From contig NC_088713.1 in the NCBI RefSeq assembly GCF_963576615.1, positions 37,713,276-37,777,275 on the forward strand: a stretch of 64,000 nucleotides of DNA. The letters run 5' to 3'. The notes under the pieces were generated by a model. The model was not told the origin of the DNA, ran no database searches, and saw nothing but the letters and a program-made list of their open reading frames with translations. The number at the start of each line of letters is the position of its first letter. Position 1 is the stretch's first letter. The position numbers and the translations under genes are program-made. The stretch is from Watersipora subatra (taxonomy: Eukaryota; Bryozoa; Gymnolaemata; Cheilostomatida; Watersiporidae). This document shows, piece after piece, positions 1 to 64,000 of this stretch.

Positions 1-1485
1 ATATGGTGCAAGACATCAATCACTTTTATTTATGTATCATTAAGTCAGAAATACTGAGTCAGTACTGGCAACGTTTGTACCTAAATTTGTAATGTTTTTA
101 CTAGTCACCAGTTATCCATTTTCTTACTGATAAAAAATTTAGGGAGTAGACAAAAACTATTTCATACTATCTGACTAGGTGTGAGCAATTAGTAAATTGC
201 CAAGATTCATGTTCTTATCATAAAAAATGTTGTTTTACCTTCTTAACTTTTGAACCACTATTGAATATCAAAAGTGATGTTGTTGACACAGAGCTGCTTT
301 CATTACTACTTTGCATAATTTCAGCTAAAACATAAATGTCATTAATTTATTCGATATTTTCGCTACTTGATTGGAAGTGAAGTCTAGTAATCAACAAAAA
401 AGCAGTCCCATTCCTGCTTGTTTGCATTTCACAACTACTCAAGTGCAAGGTAAATGAGAACCTGTTCCAGCCGAGTTGTAGAAACATAATTTTCATAGTC
501 ATTTCAGTGGCATAGTATTTTAATTGTTCCAGCAGTGGTAAAAACAAGTACAGTCAAGCCTGGGGTCAACCTAATATTACTAGCATTGATTTTTTCAAAA
601 TAAACATAGCTACATATCTCATCCTCAAGTAAAAGTTTCTGTAACTTGTGTAATTTCTGTCCAATATTTGCCAATAATTGATTTTTTAACATTGTTATCA
701 TTTAATTTTGCTGAAACATCTAAATATTTAATAAAATGTAGTGTTTGACAATAGTGAAGTTAGGATGTCATAATCTTTCAACAACGTCTATGAAAAACAG
801 GCTTTGAAACTGATTTAAATCAGGTTTACGTAAAACTGGTTCATATCGGTTGGTGTCAGTAAATGAAGTTACATAAGCTTTGCAGAATGAGTATGGTCAT
901 TTCTTTGACTCCTTAAGCTACAAGCAGAACAACAATTTAAGCATGTTTCCCGCCAGAAAAATTATCACCAGTGCAATAGCTCACAGAGTTGTTATTTTCA
1001 AAACTTAATTAAAGATTGTCCCAAGTACTACAACTCAATAGTGAATCACAACAAGTCCAAGGGTTTACAAGCTGTAGAGATTTAGTAGATGTAATGCAAC
1101 TAGCATATTACAGAAATATCGCAATGAAAGAAAATGATGCAGCAATCAAAACTCAGCTCAGCATTTACCTGTAAACATTTTTTCTATTGATTGTTTTTTG
1201 GTTCTTTGCAATACAGAGTCAATAAACTAGTTAATAATAGTTAACTACTCACCTGTCAAAAATGCTTTATACAAGCCCACTAACATCGTAACACGCTGCA
1301 CTTGATTGTACACAAAGGTAGTATGAGTGTAACAATACAGTCATTTCAGATCTATTACCACCTAGAAGAAGTAGTATTTTTTAATATACTTACCTGCTTT
1401 TAGACAGCCTTGTCTGTTTTTTGGAAAATAATATGATCGTTTTTTATGTATTTTATGCAATATTTTATTTTAGCACAATAAATAC

Positions 1486-1568
1486 CGCACACACACTCAC
1501 ACAATCGTATATACATGCTTACACACACACACGCACGCACACGCACACAAACACACGCACACACACAG
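1486..1568. repeat. CA/CG-rich microsatellite
   Basis: Imperfect (CA)n with CG interruptions; the matching tract in copy B lies at 8233-8292 and is shorter. The Cys/Val-rich minus-strand frame here comes from the repeat. Confidence 0.85.
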
Positions 1569-3289
1569 TCTTGTAAACGCATGTAATTGGGAACGCGATA
1601 TTTTTACCATCACTTTGAGGACATATTTCATCTATCATTAAGAGCTTTCAAAAACAACATATTAAAACATTTTTGTTGGGTTCACAAATGCACTGATTTT
1701 GGGAGCTGTCACTTTATCCATTTTGCAGATATAGGTCATGAGAATTTAACACCAACTTTTGGGACTTCATCTGACACACATGTATGAATTTGTTATCTAA
1801 TAATCGGGGACTATTGCGTGGAGAAGATAACTCTGGTTTATTTTAGTTTTTTTCAACCATTTCGGAGTTGTCGGTATGTGATACTTTTGCCACACTTTCG
1901 TGAATGCGCTTGTAAAAGTTATCCATCACTTATTTTTTCCTCAAATGTCAACTTACAAGTTTAATAGTTTTTATTAAACCTATTTAAGGTACTAATTCTA
2001 CACATGTATGATGCGAAAAGGTTGAATCGACCTTAGACTTTTATGTTTGGTAATAAATTCAGTGTAACCAATTGCTTCACAGAATTTACGGTGATCTGTT
2101 CTAGTTAAGGTTTTGACTAGCAAACAGCCAGGCCTGGTTGGCAGGATGATGTCTTATCTAGATTTACGACTTTTCAACATTTAACGCTAATATCTTCAAG
2201 GTAAACATTTTAACATAGTTTTCGTAGAATTCTTAAGCCTTGAATAGGCAACATTTTAATTACTATAATCGATAAAGTATTTTGCTATATCTCATTTTTA
2301 TCACTACCAAGGGCAGCCATCAGAAAATTCACATTGCGTAATCATGAGTTAACTTTTGTAAACAAAAATAAAAATAACCAGGCCAGCAAATGTGAGTAAT
2401 TTGGTTAAAATCACGAAGCCATATAAATTTGGATAAACTTAATTTTAGTTGTAATGTTCTGTTTGGTTGCACACAATGATTATCACTTTTGATTTAATTT
2501 TTTGCAAAAATGTTTTGTTTGTAAGCCATCCATGAAAAGCCCAGCATAGGCAGAGACATATTAGAATCAAGCTTTAGAAATGAAACATTGGTATCTCCAA
2601 TAGGCCTAGTGTCAGCCCGAAAAAACAATTACATTTTTAAAAATTATCATTATGTTTAATAAAACGTGTTATCCATGCCAAAAAATCGCCTTCTATTACA
2701 TTTTCTTAAAAATATATCGTGGTGCCTATCTTTTCGAAAACCATACATTCAATAGTAATCTATTCAAATGTTTAATAACAAGGTCCACGCAATTTTTAGT
2801 GTAGATATGATAAAAAGTATGCGAATTTTTATCCATTAGCTTCGGAATGTTAAATAATTACTATCACTGCACACACTGATTTGAGCTATGTCGTACTATT
2901 GAAATGAGCTTGGTTCATTTTGAAGGCGCTTATGTCATCAAAATTATGTATGATACTACAGTCAATGTTTTTTGAAGTAATTGGCCAGTTATTGGAACTG
3001 CAAACAGTCATAAACAGTCTCAAATATATTGTCATACAATTTTCCTGATGTATGATATAAACATAAAAGAAAAGTGTGTTTGTATTAATATACAAGAATA
3101 TTCATTATTTAGGAACAATTGACCAATTATTAAAAGTGCACACGCAGTCATAAACTCTCTCAATGCTAGTCTAATAGGGAGTCTGTACTTATCACCATCA
3201 ACTATCTAGAGGCCAATATGAACACAAAGGAATGTTTGGTATTTTAATCAGCCAGTTTGTAACAATTAGTTTAACCAATTAGTAGAAAT

Positions 3290-4440
3290 ATTAATGTGAA
3301 AAGATATCCCCATAATGGTTGTAGAAAAATTATCGCAGGTGTGTATGATATTGTAACCATTGATTTAGAGACATTGACTGATTATTTTATTTGAAATCAC
3401 AGTCATGATCGTTCCTATAACCATTGCTGCAAGATGTTCCAAATTTAATGCCAAAATATCAACCCTAATAAGTATGCTTCTTATGCAGTTTCCCGAGCAC
3501 ATTGACCAACTTTAACAAATTAACACAGTCAGTCATAGAATACGTCAACACCATTTCAACATAATGTCCCCAAGTTAATTGTAAAATTATTCTCACAGGT
3601 GTGTATGATTTTTTAACCATTGATTTGGGGACATTGACTGATTATCTTTTTTGAGATCACATCCATTAGTATTCCTAATACCATTGCTGCAAGATATCCC
3701 AAATTTAATGCCAAAATATCAACGCTAATGAACATACTTCTTAAGCAGTTTCCTGAGGACAATGACCAATTATAACAAAAGAACACAGTCAGTCATACAA
3801 TATGTCAACACCATTGCAGCAATATGTCTCCAATTTGATGGTAAAAATATTCTCACAGGTGTGTATGATATTTTAACCATTGATTTGGGGACATTGACTG
3901 ATTATTTTACTTGAAATGTCAGTCATCATCAGTCCTAATGCTGCTGTTGCTAGATGTTCCAAGTTTAATGTCAAAATATCAACCTCAATGAATATGATTC
4001 TTATGCAGTTTCTTGAGCACATTGACCAATTATAACAAAATAACACAGTCATTCATGGAAAATGTCAATACCACTTCAACATAATGTCCCCAAGTTAATT
4101 GTAAAACTATTCTCACAGGTGTGAATGATATTTTAACCATTGATTTGGGGACAATGACTGATTATTTTATTTGAGATCACAGTTGTGATCATTCCTAATA
4201 CCATTGCTGCAAGATGTTCCAAATTAAATGCCAAAATATCAACCTCAATGAATATACTTCTTAAGCAGTTTCCTGAGCACATTGACCAATTATAACAAAA
4301 GAACACATTCAGTCATAAAATATGTCAACACCATTGCAACGATTTGTCCCGAATTTGATGGTAAAATTCTTCTCACAGGTGTGTATGATATTTTAACAAT
4401 TACTTTGGGGACATAGAACAATTATTATGTGTGAACTCAC
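3290..4440. repeat. 260-bp dimeric satellite, array A
   Basis: The landmark CAGGTGTG(T/A)ATGAT recurs near 3336, 3596, 3857, 4116 and 4375, a period of 259-261 bp. Each 260-bp unit is two related ~130-bp halves (one with TGCAAGATGTTCC, the other with CAACAATATGTCCC). More diverged monomers flank it at about 2880-3290 and 4440-4830. Confidence 0.85.
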
Positions 4441-4830
4441 AGTCATGAACCATTTAAAAACCGTTGCTGTAAGATGGCCGTTATTTGGCAGCCAAATATC
4501 TCAGACATGTTTGCGCTATTTTAAAAATATGATTGGTCGCATTAACAGATTATTATAAAATAATGTGCAGTTTTAAGCCAGGAAAATCCGTCGTGCCAAG
4601 ATGTCTCAATTTGATGACAGAACTATTATCACATGTGCATATGACATTACAAATTATTGTAAGTTCACTTACAGTCACTAATCATTTCAAAGCATCTGGG
4701 CCGTGGTCAAATCTCTCTAATGTGATGGCACAAATATCAAAGCAATTTTTGTTATATTTGAACCATGAGCTTAAATAATTGATCTATTATTGTGAGTGAA
4801 CACTTATTCGTCAACCATCTTAAAGCGAAT

Positions 4831-6636
4831 GTTTAGACATTTGAGAATAAGATTCCTTTTAACGGGATTCACACGAACAATTTACTGATTGTTAGACAGT
4901 TGCTCTAACTACTGCCTCAGTTGACTACTTTTAGATATCAAGGAATAATTAAATAAATAATTATTCTCTGGGATTTTGCAGCACCGCTGCCAATCTTTAA
5001 ACATAACTTTAGACTACTGAGATACTAGTAAATGCTAAAGAGAAGCTGACAGTTGCTTGATGCACAAAGCATTTTGGAAAGTTCACTATTGCCGAGCTAG
5101 CGGACTGCCGCAACTGCTTGCAAGGGTTTGTTTAGTGTTGCATCAACATCATTCCAACAATCATAGAAAATGTATTATGGGCCTTGCTTGACATGTGTGA
5201 GCTAAGTCTAACTTTAAAGAGTTAAATTGGCAAAACTGGTTATAAAAATACGACAACATACCAGCAAGGGACTGAAGATTTTTAGTGATAGCGGCACAGC
5301 ACATACCGTACCACTGCCCAGCTCAATGCTTATTTTATATGATCTTGAATAAACTTTGTAAGTACAGCTTGCATAAGGCATAACTGTGACATACGTATCT
5401 CAGAGTTCCAGCATGCCCAATTGCATCAAACTGTTTCATATTTGGTGAAAAAGTATTGTTCAAATTGTAAACTGGGTACTCAACTCTAACTGCTCTATTG
5501 GGCAACATCTTCAAGTACTGCTATGATGTAATACATTTTTGTGTTCCTAGTTATAGACATAAATGGTGAAACTTCTCACAAAATAATAGCTGGTTTGTTG
5601 GTGCCCATATGTTAGTAATAGCTCATAAACTGTTGTAAATAGCTTTTACAGACATTTAGAATTAGCTTCTCTAATTTAGTTTCACTGATGACTCAGTTGT
5701 AAAAATTGTCTCAAACCAAAACACTTTGCTTTTACTCAAGTTTTAAAAACTGTTGAACCTATTTAGTTTTATTTATGGTACCTCTGGTTTATTAATGATA
5801 AAGTTGAGCCAATCGAATTGCCTAAAATAAGAAACCATATAGATCGAAAGAATAAAGTTGATGAGTTTGTCAGATAGTGGCTGGCTAAACACAACAATAT
5901 ATTTTCACCTTACCCTGATGCATTTAACTTAGTGAGTTGATGAATGTAAATCATGTTTTGTTTTGTTTCAAAGCGAGTAATGTGGTCATTTTTAGCAAAA
6001 CACTTCTCCATCATTTTTCTATAGTTGAAAAAACTAAATATTATACTAATAGGCCCACAACCTCAGAAGAGTTCCATTACAAATGGCGAAGCTAATTACT
6101 GCCATGTCATTTGTTTCATTGATAAATGTCTCATTCAAGACCTATGATCAAAATCAAACAATACATGTGGTACTAGTACTAGTTTTAATAATGAATGCAA
6201 CTAAAACTGTTACAGCTAACCATATTTAACATAAAACACTGTCTAGCTTTTTGATCAAGTCTGGCTCAGCTTATTTACATTGCTGTTGATGATCGATGAA
6301 TATGCTTCTCTTCAATGCATAGAAAACTTAATAAATATGACTATATAAACAGAGGAAATGACGCAATCAATATATTACAGAATGGTATTGATCAGTATTT
6401 GTGCACTGGTGTTTAATCCAGTTCTGTTGATGACTATCTCCTAGCACCCAACTCAGTATAACACTAGCCTTTTTTCTCAGCAATGTGTGTTTATTGTAAA
6501 TATTGCTTGCCAACTTCTGCAAAGTGACTCAACAAGGTTACATGTGAGGTTTTTTGTTTCCCTTCGTTGTGGGTCAAAAATTGATAAAATAAATAATATT
6601 TGATTTTCCCCTGCTGAACGCATTTCTACATATGTT
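4831..6636. other. Spacer between the duplicated segments; nothing recognised
   Basis: About 1.8 kb of AT-rich sequence seen once in the window. There is no open frame above background, no RNA gene and no clear repeat. Confidence 0.5.
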
Positions 6637-7943
6637 GCAATATATCAATCGCTTTCATTTATGTCTCATTGAGTCAGGAATACTGAGTCAAGACTGTCTA
6701 CAATTGTACCTAAATTTGTAATGTTTTTACTAGTCACCGGTTATCCATTTTCTTACTGATAATAAACTTAAGGGTTGACAAAAACTATTTCAAACTATCT
6801 GACTAGGGTGAGCAATTAGTAAATTGCCAAGACTCATGTTCTTATCATGAAAATGTTTTTTTACCTTCTTAAGTTTTGAACCACTATTGAATATCAAAAG
6901 TGATGTTGTTGACACAGAGCTGCTTTCATTACTACTTTGCATAATTTCAGAGTTGTAGAAACATAAATTTCATAGTCATTTCAGTGGCATAGTATTTCAA
7001 TTTTTCCAGCAGTGGTAAAAACAAGTACAGTCAATAATAAGCAATAATAAGTTGCCTGGAGTCAACCAGATATTACTAGCATTGATTTTTTTAAAGTAAA
7101 CATAGCTACATATCTCATTCTCAAGTAAAAGTTTCTGTAACTTGTGTAATTTCTTTCCAACATTTGCCAATAATTTGTTTTTTACCATTGTTATCATTTA
7201 ATTTTGCTGAAACCTCTAAATATTTAATAAAATGTAGTGTTAGACAATAGTGAAGTTAGGATGTCATAATCTTTTAACAACGTCTATGAAAAACAGGTTT
7301 TGAAACTGATTTAAATCAGGTTCATGTAAAACTGGTTCATATCGGTTTGTGTCAGTAAAAGAAGTTACACAAGCGTTTCAGAATGAGTATGGTCATTTTT
7401 TTGACTCCTTAAGCTACTAGCAGAACAATAATTTAAGCATGTTTCGCGCCAGAAAAATTATCACCAGTACAATAGCTCACAGAGTTGTTTTTTTCAAAAC
7501 TTAATTAAAGATTGTCCCAAGTACTAAAACTCAATAGAGAATCACAACAAGTCCAATGGTTTACAATCTGTAGATATTTAGTGGATGTAATGCAACTAGC
7601 ATATTACAGAAATATCACAATGAAAAAAAATGATGCAGCAATCAAAACGCAGCTCAGCATTTACCTCTAAACATTTTTCCTCTTGATTGTTTTTTGATTC
7701 CTCACAATACAGAGCCAATAAACTAATTAATAATAGTTAACTACTCACCATCAAAAATGCTTTACACCAAGCCCACTAACATTGTAACACGCTGCACTTG
7801 ATTATACACAAAGGTAGTATGGGTGTATTAATGCAGTCATTTCAGATCTAATACCACCTAGAAGAAGTGGTATTTTTCAATATAATTACCTGCTTTTAGA
7901 CAGCCTTGTCTGTTTTTAGGAAAATAATATGATCTTTTTTTAT

Positions 7944-8193
7944 TCGAAAGCAATACTTATCTTTTTTTTCCAGCTACTGTCAGTTTCATGATATTCTCAT
8001 TCGTCAGGCTGTGATTCCATCACAGCCTGACGAATGAGAATATCATGAAACTGACAGTAGCTGGAAAAAAAAGATAAGTATTGCTTTCGAATAATTTATT
8101 GGTATATAGCTGCTCCAATATATTTGTTGAGCACTCTAATTTTAGTAATACTAGCCCATAATTCTTAGGAATTTATAGTTGATCTTTTTTTAT
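7944..8193. mobile_element. 250-bp palindromic insertion with 14-bp target duplication
   Basis: TGATCTTTTTTTAT stands at 7930-7943 and again at 8180-8193, and the copy-A sequence is uninterrupted at this point. The insertion holds a palindrome at 7941-8093 with arms of 75 bp and a 3-base loop (TCC), followed by an 87-bp unique tail. The family is unknown; it is not coding. Confidence 0.75.
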
Positions 8194-9889
8194 GTATTTT
8201 ACGCATTATTTTATTATAGCACATTAATTACTGCACACATACTCACACAATTGTATATACATGTATACACACACGCACGCACGCACACACAGTCTTGTAA
8301 ACGCATGCAATTGGGGACGCAATATTTTTACCATCACTTTGAGGACAATTTTCATCTGTCATTAAGAGCTTTAAAAAATAACATATTAAAATATTTTTTG
8401 TTGGGTTTACAAATGCACTGATTTTTGGAGCTGTCATCTTATCCGTTTTTCAGTTATAGCTCATGAGAATTTAACACTAACTTTGGGGACGTCACCTCAC
8501 ACACATGTATGAAATTTTTATTTAATAAACGGTGACTTTTGCGTAGAGAAGATAACTCCGGCTTATTTTTGTTTATTCAACCATTTTGGAGTTGTCGGTA
8601 TGTGATACTTTTCCCACACTTCCGTAAATGTACTTGTAAAAGTTATCCATCACTTAATTTTTCCCCAAATATCAACTTGCTTCACAGAATTTACGGTGAT
8701 CTGTTCAAGTTAAGGTTTTGAATTGCAAACAGCCAGGCCTGGGTTGCAGGCTGATGTCTATCTAGATTTGAGACTTTTCAACATTTAACGCGAGTATGTT
8801 CAAGGTAAACATTTTAACATAGTTTTTATAGAACTCTTAAACCCTGAATAGGCAACAAATTTAATTACTATAATCGATAAAGTATCTTGCTACATCTCAT
8901 TTTATCACTATCAAGAGCAGCCATCAGAAAATTACATTGCGCGATCATGAGTTAACTTTTTTAAACAAAAGTAAAAATAACCAGGCAAGCAAATGTGAGT
9001 AATTTTTTTTAAATCAGGGAGCCAAATAACTTTGGATATAGTCAATTTTAGTCGTAATTTTCTGTTTGGTTGCACACGATGATTACCACTTTTAATTTAA
9101 ATTTTTGCGCAATTCCTTTGAAAGCCTTTCATGAAAAGCCAAGCATAGGCGGAGACATATTAGAATCAAGCTTTGGAATGAAGCATTGGTATCTCCAATA
9201 TGCCTTATGTACGCCTAATAACTTTTACCTTATAAAAATATCATTATGTTTAATAAAACGGGTTACCCGTACCAAAAATTTGCCTTCTATTACATTTTCT
9301 TAAAAATATATCGAGTTGCCTATCTTTGCAAAAACCATACATTCAATTGTAATCTATTCAAATGTTAAATAACAAGTTTGACTCAATTTTTAGTGCAGAT
9401 ATGACCAAAAGTATGCAAAATAATTTAACCATTAGTTTGGGAGTGTTAAATAAATACTATCACGGCACACACTGATTGGAGCTATCTCGGTACTATTGAA
9501 ATAAACTTTGTTCAATTTGAAGGTGTGTACGTCATCCAAATTATGTATGATACTGCAGTCAATGTTTTTTTGAAGTAATTGGCCAGTTATTGTAACTCCA
9601 AACCGTCAAAAATAGTCTCAAATATGTTGTCATACAATTTTTCTGATGTATGATGTAAACATAAAAGAAAAGTGTGTTTGTATTAGTATACAAGTATATT
9701 CGTTATTTAGGTACACTTGACAAACTATTACAAGTGCACACGATATCATAAATTCGCTCAATGCTAGTCTAATAGGGAGTCTGTACTTTTCACCATCAAC
9801 TATTTAGAGGGCAATATGAACACAAAGGAATGTTTGGTATTTTAATCAGCAAGTTTGTAACAATTAGTTTAACAAATTAGTAGAAATAT

Positions 9890-11020
9890 TATCGTGAAAA
9901 GATATCCCCATATTGGTTGTAGAAAAATTATCGCAGGTGTGTATGATATTTTTACCATTGATTTGGGGACACTGACTGATTATTTTCTTTGATATCACAG
10001 TCATCATCATTCCTAATACAATTGCTGCAAGATGTTTCAAACTTAATGCCAAAATATTAACCCTAATGAATATACTTCTTAAACAGTTTCCTGAGCACAT
10101 TGACCAATTATAACAAAAGAGCACAGTCATTCATAGAATATGTCAACACCATTGCAACAATATGTCCCCAATTTGATGGTAAAATTATTCTCACAGGTGT
10201 GTATGATATTTTAACCATTGAATTGGGGACATTGACTGATTATTTTTTTTGAAATCACAGTCATTATCGTTCCTAATACCATTGCTGCTCGATGTTCCAA
10301 ATCTAATGCCAAAATATCAATCCCAATATTTACGCTTATTAAGCAGTTTCCTGAGCACATTGATCAATTATAACAAAAGAACACAGTCAGTCATAGAATA
10401 TGTCAACACCATTGCAACAATATGTCCCCAATTTGATGGTGAAATTATTCTCACAGGTGTGTATGATATTTTACCCATTGATTTGGGGACGTTGACTGAT
10501 TATTTTATTTGAGATAACAGTCATGATCATTCTTAATACCATTGCTGCAAGATGTCCCAAATTTAATGCCAAAATATCAATCCCAATAAATATGCTTCTT
10601 AAGCAGTTTCCTGAGCACACTGACCAATTACAACAAAATAACTCAGTCAGTCATAGAATATGTCAACACCATTGCAACAATATGTCCCCAATTTGATGGT
10701 AAAATTATTCTCACAGGTGTGTATGATATTTTAACCATTGATTTGGGGACATTGACTGATTATTTTTTTTGAGATAACATTCATGATAATACTTAATACC
10801 ATTGCTGCAAGATGTTCCAAATTTAATGTCAAAATACCAACTCCAATGAATATGCTTTTTAAGCAGTTTTCTGAGCACATTGACCAATTAGAAGAAAAGA
10901 ACACAGTCAGTCATAGACAATGTCAACACCATTGCAACGATATGTCCCCAATTTGATGGTAAAATTATTCTCACAGGTGTGTATGATATTTTAATCATTA
11001 ATTTGGGGCATAGAACAATT
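9890..11020. repeat. 260-bp dimeric satellite, array B
   Basis: The same landmark recurs near 9934, 10194, 10455, 10715 and 10974 (259-261 bp). Units within this array look more alike than those in array A, hinting at local homogenisation. Confidence 0.85.
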
Positions 11021-11239
11021 ATTATGTGTGAACTCACAGTCCTTAACAATCTAAAAACGTTGCTGTAAGATGGCCGTTATTTGACAGCCAAATATCTCAG
11101 ACATTTTTACGCTATTTTAAACATTTGTATGATTGCACTAACCAAATATGATAAAATAATGTGCAGTTTTAAGCCATGTTAATTCATCATGTCAAGATGT
11201 CTCAATTTGATCACAGAACTATTATCACATGTGCATATG

Positions 11240-12560
11240 ACTTTACAATTTTTTGTAAGTTCACTTACAGTCACTAATCATTTAAAAGCATCTGGGCTGT
11301 GGTAAAATCTCTCTAATTTAATGGCACAAATATCACAGCAAGTTTTAGTTATATTTGAACCATTAGCTTGAAAAAATTGATCTATAATTGTAAGTGCACA
11401 CTTATTCGTCACCCATCTTAAAGCGAATGTGTGAGAAGAATTCACCAATTTTGTGTCAAAACTATTATTGCAACTGTGAATGATATTGCTTCCATTAGTT
11501 TGAAACATTGACCAATTATTACCAATCTACACGCAGTGATCAAGCATCTCATAGCTATTGCGACAAGATGTCCCCAAATAGATGCTAAAATACCATCACC
11601 AGTGTTTATAATTATGTAACTATTCTGGGAAGTTGGCCAATATGCAACTCCGCTCGCAGTCATACAACAGCTCAAAGTATCTGTAACAAAATGTCCCTAA
11701 TGCTTCTTTCATTATCTCCACAAAGCTTGTATGATTTTTTAACCATTTGCTCGGGGATATTGAGCAATTATTACAAAACCAGTTTGAGTGATATAGCATC
11801 TCAACGCCATTGTGATATGTTGTTGCTAATTTGAGGGTTCAAATATAACCACGAGTTTGCATGATCTTTTCACCATTGCTTTGAAATAATTGTCAAAATT
11901 TACTGGTGCATAAATAGTATTAATTCATATCAAGGATGTTATAAAAAGTTTCCATCAGTTTGTTGTTGCATTTGCTGACAAAGAATAAAATATCTCTAAT
12001 TTGGAAAAATGAATACCCCAACAAATACTTATTATATTACAACCATTAGTTTGGAACATTACACAATGATTATAAGAGGATAATTAGTCACCACCAATCT
12101 CAAAACATTTGTAATAAGATGTTCCCAAATTGATGGTAAAAATATCAGTGCATGAACATTTGCTTGTATGGCCAATTGTTTAAAAACATAAAGCAAATAT
12201 CATAACTGTGCATACAGTCATAAAATTTTTCAATGCTATTTCAATAACTACGAATATTATCAAAACCGTTAATTAAAATACAACCATTACTTTTAGAATA
12301 TTAATGAATTAATTAAGTATACTTTCATCCATAAAAAAATTCATTGAACATTGAGAAATCGGAGGTGTGTTTGTTATTTCAACGATTAATTTTGCAAACA
12401 CTAGTTTATAACCAAATAATAGAAATAGCATTGTGATAATATATCCTCATTTCGGTTTTGGAATTATTATCATGGGTGTGTATGACATTTAACCTATTAG
12501 TTTGGGATTTTTACCAATTCTTGTACGAAAATTATTAAGTGTATTAAAATATATTTATTT
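11240..12560. repeat. Decayed ~130-bp monomers of the same satellite
   Basis: Recurring words such as ATTGACCAATTATTAC, ACAAGATGTCCCC and ACAAAATGTCCCTAAT at roughly 130-bp intervals show older single units that were not arranged as 260-bp dimers. Confidence 0.6.
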
Positions 12561-12889
12561 TCTTTCAAATATTAGCATGAAAGAAACTATTGAGCCTATA
12601 ATTGGCACACATACACAAGACAACAACACTAATGCAATACAAATATAATATAATTTGTGTACAGCTAAAAGACAATATTGCAACTAAAGGTGAATTGCTG
12701 TCCGCTAAGTAGGAATTTGCCAGATTATCTTCAGAATCTGTGAAACAGAATACAACCTTTCAAACACATTTCACTTGCTATGCCTGTTTGGCTTTTAATT
12801 CATATTGAAGTTTTTAAAAATAAAAATAGACAGTAACTATCAAATTCTTTAAGTATTTACTAAAATTTTAAGTATAACATTTCAACGTG

Positions 12890-13960
12890 TAACTTTCGGC
12901 AATATCTTACTAAGTCAATGTTGTTTATGATAATAATCATCTATGTGAGCAACATCCAATAATATGAAATATTTTGAAAAGGTGATTCGTCTTTACCGTT
13001 AACTGTTGTTCACTTTACTTTTTCGATTCAAAACCCATTGCATAACTCTTTGGCAACTGTGCAGTAAGTAGATGGATTTTGAAAGCTGTTTAGATTGGCA
13101 AATATGTCTGCATGTCTTTAAAAAATGGGCATAGTGGAAACCATGTGATATAAAATAAAAGTGAGCATGACTATCTGAGGTTGCAAATAAAGTTTAAAAT
13201 CTTGTGCCTAGGTAGATTTTTGACAAATTATTTGCAGTGTCTGTGAGATTTACAAGCTACCATTTCATTAACAACGTGTCTCACTCACTGAATCTGCTTG
13301 GTTTTTAGCTAACCATAAAGCCGCGCACAGACTAGAATATTATAGAACTGCGTAGACAGAAAATGATAAGTTCATTTAATATTTGTAAAGTGTATATGCT
13401 ATTGAGCACAAACTTTATAAGAGTTTAGGATCTTATTTGTCTTTGATTTAGTGTACAAGCAGAAAATGTTATAATCTTGTCATTGTGCATGAGCAGTGCT
13501 GAATTTTACTGATTGCAGTATTGAATAAGTCTCTTTGTTCCCTAAGTTTAATTGATCCTTCTTCAATATTACATAATCATAAGCAGAAAAAGACATGTTC
13601 AATGTATGACAGGCAAAGTTTCAACAGTGATAAACATGTTGGCTCAGAAAACTCTCAAAGAGCGCAGAAAGTTTATCAATGCTGTGAGACTTTTTCAAAG
13701 CATTTATTAATAAAAAGGGGTGGCTATATACATGTATGAGCTACGCAAAGTAAAGTGAGATGAGTTTTCCAATCTTTAAAACTATAGGTAAGCTTTCCAA
13801 CAAAAGTAGTCAACGGCCAGCTATAGAATAATTCTAAAAAAAATGTTTAGTTCAAATTAGCGATCACGATAGAACAATAAGTAGGTTATTGCACTATTGC
13901 TATCTAAAAATATTTTGTTACAATGCAATTTCTAAAAAGACTTGTGTAGTTTTTCAAACA
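12890..13960. repeat. Older duplication, copy 1
   Basis: Aligns by eye with 15100-15960: AAAGCTGTTTAGAT, TAAAAAATGGGC, GTGAGCATGACTATC, ATTACATAATCA and ATGACAGGCAAA occur in the same order. It is diverged and has no gene. The sequence between (13960-15100) shows nothing recognisable. Confidence 0.65.
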
Positions 13961-15099
13961 AAATTACAAATTAACAAAACCGGAATTTTGGCTCGTGACC
14001 TTCTTTGAGTAAAAGACCAAAAGTAATAACTTTGTCAGCAGTAATAAAAAACAGTTGACAAGGATCTTCAGGCAATTTTGCAAGTGTGCCTTTGCGAGTT
14101 TTCAACAAGGGATCTACCAGTTGGTAATTATTGGTGCTCAACACAAGTTTTTGTTTAACTTCGTGTCTAAATTATCAGAAATATTTTTGCAAATTGGTAT
14201 CATTCTTGCAGACTTTTTATTATTGTGAATTTTATAAGCAATTATCAGCCTCTCTTGCTTCATATAAAATTAGCATTTTAATTAAAACCGTTAAATATTT
14301 TTCAGTGTAGTATGTTATGGAGAGCATATCTTAAAAGAAAAAAATTCTTCTCTGGATGAGAGACTGTGTAAAAGTCGCAAACCATATAATCTTATTATTG
14401 CCTGCAAGTAATCGTATTGCATAATTTCCTTTGTTCTATTAATAGATCTTGTTGCTGTTTGATGTTGCATCATGATTACCTGGACCCTTGCTGCTTAATG
14501 TTTAGCAGAAAATAAGTGGAAAGTAATAATATTTACTTGGTTCAGGAGATTCTCTACCAACACTGAAAGTATACCAAAACGACGGATATCAAACAAAAAT
14601 TATTAGAAAAACAACGGCACTAGAAAACAATTTTGCAATAATCACTCACTATTAGAGTTCTTGCTGTGCAAGCCGGTACATCAACCGAACTATCTAATGT
14701 GATGCAAAAGAAAAAAACTTTGTGAGTATGATATTCCAACAATCAACTTTGAGTATCATGCATTTTGGGTTTAAAAGGTTTTTCCAATTGCAATTTAAAT
14801 TAAAAACTAAAGCAAATCAGTAAATACATGACTTCAAACCTTCCATAGTTGGGGCGATATAATTCTATTGTCTATCATAATTTTCTTCTGGTATAAGTTG
14901 CTCATGGTTAAATTGCATATAAATTGTCAAAATACTAAATTTCTCTTGAGAAATTGAAAAAGGTTTCATAAGAAATACCCTTCATATTGGTTTTAAAATA
15001 TAACTGTTCAACTCTTTGTAAATTCGATAGTCCGATTGAAAAATTAATTTGCGTTCCATATTATGTTTTGTTTTTCATAATGTTATCAAATAAATCATT

Positions 15100-15960
15100 T
15101 GACAATATTGCCCTATGTCAGTATAGCGTATGATAACAGTAGTCTATGGGAACAACATCAATTTAGATGAAATATTTTAAAAATATGATTTGTCTTGATT
15201 GTTAGCTTTTTTTCATTTTATTTTTTCTATTTAAGATGTATGTGATAACTCTTTGGAAACTATGCAGTGATTTGATGAACTGCGAAAGCTGTTTAGATAG
15301 GCAAATACATGTATGTACGCATTTCCTTAAAAAATGGGCTTAGAGAAAATCATGTGATCTGAAATGAATGTGAGCATGACTATCATTAATCCAAAACAAA
15401 TGTAATATTTCCTGTTTGAGGCTAGCTAGGTGATGTTGCAAATAAAGTTTAATTCTGGCACCTGGGTAGATTCTTAAAAACTATTTGCAGTGTCTGGGGA
15501 TTTTGAAGCCACCATAACATTTACAACATGACTCACTTGCTGAGTCTGCTTGCATTTTAGCTAACCATAAAGCTTTGTGCAGAATAGAATACTGTAGAGC
15601 AAAGTAGACAGAAAATACTAAATTCATCGAATATTTGTAAATTGTATATGCTACCAAGAGCAAACTTTACGAGAGTAAACATTTGATTTGTCTTTGATCG
15701 GTGTATAAAGCATCAAATGCTATAATCTTGTTATTGTATATGACCAGCAGTACTGAATAAGTTTCTTTGTTTTCCAGATTTAACTCCTGCTTCTTCCATA
15801 TTACATAATCAGAAGCAAGACACTACAGGCTCAAGATATGACAGGCAAATATTGAGAAGTGATAACATGTTGGGTCAGACAAATCGCAAACAGCATCAAT
15901 ATTTCACTAATGCCGTGAGACTTTTTGAAAACCGTAGAACTACCTTTTTGAAAACATATT
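15100..15960. repeat. Older duplication, copy 2
   Basis: Partner of 12890-13960, offset about 2.2 kb. The short open frames inside are not shared between the copies. From 15960 to 17760 I see only AT-rich unique sequence. Confidence 0.65.
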
Positions 15961-17778
15961 TTGTGTTGGTGTAATTAAAGTTTTGCTTATAATAGTAACT
16001 TTGCCAAAACGGCAAACATTACTACATTTCGAAATACAACCTTAATGATATAATGTTTTATAGTTTGTAATCTATAATTACCGTATATGTTCAAAAATAT
16101 CATAAAATTTGGTAGATGAAACCTTGATTATTTTGACATATTTTTTATGCAAACCAACGTTTAATTTTACCTTTTCTAGAAAAGAACATCTAACTTTGCC
16201 TAATACTCTCTGCCATCTGATGAATATGCTGGTAATAATGCTTACCAAGTTTCTAAAAAAAATAAAAAGGTAATTTAAAAAGCATAAACAGATATACAGA
16301 CCAAAATGAACGCAAAATAAACATTTTAGTTCACTTGTTAGGTTTTGTTGGCAAACTTGAATATCTGCCTCCTACTACTGAAGCTCTATAAAACGGCTAA
16401 GCTCTTAATTGCCACACAATTACTGCACAAGGTTCAAACTGAATACTAAAAGTTTTAAAATTCAAAGGCTCCATATACCCCACTTAATTGCTTATGCCTA
16501 TGCATGTACTACTATTTCTTACAAAATCATCACTGAAATATGTAAACTCTCACAATTCATGATAACAATAATACAATAACATAATGATCATGATATTCTA
16601 ATGACAGTTTTGACTGTTGGTAGAACCACATTAATAACTTTACTTATCATTATAAAAAGCATCAAAAATTATTATAATAATAACTGAAAATAGAATAAAG
16701 TTGGAGAATTAACTGACTCACTAAAATAACTATTAATTGTCAGCTGGCGTGTCTGTGTTGATGTTACAAAACTAAACATTCGTGTTACAATAATAAAGTT
16801 CAAATTTAGGATTTTACAAAAACTTTTGATATTCTCCTTCTTTATGGTATTATAATGCTGACCTTTCTTGACTTTTCTATGCAGAGCAATATCAGCAGTT
16901 GTATGACATAAACGAGTGTAAAAAATATATGAAACGTGTTTTAAGCTACCTTCTTTAAAACTTATAATAATTGAAACATACTTTTTTCACACAAGTCCTA
17001 ATTCAATATTAAATAAAGTTTATACTGCTTTTCGACAACTGTATGTTTTAAATAAATATACTGTAAATTGACTAAAATAGCATGAACAACTTACCAAATG
17101 TGACGTGCTCCCTTACATGTAGTTTTTTCTGCTGCTATCAAGCTCTAGTTGGCTACATGGGTGAAAAACGAATAGTCCTAACAGCAACAGCAACATTATA
17201 ACAGCCACATTTCTGTAGCTGTTATATACTGTGGTTATACTTTTGCCACTGTACTTCAATAAGTTTGAAAAATCAAATCATTTACTAAGAAATCATCTCT
17301 CAGGTATTGCGTTTGGATACAAAGTTTCAAAAAAAGATTTATTTTGTGACCGGATGGAACGGCAGCAAAAATATGAATTGTACTGATTATAGAATTATTT
17401 AAACTTTTACTACAGCCATGCTTAAACATCAATTGAAACCAAAATGTGCAATTATTGTGAATTTTCACAAAAAAGAGCAGATCAATAAGAAACATTGCAA
17501 AAAAGGGAGTGCTTAAATGGCAGACTTGAACACCATAAAGAGGGGCAGCAAATAAATTGCAATGTACTGTATGTTGTTAATATACAACTTTATTTCTCAA
17601 ATCTAATAAAGCTATCCAGAATATTATCAAAATCGACTGTATCCGACATAGCTGCTAACTCTTTGTATTGGCTGATGCTTAGTAATAAGCTTATTGCAAT
17701 ATGTTTTTAAATAGATTGGGCTATTAACTGAAGCGATACCAAAACACTTAAAAGTAAGAATATTTTAAATTGATATAT

Positions 17779-18036
17779 GCCTCCTAGTTCCATATATAAG
17801 AGCCTCCTAGAGTTTATAATTTATTTAAAGAAAATTAAACATTTTTGTTGGAGTTGTCTCCTCTTTTCCATATATCTGAATATAGATATATAAGGCAATT
17901 ATGGGAATCATGTTTAGAATACTTCTATAAGGTTGTTGAGCACTATAATCACTGCTAGAACTAGGAGGCTCCCTAGACGCCTCCTAATTTTTCAGAGCCT
18001 CCTAACATGGATTATTTATTGATAGAAGCCTCCTAG
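17779..18036. repeat. Cluster of GCCTCCTA(G/A) words
   Basis: The motif occurs at 17779, 17802, 17979, 17997 and 18028 on the plus strand and once inverted near 17962, forming a hairpin with the copy at 17979. It stands out because the surrounding DNA is AT-rich. The function is unknown. Confidence 0.55.
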
Positions 18037-18039
18037 TTG

Positions 18040-18084
18040 GGAAATATAGTTTTATATATAATATAGTGTACATATATATTTATA

Positions 18085-18127
<43 letters not shown>

Positions 18128-18400
18128 ATATATACTGTATATATGTATAAATGATGTTCATGCATACTATATACAAACACACATATATACATGTATATAT
18201 ATGTATATATATAATATGTGGCATGTATATGTATAAATATCTATGTATGTATATACAGTATACATATGCATATTTGTATATACACAATTGGCCATAGATA
18301 TACATACATGTGTATATATACAAATTATATATTTGTATATATATTAAATATACTATTATTAAATATTAAATGCAATATTTATTTTATATTCATATTTTCA
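18040..18400. repeat. AT/ATGT microsatellite upstream of the first coding exon
   Basis: Long runs of TATA with ATGTATAC interruptions. The Tyr/Ile-rich frames on both strands are products of the repeat. Confidence 0.85.
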
Positions 18401-18603
18401 TTTGTATATATTTTTTTCTCATATCTATATATTTATATTATAGTACAGTATTTTGATTGTCACTTTAGATTAGTTTAATAATACAACACATTACTATTAT
18501 TTGTGCTGTTGGCATGCTCTGGTATTATTCAATCAAATCCTATTATCAAATTTATTTATCTATTTTCTTTACTCAGAAAGTCATTGGTGAGGCAGAAACT
18601 AAA

Positions 18604-18682
18604 ATGGCAGACAGCTTTAATGGAATTGAGCAGTTTCATGATCAGCAAGAAGGTAGAGCAGAGGATTCTAATCCGAACAAAC
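18604..18682 (+). CDS. Coding exon 1, probable translation start
   Basis: Encodes 26 residues beginning MADSFNGIEQ, acidic and polar, plus one base of an Arg codon. The ATG has A at -3 and G at +4, a favourable context. A donor GTTAGT follows at 18683, and the leftover C joins the GT that opens the next exon. A pyrimidine-rich acceptor ends at 18576 (TTTACTCAG), so the exon probably starts at 18577 with 27 nt of leader and a non-coding first exon lies upstream. Those 27 nt are open in frame, so more upstream coding sequence cannot be excluded. No signal peptide is visible, which suggests a cytosolic protein. Confidence 0.6.
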
Positions 18683-21600
18683 GTTAGTAAATTTCCAGAT
18701 ATGTCTGAAAGCATGTAAAAAAAATTCGTAATTCTCAATTAAGTATAAAATTATTACTGAAACTCATCTGTTCAGGAGTAACAAGGTTTTAGGGATTAAA
18801 ATGTTGCGAGCCTGTATTGAGAATACACAAACAGCAACAATCTGCAGAGATAATTTTTCAATATTACATTAGGTCAATGTCGCTCTTGAGAAGACCCTAA
18901 AATCTTTATTTGAACGCAACAGTGCTCTATTTTGAACCCTTATTTTAGTGTGGTCATTTATTAGAAGTGGTACTCAAGCAAAGGGTGCCGTTGTATTTTT
19001 TAAATACCTTGTCAGAATATTTAAAAAACAATGTTTCACTGGCAAATCAAATGTTGCCTACATAATATACTTTTCCGATAGCAAAGCGATTTTAAGCCTT
19101 TGAGTGGAAGAAACTTGTTAACTTACCTCCAACTTGTTTTGGATATCTAAATAATATAAATTGTTTGTGATTAGCCTATGATGCTCTTATAGCCTACGTT
19201 GCCATTTGCTAGAGCTTTACAGTTTCTGCTTCATTTTAAACATAAAGATATGCTTCTATTTCATAACTAACTTTAATAAGATTGCATAAAAGCTCATTAC
19301 AGTCATTGATATTTTTGTTACAGTTTGCAGCTATAACTCCCTTTTAATGACTAAGAGAAAATGAGTTATGCGTATTGATTCATAGTAAGCCCAGTTCACA
19401 TTACTGCGATAATACAATCAAATGAAGTGTTATTATTCTGCAAATTTAAAATTTTATACTAATAATAATCTATTAATTTTTACCAATGTACCTTTAAGAA
19501 CATGTGACATAAAAAACCATATTTACATTCAGAAACAAAAGTTAAAATTTTAAAATCAAAGTTAACATTCTTAAACAAAAATATTAGTGTTGTTAGCTCA
19601 GCCAGTTGCATTCTGATTGTTCTTCTCCTTGTATGCAGACTTTATTGCTTCTGTTTATAACCTTTGTTTATTCCTTTAGCTGTGCAATATCCTAAAAATT
19701 GTTTTTTGGCTCTAAGTTTTCTTCTATGCAGCTGAGCTAGTCAACATTAGCGGTCAAATAACTTTTAGTATAGCAAAGCATTTACGCTATGCACTGTAGA
19801 ATTATACATGTATACACTTATTGTGTGAATAAACAGAATCTGTGTGTAATAAAAATTGTCTCATAATTTTGGCTTTAAAATGCGCGATAGTCTAGGTTCC
19901 ATCATTAATTTGCAAACAGATTCACATACATCAAATTATTTAGACCGAGTTAAAAATTACTATCATTAGTCCGATTAAGTTACTCATCATTTCTATGCTG
20001 TTCCATTCAGAAATTTAATGAAAAAAAAACGGTAAAGTTCTGTGATAAATACAAATTTGGATATAAACAGAAACAAGTAACAAACTAATTGTTATTGATG
20101 TAGTCAAGTCATTAGCAGTGTTTTTTGTGGAGAATTTTTACTGAAAACTTGCTATTATGAGTTTGTAAAGATGAAAAATGTCAAAAGACATCAGTCAAAT
20201 AGAGGTGGTGTTCACATAAAAATGACATTCACTTAAAGGGTGCCACTTTATCTTGCAGCTCTTTCTTCATAGTAGTCCTAAGATAGAGGTGGAGTTAAAA
20301 TGAATGTGGCATTCAAATACAGGTTTTACAATATCCGATGTTTTGGCCTTGTGTTTTCTCTATTGGTCCGAAATTGAACTAGGCTATAGAAAGACCTACT
20401 ATTCATAGGATAATTATATTTTTACTAATATGCCTGTTAGTCTCTACGTCTTTGAGAGATCATCATGAGCAATCAGTATACATATAATTATCCGTTCAAA
20501 TAGTGCTGAGTTGGTGCAGTGGTTGTGTAGTGGTAGAGAAGTCGCTTTTGAGTCTACTGCCCAGCGCTTGATTTCCATGCAAATGAACATTTTTTCCTAA
20601 TGCTCAAGTGTGGCTTTTGACATCCAAAAATACACACACTGCTCTTATTATAGTAGAAATTACATTTTAGATTAAATTTAGAATTACCAACATCTTGTAT
20701 GATAGACAATATTTTAGTTTATTACTTGTAACAAAACTAAAAAAGCGAAATGCTCCTCTACCCAAGATCTCATGTAAACCTTTTGTTAAATTAAAACAGA
20801 TTTATGGATCACACTAGTTCTGCCATTTTTGCTATAATGAACATCATTTAATATATTTTAGCCAGTCAACCAAGGAAACGGCAATTTAAATTTTATTCAT
20901 TTTTTAAGTAAATATGAAAACTTGCTTAGTTTTAAAATATGAATCATTAATTTTTATCTCATTCTTTGTCAGTCTGTTACTCTTTACCTTAACCAACGTG
21001 AATATTTTTAAATACTTATAAAGCTCTATATTGAAAAGAGCTTCAGAAAAATTTACTTGAATTTCACATTGCAATGTAGAAAAATTGATATATATATATA
21101 TTAATGAGATTGTAGAGATTATTAAAGTGCAAGTGTATTATTTATTACTTTTCCTCTCTTTTTTTGCAGGTTATCATATTAAATACAGAGTTTCTGAAAA
21201 GCCTGAGTGGCATGAAGGATGGTTTACCATTACAGAACTCATTGATAAGATTGGCACTGACTTCATAGTCGGATTGGGATGTCACAACTACATTCCACCT
21301 CTACAAGACATTGCTCCAAATCTGAAAGTTTTGATTGTTAGAGACCTATATGACCAATCAGGACTGAGAGAGTAAGTGACTCTCAGCTTTTATGGTAGCT
21401 TATAGAGATTTAAAACAACCAATGAGGTTGTAGAAATTTTTCAAAAATGACCAACTACACATTAAACATTGCATATAGATTTATAAAGAAATTTATTCAG
21501 AAAATTAACAGGATTAATGATCAAATGCTTCAGAGTATCCTTGATTAAATTCATCGGATGTGAATTTAATTTAATTATCCTTCATATGAAATTAATTGTA

Positions 21601-24600
21601 TAATTTCATCCTCAATTTATTATTGCGAGTATTTGCTTTTTTAAGAACAAAAAAATCACATAGCATTAATCAGCATACTGAAAAATAAGAAATTGCTCAT
21701 AAATATTTATTTTTTTAACACATGTTCCTTTGTTGTAAATATCTTGACATACAATGAAAAAATAGAAAGATATTTGCACTAACATGATTTTTTTCAACAT
21801 ATGATTTGAAATTTTTAAACAGTGCATAAATTATTAATAAAAATGTTTCAATTAACTCCTGTTTTCTGCACTTTTTTTCCTATTAGGATCTCAGTTTAAG
21901 CTTAGGTCGAAATCATAGAGAAAATTTGTTTATGCAAGCAAAAAACACAGCAATGGGTGTCTATAGTTCTTTCTTCAACTTTCCCATTTTGTTTATTACG
22001 TCTAATGGAATGTCCTAGCTGTTAGTGTCATAAGCTCCACATTACTTCTCACTAAACCAGTTTTGCTGTTTAGCAATAATTATAGAAAACTGTGTTCGGT
22101 TCAAATGTTCATGAATTTGGAATCACAATAAGTTGAATAATAAGCTGATTTGTGACTAATATGTTTCTATGGCTAAAATTCGGTTGCTGTTTTGTGAATC
22201 AACAAACTTGCGCTTGTTAGAAGTGTATAGAATATATAGTTCACCCAGAGTTATCGCAAAGAAATTTAGCTTGATGTTACAATTGCTTGATAGAAACTTA
22301 ACTATAACTCGCAACTATAGTCAAACGGCGTGCAAAACCATAGCAACTGCTGAAACCAAATTTTCTCTGATGGCTGGTCACAGTCCGCAATGACCATTAT
22401 AAAGAACGAATAAATTAGAAACTTTATGGTTTGTTATAATTTAAGACCTCTATTACTAATCCAAGGTAGATTATTTTGTTTTCAGTTTGATTCATTTATA
22501 TGACATTCACATATTTTACTCATAGATTTTTTTCTATCAATTGTCTATTTTGCACTGTTTTCATGATATGTTTTTAAACTTGGCCAACAAATCAAGCACT
22601 GCGACTTTACTATTTGCTATATTGTACTCATAACAATTCCTTATCAGTACCTGGATTCAGGCGTATTTACATTTTGTCTTCGTCTTTACTATTGCGATGT
22701 TCCTCTATATTTGCGGAAAACAATTATTACTGAAATACTAAATATTATGGGTCAATATTATTATTTCTTTAAAAAGCGTCGCCTGGTGCTAACTACAAAG
22801 TACATTCTTATAAAAATTTAAAAACTGCGGTCATATGCATTGAAATATTTAAAGCGTTTTAAACTTTTTTTTTACATGCATATACATGTATATAATTGTT
22901 TGATTGAAGCACAACTTACTGCTACTTTCTGGTCCAACAATCGCCATGCACCCAGGAGGATTTGATAGCTTTTAGTTTTTTGCCCTTATTTATGATTTAC
23001 AGCTTATCAAAGTTGACTCGACTAGAAGTGCTTGACCTTTCTGGAAATTCCTTTTCTGGTGGACTACCAGATGTGATTGGTGATCTTGGTAACTTAAAAA
23101 TGCTGAACCTTAATGCATGCAAGCTAACATCTCTACCAGAAAGGTGAGTAACATTTACATACTGATAATGCTTCGAGCTATTTTTATATCAACACTAAAA
23201 GAGTTGTAGTGAGTGTTAGTTATACTATGCTTACTGGGATTTACTGCTTTAATACAAACATCTTTCTGCTGCTAGTGTTTAAAGGTATTATTTATTGGAT
23301 TCCTTTGTCAGGGCTGTTTTGTGTATTACCAATGTGCAGCTTGTAAAAAGGGTTTGTAAATATATATCACTCAGAATTATCAGTAAAAACTCAGCTTGAT
23401 AATACAAGTTTTCGATAAAAACTACTATAACTAGCAACTTAAGTCAAGCGATGTGCAAAATCACAGCATTTACTAAAACAATTTTTACTGATGCCTGGTC
23501 ACGGTCGGCAATGACAATTATCTACACGGATTAAATTAGAAAATTCATGTTATGTTATAATTTAAGAGCTCTGTTACTAATCCGAAGTAGATTATGTTGT
23601 TTTTGTTTAATTCATTTATCTGGAGTTAAATATATTTTATTTATTAATTGTTGCTATCAGCCATTTATTTTGCACTAATCTCATGGTATGTTTTTAAGTT
23701 TGTCAAACAATTTAAGCACCGTGACCTTCACTATTGGCTATATTGTATTCATAGCAACTCCTTATCAGTAACTGGATTCAGCTGTGTTTGCCTTTTGTCT
23801 TCTTTTTTACTATGCGGTGTTTTATACGATGTTTTTTTTTACGCTTGCAGAAGACTGCTTATTACTGAAAGACTAAAGGCTATATGTTAATATTATTATT
23901 ATTTTGAAAAGAGTTGTCTGGTGCTAACTACTAACAATATTCTTATAAAGATTACAAACTGTGATAATATGCATTGAGATAATTAAAATGTTTTGAATTT
24001 ATCTTTACATATATATACTTGTTTGAGCAAAAAACAACTCATTGCTGCTATCTGGATCTAACGCCAATCATCACGCAAAACTGATCCCAGGACGGTTCCA
24101 TATTGCTTAGTTTTGTCCTTATCGATGATTCACAGCTTCTCAAAGTTGACTGAATTAAACAAGCTTAATCTTTTTGGAGAAATCTTTTTTGTTGGAGTAC
24201 CAAAAGTGTTGGTGGTTTTATGTTAATATAATTATTCCTCTGAAAAGGGTCATATGGTGCTAACTACTATAACCTTATTATGAAAATTACTAAACGTGAT
24301 AATATGCATTGAAATATTTAAAATACTTTAGATTTATTTTTGCATGTTCTTACTTACATATTTATACTTGTTGGAGTGAAACACCACTTATTGCTACTTT
24401 TTGGATTTGATAATCACCATGCCAAAATTCTCCCAGGAAGATTCGATAGCTTTTAGTTTTTATACTTATTTATGATTTTCAGCTTCTCAAAGTTGACTAG
24501 ACTAGAAGAGCTTGAACTTTCTGGAAATATATTTTCTGGTGGACTATCAGATGTGTTTGGCAATCTTGGTAACTTAAAAAAGCTGAAACTTTATAGATGC

Positions 24601-27600
24601 GAGCTAACATCTTTACCAGAAACGTGAGTAACATTTAAAGAATGTTAATCAGTCCAGCTATCATTTTATCAATGGTAAAATATAGTTGTCGTCAGAGTGC
24701 ATTACATTACGCTTACCGACTTTTGCTGCTTTTTTTATGAAAATGTCTCAGCTCCCCACTTTTCAAGGTCCTAATTGATGGAAACCCTTGTAAGGGCTGT
24801 TTTGCAAATCACCAAACTTGCGCTTGTAAGAAGTGTATAAAAATATATTTCACACTGAATTCAGAGCTCGATGTTTCTAGTGTTTAATAGAAACTCTACT
24901 ATATCTAGCAACTATATTCATATTGTGTGCAAAATCACAGTGGTTACTGAAACAAAATTATCTCTGATGCCTTGTCGCTCTCTGCAACATCCACTTTAAA
25001 GAACGAATCTATTAGAAACTTTACGGTTTGTTATAACTTCAGACTTCCAATAATAATTCAAGGTAGAATTTTTTTGTCAGTTTAATTTTTATATTTGGAA
25101 TTCACATATTTGACCCATTTATTTGTTTCTATTGATCATCTTTTTTGCACTGATTTTTGGTATGTTTTTGAATTTGTCAAACAAGTCAAGCACTGCGACA
25201 TTCACTATTTGTTATATTGTATTCATAACAGTTCTTTATCAGTAAATGGATTTAGGTGAATTTGCTTTTAGTATTCGTATTTACTACTGCGATGTTTTAT
25301 ATGATGTTCTCAACAATTGCAGAAGAGATTTATTATTGAATGGCTAAAGGTTATATGCTAATGTTATTATTTCTTTGAAAATACTCATCCGGTGCTAACT
25401 ACTAATGAAACTTTTTTGTAAAATTTACCAACTGTGATAATATGCATTGAGATAATTAAAATGTTTTGAATTTATCTTTACATATATATACTTGTTTGAG
25501 CAAAAAACTGCTCATTGCCGCTATCTGGATCTAACGCCAATCATCACGCCAAACTGATCTCAGGACGCTTAAATATTTCTTAGTTTTTGTCCTTATTGAT
25601 GATTCACAGCTTCTCAAAGTTGACTCAAAGAAAAAAACTTAATCTTTTTGGAGAAACTTTTTTTTGGAGTACCAGATGTGTTGGTGGTTTTATGTTAATA
25701 TAATAATTCTTCTGAAAATGGTCATCTGGTGCTAACTACTAATAACATTCTTATAAAAATTACAAACCGTGATAATATCCATTGAAATATTTGAAATTCT
25801 TTAGATTTATTTTTGCATGTACTCGCTTACATATTTATACTTGTTGGGTGAGCCACCACGTATTGCTACTTTCTGGATTTGATAATCACCATGCCAAACT
25901 GCTCCCAGGAAGATTCGATAGCTTTTAGTTTGGCTGTTATTTATGATCTACAGCTTCTCAAAGTTGACTAGACTAGAAGAGCTTCACCTTCCTGAAAATA
26001 ACTTTTCTAGTGGACTACCAGATGTGTTTGGTGATCTTGGTAACTTAAAAAAGCTGATCCTTGATACATGCAAACTAACATCTCTACCAGAAAGGCGAGT
26101 AACATCTAAAGACTGATAATGCTTCCAGCTATCTTTTTATCAATTGTAAAAAAAGATTTGTCGTCTGTGTTCATTACATTACGCTTTCCAACTTTTGCTG
26201 CTTTTCTAAGAAGATGTCTCGGCTTCCAACTTTTCAAGGTCTTAATTGATTGAAACCTTTGTAATGGCTGTTTTGTGAATCACTGAACTTGCCCTTGTAA
26301 GAAGTGCATAAAGTTATATTTCACACAGAATTTAGAAATCGATGTTACGAGTGTTTAATAGAAACTCTACTATATCTAGCAACTATAGTCAAATCGTGTG
26401 CAAAAACACAGTGGTTACTGAAACAAAATTATCTCAGATGCCTGGTCGCTCTCTGCAACAACCACTTTAAAGAACGAATCGATTAGAAACTTTTTGGTTT
26501 TTCATAATTTAAGACTTCCATTAATAATTCGAGGTAGATTTTTTTGTCAGTTTAATTTTTTTATATGGAATTCACATATTTCACCCATTGATTTTTTCTA
26601 TCAACCATCTTTTTTGCACTGTTTTTGTGGTATGTTTTTAAATTTGTCAAATAAGTCAAGCACTGCGACATTCACTATTTGTTATATTGTATTCATAACA
26701 GATCCTTATCAGTAAATGGATTCAGGTGAATTTGCATTTTGTATTCGTATTTACTACTGCAATGTTTTATACATTGTTCTTTGCAATTGCAGAAGATATT
26801 TGTTATTGAATGGCTAAATGTTATATGTTAATATTATTATTTCGTTGAAAATACTTTTAGCAATGTGGGAGCATTGCTAGACTTTTGACTATTAGATTCC
26901 TTTTGAGGTTACGAACTTTACTGGTTCAATGTAAGTGTCAACTTTATTTATCTTTACTTTAATGACGCCACACGACAACCATGAAGTCTAAAATAAAACA
27001 GTACAACTAAAAAATAGAACAAAGTAGTCTTAATTAGCAAGTGTAACACAATGTAACATTATTTGACAGAAAAGAAATGATACAAATTGATACATATTAT
27101 AATAGGGAACAGTGGTAAATACCTTTTGCCTCCTGTAGTTTCATTTGATTATAAAACAAGCTCCAGTGATTTGCTTACAACATTAAGACTGGATCGATTT
27201 TACTAAACTGGCTGACTGCGCGACCGGCTAGAAGCAAGTTACGAAAACCGCATGCCATCAACACAGATATCGCGTCATTGGCTGACAGAAATAGCCCCAC
27301 AAATGCAAACCAATCACACAGCAGCCCACCGAATTCAAATCAAGCCATCAGTAACTGATATACTACCAAGGCAGCCTGAAGGCTGAAACAAGCAAAAATT
27401 GTATCTAACATTTTATAAACTGCATAGGAATTACACATAATCCTTACAATACTCATCTGGTCCTAACTACCAATTAACCTTTTTGTAAAAATTACAATTT
27501 GTGATAATATGTATTGAGATACTGAACATTTTTTGAATTTATCTTTTTATATATAGACTTGTTTGAGCAAAGAACAACTCGTCTATACTATTTAGATCAA

Positions 27601-30600
27601 ACAATCATCACACCAAACTGCTCCCAGGACGGTTCAATATTTCTTAGTTTTTGTCCTTATTGGTGATTCACAGCTTCTCAAATTTGACTTGAAGAAAATA
27701 GCATAATCTTTTTAGAGAATTTTTTGAGTATTAGATGTGTTGGTGGTTTTATGTTAATATAATAATTCCTCTGAAAAGCGTCATCTGGTGCTAAATACTA
27801 ATAACCTTCTTTTAAAAATTAAAAACCGTGATAATATGCATTGAAATATTTGAAATACTTCAGATTTATTTTTGCATGTACTCGCTTACATATTTATACT
27901 TGTTGGAGTGAAACACCACATATTGCCACTTTCTGGATTTGATAATCACCATGCTAAAATGCACCCAGGAGGATTCAATAGCTTTTAGTTTTTGCCCTTA
28001 TTTATGATTTACAGCTTATCAAAGTTGACTCGACTAGAAGAGCTTAACCTTTCTGGAAATTACTCTTTTGGTGGACTACCAGATGTGTTTGGTGATCTTG
28101 GTAACTTAAAAATGCTGAACCTTAATGCATGCAAGCTAACATCTCTACCAGAAAGGTGAGTAACATTTACATACTGATAATGCTTCGAGCTATTTTTATA
28201 TCAACACTAAAAGAGTTGTAGTGAGTGTTAGTTATACTATGCTTACTGGGATTTACTGCTTTAATACAAACATCTTTCTGCTGCTAGTGTTTAGAGGTAT
28301 TATTTATTGGATTCCTTCGTCAGGGCTGTTTTGTGTATTACCAATGTGCAGCTTGTAAAAAGGGTTTGTAAATATAATTCACTCAGAATTATCAGTAAAA
28401 ATTCAGCTTGATAATACAAGTTTTCGATAAAAACTACTATAACTAGCAACTTAAGTCAAGCGATGTGCAAAATCACAGCATTTACAAAAACAATTTTTAC
28501 TGATGCCTAGTCACGGTTGGCAATGACAATTATCTACACGGAATAAATTAGAAAATTCATGTTATGTTATAATTTAAGAGCTCTGTTACTAATCCGAAGT
28601 AGATTATGTTGTTTTTGTTTAATTCATTTATATGGACTTAAATATAATTTATTTATTAATTGTTGCTATCAGCCATTTATTTTGCACTAATCTCACGGTA
28701 TGTTTTTAAGTTTGTCAAACAATTTAAGCGCCGTGACCTTCACTATTGGCTATATTGTATTCATAGCAACTCCTTATTAGTAACTGGATTCAGCTGTGTT
28801 TGCCTTTTGTCTTCTTTTTTACTATGCGGTGTTTTATACGATGTTTTTTTATGCTTGCAGAAGACTGCTTATTACTGAAAGACTAAAGGCTATATGTTAA
28901 TATTATTATTACTTTGAAGTGTTGTCTGGTGCTAACTACTAACAATATTCTTATAAAAATTACAAACTGTGATAATATGCATTGAGATAATTAAAATGTT
29001 TTAAGTTGTTTTTTCACATTCATATATAAGCTTAAAGCTTTAAAGCATTTTAAACTTTCTTTCACAAACATATATACTTGTTTGATTAAAGCACAACTTA
29101 CTGCTACTTTTTGGATCCAACAATTACCATGCCAAACCGCTCCACGGAGGCATAGCAATATGATTCAATATTTCTTAACTTTTGTCCTTATATATGATTT
29201 ACAGCTTCTCAAAGTTGACTCGACTAGAAGTGCTTGATCTTCAATGGAATAACTTTTCTAGTGGACTACCAGATGTGTTTGGTTATCTTGGTAACTTAAA
29301 AAAGCTGAACCTTGATATATGCGAGCTAACATCTCTACCAGAAACGTGAGTAACATTTACAGACAGTTAACGCTTCCAGCTATCATTCTATCAATGGTAA
29401 AAAAGAGTTGTCGTCAGGGTGCTTTACATTACGCTTTCCGACTTTTGCTACTTTTTTATGAAAATGTCTCAGCTCCCCACTTTTCAAGGTCGTAATTGAT
29501 GGAAATGTTTGTAAGGGCTGTTTTGTGAATCACTAAACTTGCGATTGTCTACCGAGTATAAAAATATATTTCATTCAGAGTTCAGAGCTCGATGTTACGA
29601 GTGTTTAATAGAAACTCTACTATATCTAGCAACTATATTCATATTGTGTGCAAAATCATAGTGGTTACTGAAAGAAATTTATCTCTGATGCCTTGTCGCT
29701 CTCTGTATCAACCACTTTAAAGAATGAATCAATTAGAAACTTTACGGTTTGTTATAACTTAAGACTTCCAATAATAATTCAAGGTAGAATTTTTTTTGTC
29801 AGTTTAATTTTTATATTTGGAATTCATATATTTCACCCATTAAATTTTCTCTATTGATCATCTTTTTTGCACTGATTTTTGGTATGTTTTTAAATTTGTC
29901 AAACAAGTCAAGCACCGCGACATTCACTATTTGTTATACATGTATTGTATTCATAACAGTTCCTCATCAGTAAATGGATTTAGGCGCATTTGCTTTTAGT
30001 ATTCGTATTTACTACTGCGATGTTTTATATGATGTTCTCAACAACTGCAGAAGAGATTTATTATTGAATGGCTAAAGGTTATATGCTAATATTATTATTT
30101 CTTTGAAAATTCTCATCCGGTGCTAACTACTAATGAACCTTTTTGTAAAATTTACCAACTGTGATAATAGACATGGAGATACTTTTAATTTTTTGAATTT
30201 ATCTTTACATATATATACTTGTGTGAGCAAAAAACCACTCATTGCCGCTATCTGGATCTAACGCCAATCATCACGCCAAACTGATCTCAGGACGCTTCAA
30301 AATTTCTTAGTTTTTGTCCTTATTGATGATTCACAGCTTCTCAAAGTTGACTCAAAAAAAAAACTTAATCTTTTTGGAGAATTTTTTGAGTATTAGATGT
30401 GTTGGTGGTTTTATGTTAATATAATAATTCCTCTGAAAAGGGTCATCTGGTGCTAACTACTAATAACCTTCTTATAAAAATTAAAAACCGTGATAATATG
30501 CATTGAAATATTTGAAATACTTTAGACTTTTTTTGCATATTCTTGCTTACATATTTATACTTGTTGGAGTGAAACACCACTTATTGCTACTTTCTAGATT

Positions 30601-33600
30601 TGATAATCACCATGCCAAACTGCTCCCAGGAAGATTCGATAGCTTTTAGTATTGCCGTTATTTATGATTTACAGCTTCTCAAAGTTGACTCGACTAGAAG
30701 AGCTTTACCTTTCTAGAAATAACTTTTCTAGTGGACTACCAGATGTGTTTGGTGATCTTGGTAACTTAAAAAAGCTGAACCTTGATAGATGCGAGCTAAC
30801 ATCTCTAGCAGAAAGGTGAGTAACATCTACAGATTGATAATGCTTCCAGCTATCATATTATCAACAGTAAAAAGAGTGGTAGTCAGTGTTCATTACATTA
30901 CGCTTACCAACTTTTACTGCTTTTTTATGAAAATGTCTCAGCTCCTCACTTTTCAAGGTCGTAATTGATGGAAACCTTTGTAATGACTGTTTTGTGAATC
31001 ACTAAACTTGCGCTTGTATAAAGAGTATAAAAATATATTTCACTCAGAGTTCAGAGATCGATGTTACGAGTGTTTAATAGAAACTCTACTATATCTAGCA
31101 ACTATAGTCAAATCGTGTGCAAAAACACAGTGGTTACTGAAACAAAATTATTTCCGATGCCTGGTCGCTCTCTTCAACAACCACTTTAAAGAACGAATAA
31201 ATTATAAACTTTTTGGTTTGTTCTAATTTAAGACTTCCATTAATAATTCAAGGTAGATTTTTTTAGTCAGTTTAATTTTTTTATTTGGACTTCACATTTT
31301 CACCCATTGATTTTTTCTATCAACCATCTTTTTTGCACTGTTTTTGTGGTATGTTTTTAAATTTGTCAAACAAGTCAAGCACTGGGACAATCACTATTTG
31401 TTATATTGTATTCATAACAGTTCCTTATCAGTAAATGGATTTAGGTGAATTTGCATTTTGTATTCGTATTTACTACTGCAATGTTTTATACATTGTTCTC
31501 TACAATTGCAGAAGATATTTGTTATTGAATGGTTAAATGTTATATGTTAATATTATTATTTCTTTGAAAATACTCATCTGGTCTTAACTCCCAATTAACT
31601 TTTTTGTAAAAATTACAATTTGTGATAATATGTATTGAGATACTCAACATTTTTTGAATTCATCTTTTTATATATAGACTTGTTTGAGCAAAGAACAACT
31701 CGTCTCTACTATTTGGATCAAACAATCATCACACCAAACTGCTCCCAGGACGGTTCAATATTTCCTAGTTTTTGTCCTTATTGGTGATTCACAGCTTCTC
31801 AAATTTGACTCGAAGAAAAGAGCTTAATCTTTTTAGAGAATTTTTTGAGTATTAGATGTGTTGGTGGTTTTATGTTAATATAATAATTCCTCTGAAAAGC
31901 GTCATCTGGTGCCAACTACTAATAACCTTCTTATAAAAATTAAAAACCGTGATAATATGCATTGAAATATTTGAAATACTTTAGATTTATTTTTGCATAT
32001 TCTCGCTTACATATTTATACTTGTTGGAGTGAAACACCACTTATTGCTACTTTCTAGATTTGATAATCACCATGCCAAAATGCTCCCAGGAAGATTCAAT
32101 AGTTTTTAGTTTTGCCGTTATTTATGATTTACAGCTTCTCAAAGTTGACTCGACTAGAAGAGCTTCACCTTTCTGAAAATAACTTTTCTAGTGGACTACC
32201 AGATGTGTTTGGTGATCTTGGTAACTTAAAAAAGCTGATCCTTGGTGCATGCAAACTAACATATCTACCAGAAACGTGAGTAACATCTAAAGACTGATAA
32301 TGCTTTCAGCTATCATTCTATCAATTGTAAAAAAGAATTGTCGTCTGTGTTCATTACATTACGCTTTCCAACTTTTGCTGCTTTTCTAAGAAGATGTCTC
32401 GGCTGCCAACTATTCAAGGTCGTAGTTGATGGAAGCCTTTGTAATGGCTGTTTTGTGAATCACTAAACTTGCGCTTGTATAAAGAGTATAAAAATATATT
32501 TCATTCAGAGTTCAGAGCTCGATGTTACGAGTGTTTAATAGAAACTCTACTATATCTAGCAACTATATTCATATCGTGTGCAAAATCACAGTGGTTACTG
32601 AAACAAAATTATCTCTGATGCCTTGCCGCTCCCTGCAACAACCACTTTAAAGAACGAATCGATTAGAAACTTTACGGTTTGTTATAATTTAAGACTTTCA
32701 ATAATAATTCAAGGTAGAATTTTTTTGTCAGTTTAATTTTTATATTTGGAATTCACATATTTCACCCAATTATTTTTTTCTATCGACCATCTTTTTTGCA
32801 CTGTTTTTTTTGGTATGTTTTTAAATTTCTCAAAAAAGTCAAGCACTGCGACATTCACTATTTGTTATATTGTATTTACAACAATTCCTTATCAGTAAAT
32901 GGATTTAGGTGAATTTGCATTTAGTATTTGTATTTACTACTGCGATGTTTTATATGATGTTCTCAACAACTGCAGAAGAGATTTATTATTGAATGGCTAA
33001 AGGTTATATGCTAATATTATTGTTTCTTTGAAAATATTCATCTGGTGCTAACTACCAATAAACTTTTTTGTAAAATTTGCAAACTGTGATAATATGCATT
33101 GAGATACTTTTAATGTTTTGAATTTATCTTTACATATATATACTTGTTTGAGCAAAAGACAACTCATTGCTGCTCTCTGGATCTAACGCCAATCATCACG
33201 CCAAACTGATCCCAGGACGGTTCAATATTTTTTAGTTTTTGTCCTTATTGATGATTCACAGCTTCTCAAAGTTGACTGAATTAAAAAAGCTTAATCTTTT
33301 TGGAGAAATTTTTTTTGTCGGAGTACCAGAAGTGTTCGTGGTTTTATGTTAATATTATTATTTCTCTGAAAAAGGTCATCCGGTGCTAACTACTAATAAC
33401 CTTATTATGAAAATTAAAAAACGTGATAATATGCATTGAAATATTTGAAATACTTTAGATTTATTTTTGCATGTTCTTGCTTACATATTTATACTTGTTG
33501 GAGTGAACCACCACGTATTGCTACTTTTTGGATTTGATAATGACCATGCCAAACTGCTCCCAGGAAGATTCGGATAGCTTTTAGTTTTGCCGTTATTTAT

Positions 33601-36600
33601 AATTTACAGCTTCTCAAAGTTAACTCAACTAGAAGAGCTTCACCTTTCTGGAAATAACTTTTCTAGTGGACTACCAGATGTGTTTGGTGATCTTGGTAAC
33701 TTAAAAATGCTGATCCTTGGTACATGCGAACTAACATCTCTACCAGAAAGGTGAGTAACATCTAAAGACTGATAATGCTTTCAGCTATCATATTATCAAC
33801 AGTAAAAAGAGTGATAGTCAGTGTTCATTACATTACGCTTTCCAACTTTTGCTGCTTTTTTATGAAGGTGTCTCGGCTGCCAACTTTTCAAGGTCCTAAT
33901 TGATGGAAACCTTTGTAATGGCTGTTTTGTGAATCACTGAACTTGCACTTGTAAGAAGTGCATAAAATTATATTTCACACAGAATTCAGAGATCGATGTT
34001 ACGACTGTTTAATAGAAACTCTACTATATCTAACAACTATATTCATATTGTGTGCAAAATCACAGTGGTTACTGAAACAAAATTATCTCTGATGCCTTGT
34101 CGCTCTCTGCAACATCCACTTTAAAGAACGAATCTATTAGAAACTTTACGGTTTGTTATAACTTCAGACTTCCAATAATAATTCAAGGTAGAATTTTTTT
34201 GTCAGTTTAATTTTTTTATTTGGAGTTCACATAGTTCACCCATTGATTTTTTCTATCAACCATCTTTTTTGCACTGTTTTTGTGGTATGCTTTTAAATTT
34301 GTCAAACAAGTCAAGCACTGCGACATTCACTATTTGTTATATTGTATTCATAACTCTTCCTTATCAGTAAATGGATTTAGGTGAATTTGCATTTTGTATT
34401 CGTATTTACTACTGCAATGTTTTATACATTGTTCTCTACAATTGCAGAAGATATTTGTTATTGAATGGCTAAATGTTATGTGTTAATATTATTATTTCTT
34501 TGAAAATACTCATCTGATCCTAACTCCCAATTAACCTTTTTTGTAAAAATTACAATTTGTGATAATATGCATTGAGATAGTCAAAAATTTTTGAATTTAT
34601 TTTTTTATATATAGACTTGTTTGAGCAAAGAACAACTCGTCTCTACTATTTGGATCAAACAATCATCACACCAAACTGCTCCCAGGACGGTTCATTATTT
34701 CCTAGTTTTTGTCCTTATTGGTGATTCACAGCTTCTCAAATTTGACTTGAAGAAAAGAGCTTAATCTTTTTAGATAATTTTTTGAGTATTAGATGTGTTG
34801 ATGGTTTTATGTTAATATAATAATTCCTCTGAAAAGGGTCGTCTGCTGCTAACTACTAATAACCTTCTTATAAAAATTAAAAACCGTGATAATATGCATT
34901 GAAATATTTGAAATACTTTAGATTTATTTTGCATATTCTTCCTTATATATTTATACTTGTTGGAGTGAAACACCACTTATTGCTACTTTCTGGATTTGAT
35001 AATCACCATGCCAAAATTCTCCAAGGAAGACTCAATAGTTTTTAGTTTTGTCCTTATTTATGATTTACAGCTTATCAAAGTTGACTAGACTAGAAGATCT
35101 TGACCTTTCTGGAAATAGATTTTCTAGTGGACTACCAGATGTGTTTGGTGATCTTGGTAATTTAAAAAAGCTGAACCTTGATGCATGCAGGCTAACATCT
35201 CTACCAGAAAGGTGAGTAACATCTACAGTCTGATAATGCTTTCAGCTATCATTCTATCAACAGTAAAAAGAGTTGTAGTCAGTGTTCATCGCATTATGCT
35301 TACCGACTTTTGCTGTTTTTTATGACAATCTCTCGGCTCTCCACTTTTCAAGGTCTTAGTTGATGGAAACCTTTGTAAGGGCTGTTTTACGAATCACCAA
35401 ACTTGCGCTTGTAAGAAGTGTATATAAATATATTTCACTCAGAGTTCTGAGCTCAATGTTACGAGTGTTTAATAGAAATTCTACTATATCTAGCAACCAT
35501 AGTCAAATCGTGTGCAAAATCACAGAGGTTACTGAAACAAAATTATATTTGATGCTTGGTCGCTCTCTGCAACAATAACTTTAAAGAATGAATCAATTAA
35601 AAATTTTACAGTTTGTTATAATTTAAGACCTTAATTAATAATCCAAAGTAGATCATTTTGTTGTCAGTTTAATTTATTTATATGGACTTCACTTACTTTA
35701 CTCATCGATTTCTTTCCATCAATCATCTATTTTGCGCTGTTTTCATGGTATGTTTTTAAATTTGTCAAACAAATCAAGCATTGCGACCTTCCTTATTTGC
35801 TATACTGTATTCATAAGATTTCCTTTTCAGTAAATTAATTTAGTTAAATTTGCATTTTGTCTTTGTCTTTACTACTGCGATGTTTAATACAATGTTCTCT
35901 AATTTGCAGAAGACAAATTATTATTATTATTGAATGGCTAAAGGTTTTATGTTATTATTATTATTTCTTTGAAAATACTCATCTGGTCCTAACTCCCAAT
36001 TAACCTTTTTGTAAAATCTGGTGCTAAATTCTAATACACCTTTTTGTAAAAATTGAAAACTATGAGAATATGCATTAAGATACTTATAACATTTCAAATC
36101 TATCTTTAGATACATTTATATACTTGTTTGAGTGAATCACCATTTAATGCTACTTTTAGGATCCAGCAATTGATGTACCATGTCAAACTGCTTTCATTGG
36201 GGTTCAACATTTTTAGTTTTTTGTTCCTATTTGCGATTTACAGCTCTTCAAAGTTGACTCGACTAAAAGAGCTTAAACTTTCTGGCAACAACTTTTTTGG
36301 AGGACTACCAGATTTGTTTGGTGGTTTTGGTACCAAACTGTTTCCTGGAATGTTCCATAGTTCTAAGTTTTTGTCCTCATTTATGATTTACAGCTTCTCA
36401 AAGCTGACCCAGATAGGATAGCTTGAGTAAAATGAGTAGTAGTCAGTTTTCACTATATTATGCTTACTGAGTTTCACTGCTTTGTTAAAACATGTTTCTG
36501 CGGCTAAATTCTCAAGTTCTTTTTTGAAGGAAACTTTGTTAGCTCTGTTTCGTGATTTTACCAAAATCCAGCCAGAAAGAGGGGTATAAAAATATATTTA

Positions 36601-39600
36601 TCCCGAAATCATCGCAAAGTGATGGGGCTTGATTTTACAATAGCCACATAAAAAGTTTAAATATTACAAGCGGCTATAATAAGTTCGAATACAAAACCAC
36701 AGCAGCTGTTGAAAAAATATATCTGATCACTATAGACCAGGGGTGTCAAACTCAATTGTAAAAGGGGGCAAAATTTAAAACATACTTTAGGTCGTAGGCC
36801 AAACATGATAAACATTAACACAATAAAACTATATGTTTTTACATAAATACGAATAAAAACCGACAGGAATATTATTCTGAAACAAACTTAAACCGTAAAG
36901 GCTGACTTGCAACAAAAATTATATTACAGTTATTTTGGCATTTTAAGATTTAGCTTGTCTTACTCTGCTGTGTTGTAGGTGCAAAAATGTGGAAATGTGA
37001 TTACAAGCTCTTAAAAGGTCAAAAATGAACAGTTAAAAAGTGGTTGTAGATTGGAATCCCATATTTTGACAATATGTTCAACTCGACAGAGTTATTGTTT
37101 TGACACGTAATGTCATCATGGGAAATCAAATGCCAATTAAAGGCTCCATATAAAACATCTCGTAGCACTAGTTTATGACAAACACTTCGGGCTCTTCCAA
37201 AAAGCCTGTATCAAACATAGATGCTCACTACTCAAAAGTTTTGTTTCCGCTTGATCTAATCATCTAGTCGTAATCTGATCATGTGACCCATATTTCCCGC
37301 TATATGGTGCGAACAACTTCTGCAGCATTTGTTGACTATCACATGTAACCAACAAGCTCCTCATGTTTATCAGAGGATGATATGCATCCCTTTGAGCTAA
37401 GGTTAAAAATTAAACCGGTTTTTATTCTAGGTTTTAAGATATCTGTGCTCAAGGTGACAGCGTTACAATGATAATGGAATATACGTGTAAGGACACTAAA
37501 CATGTTTTCATTGAATACATGAAAATATATTTGTGAAAATATGTCGACGAATGAGGTTGCCTTAACGCGTAAACAGAAACACATTGCGTTCAACTACGTC
37601 ACATTTGAGCCGTTTTGAGAGAGATAGCCGTTTTCAAGATGGCTGAGCTCAGCTTTTCGTTTTGGAGCTTTTAAGAACTTGTAATCACATTTCCACGTAT
37701 TTTGCACCTACAAGACAACAGAGTAAGACATGGTGAATCTTTTGATCACAAGTAACTGTAATGTGAATTTTGTTGCAAGTCAACATTTAAACTTCTTCTA
37801 TTTATTTTTTACTTTTCATAAAGAGATCTTGTTAAAAAAATTTAAACTTCTTTGCTCCCATGTAAATATATATAAAAAAACAAATTTACATATCTTAAAA
37901 ATATCAGAATCTCCATAAAAATATCTCATATCAAAATTATACATGTTAGAAATATGAACAGGCTAAAAAACATGGAAATATGCATAAAATGTGTGCTGTT
38001 CAGCAATAACAATTTAAATCATTTAGTTTTTTTGCTCTTATGACTTTGATCTAATTATATGATCTGACCGAAACAACAAATTAATTCACATTCTGTGTAA
38101 TGTTCTGTGTTGTGGAGATTCTCAGAATAGACAGCAGCTCTCATCAGGCTAACTGCTATAGACATTTTAAGCATCAACAACCCTCAAAGTATGCATAAAT
38201 GCAATCAATTGTGAGCATCAAAATCTACATAAATATATTGTTTATGGTCCATGGTAAGCGAAACCTTTTCTTTATTCAATGTATGATATAAAACACATGA
38301 CACTACAGATTTCTGTGAGGGACATTGACAGAACCAGAGCTATCACCTCTTTATTTCAATAGCTCTTGTTCTGTCAATGTGTCCATGGCAGAAATATTTT
38401 ACAACTGATTCTGTATCTATTTCAACAGCTTTATATATGTATAATATTAGAATAATATTTAGACAGCCTGCCCCATGGTGCTCCTCATCAACGTTTTGAT
38501 TCGCTTCAATGCAGAAAAGGATCAGTCACTGCATTAGTGGCAGGCGAAACTAATACTAGATTAGTGAGCCTCTCAACCTCGTTGCTAGTTGCGATGGACT
38601 AGCTATAGTTAGTTGCTAGTTGTTGGAAATTCCAAGTGAATGAGCTTAGACTGCAATTCTTAGTACTTAGCCGCCGAAAATCATTAAAAATTTGGGCGGC
38701 TCAGCCGCTTCAGGGAATACGGGCCTGTCAGTGCTTCATATCAATGGGCCATGGATAGCAATAATGTAAAATGATTTTGTGGGCCAGATAAGATTACAAG
38801 GCGGGCCAGATGAGGCCAGCGAGCCGTGAGTTTGACACATGTGCTATAGATGATTACTATGTAAAAATAGAAAAACTCGTTGGGGCATGGTTTGCTGGAA
38901 CACAAAAGGAGATTGCTAAGAAACTTGTTTCGTTCATTCTAAGTTTTCCCAAAACAACATCGAAGATGTAAGTGATGATCCAAAGGTGGAGTTGTCAACC
39001 ATAAATCTAATGGAATTTTGTAACAAAAAGTTTTTGCATTTCTACTAAGAAAGAAAAGTGACTCAATTTCATGCAGATGCTCTAAAGTGTTGGTAGGAAA
39101 CTTAAATTTGTCTGATGAATTCAGACTTTGTGAGAAACCAAATATGTAAACAATAAATGGTAAAATGCAAACATATATAAGATCTTGGTCGCTAGCATCA
39201 TCTACCCATTATTTCTTACTAGACCAGTTTAACTAACTGTGTGACTGTAAGTTTAGAGTGAAAGTGTTTGTTTTATGTTCACATGTGTTTTGTACTGCAA
39301 TACGTAAAAGAGGAAAAACCAAAGTTAATTTTTTGTCTGCTCTAACAGTTTCTGACAAATTAAGTTAGGTCATAGGTCTCTAGTTTTCAGTTTAATCTAT
39401 TTTTTTTCAATCCTCTGTTATAAATGCTCATAAAATTTGCTAAAACCTTTTAAACTTATGTTAATTGTATTGTAAATACTGGTTTGCAGGCCTATTATTA
39501 TGTTAAATTTTAATAAAATCATATTTATTTTATACTGTAAGTGCAGTTAGTTTCATTGAATTTGTCTTTACTCAATCTAACAGTTTTTTCTCACACCACT

Positions 39601-42600
39601 TATCTAAAACTGAACGCTTGCTATTAATAGAACATTTAGTCAAAGAACTAAGTTGTATATTTTGGGGACATTATTTTATGGAGCTTTGACTATGGCTTAT
39701 ACTATGCAGCACACGATTAAACACCGAAATTTTCTTATAAAACATGTTTTCCTATTAAATTTTATAGAATTTTCATTCAGTTATATGTTATATTATTTCT
39801 CTAGTTGTAAAAATTGTATATTTTGGGGACTTGTTATTTATTTATTATAGTGACATTTTATTAATAATAGAGTTTAATTAAAGATTTGTGTTGTATTTTT
39901 CAACCCTTTTCTTACAGTGGTGTTTTAAAAGAGGTGGCGTTCAAATAAAGGTGAGGCTCAAATAGAAGTTTTACAGTACTTGAAACATGGTGGTAGCAAA
40001 AATTTATTTTTAAAACTGCGAAAATATTTGACAATGATTTATTCACCACAAAAAAATAATGTTCACAAATGCATCTCTTCATTAAAAAATGAATGACATT
40101 TGTTACATTGTGTAACTATTATGAGCAGAATTTTTACAATTTAATAATGTGCCTAAATAAAAAGCCAATTATAAAATATTCAGTTAACTCTTTCGCTACC
40201 GTGTGCCAAACTATCTGGAACCGTTTTCTGAACTATCGGCAACCGTGATAATAGAAATACAGACTATCAGCCTATGAATAGGCTTTCACTTTTTCATTAC
40301 GAAGCCTATGCATTAGCTAGATTAATCAAATTTTATCTCCCATGAAGCGACTTTGTTTTCAATCAGGTTCTACCAATAGAAAGTCATTTTGCTAAACAAT
40401 TCCATTGTACTTATTTATCAAAATGGGAAAATCAGATGGCTACCATCATGGCAAAAATAAATTCACCACATTCGTTCAATACCAAGGAAGCACCAGAAAG
40501 TTTCGAGAGTAAGACTCACTAAACTATTTTCTTCTTTCTAGTAGAAGGTTTTGTCCTAAATAAGATGTGTTTTAAAGTAAAACAGTCTCTGCTTTGACTT
40601 TTGAGATATTGCATAAATACCAGTTGTATATAAAATTTTTGAAAATCAGTTTAAATTAATTTGGTGGAATAGCAAATTTAGCTCAATAGTAAAAGATATA
40701 ATACCATGGTGAACTACTGTATAAGATATTGTTTTGTTATTTTTGGCAAAAATTTATATTAAATATTAGCATTATTTATCAATTAAATCCGCTCCCACGC
40801 TTATAATTAAAATCAATGATAATATTTTCAGATATCAATAACTATTCTGACCAACAAGAACCCACAGGGTACTCAGTAACCTCTGTTTTTATGACATTAA
40901 ATGTAGGTATAGATGATAGACACTTCTCCATCATTTGTTATGTTTGTGATAATAACTTGGTGACTAAAAAGTATCATGAAAAACTCAGCTGAGTTTTTGC
41001 AAAGATTTTTTGTTCCTGATCAACATCGCTTTAAAAGAATTTTCACAATATTGAACTGTCAATAACCGCTTCAGGTTTTCACATAAATTTTTTAGATTTG
41101 TTACACTCAGATTATCTAAAAAAATAACAGTAACATTAGTGAGCTATAGAACTCCAGTTTCTGCATGTAAAACCATGAGAAAGCAGTCATGTTTATGTGT
41201 GTGCTTTGTTAGAACAAATGGAACAGCGAGAAAACATGAAAGCCATTGATATTGTTTGAAGCAGAAAGTTTTATTTTGGTAAACGAACTGATATAAATCT
41301 AGTTGATGTGGAATGCAGTTTATTGCTACTTTTGCATTCAACCATAACCAGGCTCCACTCTTTTGTTAGTTTTTAGATGTCTTAATGTTTGCCCTTGTTT
41401 TTGCATTGTAGCTTTTCAGAGCTTTTTCAACTAGAAGTTCTTGAGCTCGCTAACAATGCGTCTTTACTACTGGGTCCATCACATTCTTTGGGGTCTCTCA
41501 GAAAGTTTAGTCAAAGGTATCAACCTGAAAGGTTAGTAACATCTAAAGACTGATAATGGATCTAGCTGTCCTTATATTAGTGGTAAAATGTTTGTAACGA
41601 TTGTTGTTCAATTTATAATGCTTACTGACCTTTACTGATTTGTAACAAACATGTTTCTGCTGATAGTTCTAAGTTCTCATCTGTCAACACTTTTTAAGTA
41701 AATCTTTGTGGATGAAAAAAATCTAACTTTTAGAATATGTAAAAGTAGTTTATTTTAGTAAGAAAGAACGCAACAGAATCTCAACTTCTGCTTTGAATAC
41801 TACATAGAAGATTTAGCTATACCTAGCAATTAAAGTCAGTTGCTGTAAAAAACTACAGCAGTGGCTGCAGTTGGCATTTGGTATTTGTTCACTACCATTG
41901 TTTTGTTTGTTAACTCTTTCGCTACCGTGCGCATCACTATTGGCATATGCGATAGTATAAGTACAGACCACCTGTCAATGAATTGGCTAAGAAATTGGGT
42001 TTCATTTTTTTTCTTTACAAAGCCTACGCACTAGCTGGACCAATCAAATTTTGTCTCCAACGAAACAACCTTGTCTTTCAGTTCCAACCAATTAAAAGTG
42101 TTCTGTTAAGCAATCCATTTTTACTTATTTTTCTAAAGCAAAAGTTCAGATCGCTACCATCTTGGCAAAAATAACTCACCACATTCGTGGTGAATGCAAA
42201 TGAAGAGCCAGGAATTTTGAGATAGTATGATTCACTAAACTCTTTTGTACTAAACTTGCATATAACAATAAAATATTGTTGTAAGTGAGATGCATTTCAC
42301 GCTGAAACAATATCTGCATTAAATCTTGAGATATTGCATAAATACCAGTTGTATATCAAATTTTCAAAAATCAGGTTAAATCATTTAGGTGGAATAGCAA
42401 ATTTAATCAGTGGTGCAAGTTAATAAAATGTAAAAATACTGCGCTTAATTTTGTTTATTATAATTGCTGGTCCTTTTATAATGCTTACTGACTTTTACTG
42501 TTTGTTAGAAACATGTTTTTGCTGATAATTCTAAGATTTCATCTTCCAACACCTTCCAAGTACTCTTTGCGGGTTAGAAAAATCCAATCTGTAGAGAGTG

Positions 42601-45600
42601 TATATACAGTCTATTTAATAAGAACAGACACAAAATAATGTAGTTTGGTGTTTTATATATCCTATAGAAAGTTTATTTTCAACTATCAAATAAAGTCAGT
42701 TGGTGTACTAAACCACAACGGTGACCGAAACAAAATCGTCACGGATCAATATAGATGATGATTCTCTACAAAAGCAGAAAACTGTTGCAACATGGACATG
42801 GTTTGGCTGGTACAGAAAACATGTTTGCTAATAAGTTAGTTTTATTCAACAAAGAAACTTAACCTTTTCAAAAAACTGTTGCTCCTATTTGAAAGAACTT
42901 TACTGAAAGCTCATCGATTGCGCCAATTTGTTGTTAATTTGTCCAAAACACCGCCGAGCAGTTAAGAAAATATCATAAAAATTGTAAGCTGAGTTTTGCA
43001 AAAATTTGTTTTTTCCAAAAAGCTCTTAGAAGCATTGTTAGAATATTTAATTGCTATTAACTGCTGCTGGTTCTCACAGAGAGTGAGTTAGTTTTGTTCT
43101 AGTGAAATAATAATAAAAAAACTATCTGTAATATCAGTGAGTTATAAGACTCCAGTTTTTGCAAATGAAGCCGTGAGAAAGTATTCATGTTTATGTGAGT
43201 GTTTTTCAAAAAAATGGAACAATTAGCAAATAGGAAATCTATTGATGATTTTTGAAGATAGACTGATAGAAAGCGTTATTCGTAAATATCTTACGAAAAG
43301 GTGATAGCAATGATTGGTTGTAATTATTGTCCATTTTATTGCATTTATTGACCTTGACTAGTTTGTTACAAGCCAATTTCTGCTGTTAATTTTAAGTTTT
43401 TTCTATCATCATTTAGGTTTCATCTGGCAAGTTAGCAAAGTTTAGCCAGTAGGAAGTAGATAAAAATATATTTCACACCAAAATATGAAATGAAATTTTA
43501 GCGATAAATTGCAGGTAAAATCAGTTAATATACAAAAGCACAGTTGTTACTGAAACTAAACTGGCAACAATCACTATAGATGCTAATCCTATAAAAAACA
43601 ATAAGCCATTGTGCCATGGTTTAGCCGGTACACATAACAGAATTGCTAATGATCTTGTTTCTTTTAACAAGGAATCTCAAATTTTTTTTAATAACTGTAG
43701 TTTTCATTTGAAGAAAGTTTGCTTACATAAATAACACTCATTTGCGCTAACAGGTTACCTATTGGTCGGAAATGCTGCTATGCACATAAAAAGGTTACGC
43801 CATAGTTGAACTGTCATCTCTGAATCAACTTGCAGATTGTTATGAGAAAAAGTTGCATTATATTCCAAGGATTTTATTGTCATACTTTTTATAAAGTTAT
43901 ACTAAAACATCAGAATAAAAAGCTTAATCTTTTAATTGAAATCAGACTTTGTGAAAAGTTAAAAATTTAATCAATTAATAATAAGTTTCAATCACGTCTA
44001 AGATCTTAAGGGTTAGTGTCATAAGCTACTCACTACGCCTAAATAAACCATTTTTACAACTCTGTGAGTGTAACTATGGAGACACTGGCTTTTTCAAATG
44101 GTCTTGTATGCAGTATTGTAATGCTTTTAATTGGCCAAACAAAATAAAATGTAGTTTTCAGCTCTGTAGATAGCGATACACTTGCATATTATAATATATT
44201 TTTAGCTTCGAAATAATATTGAAAATCTAAATTGAATTGAAAATAAATGCAACATTTAATACCGAAATTTCATTTTTAAATCAAAAATGTTATTGTACAA
44301 TGGTTTATTCACAAAAAATGAAATTTTAAAGTTGCCAAATGTCTCTGGTAAAAACCTATTTAATATCTTTATTACACTTATTAAATATTATGTTTTAATA
44401 ATTTCACTATGGTAATTGTAAGTTGACCACCTAATTTTAAAATGCTCACTAAATCAAGTATTAAATTCGAAACAGCCAAAGTTTTGTATTACACTTAATG
44501 ACAGGAATTAAGTAGTGTATTAAATGTATTCCTCAATTACATCCAATAAAATGCTTACATTTAAAATAACCGATAATAATTTTAGTTACCACCAGCAACC
44601 ATACCATGGAAGAGCTACTTAGTAACCTCAGTTTGTATGACATTAATTGTAGTTATGGATAGTAGCACTAGAAGCTGAGCATTTCTATTTAATATAATTG
44701 TCAAATATAGTCTCAAAATACCATCTTAATTAACCAAACAATTTTTTTAAAAATAGTAGTTTGCTCATTGTCCCGCAATCATGTAATTTACCAGGAGAAC
44801 CAATTTAATAACAAACATTAATATACACGTGATATGTAGGGAGTATTTGCTTTCTGATCAGTTTGAAAAGGGACTGTGATAAATAACAAACGTTTTGCAC
44901 TTTCATTAGATCAGTGTGACTTATCTGTTGGAATTTAAAATAACTTTTTGCCTGTAACAATAGTTATACATAGCAATGTTTGTATACTTTACAAGTAATC
45001 GGTACATATAAATTTTTCCAACCCTAATAGATGTTGCAATATTGAAGTTTAAAACTTGAGTAAATGCAGCACCAGACTTTATACAGCATCTTGTCCGTTT
45101 TTAACATATTGGTATATAACAGAGAAAAGAGGTTTCCTTGATTTGTTTCATTTGTAAGAATAGCCATTAAACTATGTTCTGAATAACATGACACAGCTGA
45201 GCTAAGTCTTGATAGTAAGATTTTGCTTCTAAGCATTGTCTCTTTAGAGGAAATATGGCAGCAAGGATTCGGTATTATCCGCTGTTGACTTAAACAAAAA
45301 GAAACTTTAGCATTATTATAATATAATAATGCTAAAGTTAATAAGTATAATTATAAGTATAATAATGCATATCGACATTGCCTTTATAATATTATTATAA
45401 AGGCAATGTCGATATGAAAATAAATTTGGGTTAATATGATAAAATTACGATACTTTAGCATATACAGACAAGGTTGAAGTTTTTCCATTTGAGCAACAAG
45501 CTACAAATTTCCACATTTGGTTTGAATATAAATAATGCTCATCCTTCTCATATATTTGTCTCTGGTTGCAGCCTGGGTAATTGTGATCAGTTAGAGGAGT

Positions 45601-48600
45601 CAGACTGCGGTGACAACAAACTAACCGAAATTCTGTCTTGTGTGTTCAAAATGCAAAATTTACGCGCGCTGAGCATCTCTCACAACAAGAACCTGACAAA
45701 GATCGATGAGAAGATTCTGAACCTCAAACATCTCACCAGTCTTAATTGTGATGGCTGCTTTAATCTAGTTTCTCCTCCTTATGCAGTGTGTCAACAAAGT
45801 TTAACAGCAATTAAAACATTTTTTGAAGACCTTGCATCAGAAACACCAGTTGAACTGACGATTGTTCCAGTTTCGGTAGTTGGCCATTCAATGTCAGGGA
45901 AAACAAGCCTCATTAGATCCTTGCAATCAAGAAGCCGTGAACTCACTAACCGCTCCGAGACCAACATGCTAGATGAAACAACAAAAGTATTTCAAATAGA
46001 AGGAGTGCAACTAGACAATTCATACGCCAAAATGATTGATCACGGGGGTCATGAAGTATATCATATCACCTATCGGTACATTCTTAAGGAACGCAACATT
46101 CCGTTGATCGTGGTTAATTTGAATGCATTTAAATCTCTGGCCAAAGAAAAAGGAAAAGAAGCAGCAACTGAGGAACTCTGCTGGCAGTGGTTATCTCACA
46201 TCTATCTTGCATGTCCTTTGTTAATAGAGTCTCCACTTTTAGTCCTTACTCACTCTGATAAAGTTTCAGATTCGGAGCTACAGAGTTACAAAGATTGTCT
46301 GTTTAATCATTCTAAGAAACTCCGAGATGAGATGCTGAATGTTGAGCAACTAAAAAGTAGAGCAACAAAGCAGGTTCTCCATAAAACCAAATTTTTATCC
46401 AACAAGGGAGTTGAGGTGTTCAATGAAGAGAACACATTCGTGTTTGGCAAAGAGTCACACCAAATAGAAGATCTCAGAAAAGCTCTTGATTTCCGTTGCA
46501 GGAAGTACAAGGTTTCTCTACCACAGAAATGGAATGATATGTGCAACTTTGTTGAAAAAAGTTTGACAGAACCTGTAGTCACTGTTTCAGAAGTTCTGGC
46601 TAGCTTTCCTGGAGAGAGCTCAATGCATATTTTGGGTTACATGCATAACATAGGTGATGTTCTTTGGTTCCAGTCGGTAGAGTCTTTGAAAAGTTACATA
46701 TTCCGTGACATCCCAGCGATGACTAAAATGATTTCAATTCTCTTTCATCACCAGTCAGACCGTCTTTGGAAAAATAGAGCAAATAATTTTCGTGAGTTTG
46801 ATTTTAAAGGAAAACCTATTAGTTTTGCTTTATATCAACAGTTTGTCAAAAACTTCACTCGAAATGGCATCCTTGAAGAAGCGCTATTACACCATCTCCT
46901 CAAACTTGAATCAGACTTTCAACCCGACATTGCCATCGAGTTGTTAAAAAGCTTTTGGATTGTACAAGGGCCCATAATATTGAATTCTAAAAAGCATAGA
47001 TATGGCTACGCAATACCATATTTTTCACCGAAGACCATGAACGAATTTTTGGGGGAAAAGAGAAGGTATGAGCTTCGGTTACACGTCAATTTGAGAGGAC
47101 TTCCACTCCCCAGATATGGGTTCCAACTAATGACAGTTGCTGTGTTGAACGAGCTTTCAAGTGACATAAACACACAAAATATTGCTACAAATGGTGCTGT
47201 GGTGTATCATGATGAGTGGCAAGTGAGTTTGGTACATGATGTCTGTGGTCAAAAAGTTACTCTGGAAGCTAGTTCTGACGAACCTCATTTTGGAGATATC
47301 TGGAAACAGCTTGAAAATTCAACCAATAGCATCTTGAAACTGCTTTCAAATGCATGGATTGCAAGTGAACCATATATTCGTATCTTCTGTGGTCATTGCC
47401 TTTTTCTAAAAGACCCAAACCCAGAAGATTTTGTCGATCCAGATTGGTTCTGTCCAAAAGGTAAAGCACTCGCAGTCACACGATATTTGGGAGTAGAAAA
47501 GTTGACTTGTGAAAAGCAGGCAGAGATAACTAGAATTAAAACGCCGACTGTACCATCAGCCCTCATGAGACCTTGTGAGTTAAAATGTCAACTAACTAAA
47601 TTTACTAAAGTAGTTTAATCTCTACTAACATGTTGATTATACCTCATTAATGTTTTACCGATTTATACTTAGGTCATCAGCTTGATGAAGAGAAGAAAAT
47701 TATCATACAGGACTATCTAGACACTCTACCTGTGGCATCTGCAGGTACACATGCCTTGTAAATAATTTTTTTTCTTGCCATAAAATTCCAACATATGTTT
47801 TACAGCTCTAATAACACTTGGTGACTGACTTGCATTCAAACAGTAGTTTTCTTTGGTGATAGCAAACCAACTAGTTCAATTGAGGCTAAGTAGAAACTTA
47901 GCGTAAGATCAAAACTTTAGATGACTATGTGATATTCACTATCAATGGCTTGTCATGTATTTCACTAATTGTCCAGATACTGCCTACAAAGTTCTGAAAG
48001 ATTAAATATTTCCGTAGTAAAACTGCTAGTAGTTAATTATTAATGATCACCTAAGTCTAGCTAATGATCAATTGTTGAAATAAAAAGATGAAAGTTATGT
48101 TTAAAAAGTTACTCGTCATTATAATAACTAAGCCTACTTTTCTGGCACTTTCATGTTAGTTTTTAAATGTTTTTAATTTTCTGTTGCTTGCGAAAAAAAC
48201 TGCTGACAACGAAGCCTGAATAGAATGTTTTAGACTAACAATTTATGGGAAGCAAGTAGCATGCTTGATGACTTCTTACTGCTTTTCCGTATTTAATAAA
48301 TACAATCAATATGAAACACCATTTTCATTTATATTTAAATCCTGATAGCAGTGTATCATTGTTTTTAATACTCACGAAAAATCTTTATAATATCAGACAC
48401 GTTTACCAATTTTGACGATTTGAAAAAAATTATTAAAACATGAGGTACTAGTTATGCAAAAGTATAATATATCATTGCATCAAATACTTTAATGTTGCCT
48501 ATAAGTTTTGTGAGAATGCTCTTATTACAGTTTGATACTTTGTTCAACTTATTTTTCATAAGCACATCATAATGTTAACATATTAGCATATAATTTCACA

Positions 48601-51600
48601 GCTACAGAGCAGGTTGTGGCACCGGTTCATCAACAACAAGAAAGGCTTACAATTCCTGTTCAACCTGAGCAAGATGGCGACTCAAGTGACAGCGCACTCT
48701 CTGACACTTTAGACCAGGCTTCTGAGGAACTGACTGTGAAACTCTGCTCTAAAACTTCTGTTAAAGATCTCTTTTACTCAGATGAGGTGAGTCCTTTTAG
48801 CCTGTAAAATAATAACTAGTTTAATGAATGCTAAGCAATGGAAAGGTCAGTCCATCTATTTAAAATTATCTGTAACCAAATTCATGTGAATTGAACTAAG
48901 TTCTTAACATCTCTAGTTGTGGGTTCTATTTGTGACTTTTGTTAACACAGGTTTACAGAATGAGCACCATGAAAGGACGCTGCCTCCTTATTAACAACAT
49001 AACTTTCACATATCCTGATGGAACCTCTGATTACAGACAAGGGTCTACTTTGGACGGTCAGAGAATCTTGTCTCTCTTTGACAAACTTGGATTTCTTTGC
49101 TTCCGTGAGGAAAATCTCTCCGGTCAGGTTTGTAGTGAAATATATTTATATGGTTTAACAATAGTTTAAAATAAAGGTACATTATTATTGAAAACTTTGT
49201 TTAAATTTCACAAACAACCGATGATATTTGAAAAATAAATGTTTTAAAAGTGTTAAACTATATTTCAATTTTTGTTGTTGCATGTTTGAAATATTATGAC
49301 CTCACAATATTTTAATGCTATGAAAGCTTAACCGTATCATGTATTCAATATGGCTGCAGGTAACATGAGTAAAGGAGTTTGATGTAAATAAATTTCTCAT
49401 TGATAATCAGTTTGTGCATATTAGTCTGTTAGTACTCAAGTTAGCATACACATTAGTATGAGTGTTAGTGTCTGTGTCAGCGTAGTGTGCACAATGGTGT
49501 AGGTATTATTGTGTGTGTATGTACTTTGTTGTGTATGTGCATGCTTTCATTTGTGTGCACGTGTGTGCATGTGTGTGAGCACGCATATGTGTGAGCACGC
49601 ATATGTGTGAGCACGCATATGTGTTTATGTGTGTGTTTGTGTGTGTGTTTGTGCGTGTGTGCGTGTCTGTATAAACGTTATACTTTTACATATTTTAGCT
49701 GATGTCATTCAAACTTCACACATATTTGTTTTGTGTTTTCCATCAGGTCACCAAAAATATTTTATTTTAAAACTTGATTTGGTTCCTGAAAACCAGCTTC
49801 TCAACTACTCTCCTGCTAATCGCATTAAGAACAATTATCATCTATGAACATGCTCTTGGATTTTTGTTTTGAAGACCTGCTAGAAATTTGCATTGCAAAT
49901 TGACACGCAGGGGTCTATAGGCTGTGTGCTGTCGGCTTAAATTAAATTAAACAATATCCCGGCCAAGGCTTTGCCCAATGCTATATAAAAATACAACAAA
50001 ATTTGTCAAATGTTAGCATAGGGTAAAATAGTTAATATTTATCTCAAATATTGCTGCAAAGCACTTCCAATATTTTACTAGAATTTCGAAATTAGAACCA
50101 AATAGTATTAATTTTGTAGCAGTGTCACTATTCTGTTTGTGAAAAGCATTATTTAAACCTATTACATAACTTTAAGCTTCTAATGGTTGCCTTACAGCGA
50201 ATGTTGGAAGTGATCAGTAATGAAACAGAAAGGCCTGAGCATGTAAATTATGGAATGTTTGTATTAATCATCCTCAGTCATGGTTCTGAGACAGGCATAT
50301 CTGGGACTGATGGAACAATGGTACAAAGAACAGACATTAATAATGCCTTATCAGCTCAGAACTTTCCAGCAATGGCAAGGAAACCAAAACTACTTATTAT
50401 TCAGGCATGCTCTGGTGGTGAGTTACCTGGTTTCTGCAGCTATTTGTAAAAACTAGTCTGTCCTGCATTGCTCTACTCATAGATGTAATTGACATGAAAC
50501 AGTCATCTATTAATACTCATCTGACCATACTAAACAATTACAATTTTATATATTGTAAATCAAATTGCTTCCACTCTATCTTTCCATATTATTGGTTACT
50601 AAATGCAGTAAAACTATAATCAATGATTAAACCTCTGCAAACAATATTTATAACACATCTGAGATAAACATTGCAAATTTCTTATTTATTGTAGGATTTC
50701 AGGATAGAGTCACGGTGCATGACGCTCAACCTTCAACTTCATCATCTCATCCAGGTTTTTCTCTCCCATCAGTTACTAGCTTACCTACCAGTGGAGTCCC
50801 TCTCTGCTTGGCCGCAACGCTAACAACACTTTCTGAGCCAACCCCATCCTCTGCCCTGATGCACCTGCCAAGGTCTCATGCAGTTTTGAACACTGATGAC
50901 CTGCTAATCTGGAAAGCCAGTTTTCCTGGTAAACATAAGAACTGACAGTTGATTGAGAATATGTTTGCCATTCAATAATGTACTTTTTTACCTATTTAAA
51001 TAGGCTGGTTATTACTCTAGTGAAAATTTTGAGATAAACTTATTTGATGCTCAGCACATCTTATGTTTAAGAATGATTTCAGTTCACCAGCCTATCTAGT
51101 ATAACACACTTAAACTCTGTTCTAATGTGGCAGGTCACCTGGCATATAGGAATCGGCGATTCGGCTCCTGGTTTATTAATGCTATTGTCGAGTCCCTTTG
51201 CTAACATGCCTGTCATCGAGACCTTAAGACTTTGTTTGAGAGACAGGTAAGAGAAAATTTATGTTCCAGTTAAAGTTTATGCCAATTTTAGCGTTGTAAT
51301 TGTTTATTTATAATATTCGGCTTTAGAAATTACAAAAGTACAAATATGAGCCAAACACAATTAAAATTAGACCTAAAAATTTGAAGAGATCCCAATAATT
51401 GCTTTGCTCAGGCATGATATTCATTCCTCATTGTCTTCACAGTTGATGGTAAATTCAGTTGCGTTTGCCTTGATTGGGGTTAACAAAGATGAGTAATAAT
51501 CAGAATGAATAATCATCTGTTGACACGGGATGACAGCATGTATGGTGGTGCATCCACAGAAGCCATATCCTGATGTAATAATGAACATGTTACTGTTTCC

Positions 51601-53723
51601 ACACTACATTATGAAAACACTTGCTTAATAATAAACGAGTTCAATGTATTAATTTTTGCGATTGGATTCATTTCTTTGTCTTCCATAAAGTAATCACTGT
51701 CTCGAATGAACATCACTAAAAGAAGATAACTCCAAGCGTATAGATGCATGTAGGACTAAGTTAATATTCACTGTATACATAAATACTTCACTTTTATCGA
51801 TTGATGAAGACCGGCATCCCTCACGGTATATGAAAATTTTCAAAAAAGAAGCTAGTTTTTAGAGTATGTGTATGAGCCAAAATCTTAACACCAGTACAAT
51901 TAAACTAATTTTTACACATGTATTTATTTTTTATAAGATAATTACATTAAAATTGTCTTCATTGACTTTCAGTTCATATTTCAAATTCACTTCTAGTACT
52001 TTAAGCAAGAGAATGCTGTTATGTAGTACGTGCGCCGTTTGGACTTTTTCTAGTCTGAATATTTGTACTTGTGATTAATTTGATTTGCTGTGGGAAGAAA
52101 ATAACATGTTTTTAAACATGAGAAAAAGTATAACCTTTGGCAGTGCCTTTATCATATATAGTAAACACACCTTTTAATTAACTTGTAAGCATTTTCCTTT
52201 AATTTTTAAGTTCTTTACACGATATTGAAAGTAGTAGATGCTTAAGAGGCTCACTGAGCAGTTTAACAAGTATGTTTCACTCACACCCTTAAAGGCATAA
52301 CGCTGCACAAAAATAGCAAACAATGACTGCCGCTTGCACACCGATGCTCACGGAAGCTTCTCCTGTGTCAGCATTAAAAATACTATGTATTCTTTGTATG
52401 GGTATTCATGCATTTTAGTTCTTTTATGTTGGATTTCAATTAATTTTCTTGTGTTTTAAATTTTTCGTTGACTGTCATTAACCGCAGAGCACTGAAACCA
52501 GGAAGGGTGAGCCGCAAAGTAGCAAGGGATTACTGTGCCACACTTTATGATAAATGGATTTTGACACTTTGTCATGTATAATTTTACAGGGTATATGTAA
52601 AGAATTTCAAAGAGCCATTTTGCTTGCAATAGGTGTTAGAATGGCTTCTATAATAGCATACTATCCTAGCAGTTATTCTTGCAGGTACAATTTTAAACCA
52701 TCTCACACCAGTGTTGGTGTAGGTATATACTTTCAGCAACTACCATTGTTTCCTAGGAGTTATCTTCTTTCTTTTGGCAAAAGATGATAATTTCTTTTGG
52801 ATAATAAGCTTTCGAGTTATAATTGCGATCACTGATATATAGTTGAGGGGTGACTAGCTTTAAATTTTAATCTAAATAAATATTTTTTCTTGCTTCTTAG
52901 AAAAAGCTGGAATTGCAAAATACCATAGTGCTATTCTTTTAGCGAGCATTTTGTTAGCATTCTGTTATTCTAGCAGAATGCTACGTATTGTAGCATTTTG
53001 CTATTCTAGCAGAATGCTACGTATTGTAGCATTCTGATATTCTAGCAGAATGCTACAATAGCGGCTATCAACCTTCATGGTCAATTTTTTTACAGGACCT
53101 TTTCAGAGACTTTTAGTTGCTGAAATAATTGATCTGAAGATGTTCGCTCATATTTTTATAGTATTGGCATTAAATCTATAAAAAAAATTGGCATTTTCCT
53201 TTTTTTCACGTCTATCGCGAGTCATGCTTGAAGTTCATCATTTTAAATTAAAGGATATGTATGCACAAAGAGTTGCTAAATATTATTAAAGCAATGTCGA
53301 ATCTAACTATATGAATGAGAACTTTAAACATGTGTGTACTTATTCAACACGTTTCTAAAAGCTTCAGGCTTAGTTGGTTGAAAATTCTCAAATCTTTTTT
53401 TAAATGTTACAAAAAGTTTTATTATTTCAGGCAGCTTTAGGTTAAAATTTACCTGTTTTCATGTTTGAAAAGTGGTTATAAGTCGAGTGTTAAATTAGAC
53501 TTTGCAGACAATTGTAAAGAGTTACTATGTTTGTAAAGTTGTGATATTTATAGAACCATTACAAATGTATACTCGGTGACACTGTTTTCTGCTACACTAG
53601 ATTAGGGAGAAAGTGAGAAGGCAAAGCATACAGTATGGAGATGGACAACAGCCAAGTATGGATTGCACTCTTCGAAAGAAACTGTTTTTGTTCCCTGGAT
53701 ACAACCCATCTAACCCAGATTAA
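18604..53723 (+). CDS. LRR-Roc-COR-caspase fusion gene (20 coding exons; in-frame TAA in p10)
   Basis: Predicted multidomain protein of 1598 codons joined from exons 18604-18682, 21170-21371, 23003-23143, 24483-24623, 25954-26094, 28015-28155, 29205-29345, 30675-30815, 32135-32275, 33610-33750, 35071-35211, 41412-41531, 45572-47574, 47673-47744, 48602-48786, 48951-49127, 50198-50417, 50695-50928, 51134-51246 and 53601-53723. Every junction has matching phase and the total (4797 nt) divides by three. Domains: N-terminus 1-93, LRRs about 94-645, Roc GTPase about 655-870, COR about 900-1224, linker to 1310, caspase p20 1311-1443, linker to about 1510, p10 to 1598. Roco proteins pair a Ras-like GTPase with a COR dimerisation domain, and caspases are Asp-specific Cys proteases. 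An activating receptor or cell-death role is inferred. Codon 1544 is TAA, so the reference allele predicts 1543 residues. The alternative is two adjacent genes (Roco; caspase), but open, phase-matched linker exons join them. Confidence 0.75.
18683..21169 (+). other. Intron 1
   Basis: A 2.5-kb intron with GTTAGT donor and TTTTTTGCAG acceptor. It contains a tRNA-like SINE fragment at 20507-20584 and short pieces of a dispersed repeat (AGAGGTGG...TTCAAATA words near 18960, 20200 and 20290, also at 39920). Otherwise nothing recognised. Confidence 0.5.
20507..20584 (+). repeat. tRNA-derived SINE-like fragment
   Basis: GTAGTGGTAGAG (20527-20538) resembles a pol III A box, and CGCTTGATTTCCATGC (20565-20580) resembles a decayed B box followed by CATGCAAATG, as in many tRNA-derived SINE heads. 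It is too degenerate to be a functional tRNA. Confidence 0.4.
21170..21371 (+). CDS. Coding exon 2, unrecognised N-terminal module
   Basis: A 202-nt exon with acceptor TTTTTTGCAG and donor GTAAGT, entered at phase 1 and left at phase 2. It encodes about 67 residues: a Trp-containing stretch (KPEWHEGWFTITELIDKIG), then IVGLGCHNYIPPLQDIAP, then an LRR-like strand (LKVLIVRDLYDQSGL) running directly into the first tandem LRR exon. The C-terminal part is plausibly an N-cap for the LRR solenoid. I do not recognise the first 45 residues as any named domain. Confidence 0.7.
21372..23002 (+). other. Intron 2
   Basis: The first 800 bp are AT-rich with nothing recognised. From about 22170 the sequence is intron of the LRR array unit, showing that the array starts inside this intron without a surviving exon of its own. 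Confidence 0.5.
23003..23143 (+). CDS. LRR exon 1 of the tandem array
   Basis: A 141-nt exon, phase 2 on both sides, with acceptor ATTTACAG and donor GTGAGT. It encodes 47 residues, i.e. two LRRs of about 23-24 residues. The strand residues are VLDLSGNSF in the first repeat and NLNACKL in the second, and it is the only copy with Ile in PDVIG. Its sequence and about 850 bp of the following intron are almost identical to the exon at 28015 and its intron. Confidence 0.85.
24136..24226 (+). pseudogene. Broken LRR exon (partner relic)
   Basis: After a good acceptor (TTCACAG) the sequence reads like an LRR exon (FSKLTELNKLNLFGE), then loses its second half and reaches TAA with no donor. It lies 347 bp upstream of the intact exon at 24483. 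The tail (TTTTATGTTAATAT) matches intron sequence found elsewhere in each unit, which points to an internal duplication that fused a half exon to intron. Confidence 0.7.
24483..24623 (+). CDS. LRR exon 2 of the tandem array
   Basis: A 141-nt, phase 2-2 exon with acceptor TTTTCAG and donor GTGAGT. Variable residues are ELELSGNIF in the first LRR and KLYRCEL in the second. It carries Ser in place of Pro in the usual LPDVFG motif and ends in PET because the last exon base is C rather than G. Confidence 0.83.
25610..25698 (+). pseudogene. Broken LRR exon (partner relic)
   Basis: An acceptor plus FSKLT-like start is followed by an A-run (AAAGAAAAAAACTTAATC) that disrupts the LRR. The sequence then follows the relic pattern GTGTTGGTGGTTTTATGTTAA, with no second LRR and no donor. 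It is 344 bp upstream of the intact exon at 25954. Confidence 0.65.
25954..26094 (+). CDS. LRR exon 3 of the tandem array, GC splice donor
   Basis: A 141-nt, phase 2-2 exon encoding two LRRs with variable residues ELHLPENNF and ILDTCKL. The donor reads AAAG followed by GCGAGT instead of GTGAGT. GC-AG introns are a known minor class and the rest of this donor matches consensus, so it may splice normally or be skipped; skipping would keep the frame. Confidence 0.75.
26856..27453. mobile_element. 598-bp insertion in the intron after LRR exon 3
   Basis: Intron sequence shared with sister units is interrupted here. The flanks carry AATACT at 26850-26855 and again at 27448-27453, consistent with a 5-6 bp target duplication. 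The left part starts with a short hairpin (AGCAATG, then CATTGCT). It contains no open frame. A solo LTR or non-autonomous DNA element are both possible; the family is not recognised. It explains why this array unit is about 2.06 kb rather than 1.46 kb. Confidence 0.6.
27674..27757 (+). pseudogene. Broken LRR exon (partner relic)
   Basis: An acceptor followed by FSNLT-like codons with an in-frame TGA (GACTTGAAG, frameshifted relative to good copies) and a TTAGAGAATTTTTTGAG tail. It has no second LRR and no donor, and lies 341 bp upstream of the intact exon at 28015. Confidence 0.6.
28015..28155 (+). CDS. LRR exon 4 of the tandem array
   Basis: A 141-nt, phase 2-2 exon with donor GTGAGT. Variable residues are ELNLSGNYSFGG and NLNACKL. 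It is almost identical to the exon at 23003 apart from the first LRR strand and loop, so coding change exceeds the change seen in the surrounding intron. Confidence 0.84.
29205..29345 (+). CDS. LRR exon 5 of the tandem array
   Basis: A 141-nt, phase 2-2 exon. First LRR VLDLQWNNF has bulky Gln-Trp where the other copies have Ser/Pro-Gly/Glu/Arg; second LRR NLDICEL; it ends PET. The unit is only 1190 bp from the previous exon because the relic partner exon is absent from this intron. Confidence 0.83.
30337..30420 (+). pseudogene. Broken LRR exon (partner relic)
   Basis: An acceptor and FSKLT-like start, then a poly(A)-like run (CTCAAAAAAAAAACTTAATC) and the common relic tail ending in TATGTTAATAT. 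It lies 338 bp upstream of the intact exon at 30675 and has no usable donor. Confidence 0.6.
30675..30815 (+). CDS. LRR exon 6 of the tandem array
   Basis: A 141-nt, phase 2-2 exon with donor GTGAGT. Variable residues are ELYLSRNNF and NLDRCEL. The terminal motif is LAER where most copies have LPER, the only Pro-to-Ala change at that LRR position in the array. Confidence 0.83.
31795..31878 (+). pseudogene. Broken LRR exon (partner relic)
   Basis: Starts as FSNLT after an acceptor, then a one-codon loss shifts to GACTCGAAGAAAAGAGC, and the tail TTTTTTGAGTATTAG matches the relics at 27674 and 34732. It lies 340 bp upstream of the intact exon at 32135. Confidence 0.6.
32135..32275 (+). CDS. LRR exon 7 of the tandem array
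   Basis: A 141-nt, phase 2-2 exon. Variable residues are ELHLSENNF and ILGACKL, with Tyr in the terminal LTYLPET. The donor is GTGAGT. Confidence 0.83.
33262..33352 (+). pseudogene. Broken LRR exon (partner relic)
   Basis: Very similar to the relic at 24136 (FSKLTELKKLNLFGE, then TTTTTTGTCGGAGTACCAG) with a TTTTATGTTAATAT tail and no donor. Sharing this longer form with the 24136 relic marks the two units as a related subtype. It lies 348 bp upstream of the intact exon at 33610. Confidence 0.65.
33610..33750 (+). CDS. LRR exon 8 of the tandem array
   Basis: A 141-nt, phase 2-2 exon beginning FSKLTQLEELHLSGNNF (Gln instead of Arg), with second LRR MLILGTCEL and a GTGAGT donor. The acceptor reads AATTTACAG. 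Confidence 0.83.
34732..34812 (+). pseudogene. Broken LRR exon (partner relic)
   Basis: An acceptor, FSNLT-like start, TGA in the continuing frame, and tail TTTTTTGAGTATTAG; no second LRR and no donor. It lies 339 bp upstream of the intact exon at 35071. Confidence 0.6.
35071..35211 (+). CDS. LRR exon 9, last intact exon of the array
   Basis: A 141-nt, phase 2-2 exon. Variable residues are DLDLSGNRF and NLDACRL. The donor is GTGAGT. Downstream units have decayed, so this marks the 3' edge of the recently amplified block. Confidence 0.84.
36244..36427 (+). pseudogene. Two decayed LRR exon fragments
   Basis: The first fragment reads SSKLTRLKELKLSGNNF and then GGLPDLFGGFG before losing the second LRR; the only nearby GT would give an 86-nt exon that breaks phase. 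A second acceptor and exon start (FSKLTQIG) follows at 36394 and stops within 30 bp. An open frame runs through both only because intron sequence between them happens to lack stops. Confidence 0.6.
36738..38843. mobile_element. hAT-superfamily element, non-coding
   Basis: The left end is CAGGGGTGTCAAACTCA and the right end GTGAGTTTGACACATGTG, the diagnostic hAT-type terminal inverted repeats found with GGGCC-rich subterminal sequence, here near both ends. Flanks are CTATAGAC (36730-36737) and CTATAGAT (38844-38851), a 7/8 match to the 8-bp target duplication expected for hAT. No transposase frame is visible. It sits in the intron between LRR exon 9 and the divergent LRR exon. Confidence 0.8.
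36903..37782. repeat. Foldback repeat nested inside the hAT element
   Basis: The left arm 36903-37018 and right arm 37668-37782 are imperfect inverted repeats over about 115 bp. Shared blocks include TGACTTGCAACAAAA, TGTAGGTGCAAAA and GGAAATGTGATTACAAG with their complements. The 650-bp centre has no convincing coding frame. This may be a separate MITE that inserted in the hAT element, or part of that family's own structure. Confidence 0.65.
38852..40183 (+). other. Intron sequence with decayed array remnants
   Basis: GGGGCATGGTTTGCTGGAAC (near 38881) recurs in diverged form near 42790 and 43610, so this stretch belongs to old copies of a repeat unit. No exon survives. Confidence 0.45.
40184..40700. 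mobile_element. piggyBac-like MITE, copy 1
   Basis: Begins TTAACTCTTTCGCTACCG and is alignable by eye over about 500 bp to the copies at 41910 and 57493. Shared internal words include TTGCATAAATACCAGTTGTA and GGTGGAATAGCAAATTTA. Its right end is degenerate and the terminal TTAA is not clear. It has no coding capacity. Confidence 0.55.
41412..41531 (+). CDS. Divergent, shorter LRR exon (exon 12)
   Basis: A 120-nt exon (40 codons), phase 2-2 like the array exons, with acceptor TTGCATTGTAG and donor GTTAGT. It begins FSELFQLEVLELANNAS, clearly an LRR start, and ends YQPER where array copies end SLPER. The middle is seven codons shorter and the second LRR has lost its LxL pattern. It may be an old array member still under frame constraint; whether it is included in transcripts is unproven. 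Confidence 0.6.
41910..42423. mobile_element. piggyBac-like MITE, copy 2
   Basis: A 514-bp element bounded by TTAA on both sides. The left end is TTAACTCTTTCGCTACCG; the right end CAGTGGTGCAAGTTAA is a weak inverted match. A TTAA target and a CTCTTT-type terminus fit piggyBac-derived MITEs. The 63-codon open frame inside is not conserved in the other copies. Confidence 0.6.
42424..45302 (+). repeat. Old, decayed array units upstream of the Roc-COR exon
   Basis: Diverged copies of one unit recur: TTACTGACCTTTACTG (41626), TTACTGACTTTTACTG (42485) and TTGACCTTGACTAG (43354) begin similar stretches, each followed by TGGTTTGGCTGGTAC-like words. None keeps an LRR exon with both splice sites. Confidence 0.5.
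45303..45339. repeat. Perfect hairpin, 37 bp
   Basis: AACTTTAGCATTATTAT is followed within a few bases by its exact complement. It is the first of two adjacent palindromes just before the Roc-COR exon. Confidence 0.75.
45368..45416. repeat. Near-perfect hairpin, 49 bp
   Basis: CATATCGACATTGCCTTTAT and its complement flank a tiny AT loop. Ending 155 bp before the acceptor of the Roc-COR exon, it could form a stem in the intron. A small foldback transposon is an alternative. Confidence 0.75.
45572..47574 (+). CDS. Exon 13: last LRRs, Roc GTPase and COR domain
   Basis: A 2003-nt exon with acceptor TCTGGTTGCAG, entered at phase 2 (AG+C gives Ser) and left at phase 1. It holds two to three LRRs (MQNLRALSISHNKNL; LKHLTSLNCDGC) and the PPYAVCQQSLTAI cap typical of Roco LRRs. 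Roc motifs: P-loop GHSMSGKTS (codons 661-669, nt 45882 on), switch-2 DHGGHE (713, nt 46038 on), and THSD for guanine recognition (783, nt 46248 on). COR begins near FPGESSMHILGYMHNIGD. The C-terminal CGHCLF and nearby Cys resemble the MFHAS1-like end. MFHAS1/LRRK-type Roco proteins are the closest family; there is no kinase domain. The donor at 47575 is GTGAGT. Confidence 0.9.
47575..47618 (+). other. Alternative C-terminus if intron is retained
   Basis: Reading through the donor adds 14 codons beginning at the shared Cys (ending TKFTKVV) and then TAA at 47616-47618. A transcript retaining this intron would make an LRR-Roc-COR protein without the caspase. No poly(A) signal is evident immediately after, so this is only a possibility. 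Confidence 0.35.
47673..47744 (+). CDS. Exon 14: linker between COR and caspase
   Basis: A 72-nt exon with acceptor ATTTATACTTAG and donor GTACAC, phase 1-1. It encodes CHQLDEEKKIIIQDYLDTLP and a few small residues, a short amphipathic helix-like piece. It matters because it joins the Roco exon to the caspase exons in frame. Confidence 0.6.
47745..48601 (+). other. Intron between linker exons
   Basis: AT-rich intron of 857 bp with a GTACAC donor; nothing recognised inside. Confidence 0.5.
48602..48786 (+). CDS. Exon 15: Gln-rich and Asp-rich pre-caspase segment
   Basis: A 185-nt exon with acceptor TAATTTCACAG and donor GTGAGT, entered at phase 1 and left at phase 0. It encodes a Gln/Pro-rich stretch (VHQQQERLTIPVQPEQDGD), then SSDSALSDTLDQASEEL and VKDLFYSDE immediately before the p20 start. 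Several Asp followed by small residues (SSDS, LSDT) could be processing sites, since caspases are usually cleaved after Asp between prodomain and p20. No CARD, DED or death domain is seen. Confidence 0.7.
48951..49127 (+). CDS. Exon 16: caspase p20, N-terminal half
   Basis: A 177-nt exon, phase 0-0, with acceptor GTTAACACAG and donor GTTTGT. It encodes the classic p20 opening: VYRMSTMKGRCLLINNITF, then DYRQGSTLDGQRILSLFDKL and GFLCFREENLSGQ. Arg at codon 1339 (RQGS) aligns with the family's conserved Arg that binds the P1 aspartate of substrates. The order and spacing are typical of metazoan caspases. Confidence 0.88.
49128..50197 (+). other. Intron within caspase p20
   Basis: Contains a GT-rich microsatellite (about 49500-49675) with three 16-bp repeats of GTGTGAGCACGCATAT starting near 49575. 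The rest is unremarkable. Confidence 0.6.
50198..50417 (+). CDS. Exon 17: caspase p20 with catalytic His and Cys
   Basis: A 220-nt exon, entered at phase 0 and left at phase 1, with acceptor GTTGCCTTACAG and donor GTGAGT. It holds FVLIILSHGSE with catalytic His (codon 1397, nt 50279-50281) and LLIIQACSGG with catalytic Cys (codon 1440, nt 50408-50410). The usual active-site pentapeptide is QAC(R/Q/G)G; Ser at the fourth position is uncommon, but the essential residues are kept. Confidence 0.9.
50695..50928 (+). CDS. Exon 18: caspase inter-subunit linker and p10 start
   Basis: A 234-nt exon, phase 1-1, with acceptor TTTATTGTAG and donor GTAAAC. It starts GFQDRVTVHDAQPSTSSSHP, continues with about 50 residues rich in Ser, Thr, Pro and Leu, and ends TDDLLIWKASFPG, the conserved start of p10. 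The linker is longer than in most effector caspases. Asp in QDR, HDA and TDD are candidate cleavage positions. Confidence 0.82.
51134..51246 (+). CDS. Exon 19: caspase p10 core, interrupted by TAA
   Basis: A 113-nt exon with acceptor AATGTGGCAG and donor GTAAGA, entered at phase 1 and left at phase 0. It encodes GHLAYRNRRFGSWFINAIVE, matching the p10 motif with the second substrate-binding Arg (codon 1526). After SLC comes TAA at 51202-51204, and the same frame continues HACHRDLKTLFERQ, exactly the family's next helix. One base change from a sense codon would account for it. No good donor lies before the stop. Confidence 0.85.
52700..52905. repeat. Dispersed ~210-bp repeat, copy 1
   Basis: Starts CATCTCACACCAGTGTTGGT and shares AGCAACTACC, GAGTTAT, GCGATCACTG and TTTTAATCTAAATAAA with 54697-54910 in the same order. 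Possibly the 3' tail of a retroelement. Confidence 0.55.
52956..53060. repeat. 36-bp hairpin minisatellite, three units
   Basis: Three units of the form AGCATTCTG-TATTCT-AGCAGAATGCT, each able to fold on itself, separated by ACGTATTGT. Confidence 0.8.
53601..53723 (+). CDS. Exon 20: caspase p10 C-terminus and natural stop
   Basis: A 123-nt terminal exon with acceptor CTGCTACACTAG, phase 0, ending TAA at 53721-53723. It encodes IREKVRRQSIQYGDGQQPSM and then DCTLRKKLFLFPGYNPSNPD. The Q-P-S-x-x-x-TLRKKL-x-FP pattern is the conserved last strand of caspases. Its preservation argues that the upstream TAA is recent, polymorphic or erroneous. Confidence 0.83.
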   Translation: MREKVRRQSIQYGDGQQPSMDCTLRKKLFLFPGYNPSNPD

Positions 53724-55558
53724 TTACCTGCTACACCAGTCTACACCCCTTCAGACAGCTGTAGCGTTTACTGACAAATCTACTGACATAGTTATCTAGT
53801 TTTATCTCCTTTGACGTTTTTGCTTTGAGGGATGATTTGCTTGTCAAACATAGAAACTCTCACCTATTCAATTCTTACATTGTAGTATTACATAAATATA
53901 TTACTAATAGATTACCGATATCATGTTATTCTGATTTACCTTGTTAATATTGAGGAACCAGATGGTTTCATATACAAGGTTATTCTTTGCGGTTCACAAG
54001 TTTTGAATCAAATAAATCATAAGTTATGAATATGATCAGTGTGCCACTTTTGATATCTTGCATGTCTCAACAATGTTTGTGATCAGCTCTATATTATGCA
54101 GTTGTTTTACCTTGTACTATTTTAGCATCTTGCGCAGGCTTTCTGAACCAATTCAACAGCGGCTGCTGTTTTGTATGCATATAACTTCCTATTATATAAC
54201 ACAAAATTTAGGTACACTTATTTAGATTTTTCTGAGCTGCCATTTATGCTTTCACAACCACAACAGATTTCTTTATAATAAAATTATTTAGAGAGATCAG
54301 TTCCATGTACTGACTCTGAATGAAAACTTTTTATTTGCAATGTAAACCATGTGATCAAAATAAATGCTTGTTGAGTCTAGGACACTTTGCATGTTGAAAA
54401 TGGTAATATAAACAGAACCAAATAAAACATCTCATCACCAGCGACAATGGATGTACATTTTGCAATTATCAAGAAATATCAACCATTCTTAAGAGTTATC
54501 TCAACACTGCTAACAAAAGAAAGCAACTGCTTTCTGACAGTACCTTTTGAGCTACCATCATATCAATCGTTAATGTTTATGTTTCTGTGAGAAACTTGTA
54601 CTTTTCAAAAGTAATTGATAACTGACAGCAATAAATTGTTCTTAAGTCTGTGAAGAGTGAAGTTATGTTTTCCTGTTAAGAGTAAAAATTTGAGCCATCT
54701 CACACCAGTGTTGGTGTAGAAATATATCGCTACTTTTAGCAACTACCCGTGTTCCCTAAGAGTTATGTTTTTGCTATTGGCAAAATATGATAACTCCTTT
54801 TTGATTGTACACATTTGAGTTATTATCATTGCGATCACTGGTTTATTATAGATAAAGGATGAAAAGCCTTCAATTTTAATGTAAATAAACGTTTTTGCTT
54901 TTTTCCTCATTGCAACATCTTTTTCATAACTTCATATGAAATTTTAGCAAGACTAGAAAGTCATCTACCAATGATGTGACTGATTAGCATTCGGCTTGCA
55001 GCAATTTCAGGAATCCGAAGACACTTCTTTCATACAAAACTAAAACCAATCTTCTCATATTTTCCTCTATTTATCTCGTTTCCTCTCCACCTTTAAATCT
55101 TGTCATAACCAGTGTTCTAATTTGCTCAGGTACAAAGCATAATGGTTGTGTGTCAAAAAATATGGTGAATATATGGCTTCCTAGCTATTCCAATTGAAAA
55201 TTCAGTAATGCTGTTTCCCTTTATGAAGTTCTTAAATGGTTATTGTTTGTCGATACTGTGAATCATTTCAACACAATTGAATAATTCAGCTCACCTTTTT
55301 AGTGTGAGTTTACTTAGGGATGAAATTGCACAAAACAAAGATATTTTGTCAAAAAGTATCAAATTTTTTCTATCATTTGCAATTGTTTTTCATGTTTGAG
55401 TTAATCTGACTGCGTAAATGTTTGAAAATTAAAATGAACAAAAATTGATTGCGGCTAAATTGTTAATGTCTCTGATTAAAATATGTAAGAATGTGATTAT
55501 GACTTCTATAGTTGCAAATGGATCAACAGCAAGGAGATGTGTAAAGTTATGGCCACCC
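53724..55558. other. 3' untranslated and flanking DNA
   Basis: Contains the candidate poly(A) signals and the second copy of the ~210-bp dispersed repeat (54697-54910). No further gene seen. Confidence 0.5.
54011..54364 (+). terminator. Candidate polyadenylation signals
   Basis: AATAAA occurs at 54011-54016, 54277-54282 and 54359-54364, which is 288 to 640 nt after the natural stop codon. Any of them could end the transcript; the sequence alone does not choose between them. Confidence 0.4.
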
Positions 55559-56173
55559 GTAATGAATTATTCGTTCATTCTTACCAAAGTCACTAAATGA
55601 ACATAATTGCCTGAGTTGTGCATGCGCACCGAAACCGTCGACAAAGCGCTTTCAATTAGTTGAACAAACTATTAGCGAGCGCAAATTTAGCGGCCTTTGC
55701 CACTGGTGTAGTCCAAGACGTTTACAGCAATACACAATAAAAGTATCAGCGCAATTCAACCTAATGCATATGATCCAAATGCCTAGATGCGAAAATGGCA
55801 AATGTTTCTACAACAAAAAGTTTGCAGCTAAAAAAATGTTATGATTGAAAAAGAAACGATTTGTAGCCATAGTGTCCGAATGATGAAGAATCAACAGTAG
55901 CGCAATTTAAGTAGTGTAATCTAGGCAGTTGTATAGTATGTACTATGTCAAGCTGTTCTCATACTTTTATTGTGTGCCGTTATACATGTCTTGGACTACA
56001 TAAATTGTAAAAACAGCTTGATTAGTGCTGCTAATAATTTACCAATTAAGCCAATTAAAAACGTTCTATCGACCATTTTGGTGTTCATGCACAGCTCAAA
56101 AAATTCTGCGAATTTTGGCCGAACAATTCGTTCATTTCATGATGTCCGTCGGAATGAACAAAAAATTTGTTAC
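55559..56173. mobile_element. Foldback MITE with ~200-bp inverted arms
   Basis: The left arm (55559-55750) and right arm (55951-56173) are imperfect inverted repeats. GTAATGAATTATTCGTTCAT faces TGAACAAAAAATTTGTTAC, and TGTAGTCCAAGACG faces GTCTTGGACTACA. The 200-bp centre is non-coding. No target duplication could be settled. Confidence 0.7.
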
Positions 56174-57492
56174 ATGTAGCTGTACCTTAACGCTGTGACT
56201 GGAACGCAATAACAAATGTCAAATATGGCAACATAAGTGGCTAATGACATCATTTTACACTTTTTTCTTTGAGCCTTTTAAACATGATGAAATAAACATA
56301 AACATTTACTCCATCATAAAAAAACCACCTAAAGATTTTCTACAAAAATCTACCAATATTTTGGGCAAGTCTATTTTTAAGTATAGTGGATGCTTTTACA
56401 ACATAAAGAATCGGTGCCAGGAACGTTTATGTTATATGGGTTTCAAGTTATGCAAACAGTAAAATACATGTTACTTGCCTTATCGGTTTGAACATCTTTG
56501 TAAACTCATCATTTTGGCCAAACGAAAAGAAAAACATGAGACCCTTCTTTTTAAATTGGGGCTGCCTCATAAATGCAGCAGCATTATTGGTTTGCATCAA
56601 TAACTTTCCCTTTATTCTGATCAATTTCACTGGTTTCACAGACCATGTTCACGAGATAACACGATGAGATCAGATGTTCACCAGATCATGTTCACACCAG
56701 CAACTTTACGGCAAATTGATCGAGAGTGCTAACCTTTGACGATCATTTAAAACGGTTTGTTTATTATTTCTAAACAGCAAAGTCTATTGTACAAAGTTAA
56801 GCTAATAACCAAATATTTATACGTTCACAATAAAGCAAAACCAAAACAAATATTTATAATAAATAGAGTACTGCTGCATGTTTATCATCTATCTGTATCC
56901 AGGAGTCAAAGTTGTGATAGAAGATAACTTCTGACAATACTACAACTCTTGATGATCAGAGTTTTAGACAGACGATGTAAAACCTGCACAAAATGAACAC
57001 CTTTAAAAATTGCACAGTTAACAATAGCACAGCTGACAATAGCACAGCTGACAATAGGACAGCTACCTATTATTTATTTTCTCGTTGCAATCTAACATTA
57101 TATTACCACAAACGAGAAGGTCAAGGATGATGTATATATAATCTATATAAAGTAAAAAATTTTCACTCAAGTGTGCTGAGATAGGTTATCATTCGAATTG
57201 ATTATGAGAGGTCACCCGGCATGACGTGCTAAGTTAAATTGAACGTTTTATGTAGTATGAAGCATAAACTTAACATGAATTATTTACGTTATCTGGAATT
57301 TACGCTTTAGGAGTTATGCATTATATGAACAGGTACTGTATTGTCAGAATCAGATCAGGAAACGTACATGTATAACAATTTAAATTAAAGATATTATTTT
57401 AGCACATTATTTTCAAAAGATTTGCTGGAAGCGTGATAAGGACATAAGAGGAGTTAAAGGTTTTTTGGCCCTAAATCTAATAATGCTTGCAT
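56174..57492. other. Intergenic DNA
   Basis: AT-rich. The only structure seen is three short repeats of AACAATAGCACAGCTGAC near 57020-57065. Confidence 0.45.
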
Positions 57493-57949
57493 TTAACTCT
57501 TTTGCTACCGTAAACCAATGTATCGGCTTATTAATAGGGTTTCACTTTTCTTTTTATTACGAAGCCCAAACATTAGCTAGAACAATCAAATTTGCCTTTA
57601 ATGAATCGAAATTGTTGCCAATCGTGTAAACAATAGAGATTTTTTGACTTCCCAATTCATTTTTTTTTAAACGGAAAAAACAGATCTTCATTGTAACGGC
57701 AATAAGAAACACACTGCGCTGAAAACGGCAGAAATTTTCCAAAAGTGGGAGTAACTAAATAATGTTATACTTATTTGGAAAATAATGTGTTGTGAATAAA
57801 ATGAATTTTACAGTAAAGCGATAACCGTTTTGATTCTTGAGATATTGGTTAAATACCAGGGGTTTATTGGCTTGCTCTAAAATCTGTTTGAATTGGTTCG
57901 AGCCAAATAATCCTTCGGTCAGAATTTAATGCGGTAGTTAAAGAATTAA
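57493..57949. mobile_element. piggyBac-like MITE, copy 3
   Basis: TTAA at both ends (57493-57496 and 57946-57949). Left terminus CTCTTTTGCTACCG; right terminus CGGTAGTTAAAGAA is its imperfect complement. This is the copy with the clearest inverted termini and shows that the family is bounded by TTAA. Confidence 0.7.
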
Positions 57950-58619
57950 ATCAGAATTATTATTTCATTAACAATTGTGGAAACTGTGATAATGTGCTAT
58001 GGAATCATTTAATTGTAAAGCAATATTTTTCTGAGCAGCACCAATGGTCTTGTTGAAATCGGATTATCACTGATAGTCAAAAACATAATGCGTAAAAATA
58101 ATTAACATTCATACAAACAAATCACACTTCTGTTTTCCTACTATATATATAATAGTTAATAACAACAAATATTCAAACAATAGAAACAACACTGATAAAA
58201 GTCTATTAAAATATTTAGAGTTTTTGATGGATTGATCAGACACAAATGTTCATCACTAATTAAGGGATTTTCAAGTAACCTTTTTGTGAAGGAGTTCAAC
58301 ATCAATACTAAATTAAAAGTATCATGATCTCTTAAGTTTCAGCTGTTTTTGTAATCACTTGTATCTAGCGTAAAACCTAGGTTTCAGTGCCCCTTCATTC
58401 AAATGTTATCTCTAAAAAAAACGCTACTAGATGAAAAAGGTTGCAAAATATGCTGCCACTCTTCAATTAAATGCCACACCTAATATATTGTTAATTGGAC
58501 ATTCTGCATATGTGATCTTTATTAATCTACTGGCCGTTCTACCCGGTGTTGCCCGGGTAAGAAAAAAGTATTTGGACAGAAAATTGATTTGTTTTTTGTA
58601 TATGACAACAATTGCTATT

Positions 58620-58828
58620 CTAACTTTCAAACTACATATCATGAGAGAAATGATCTGCGTAGTTCAGTTGAATTAGGAGAGAAAATAAAATCTACTGAAA
58701 AAGGTTTTCAAACTTTGTCAAACAACTGTAACTTTCAAACAACATATCATGAGGAAAAGGTTTTGTGCAGGACAACTGAATTAAAAATAAATAAAACCGC
58801 TGTAAAGGTTTTCAAACAGCTGTAAGTT
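58620..58828. repeat. Tandem duplication, ~110-bp unit
   Basis: AACTTTCAAAC followed by ACATATCATGAG occurs at about 58621 and 58731, and AAAGGTTTTCAAAC closes both units. Short open frames here follow the repeat. A CCCGG-TGTTG-CCCGGG hairpin at about 58540-58557, a word common in invertebrate repeats, lies just upstream. Confidence 0.6.
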
Positions 58829-59716
58829 TAAAATTTCATAACTTAAAAGAAATGTTTCGTCGAAACAAATTACAAAGAAAACAAAAATCCAATAGTGTTT
58901 AAATGTAAATGTAAACTCATTAGAGAGTAATGGCTAAATATATTCTATTTGGTTACGATTACACTCAAAAGTATTTTTCATAAAGTTATATGATTTCAGT
59001 TCTTTCATTGTTGGCATGCCGAAATTGGCTGGCAAAAATATTGTAGGCTATAATACATGTACATAGGGTCGAATAGCAACCCATAGTCATTATCTATTGC
59101 AATCACCTCTTAGTAAAAATTATCATCATTTTAAATCGTTCCCAAATACTATGTTAGCTTTGGTAACTGTAGGTACCTACAATGACTTAAGTGCATTTTT
59201 GGTTGTTGTTTGCAAGCTATAACATTACAATGTACGTACTACGCAGAGAGTTTTTACCTTTGAGACAGACATGCAGCCCAAACGCTAAATTTACCTTAAA
59301 TGAATTTAATTTACTAAACACATATTTGAAAGAAATTTTAGTATTTATTTTAGTAAATTTCAAACTGTTACAAGAAATTTTATTATTTACATCAGCGAAT
59401 CGTGTTTATTATAACAGACATCAGATGTACCGGATAACAGATACAGATAACTCACCATGGAAAATTTAGTGAGGGTATCTTTAAATAGCTTATATAATCG
59501 GTACACTAATAACCAAATTTGAAGTTCAAAATAAATTATTGGTGATTTCGTTGACAGCAGAAGTTTGCCCAAACAAAAAAAACGAAGAAGCATAGCGTTG
59601 CATATACCTAGTTCCCAAAATATTTCTAAACAAGGCATTGCAGCGTGTGGAGGCAATGCCAAAATAACTAGCATGAGTATGGGACATGCGGTATATGAAA
59701 CAGTTATGATTACTAG

Positions 59717-59790
59717 GTCAATCTAGCTCAGTGGTAGAGCGTCTGGATAAGAAACTTGTGGAAGCGATTGTTGTAAGTTCAACTCCATCA
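59717..59790 (+). repeat. tRNA-like sequence, probably a SINE head
   Basis: A clear A box (TAGCTCAGTGG, 59724-59734) and B box (GTTCAACTCC, 59777-59786). The 53-bp spacing is longer than in a normal class I tRNA and no good anticodon stem or acceptor pairing is seen, so a functional tRNA is unlikely. Confidence 0.5.
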
Positions 59791-59868
59791 GAAAGCAGAA
59801 CTTCAATGTCAAGATTTTAATATCTATATAAGCTAGAATGCAGACAGGCAGATCCACAGCTAAAATTT

Positions 59869-59873
<5 letters not shown>

Positions 59874-59899
<26 letters not shown>

Positions 59900-59900
59900 A
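59874..59900. repeat. (TA)n microsatellite
   Basis: About 27 bp of perfect TA dinucleotides, 85 bp after the tRNA-like sequence. Confidence 0.9.
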
Positions 59901-60058
59901 CAGTAGATGCAGTATGAACAGTCTCTTGCATGAAAGTGCTCAATATTAAAATAGAGCGATGTAAAATTGAGTAAAATTACTGATGATTATTGCATGGCAA
60001 TATGAAACTATTAGTAATAAAGTTGTTTTAAACTTAACTTTAACTTTCATTTTTACTC

Positions 60059-60063
<5 letters not shown>

Positions 60064-60134
<71 letters not shown>
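60064..60134. repeat. (TA)n microsatellite
   Basis: About 65-70 bp of nearly uninterrupted TA dinucleotides, ending in ACACACATGTAT. Confidence 0.9.
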
Positions 60135-60136
<2 letters not shown>

Positions 60137-62490
60137 GTATATAGATAATAAAAGTTGATTAGTAAAATATTTCCCCAAATGTCAAATGATGACTAAATAA
60201 AATCAATAAGAATTAATTATTTTATTTCAACCTTGGTTTTAGACTGTGTGAAGTCATTCGAAGTCATTAGAGTTTAAATTCAATCCACTGCCCTCTGAAT
60301 CATTCATAAGGAATGTACAACCTATTGTGAAAGTTTAAAACGTCTTCATGTCTAATGAAAATACTATTTAAGAAAAGCATATGGCGTAGTAACAGCCTTT
60401 GTTATAGAGGAAAACAGTCCGCTTTCTTACTCAAAACTCTTTTGGTATTTTTTTCAATACTTTGATAGAGGCACCATCAAAGTTATTACACCATTGATGC
60501 CTCAATTTCTCTACTGGCTCTTTCAACTTTCTATTATCCCTGCACATCTCCTCAGCCTAATAGCAACACAAGCAGTTACAGTGTGGATAGAGTGATATAA
60601 TGAATAAAAACAACTGGTAGTGGAAAAGTAAGAAAAGGGGAAAAAAGATAATTGAACTTTCTTTGTCAGTTTGGCCTGCACACTAGAAAGCACTTAAGCA
60701 ATGTGTCTGGCTTTTTCACAATTTATTCAAGTTCTGTCTGTCTCTCTAACAATTGATTAACTTTCAGCCCAAGCTAAGACAATTCTTTCTCAGGGATAAT
60801 CATTCCCTAAAGGGCAGTCATAAAATACATTGTCAAATCAATAACTAATTATCTAATAACATGGTAGTTCAAAAAGTGAGATGTTATGTATGGGAAAAAA
60901 TGCAGTGCATGTTATGGTCATTTATTTTAGTATCGAGTTTTTAGACATAACAGATATGCTATGGAATGCATCTGCCAGATTGTTTTATACAAACAATGGA
61001 ATGATTTTGACTATTAAATTTATTCAGAAATTTGAACAAGACTAACCGCACAATCTATTAACCTCTTAAGAGTTGTTCAAAGAGATCGACTTACAAATAT
61101 GGATTTCCTAGCGGCTTTTTTCAAGACCCAAAATATCTATTATAGCCCAAGTTTTAGCATTTGAAGCACATGTTTCCAGTTGATATCTTGCAATGCCATT
61201 ACTATTTATGCAGATTTTACGAATTGAAAAAACTGAAAAAAACTAAAACTTTTATAATTAAATAAAATTATAATTAAATTACAAATTGGTAATGTTTTAT
61301 ACGGGAATATGGGAAAATAATTCTCAGTTTATGAGCAAAATTATGAAAAAGCATTCCTTGTTTTGCACTGCATATAAAAATGGATACTTTTAGTTTTTTT
61401 ATCTTGTGTGCATGAGAAAAATACAAAATGATCTTAAAACAGCAGATGGGAGTAGTAGAACATTACACATAAACTGATGTAGTTATTTCATTATATAAAT
61501 AGGTCATTCATTTGTGTCAGAATTGATTACCTTTATACTCTATGTTTATTCAAACAAGAAAAGATGTAAGTTCATGCACAAGTAAGCTTTTAGTAAAAAT
61601 ATATGATTTATTACCCTGTTTAGACCTTCCTTTGTAAACATAATTGTTTGAATTAGAAGATAACTTCAAACAATCCGCTTTTATTGAAATAAATGTTTTA
61701 GCAATTTCTTTTATCTTAAAAACTCCTTTCTGCTGCAAAAGAGTTTGGGGCATTGATGCAGATCGTAATAAACCGACAAGTATTAAACATGCAAATTTTG
61801 GTATGCTTTTTTGCAACACAATAATAATGTCAAAATTAGAAACTGCTTCTCAAGTGAGAAGTCCATTGAATGGATCAGAAAGCAATATACCCACAGTGCC
61901 TTTCAATTCTATCAGCCTAGTGAGGTGGTACTCATTTTTATCAAGATTGAGTATGCCTTCACTGATCGCGGATTCATAAACCAAAACAGACATTAAAGGA
62001 AAATCGCTTTTTTTCCAAAATATTAAAAGTTAATTGGCTTGTGAAAATTAAACTACTCGCTTTTAAATGTCAATATTTCAAAATTGTTTGAAAGGTAAAA
62101 TAGTGTCAGATAGTCTATAGGAGTAGATTGCAAGGTAGGATCAACAGTATTGGTGTCATGTCTCTTGTCATGTGTGATGTTCAATATTAAAGTTCGATTT
62201 GTTTTGATTTCTAATCAGCTATTCAAAATCAAGGAGTTATCTACTCATGACAAAGGTAAAACATCAAAAAGAACAAAACAAATACTTGCTATTAATATTT
62301 AGTGCCAAATCCTTCTATTAGTGGACATAATTTTCCTCTCAAAAAAAATTTAGATAGATGGATGGCTAAACCTTGTGGCTCCTGATATAAAGTTTCTGTT
62401 ACCATCAAACCTAATAAAACAGATAACGGAAGACTGCGGATCAACTGTAATGTGGTGTTTTCAAGTTTTCAGTTTGTTATGAAAAGGGTT
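60135..62490. other. Intergenic DNA; nothing recognised
   Basis: AT-rich with overlapping 60-110 codon frames around 61550-61996 on both strands. None has a recognisable domain, start context or splice pattern. Confidence 0.45.
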
Positions 62491-62494
62491 CTGT

Positions 62495-62570
62495 TGCTTT
62501 ACCGGGTTTGAACCCGCAGGAATCTTACACCCAAAATGAGAATCATAGATGTGTACCATCAAACGATTAA
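62495..62570 (-). repeat. tRNA-like SINE fragment
   Basis: On the minus strand GCGGGTTCAAACCCGG looks like a T-arm with B box, preceded by TTTGATGGTACACA as a weak A box. Too degenerate for a tRNA gene. Confidence 0.4.
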
Positions 62571-63194
62571 TGATGGTCAGGGCAGTTTGAAAAAGTTTTA
62601 AAAAGGCTGGTTAAAAGCGGTAGTGAGAGCGAAAAAAAAAGTGCAAAGAAAAAGAGAATGAAAACAAAATGAAGACAAAATTAGAGCTAGCACCTATTTT
62701 ATGTGGGAATCTAAACCACACCTTAAAAATCAACATTTGTTTTAGGTGTGCGGTAAGTAAGCAAAATTCATTTCAGTTAAATGTAAAGCTTATGTTATGT
62801 TACATACCGTCATTAAAGTGTAGCGTACCAAATGTGTTAATGTGAGGCCTCTTTTACACCCCTTTTATCTGTTCTGTTTGTTTAGAAAGTATGAGCTTCA
62901 TGCAGTATTTCACATAACATGTTACATCTCATTGCAGAATGTAACCAGTTGATATTTGTTACTTTGTGAGCATTGGTAGTAAACTAGACCAACTAAAACG
63001 CGTTCCATCACAATATCTTGTTTTAGGGGTTGTTTTCAAAGTATTGAAACAAAATAATTTTTATTTTGTTATTTCATATCAGAAATATTGCATTAAGATA
63101 CAAAAGAATTGATATACAAGTTCAGTTCTAAAACGCATTAAGATCAAATTTTGAGCTAAACTTTGTTAAAATGCACTGTTAGATAATTCTTAAT

Positions 63195-63345
63195 AAGGTT
63201 ACTAGGCTTGACCAAGATCTGAATCCGGGATCTCTCGCACCCAACACTAAAAGCATACCTTGAACAACCATGAATGATAACAGCAAGCCCGTATTCTCTG
63301 AGGCGGCTGGCCGGCTGAGCCGCCTCAACAATTTGGGAATTTTTC
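63195..63345 (-). repeat. tRNA-derived repeat fused to a GGCGGCTCAGCCGCC block
   Basis: Minus-strand GATCCCGGATTCAGATC resembles a B box. Next to it lies GGCGGCTCAGCCGGCCAGCC with AGAGAATACGGGC, also found inside the hAT element near 38690-38730 (GGCGGCTCAGCCGCTTCAGG). It is a dispersed repeat rather than a gene. Confidence 0.5.
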
Positions 63346-63349
63346 ACGA

Positions 63350-64000
63350 CTAAGTACAGTTAAACTCGGATAACTCGATGAAACTTTACGGATTTGTTAA
63401 AATGTTAAAATGAACGGATTTGTTTGGTCAGTTCCAACGCACTGATAAATTGCTTCAGATAACTCAACCTCAACATCATTTACATAAACAGTTATTTGCC
63501 CAACAGTTATGGAGATGGTTTTTATTGCTGTAGAATATCACTTGTTCCAAGCCATAGAGATAAATATCAACCTTTAGTAGTTCTTAGTCGTCGTTATTAT
63601 CATCAGCGGCAAAATATTCTTGTTAACAACCTTTATGAAGGTTTGCAAAATGTCAAGTTTTAACAAACATCCGCTTGGCCATGTCTCATCAAAAGCGTGA
63701 AAACCTTTGAATGAACTTAAAATAAAATCGGCAAAATTGATATTTGTAAATACGCTCAAAAAAAAAAGATCTTTTTTTTCTGAGTGTTTTAACTGCGGTC
63801 AAGTTTTGCCTATTCAATCTAAAAACCTCCCGGCAGTCACATCACCTAAAACAAAACAAATCTCAAAAAATTAAAAAATTGTTGATACTTTTAGAGAAAA
63901 TGATTAAACCTTCACATGAGAGGCCCGGCTGACGCCCTACACGAGAAAAACCTGTTGGGGGCCTTACACCGCCCCCAGGTGTTCATAACTAGTCACCTAA
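63350..64000. other. Right end of window
   Basis: AT-rich until about 63820, then more GC-rich (CTGTTGGGGGCCTTACACCG). It may be the start of another repeat cut by the window edge. No gene identified. Confidence 0.4.

Follow-up and report, generated by a model that had tools for sequence, protein, structure and literature searches.

The genome of the cheilostome bryozoan Watersipora subatra very probably carries more than 100 genes in which leucine-rich repeats (LRRs), a Roc-COR GTPase and a caspase are fused in this order, as judged from exon arrangement, splice sites and annotated gene models. One of these genes lies in the window, the whole stretch of 64,000 nucleotides that was analysed (C6:37713276-37777275). 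The genome searched was the W. subatra assembly of 783.7 Mb in 239 contigs; the available part of the published description gives 783.70 Mb (PMC12902671). The window copy itself is interrupted by a stop codon and is probably a defective allele or gene of this receptor family.

To survey the family, the genome was searched with two Roc-COR queries. With the Roc-COR exon of the window gene, 66 of 220 candidates were scored and gave at least 66 matches, all free of internal stops. A member located on C3 yielded at least 76 (76 of 195 candidates scored), two of them with an internal stop and a few partial. Three caspase searches returned at least 158, at least 119 and at least 151 matches. Taken together, at least 126 distinct Roc-COR exons were found, distributed over C9 (39), C3 (33), C2 (16), C6 (14), C8 (13), C4 (8), C7 (2) and C10 (1). 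Among the matches listed, a same-strand caspase exon is situated downstream of the Roc-COR exon within 5 kb in 102 of 126 cases and within 15 kb in 120; for the other six, no caspase is listed within 15 kb. A caspase upstream was observed once among these matches and a caspase on the opposite strand never. The sole upstream caspase, at C2:49121818, is in fact downstream of a neighbouring Roc at C2:49124915. Counts from fewer rows (first 56 of 66 downstream, 0 upstream and 0 on the opposite strand, then 120 of 126, 1 and 0) agree with these later ones. Chance pairing of Roc and caspase matches was ruled out, the upstream (1/126) and opposite-strand (0/126) counts serving as internal control.

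Related caspases were also detected apart from Roc-COR exons. When caspase exons were joined into loci within 6 kb, 58 of 182 loci had no Roc within 20 kb upstream among the matches listed, 22 of these 58 being on C10. Searches with family members in approximately 8.6-9.7 kb upstream of three such caspases (two on C10, one on C6) retrieved no Roc, so caspases of this type also exist alone. We regard the Roc-less places on C10 and C6 as related caspases unattached to any listed Roc, and they were left out of the family count. A cluster of family-related caspase exons without listed Roc extends over C10 20.25-23.19 Mb; upstream of the two members examined, no Roc was found in approximately 9.4-9.7 kb. 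In the same region, positions 4882-7072 of locus L052 (C10:20245000-20254999, minus strand) contain open frames that by eye resemble a non-LTR retroelement reverse transcriptase. Two Roc-COR loci on C6 (40132985-40147476 and 39888171-39901676) are apparently followed by two caspase copies each, about 3 kb and 11-12 kb off, and these are possible alternative caspase modules.

The window gene was rebuilt exon by exon on the plus strand. The result, 20 exons of 4797 nt in total (18604-53723) with compatible phases throughout, reproduces exactly the exon set proposed in a first-pass annotation made from the sequence letters. Exon 1 (18604-18682) encodes the N-terminus (MADSFNGIEQFHDQQEG...), near-identical to the start of RefSeq paralog P0002, and exon 2 (21170-21371, phase 1 to 2) a pre-LRR region that is homologous in P0002 and P0004. 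Next come nine LRR exons, each 141 nt long, of phase 2-2 and encoding two LRRs (23003-23143, 24483-24623, 25954-26094, 28015-28155, 29205-29345, 30675-30815, 32135-32275, 33610-33750 and 35071-35211), and a diverged LRR-like exon, also of phase 2-2 (41412-41531). The 2-kb Roc-COR exon (45572-47574) has LRR sequence at its start and ends with ..PSALMRPC at the conserved donor T|GTGAG. It is followed by two linker exons (47673-47744 and 48602-48786), the second of which carries an acidic SD..LSD motif, and by five caspase exons. These encode the start of p20 (48951-49127), p20 with SHG and QACSG (50198-50417), the intersubunit linker with the start of p10 (50695-50928), p10 with RNRRFGSWF (51134-51246) and the p10 end (CTLRKKLFLFPG) with the terminal TAA (53601-53723); in the last exon, 40 amino acids are identical in RefSeq P0001. 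Splice sites are GT-AG throughout, except for the GC donor of the third LRR exon (25954-26094), which reads GCGAGT where the remaining eight LRR exons have GTGAGT. Elsewhere in the window, a 260-bp tandem repeat forms two arrays of 4.3 copies each (3329-4448 and 9927-11041). Rfam gave zero matches within the window.

All motifs named in the first-pass annotation were confirmed: tandem LRRs, GHSMSGKTS and DHGGH (G1 and G3 of Roc, with THSD as G4), a COR-length region directly after Roc, and a caspase with SHG, QACSGG and RNRRFGSW. In Pfam, the window protein matches LRR_8 (2.3e-61) and Peptidase_C14 (2e-37, whole profile covered). Roc scores 2.4e-5, with 25.0 bits just below the cut-off of 27, and COR-A 0.074; Roc of P0003 reaches 27.3 bits. 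The COR assignment rests on a structure match: in the AlphaFold model of the relative P0001, Roc-COR matches LRRK1, LRRK2 and Chlorobium tepidum Roco (CtRoco), at 12-17% sequence identity to the solved structures. The caspase part of the same model matches caspases with their p20-p10 fold, p10 being modelled at low confidence. The best PDB sequence match of the window caspase is CED-3 (2.3e-23). The arginine before x-G in p20 and the RN before GSWF in p10 presumably contribute to the acidic P1 pocket. No CARD, DED or PYD prodomain was found in the full window protein among Pfam families up to E 1 (matches above about 0.1 are mostly removed by the HMMER filters). With Roc-COR as its NTPase instead of NACHT or NB-ARC, the protein is not an NLR, though it may function in a similar way.

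The single open frame of 4797 nt that the first-pass annotation had assumed does not hold. It is broken in the p10 exon by TAA at codon 1544 (51202-51204), where paralogs L002 and L005 have AAA (Lys), and the spliced gene contains two stops, at codons 1544 and 1599. The window copy thus loses the last 55 residues of p10, over which the alignment with CED-3 runs on past the TAA site to the p10 end. A complete p20 plus p10 is not present in the window copy but is in P0001, P0005, P0006, P0008, P0009 and P0015. The C-terminal segment of p10 constitutes the caspase dimer interface. As this segment is among the residues lost, we expect the product to have weak or no activity or to serve as a decoy. 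Only 42 nt separate the stop from the last exon junction downstream of it, and mRNA decay follows the 50-55 nt rule, so decay of this transcript is not expected. Bypass of the stop via an earlier in-frame donor was considered as well; by eye, a weak GTCGAG is the only donor in the right phase before the TAA, and bypass is not supported.

It is a substantial, if minority, possibility that the window copy is a plain pseudogene, i.e. that the family is real and this locus yields no functional protein. The TAA at a position of lysine in paralogs, the eight decayed or partial copies of the LRR exon in the array (see below) and a RefSeq model that bypasses caspase exons 1-4 of this copy are all consistent with it. 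On the contrary, codons 1-1543 are open, splice sites are intact, the stop is too close to the last junction for decay to be expected, and the locus could still give rise to a truncated protein whose LRRs and Roc-COR are intact. We read the window copy as a probably defective allele or gene of the receptor family.

The LRR exons are embedded in a genomic unit that is repeated nine times (22966-35333), with one intact exon per unit. Six of the eight spacings between units measure 1.46-1.48 kb, the others 2061 and 1190 bp. The region 22936-36332 contains 17 matches to the LRR-exon region, namely the nine intact exons and eight apparently decayed or partial copies. Seven of the latter lie about 340 bp upstream of an intact exon and one near 36177, past the array. 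Divergence averages 10% between the nine exons and is 23% and 41% in their ungapped intron flanks (60 and 50 nt, respectively). Variation in the window gene is mainly on concave, ligand-facing positions: at ten concave xxLxLxx positions, pN is 0.254 and pS 0.116, and at the other 36 codons 0.063 and 0.068, respectively (permutation of positions, p 3e-4; one gene with nine exons, in which pairs are non-independent and synonymous changes few). A role in sensing of pathogens or non-self is suggested by the diversifying LRRs and their occurrence in large gene clusters.

Purifying selection acts on Roc-COR and on the catalytic exons of the caspase. For Roc-COR, dN/dS between the window gene and 17 paralogs with estimable dS (L010-L026) ranges from 0.16 to 0.31; dS is saturated against 12 more distant paralogs (L027-L038). 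Between the window gene and L002, dN and dS amount to 0.072 and 0.478 in caspase exon 1, 0.058 and 0.313 in exon 2, 0.069 and 0.068 in the linker-encoding exon 3, and 0.012 and 0 in exon 4. The ratio is 0.31 for these exons together, 0.30 for the window gene against L005 (exons 2-4) and 0.35 for L002 against L005. The catalytic histidine and cysteine are kept in full caspase models. What we take to be the Arg-Gln-Arg pocket is kept in the window copy, P0001, P0002, P0005, P0006, P0008 and P0009, and P0015 has lysine in place of the p10 arginine.

Two aspartate motifs stand out around the caspase domain. Exon 3 is fast-evolving except for an Asp-[Ala/Pro/Ser]-x-Pro site, which follows QACxG in seven of the ten sequences with that caspase motif (TVHDAQP in the window, TVPDAQP in P0001, VIPDPQP in P0003, VMTDALP in P0005, VTTDALP in P0006, PVVDAEP in P0008 and VVLDSQP in P0009); P0002 reads TVPDAQS, and P0015 and P0018 have no match. 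Between COR and caspase, SD(S)(E/A)LSD or SDLSD is found in the window and in 14 of 21 RefSeq rows (P0001-P0003, P0005, P0006, P0008-P0010, P0015, P0018 and P0024-P0027), with alanine in the window and P0002 where others have glutamate or aspartate. ELSDY of P0017, P0019 and P0022 is located in COR and was hence excluded. If both motifs are caspase sites, cleavage there could process the caspase between its subunits and set it free. The p20-p10 linker of P0015 and P0018 contains many Ser/Thr-rich repeats of the STTVNSTSAPQ type. The RefSeq N-termini of P0008 (MGAKSS), P0015 (MGCSLS) and P0029 (MGNGQS) resemble what are presumably N-myristoylation signals, so some members may sit on membranes.

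Roco proteins dimerise, and caspases are activated by induced proximity. From these two properties and the anatomy described above, we consider it fairly likely that the family encodes one-protein receptors with a built-in, proximity-activated caspase. Such a protein would carry an N-terminal LRR sensor, the Roc-COR GTPase, an acidic linker and a C-terminal caspase on one chain. Binding of a ligand by the LRR array would shift the nucleotide or dimer state of Roc-COR, and this change would bring the caspase domains together. The caspase might then cleave itself at the aspartate in the p20-p10 linker, and perhaps also at LSD in the stretch that connects COR with the caspase; the activated enzyme would cut downstream targets, leading to cell death or inflammation-like signalling. 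An unlikely alternative is that the caspase part acts as a scaffold or self-cleaving switch without distant targets, while Roc-COR signals via other partners as in other Roco proteins. Asp sites flanking the caspase domain would fit self-cleavage only, and PMC7159879 describes, in its accessible portion, catalytic inactivity for many caspase domains of bacterial conflict systems. Purifying selection on the catalytic exons argues against a mere scaffold. So does retention of catalytic His and Cys and of the presumed pocket, the p10 lysine of P0015 excepted.

Are LRR-Roc-COR and caspase parts of one gene? In all 33 loci that were read, the Roc-COR exon ends with ..L..PC and a TGT codon that forms the T|GT donor, always at the same codon. 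The acceptor of linker exon 1 keeps its position in all 13 loci with a match, window gene included, and that of caspase exon 1 in all 22. The acceptor of caspase exon 2 occurs at the matching place in 14 of 16 loci, the misses (L001 and L008) being caspases without listed Roc. For linker exon 2, 13 of 24 loci have an acceptor where extrapolation places it; the loci without one are mostly distant paralogs that match only in part.

RefSeq models agree in part. Eight of the 21 W. subatra rows contain both Roc-COR and caspase (P0001, P0002, P0003, P0005, P0006, P0008, P0015 and P0018), and P0002, P0005, P0008 and P0015 hold all parts including LRRs, P0002 being slightly short in p10. The other 13 do not contain both domains: 12 end before a recognised caspase domain, among which P0010 does contain the first caspase exon, and P0009 consists of a caspase with a COR remnant and no Roc. 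P0001 begins within the Roc exon of the window, so the LRR exons are omitted. It has the Roc exon, linker exon 1 and the last exon in common with the window gene and differs from linker exon 2 to caspase exon 4. Its caspase exons come from the next paralog, C6:37947912-37950791, approximately 184 kb downstream. Neither the window nor the 30 kb downstream of it contains a second caspase block for this locus. Alternative caspase exons at the window locus were thus rejected, because those of P0001 match the paralog at C6:37.948-37.951 Mb and imply a join over about 184 kb, be it real or computational.

Two neighbouring genes, a MFHAS1-like LRR-Roc-COR gene and a separate caspase gene co-duplicated as a cassette, could account for the 12 truncated RefSeq models, P0009, the 184-kb span of the P0001 join and the Roc-less caspase loci, but are very improbable given that a donor, and not a stop, closes each of the 33 Roc-COR exons read, that linker-1 and caspase acceptors recur at matching places and phases, and that eight RefSeq models (seven without the odd P0001) fuse both domains. 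The earlier proposal of one gene with LRRs, Roc-COR and caspase is supported as an architecture of the family, by the 120 of 126 pairings, the conserved donors and most acceptors and the RefSeq fusions, and fails for the window frame, which the TAA interrupts.

We further looked for relatives outside the RefSeq W. subatra set. Two protein searches (8 and 6 matches) retrieved W. subatra alone among candidates sharing words with the query. A profile search, with the same scope, returned 36 rows: 21 from W. subatra, a single generic Roco (47 bits) and 14 on short contigs. The short-contig rows are Roc-COR exons with 29-43% identity, and their sequences terminate at the end of this exon or shortly beyond it. 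In twelve of them, ..PC is directly followed by E or K, the reading expected if a TGT|GAG or TGT|AAG donor were left unspliced; the remaining two stop at PC. These exons indicate that the Roc-COR family extends beyond the RefSeq W. subatra set. A scan of viral contigs gave one weak match (24%).

Animals are thought to link pattern sensors to caspases via adaptors and oligomers (NLR, ASC and caspase-1; APAF1 and caspase-9). If our reading is true, more than 100 proteins that unite sensor, GTPase switch and caspase in a single chain would represent a different solution to sensor-caspase coupling, parallel in their repeats to the shuffling of phase-2 LRR exons in brown algal ROCOs. Protease activity would then be a direct readout of Roc-COR switching, an open question around LRRK2 and Parkinson's disease. 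Little on bryozoan immunity was found in open-licence literature. With somewhat less than even confidence, we suggest a bryozoan repertoire of well over 100 genes in which each receptor has its own executioner: phase-matched tandem arrays of LRR exons, subject to diversifying selection, would supply new ligand specificities, Roc-COR would gate, and the fused caspase would fire adaptor-free. Such a repertoire would correspond, in an animal, to plant resistance genes and the ROCO receptors of brown algae, and might serve colony self/non-self recognition as well.

Among known systems, Roco proteins of LRR-Roc-COR type (MFHAS1, LRRK1/2, CtRoco) share the order of LRRs and Roc-COR with the W. subatra family, and the AlphaFold matches are to LRRK1, LRRK2 and CtRoco. 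The W. subatra proteins differ in their output domain, a caspase instead of a kinase or nothing, in their remote Roc-COR sequence and in their number, with at least 126 Roc-COR exons in one genome. Most retrieved members are named MFHAS1 homolog in RefSeq, by similarity. To our knowledge, MFHAS1 is an LRR-Roc-COR protein without a catalytic C-terminal domain, whereas caspase exons follow at least 120 of 126 Roc-COR exons in W. subatra. Metazoan caspases (CED-3, caspase-9, -8, -3 and -7) have the same p20-p10 fold and catalytic His and Cys; the W. subatra caspases are distinguished by lack of a listed death-fold prodomain, by the attached Roc-COR and by a long variable p20-p10 linker. Inflammasomes and the apoptosome (NLR or APAF1 with caspase-1 or -9) likewise combine an LRR or other repeat sensor, an NTPase switch and a proximity-activated caspase. 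In W. subatra, in contrast, all three are in one polypeptide, the switch is a GTPase of Roc-COR type where those systems have a STAND ATPase, and no CARD, DED or PYD is listed.

No description of an LRR-Roc-COR-caspase protein was found in open-licence PMC literature, in agreement with the initial remark that no family of this order had been described. According to the available portions of two sources, bacterial and animal conflict proteins join NTPases or adaptors with caspases, and bryozoan allo-incompatibility is mentioned as a setting of cell death (PMC8195603, PMC7159879). Placozoan Rocos likewise expanded in a lineage-specific manner and carry partner domains of immune type, CARD and TIR among them; the figure legend of that source names a caspase recruitment domain and no caspase (PMC4104024). 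Closest in exon organization are brown algal ROCOs, whose phase-2 exons of 72 bp encode one LRR each and are tandem, shuffled and alternatively spliced, in proteins that are LRR-ROC-COR only as far as the accessible text describes them (PMC11378527). Both groups thus have tandem, expanded and diversifying phase-2 LRR exons upstream of ROC-COR, and in W. subatra, compared with the algal genes of that text, each 141-nt exon encodes two LRRs and COR is followed by a caspase (PMC11378527).
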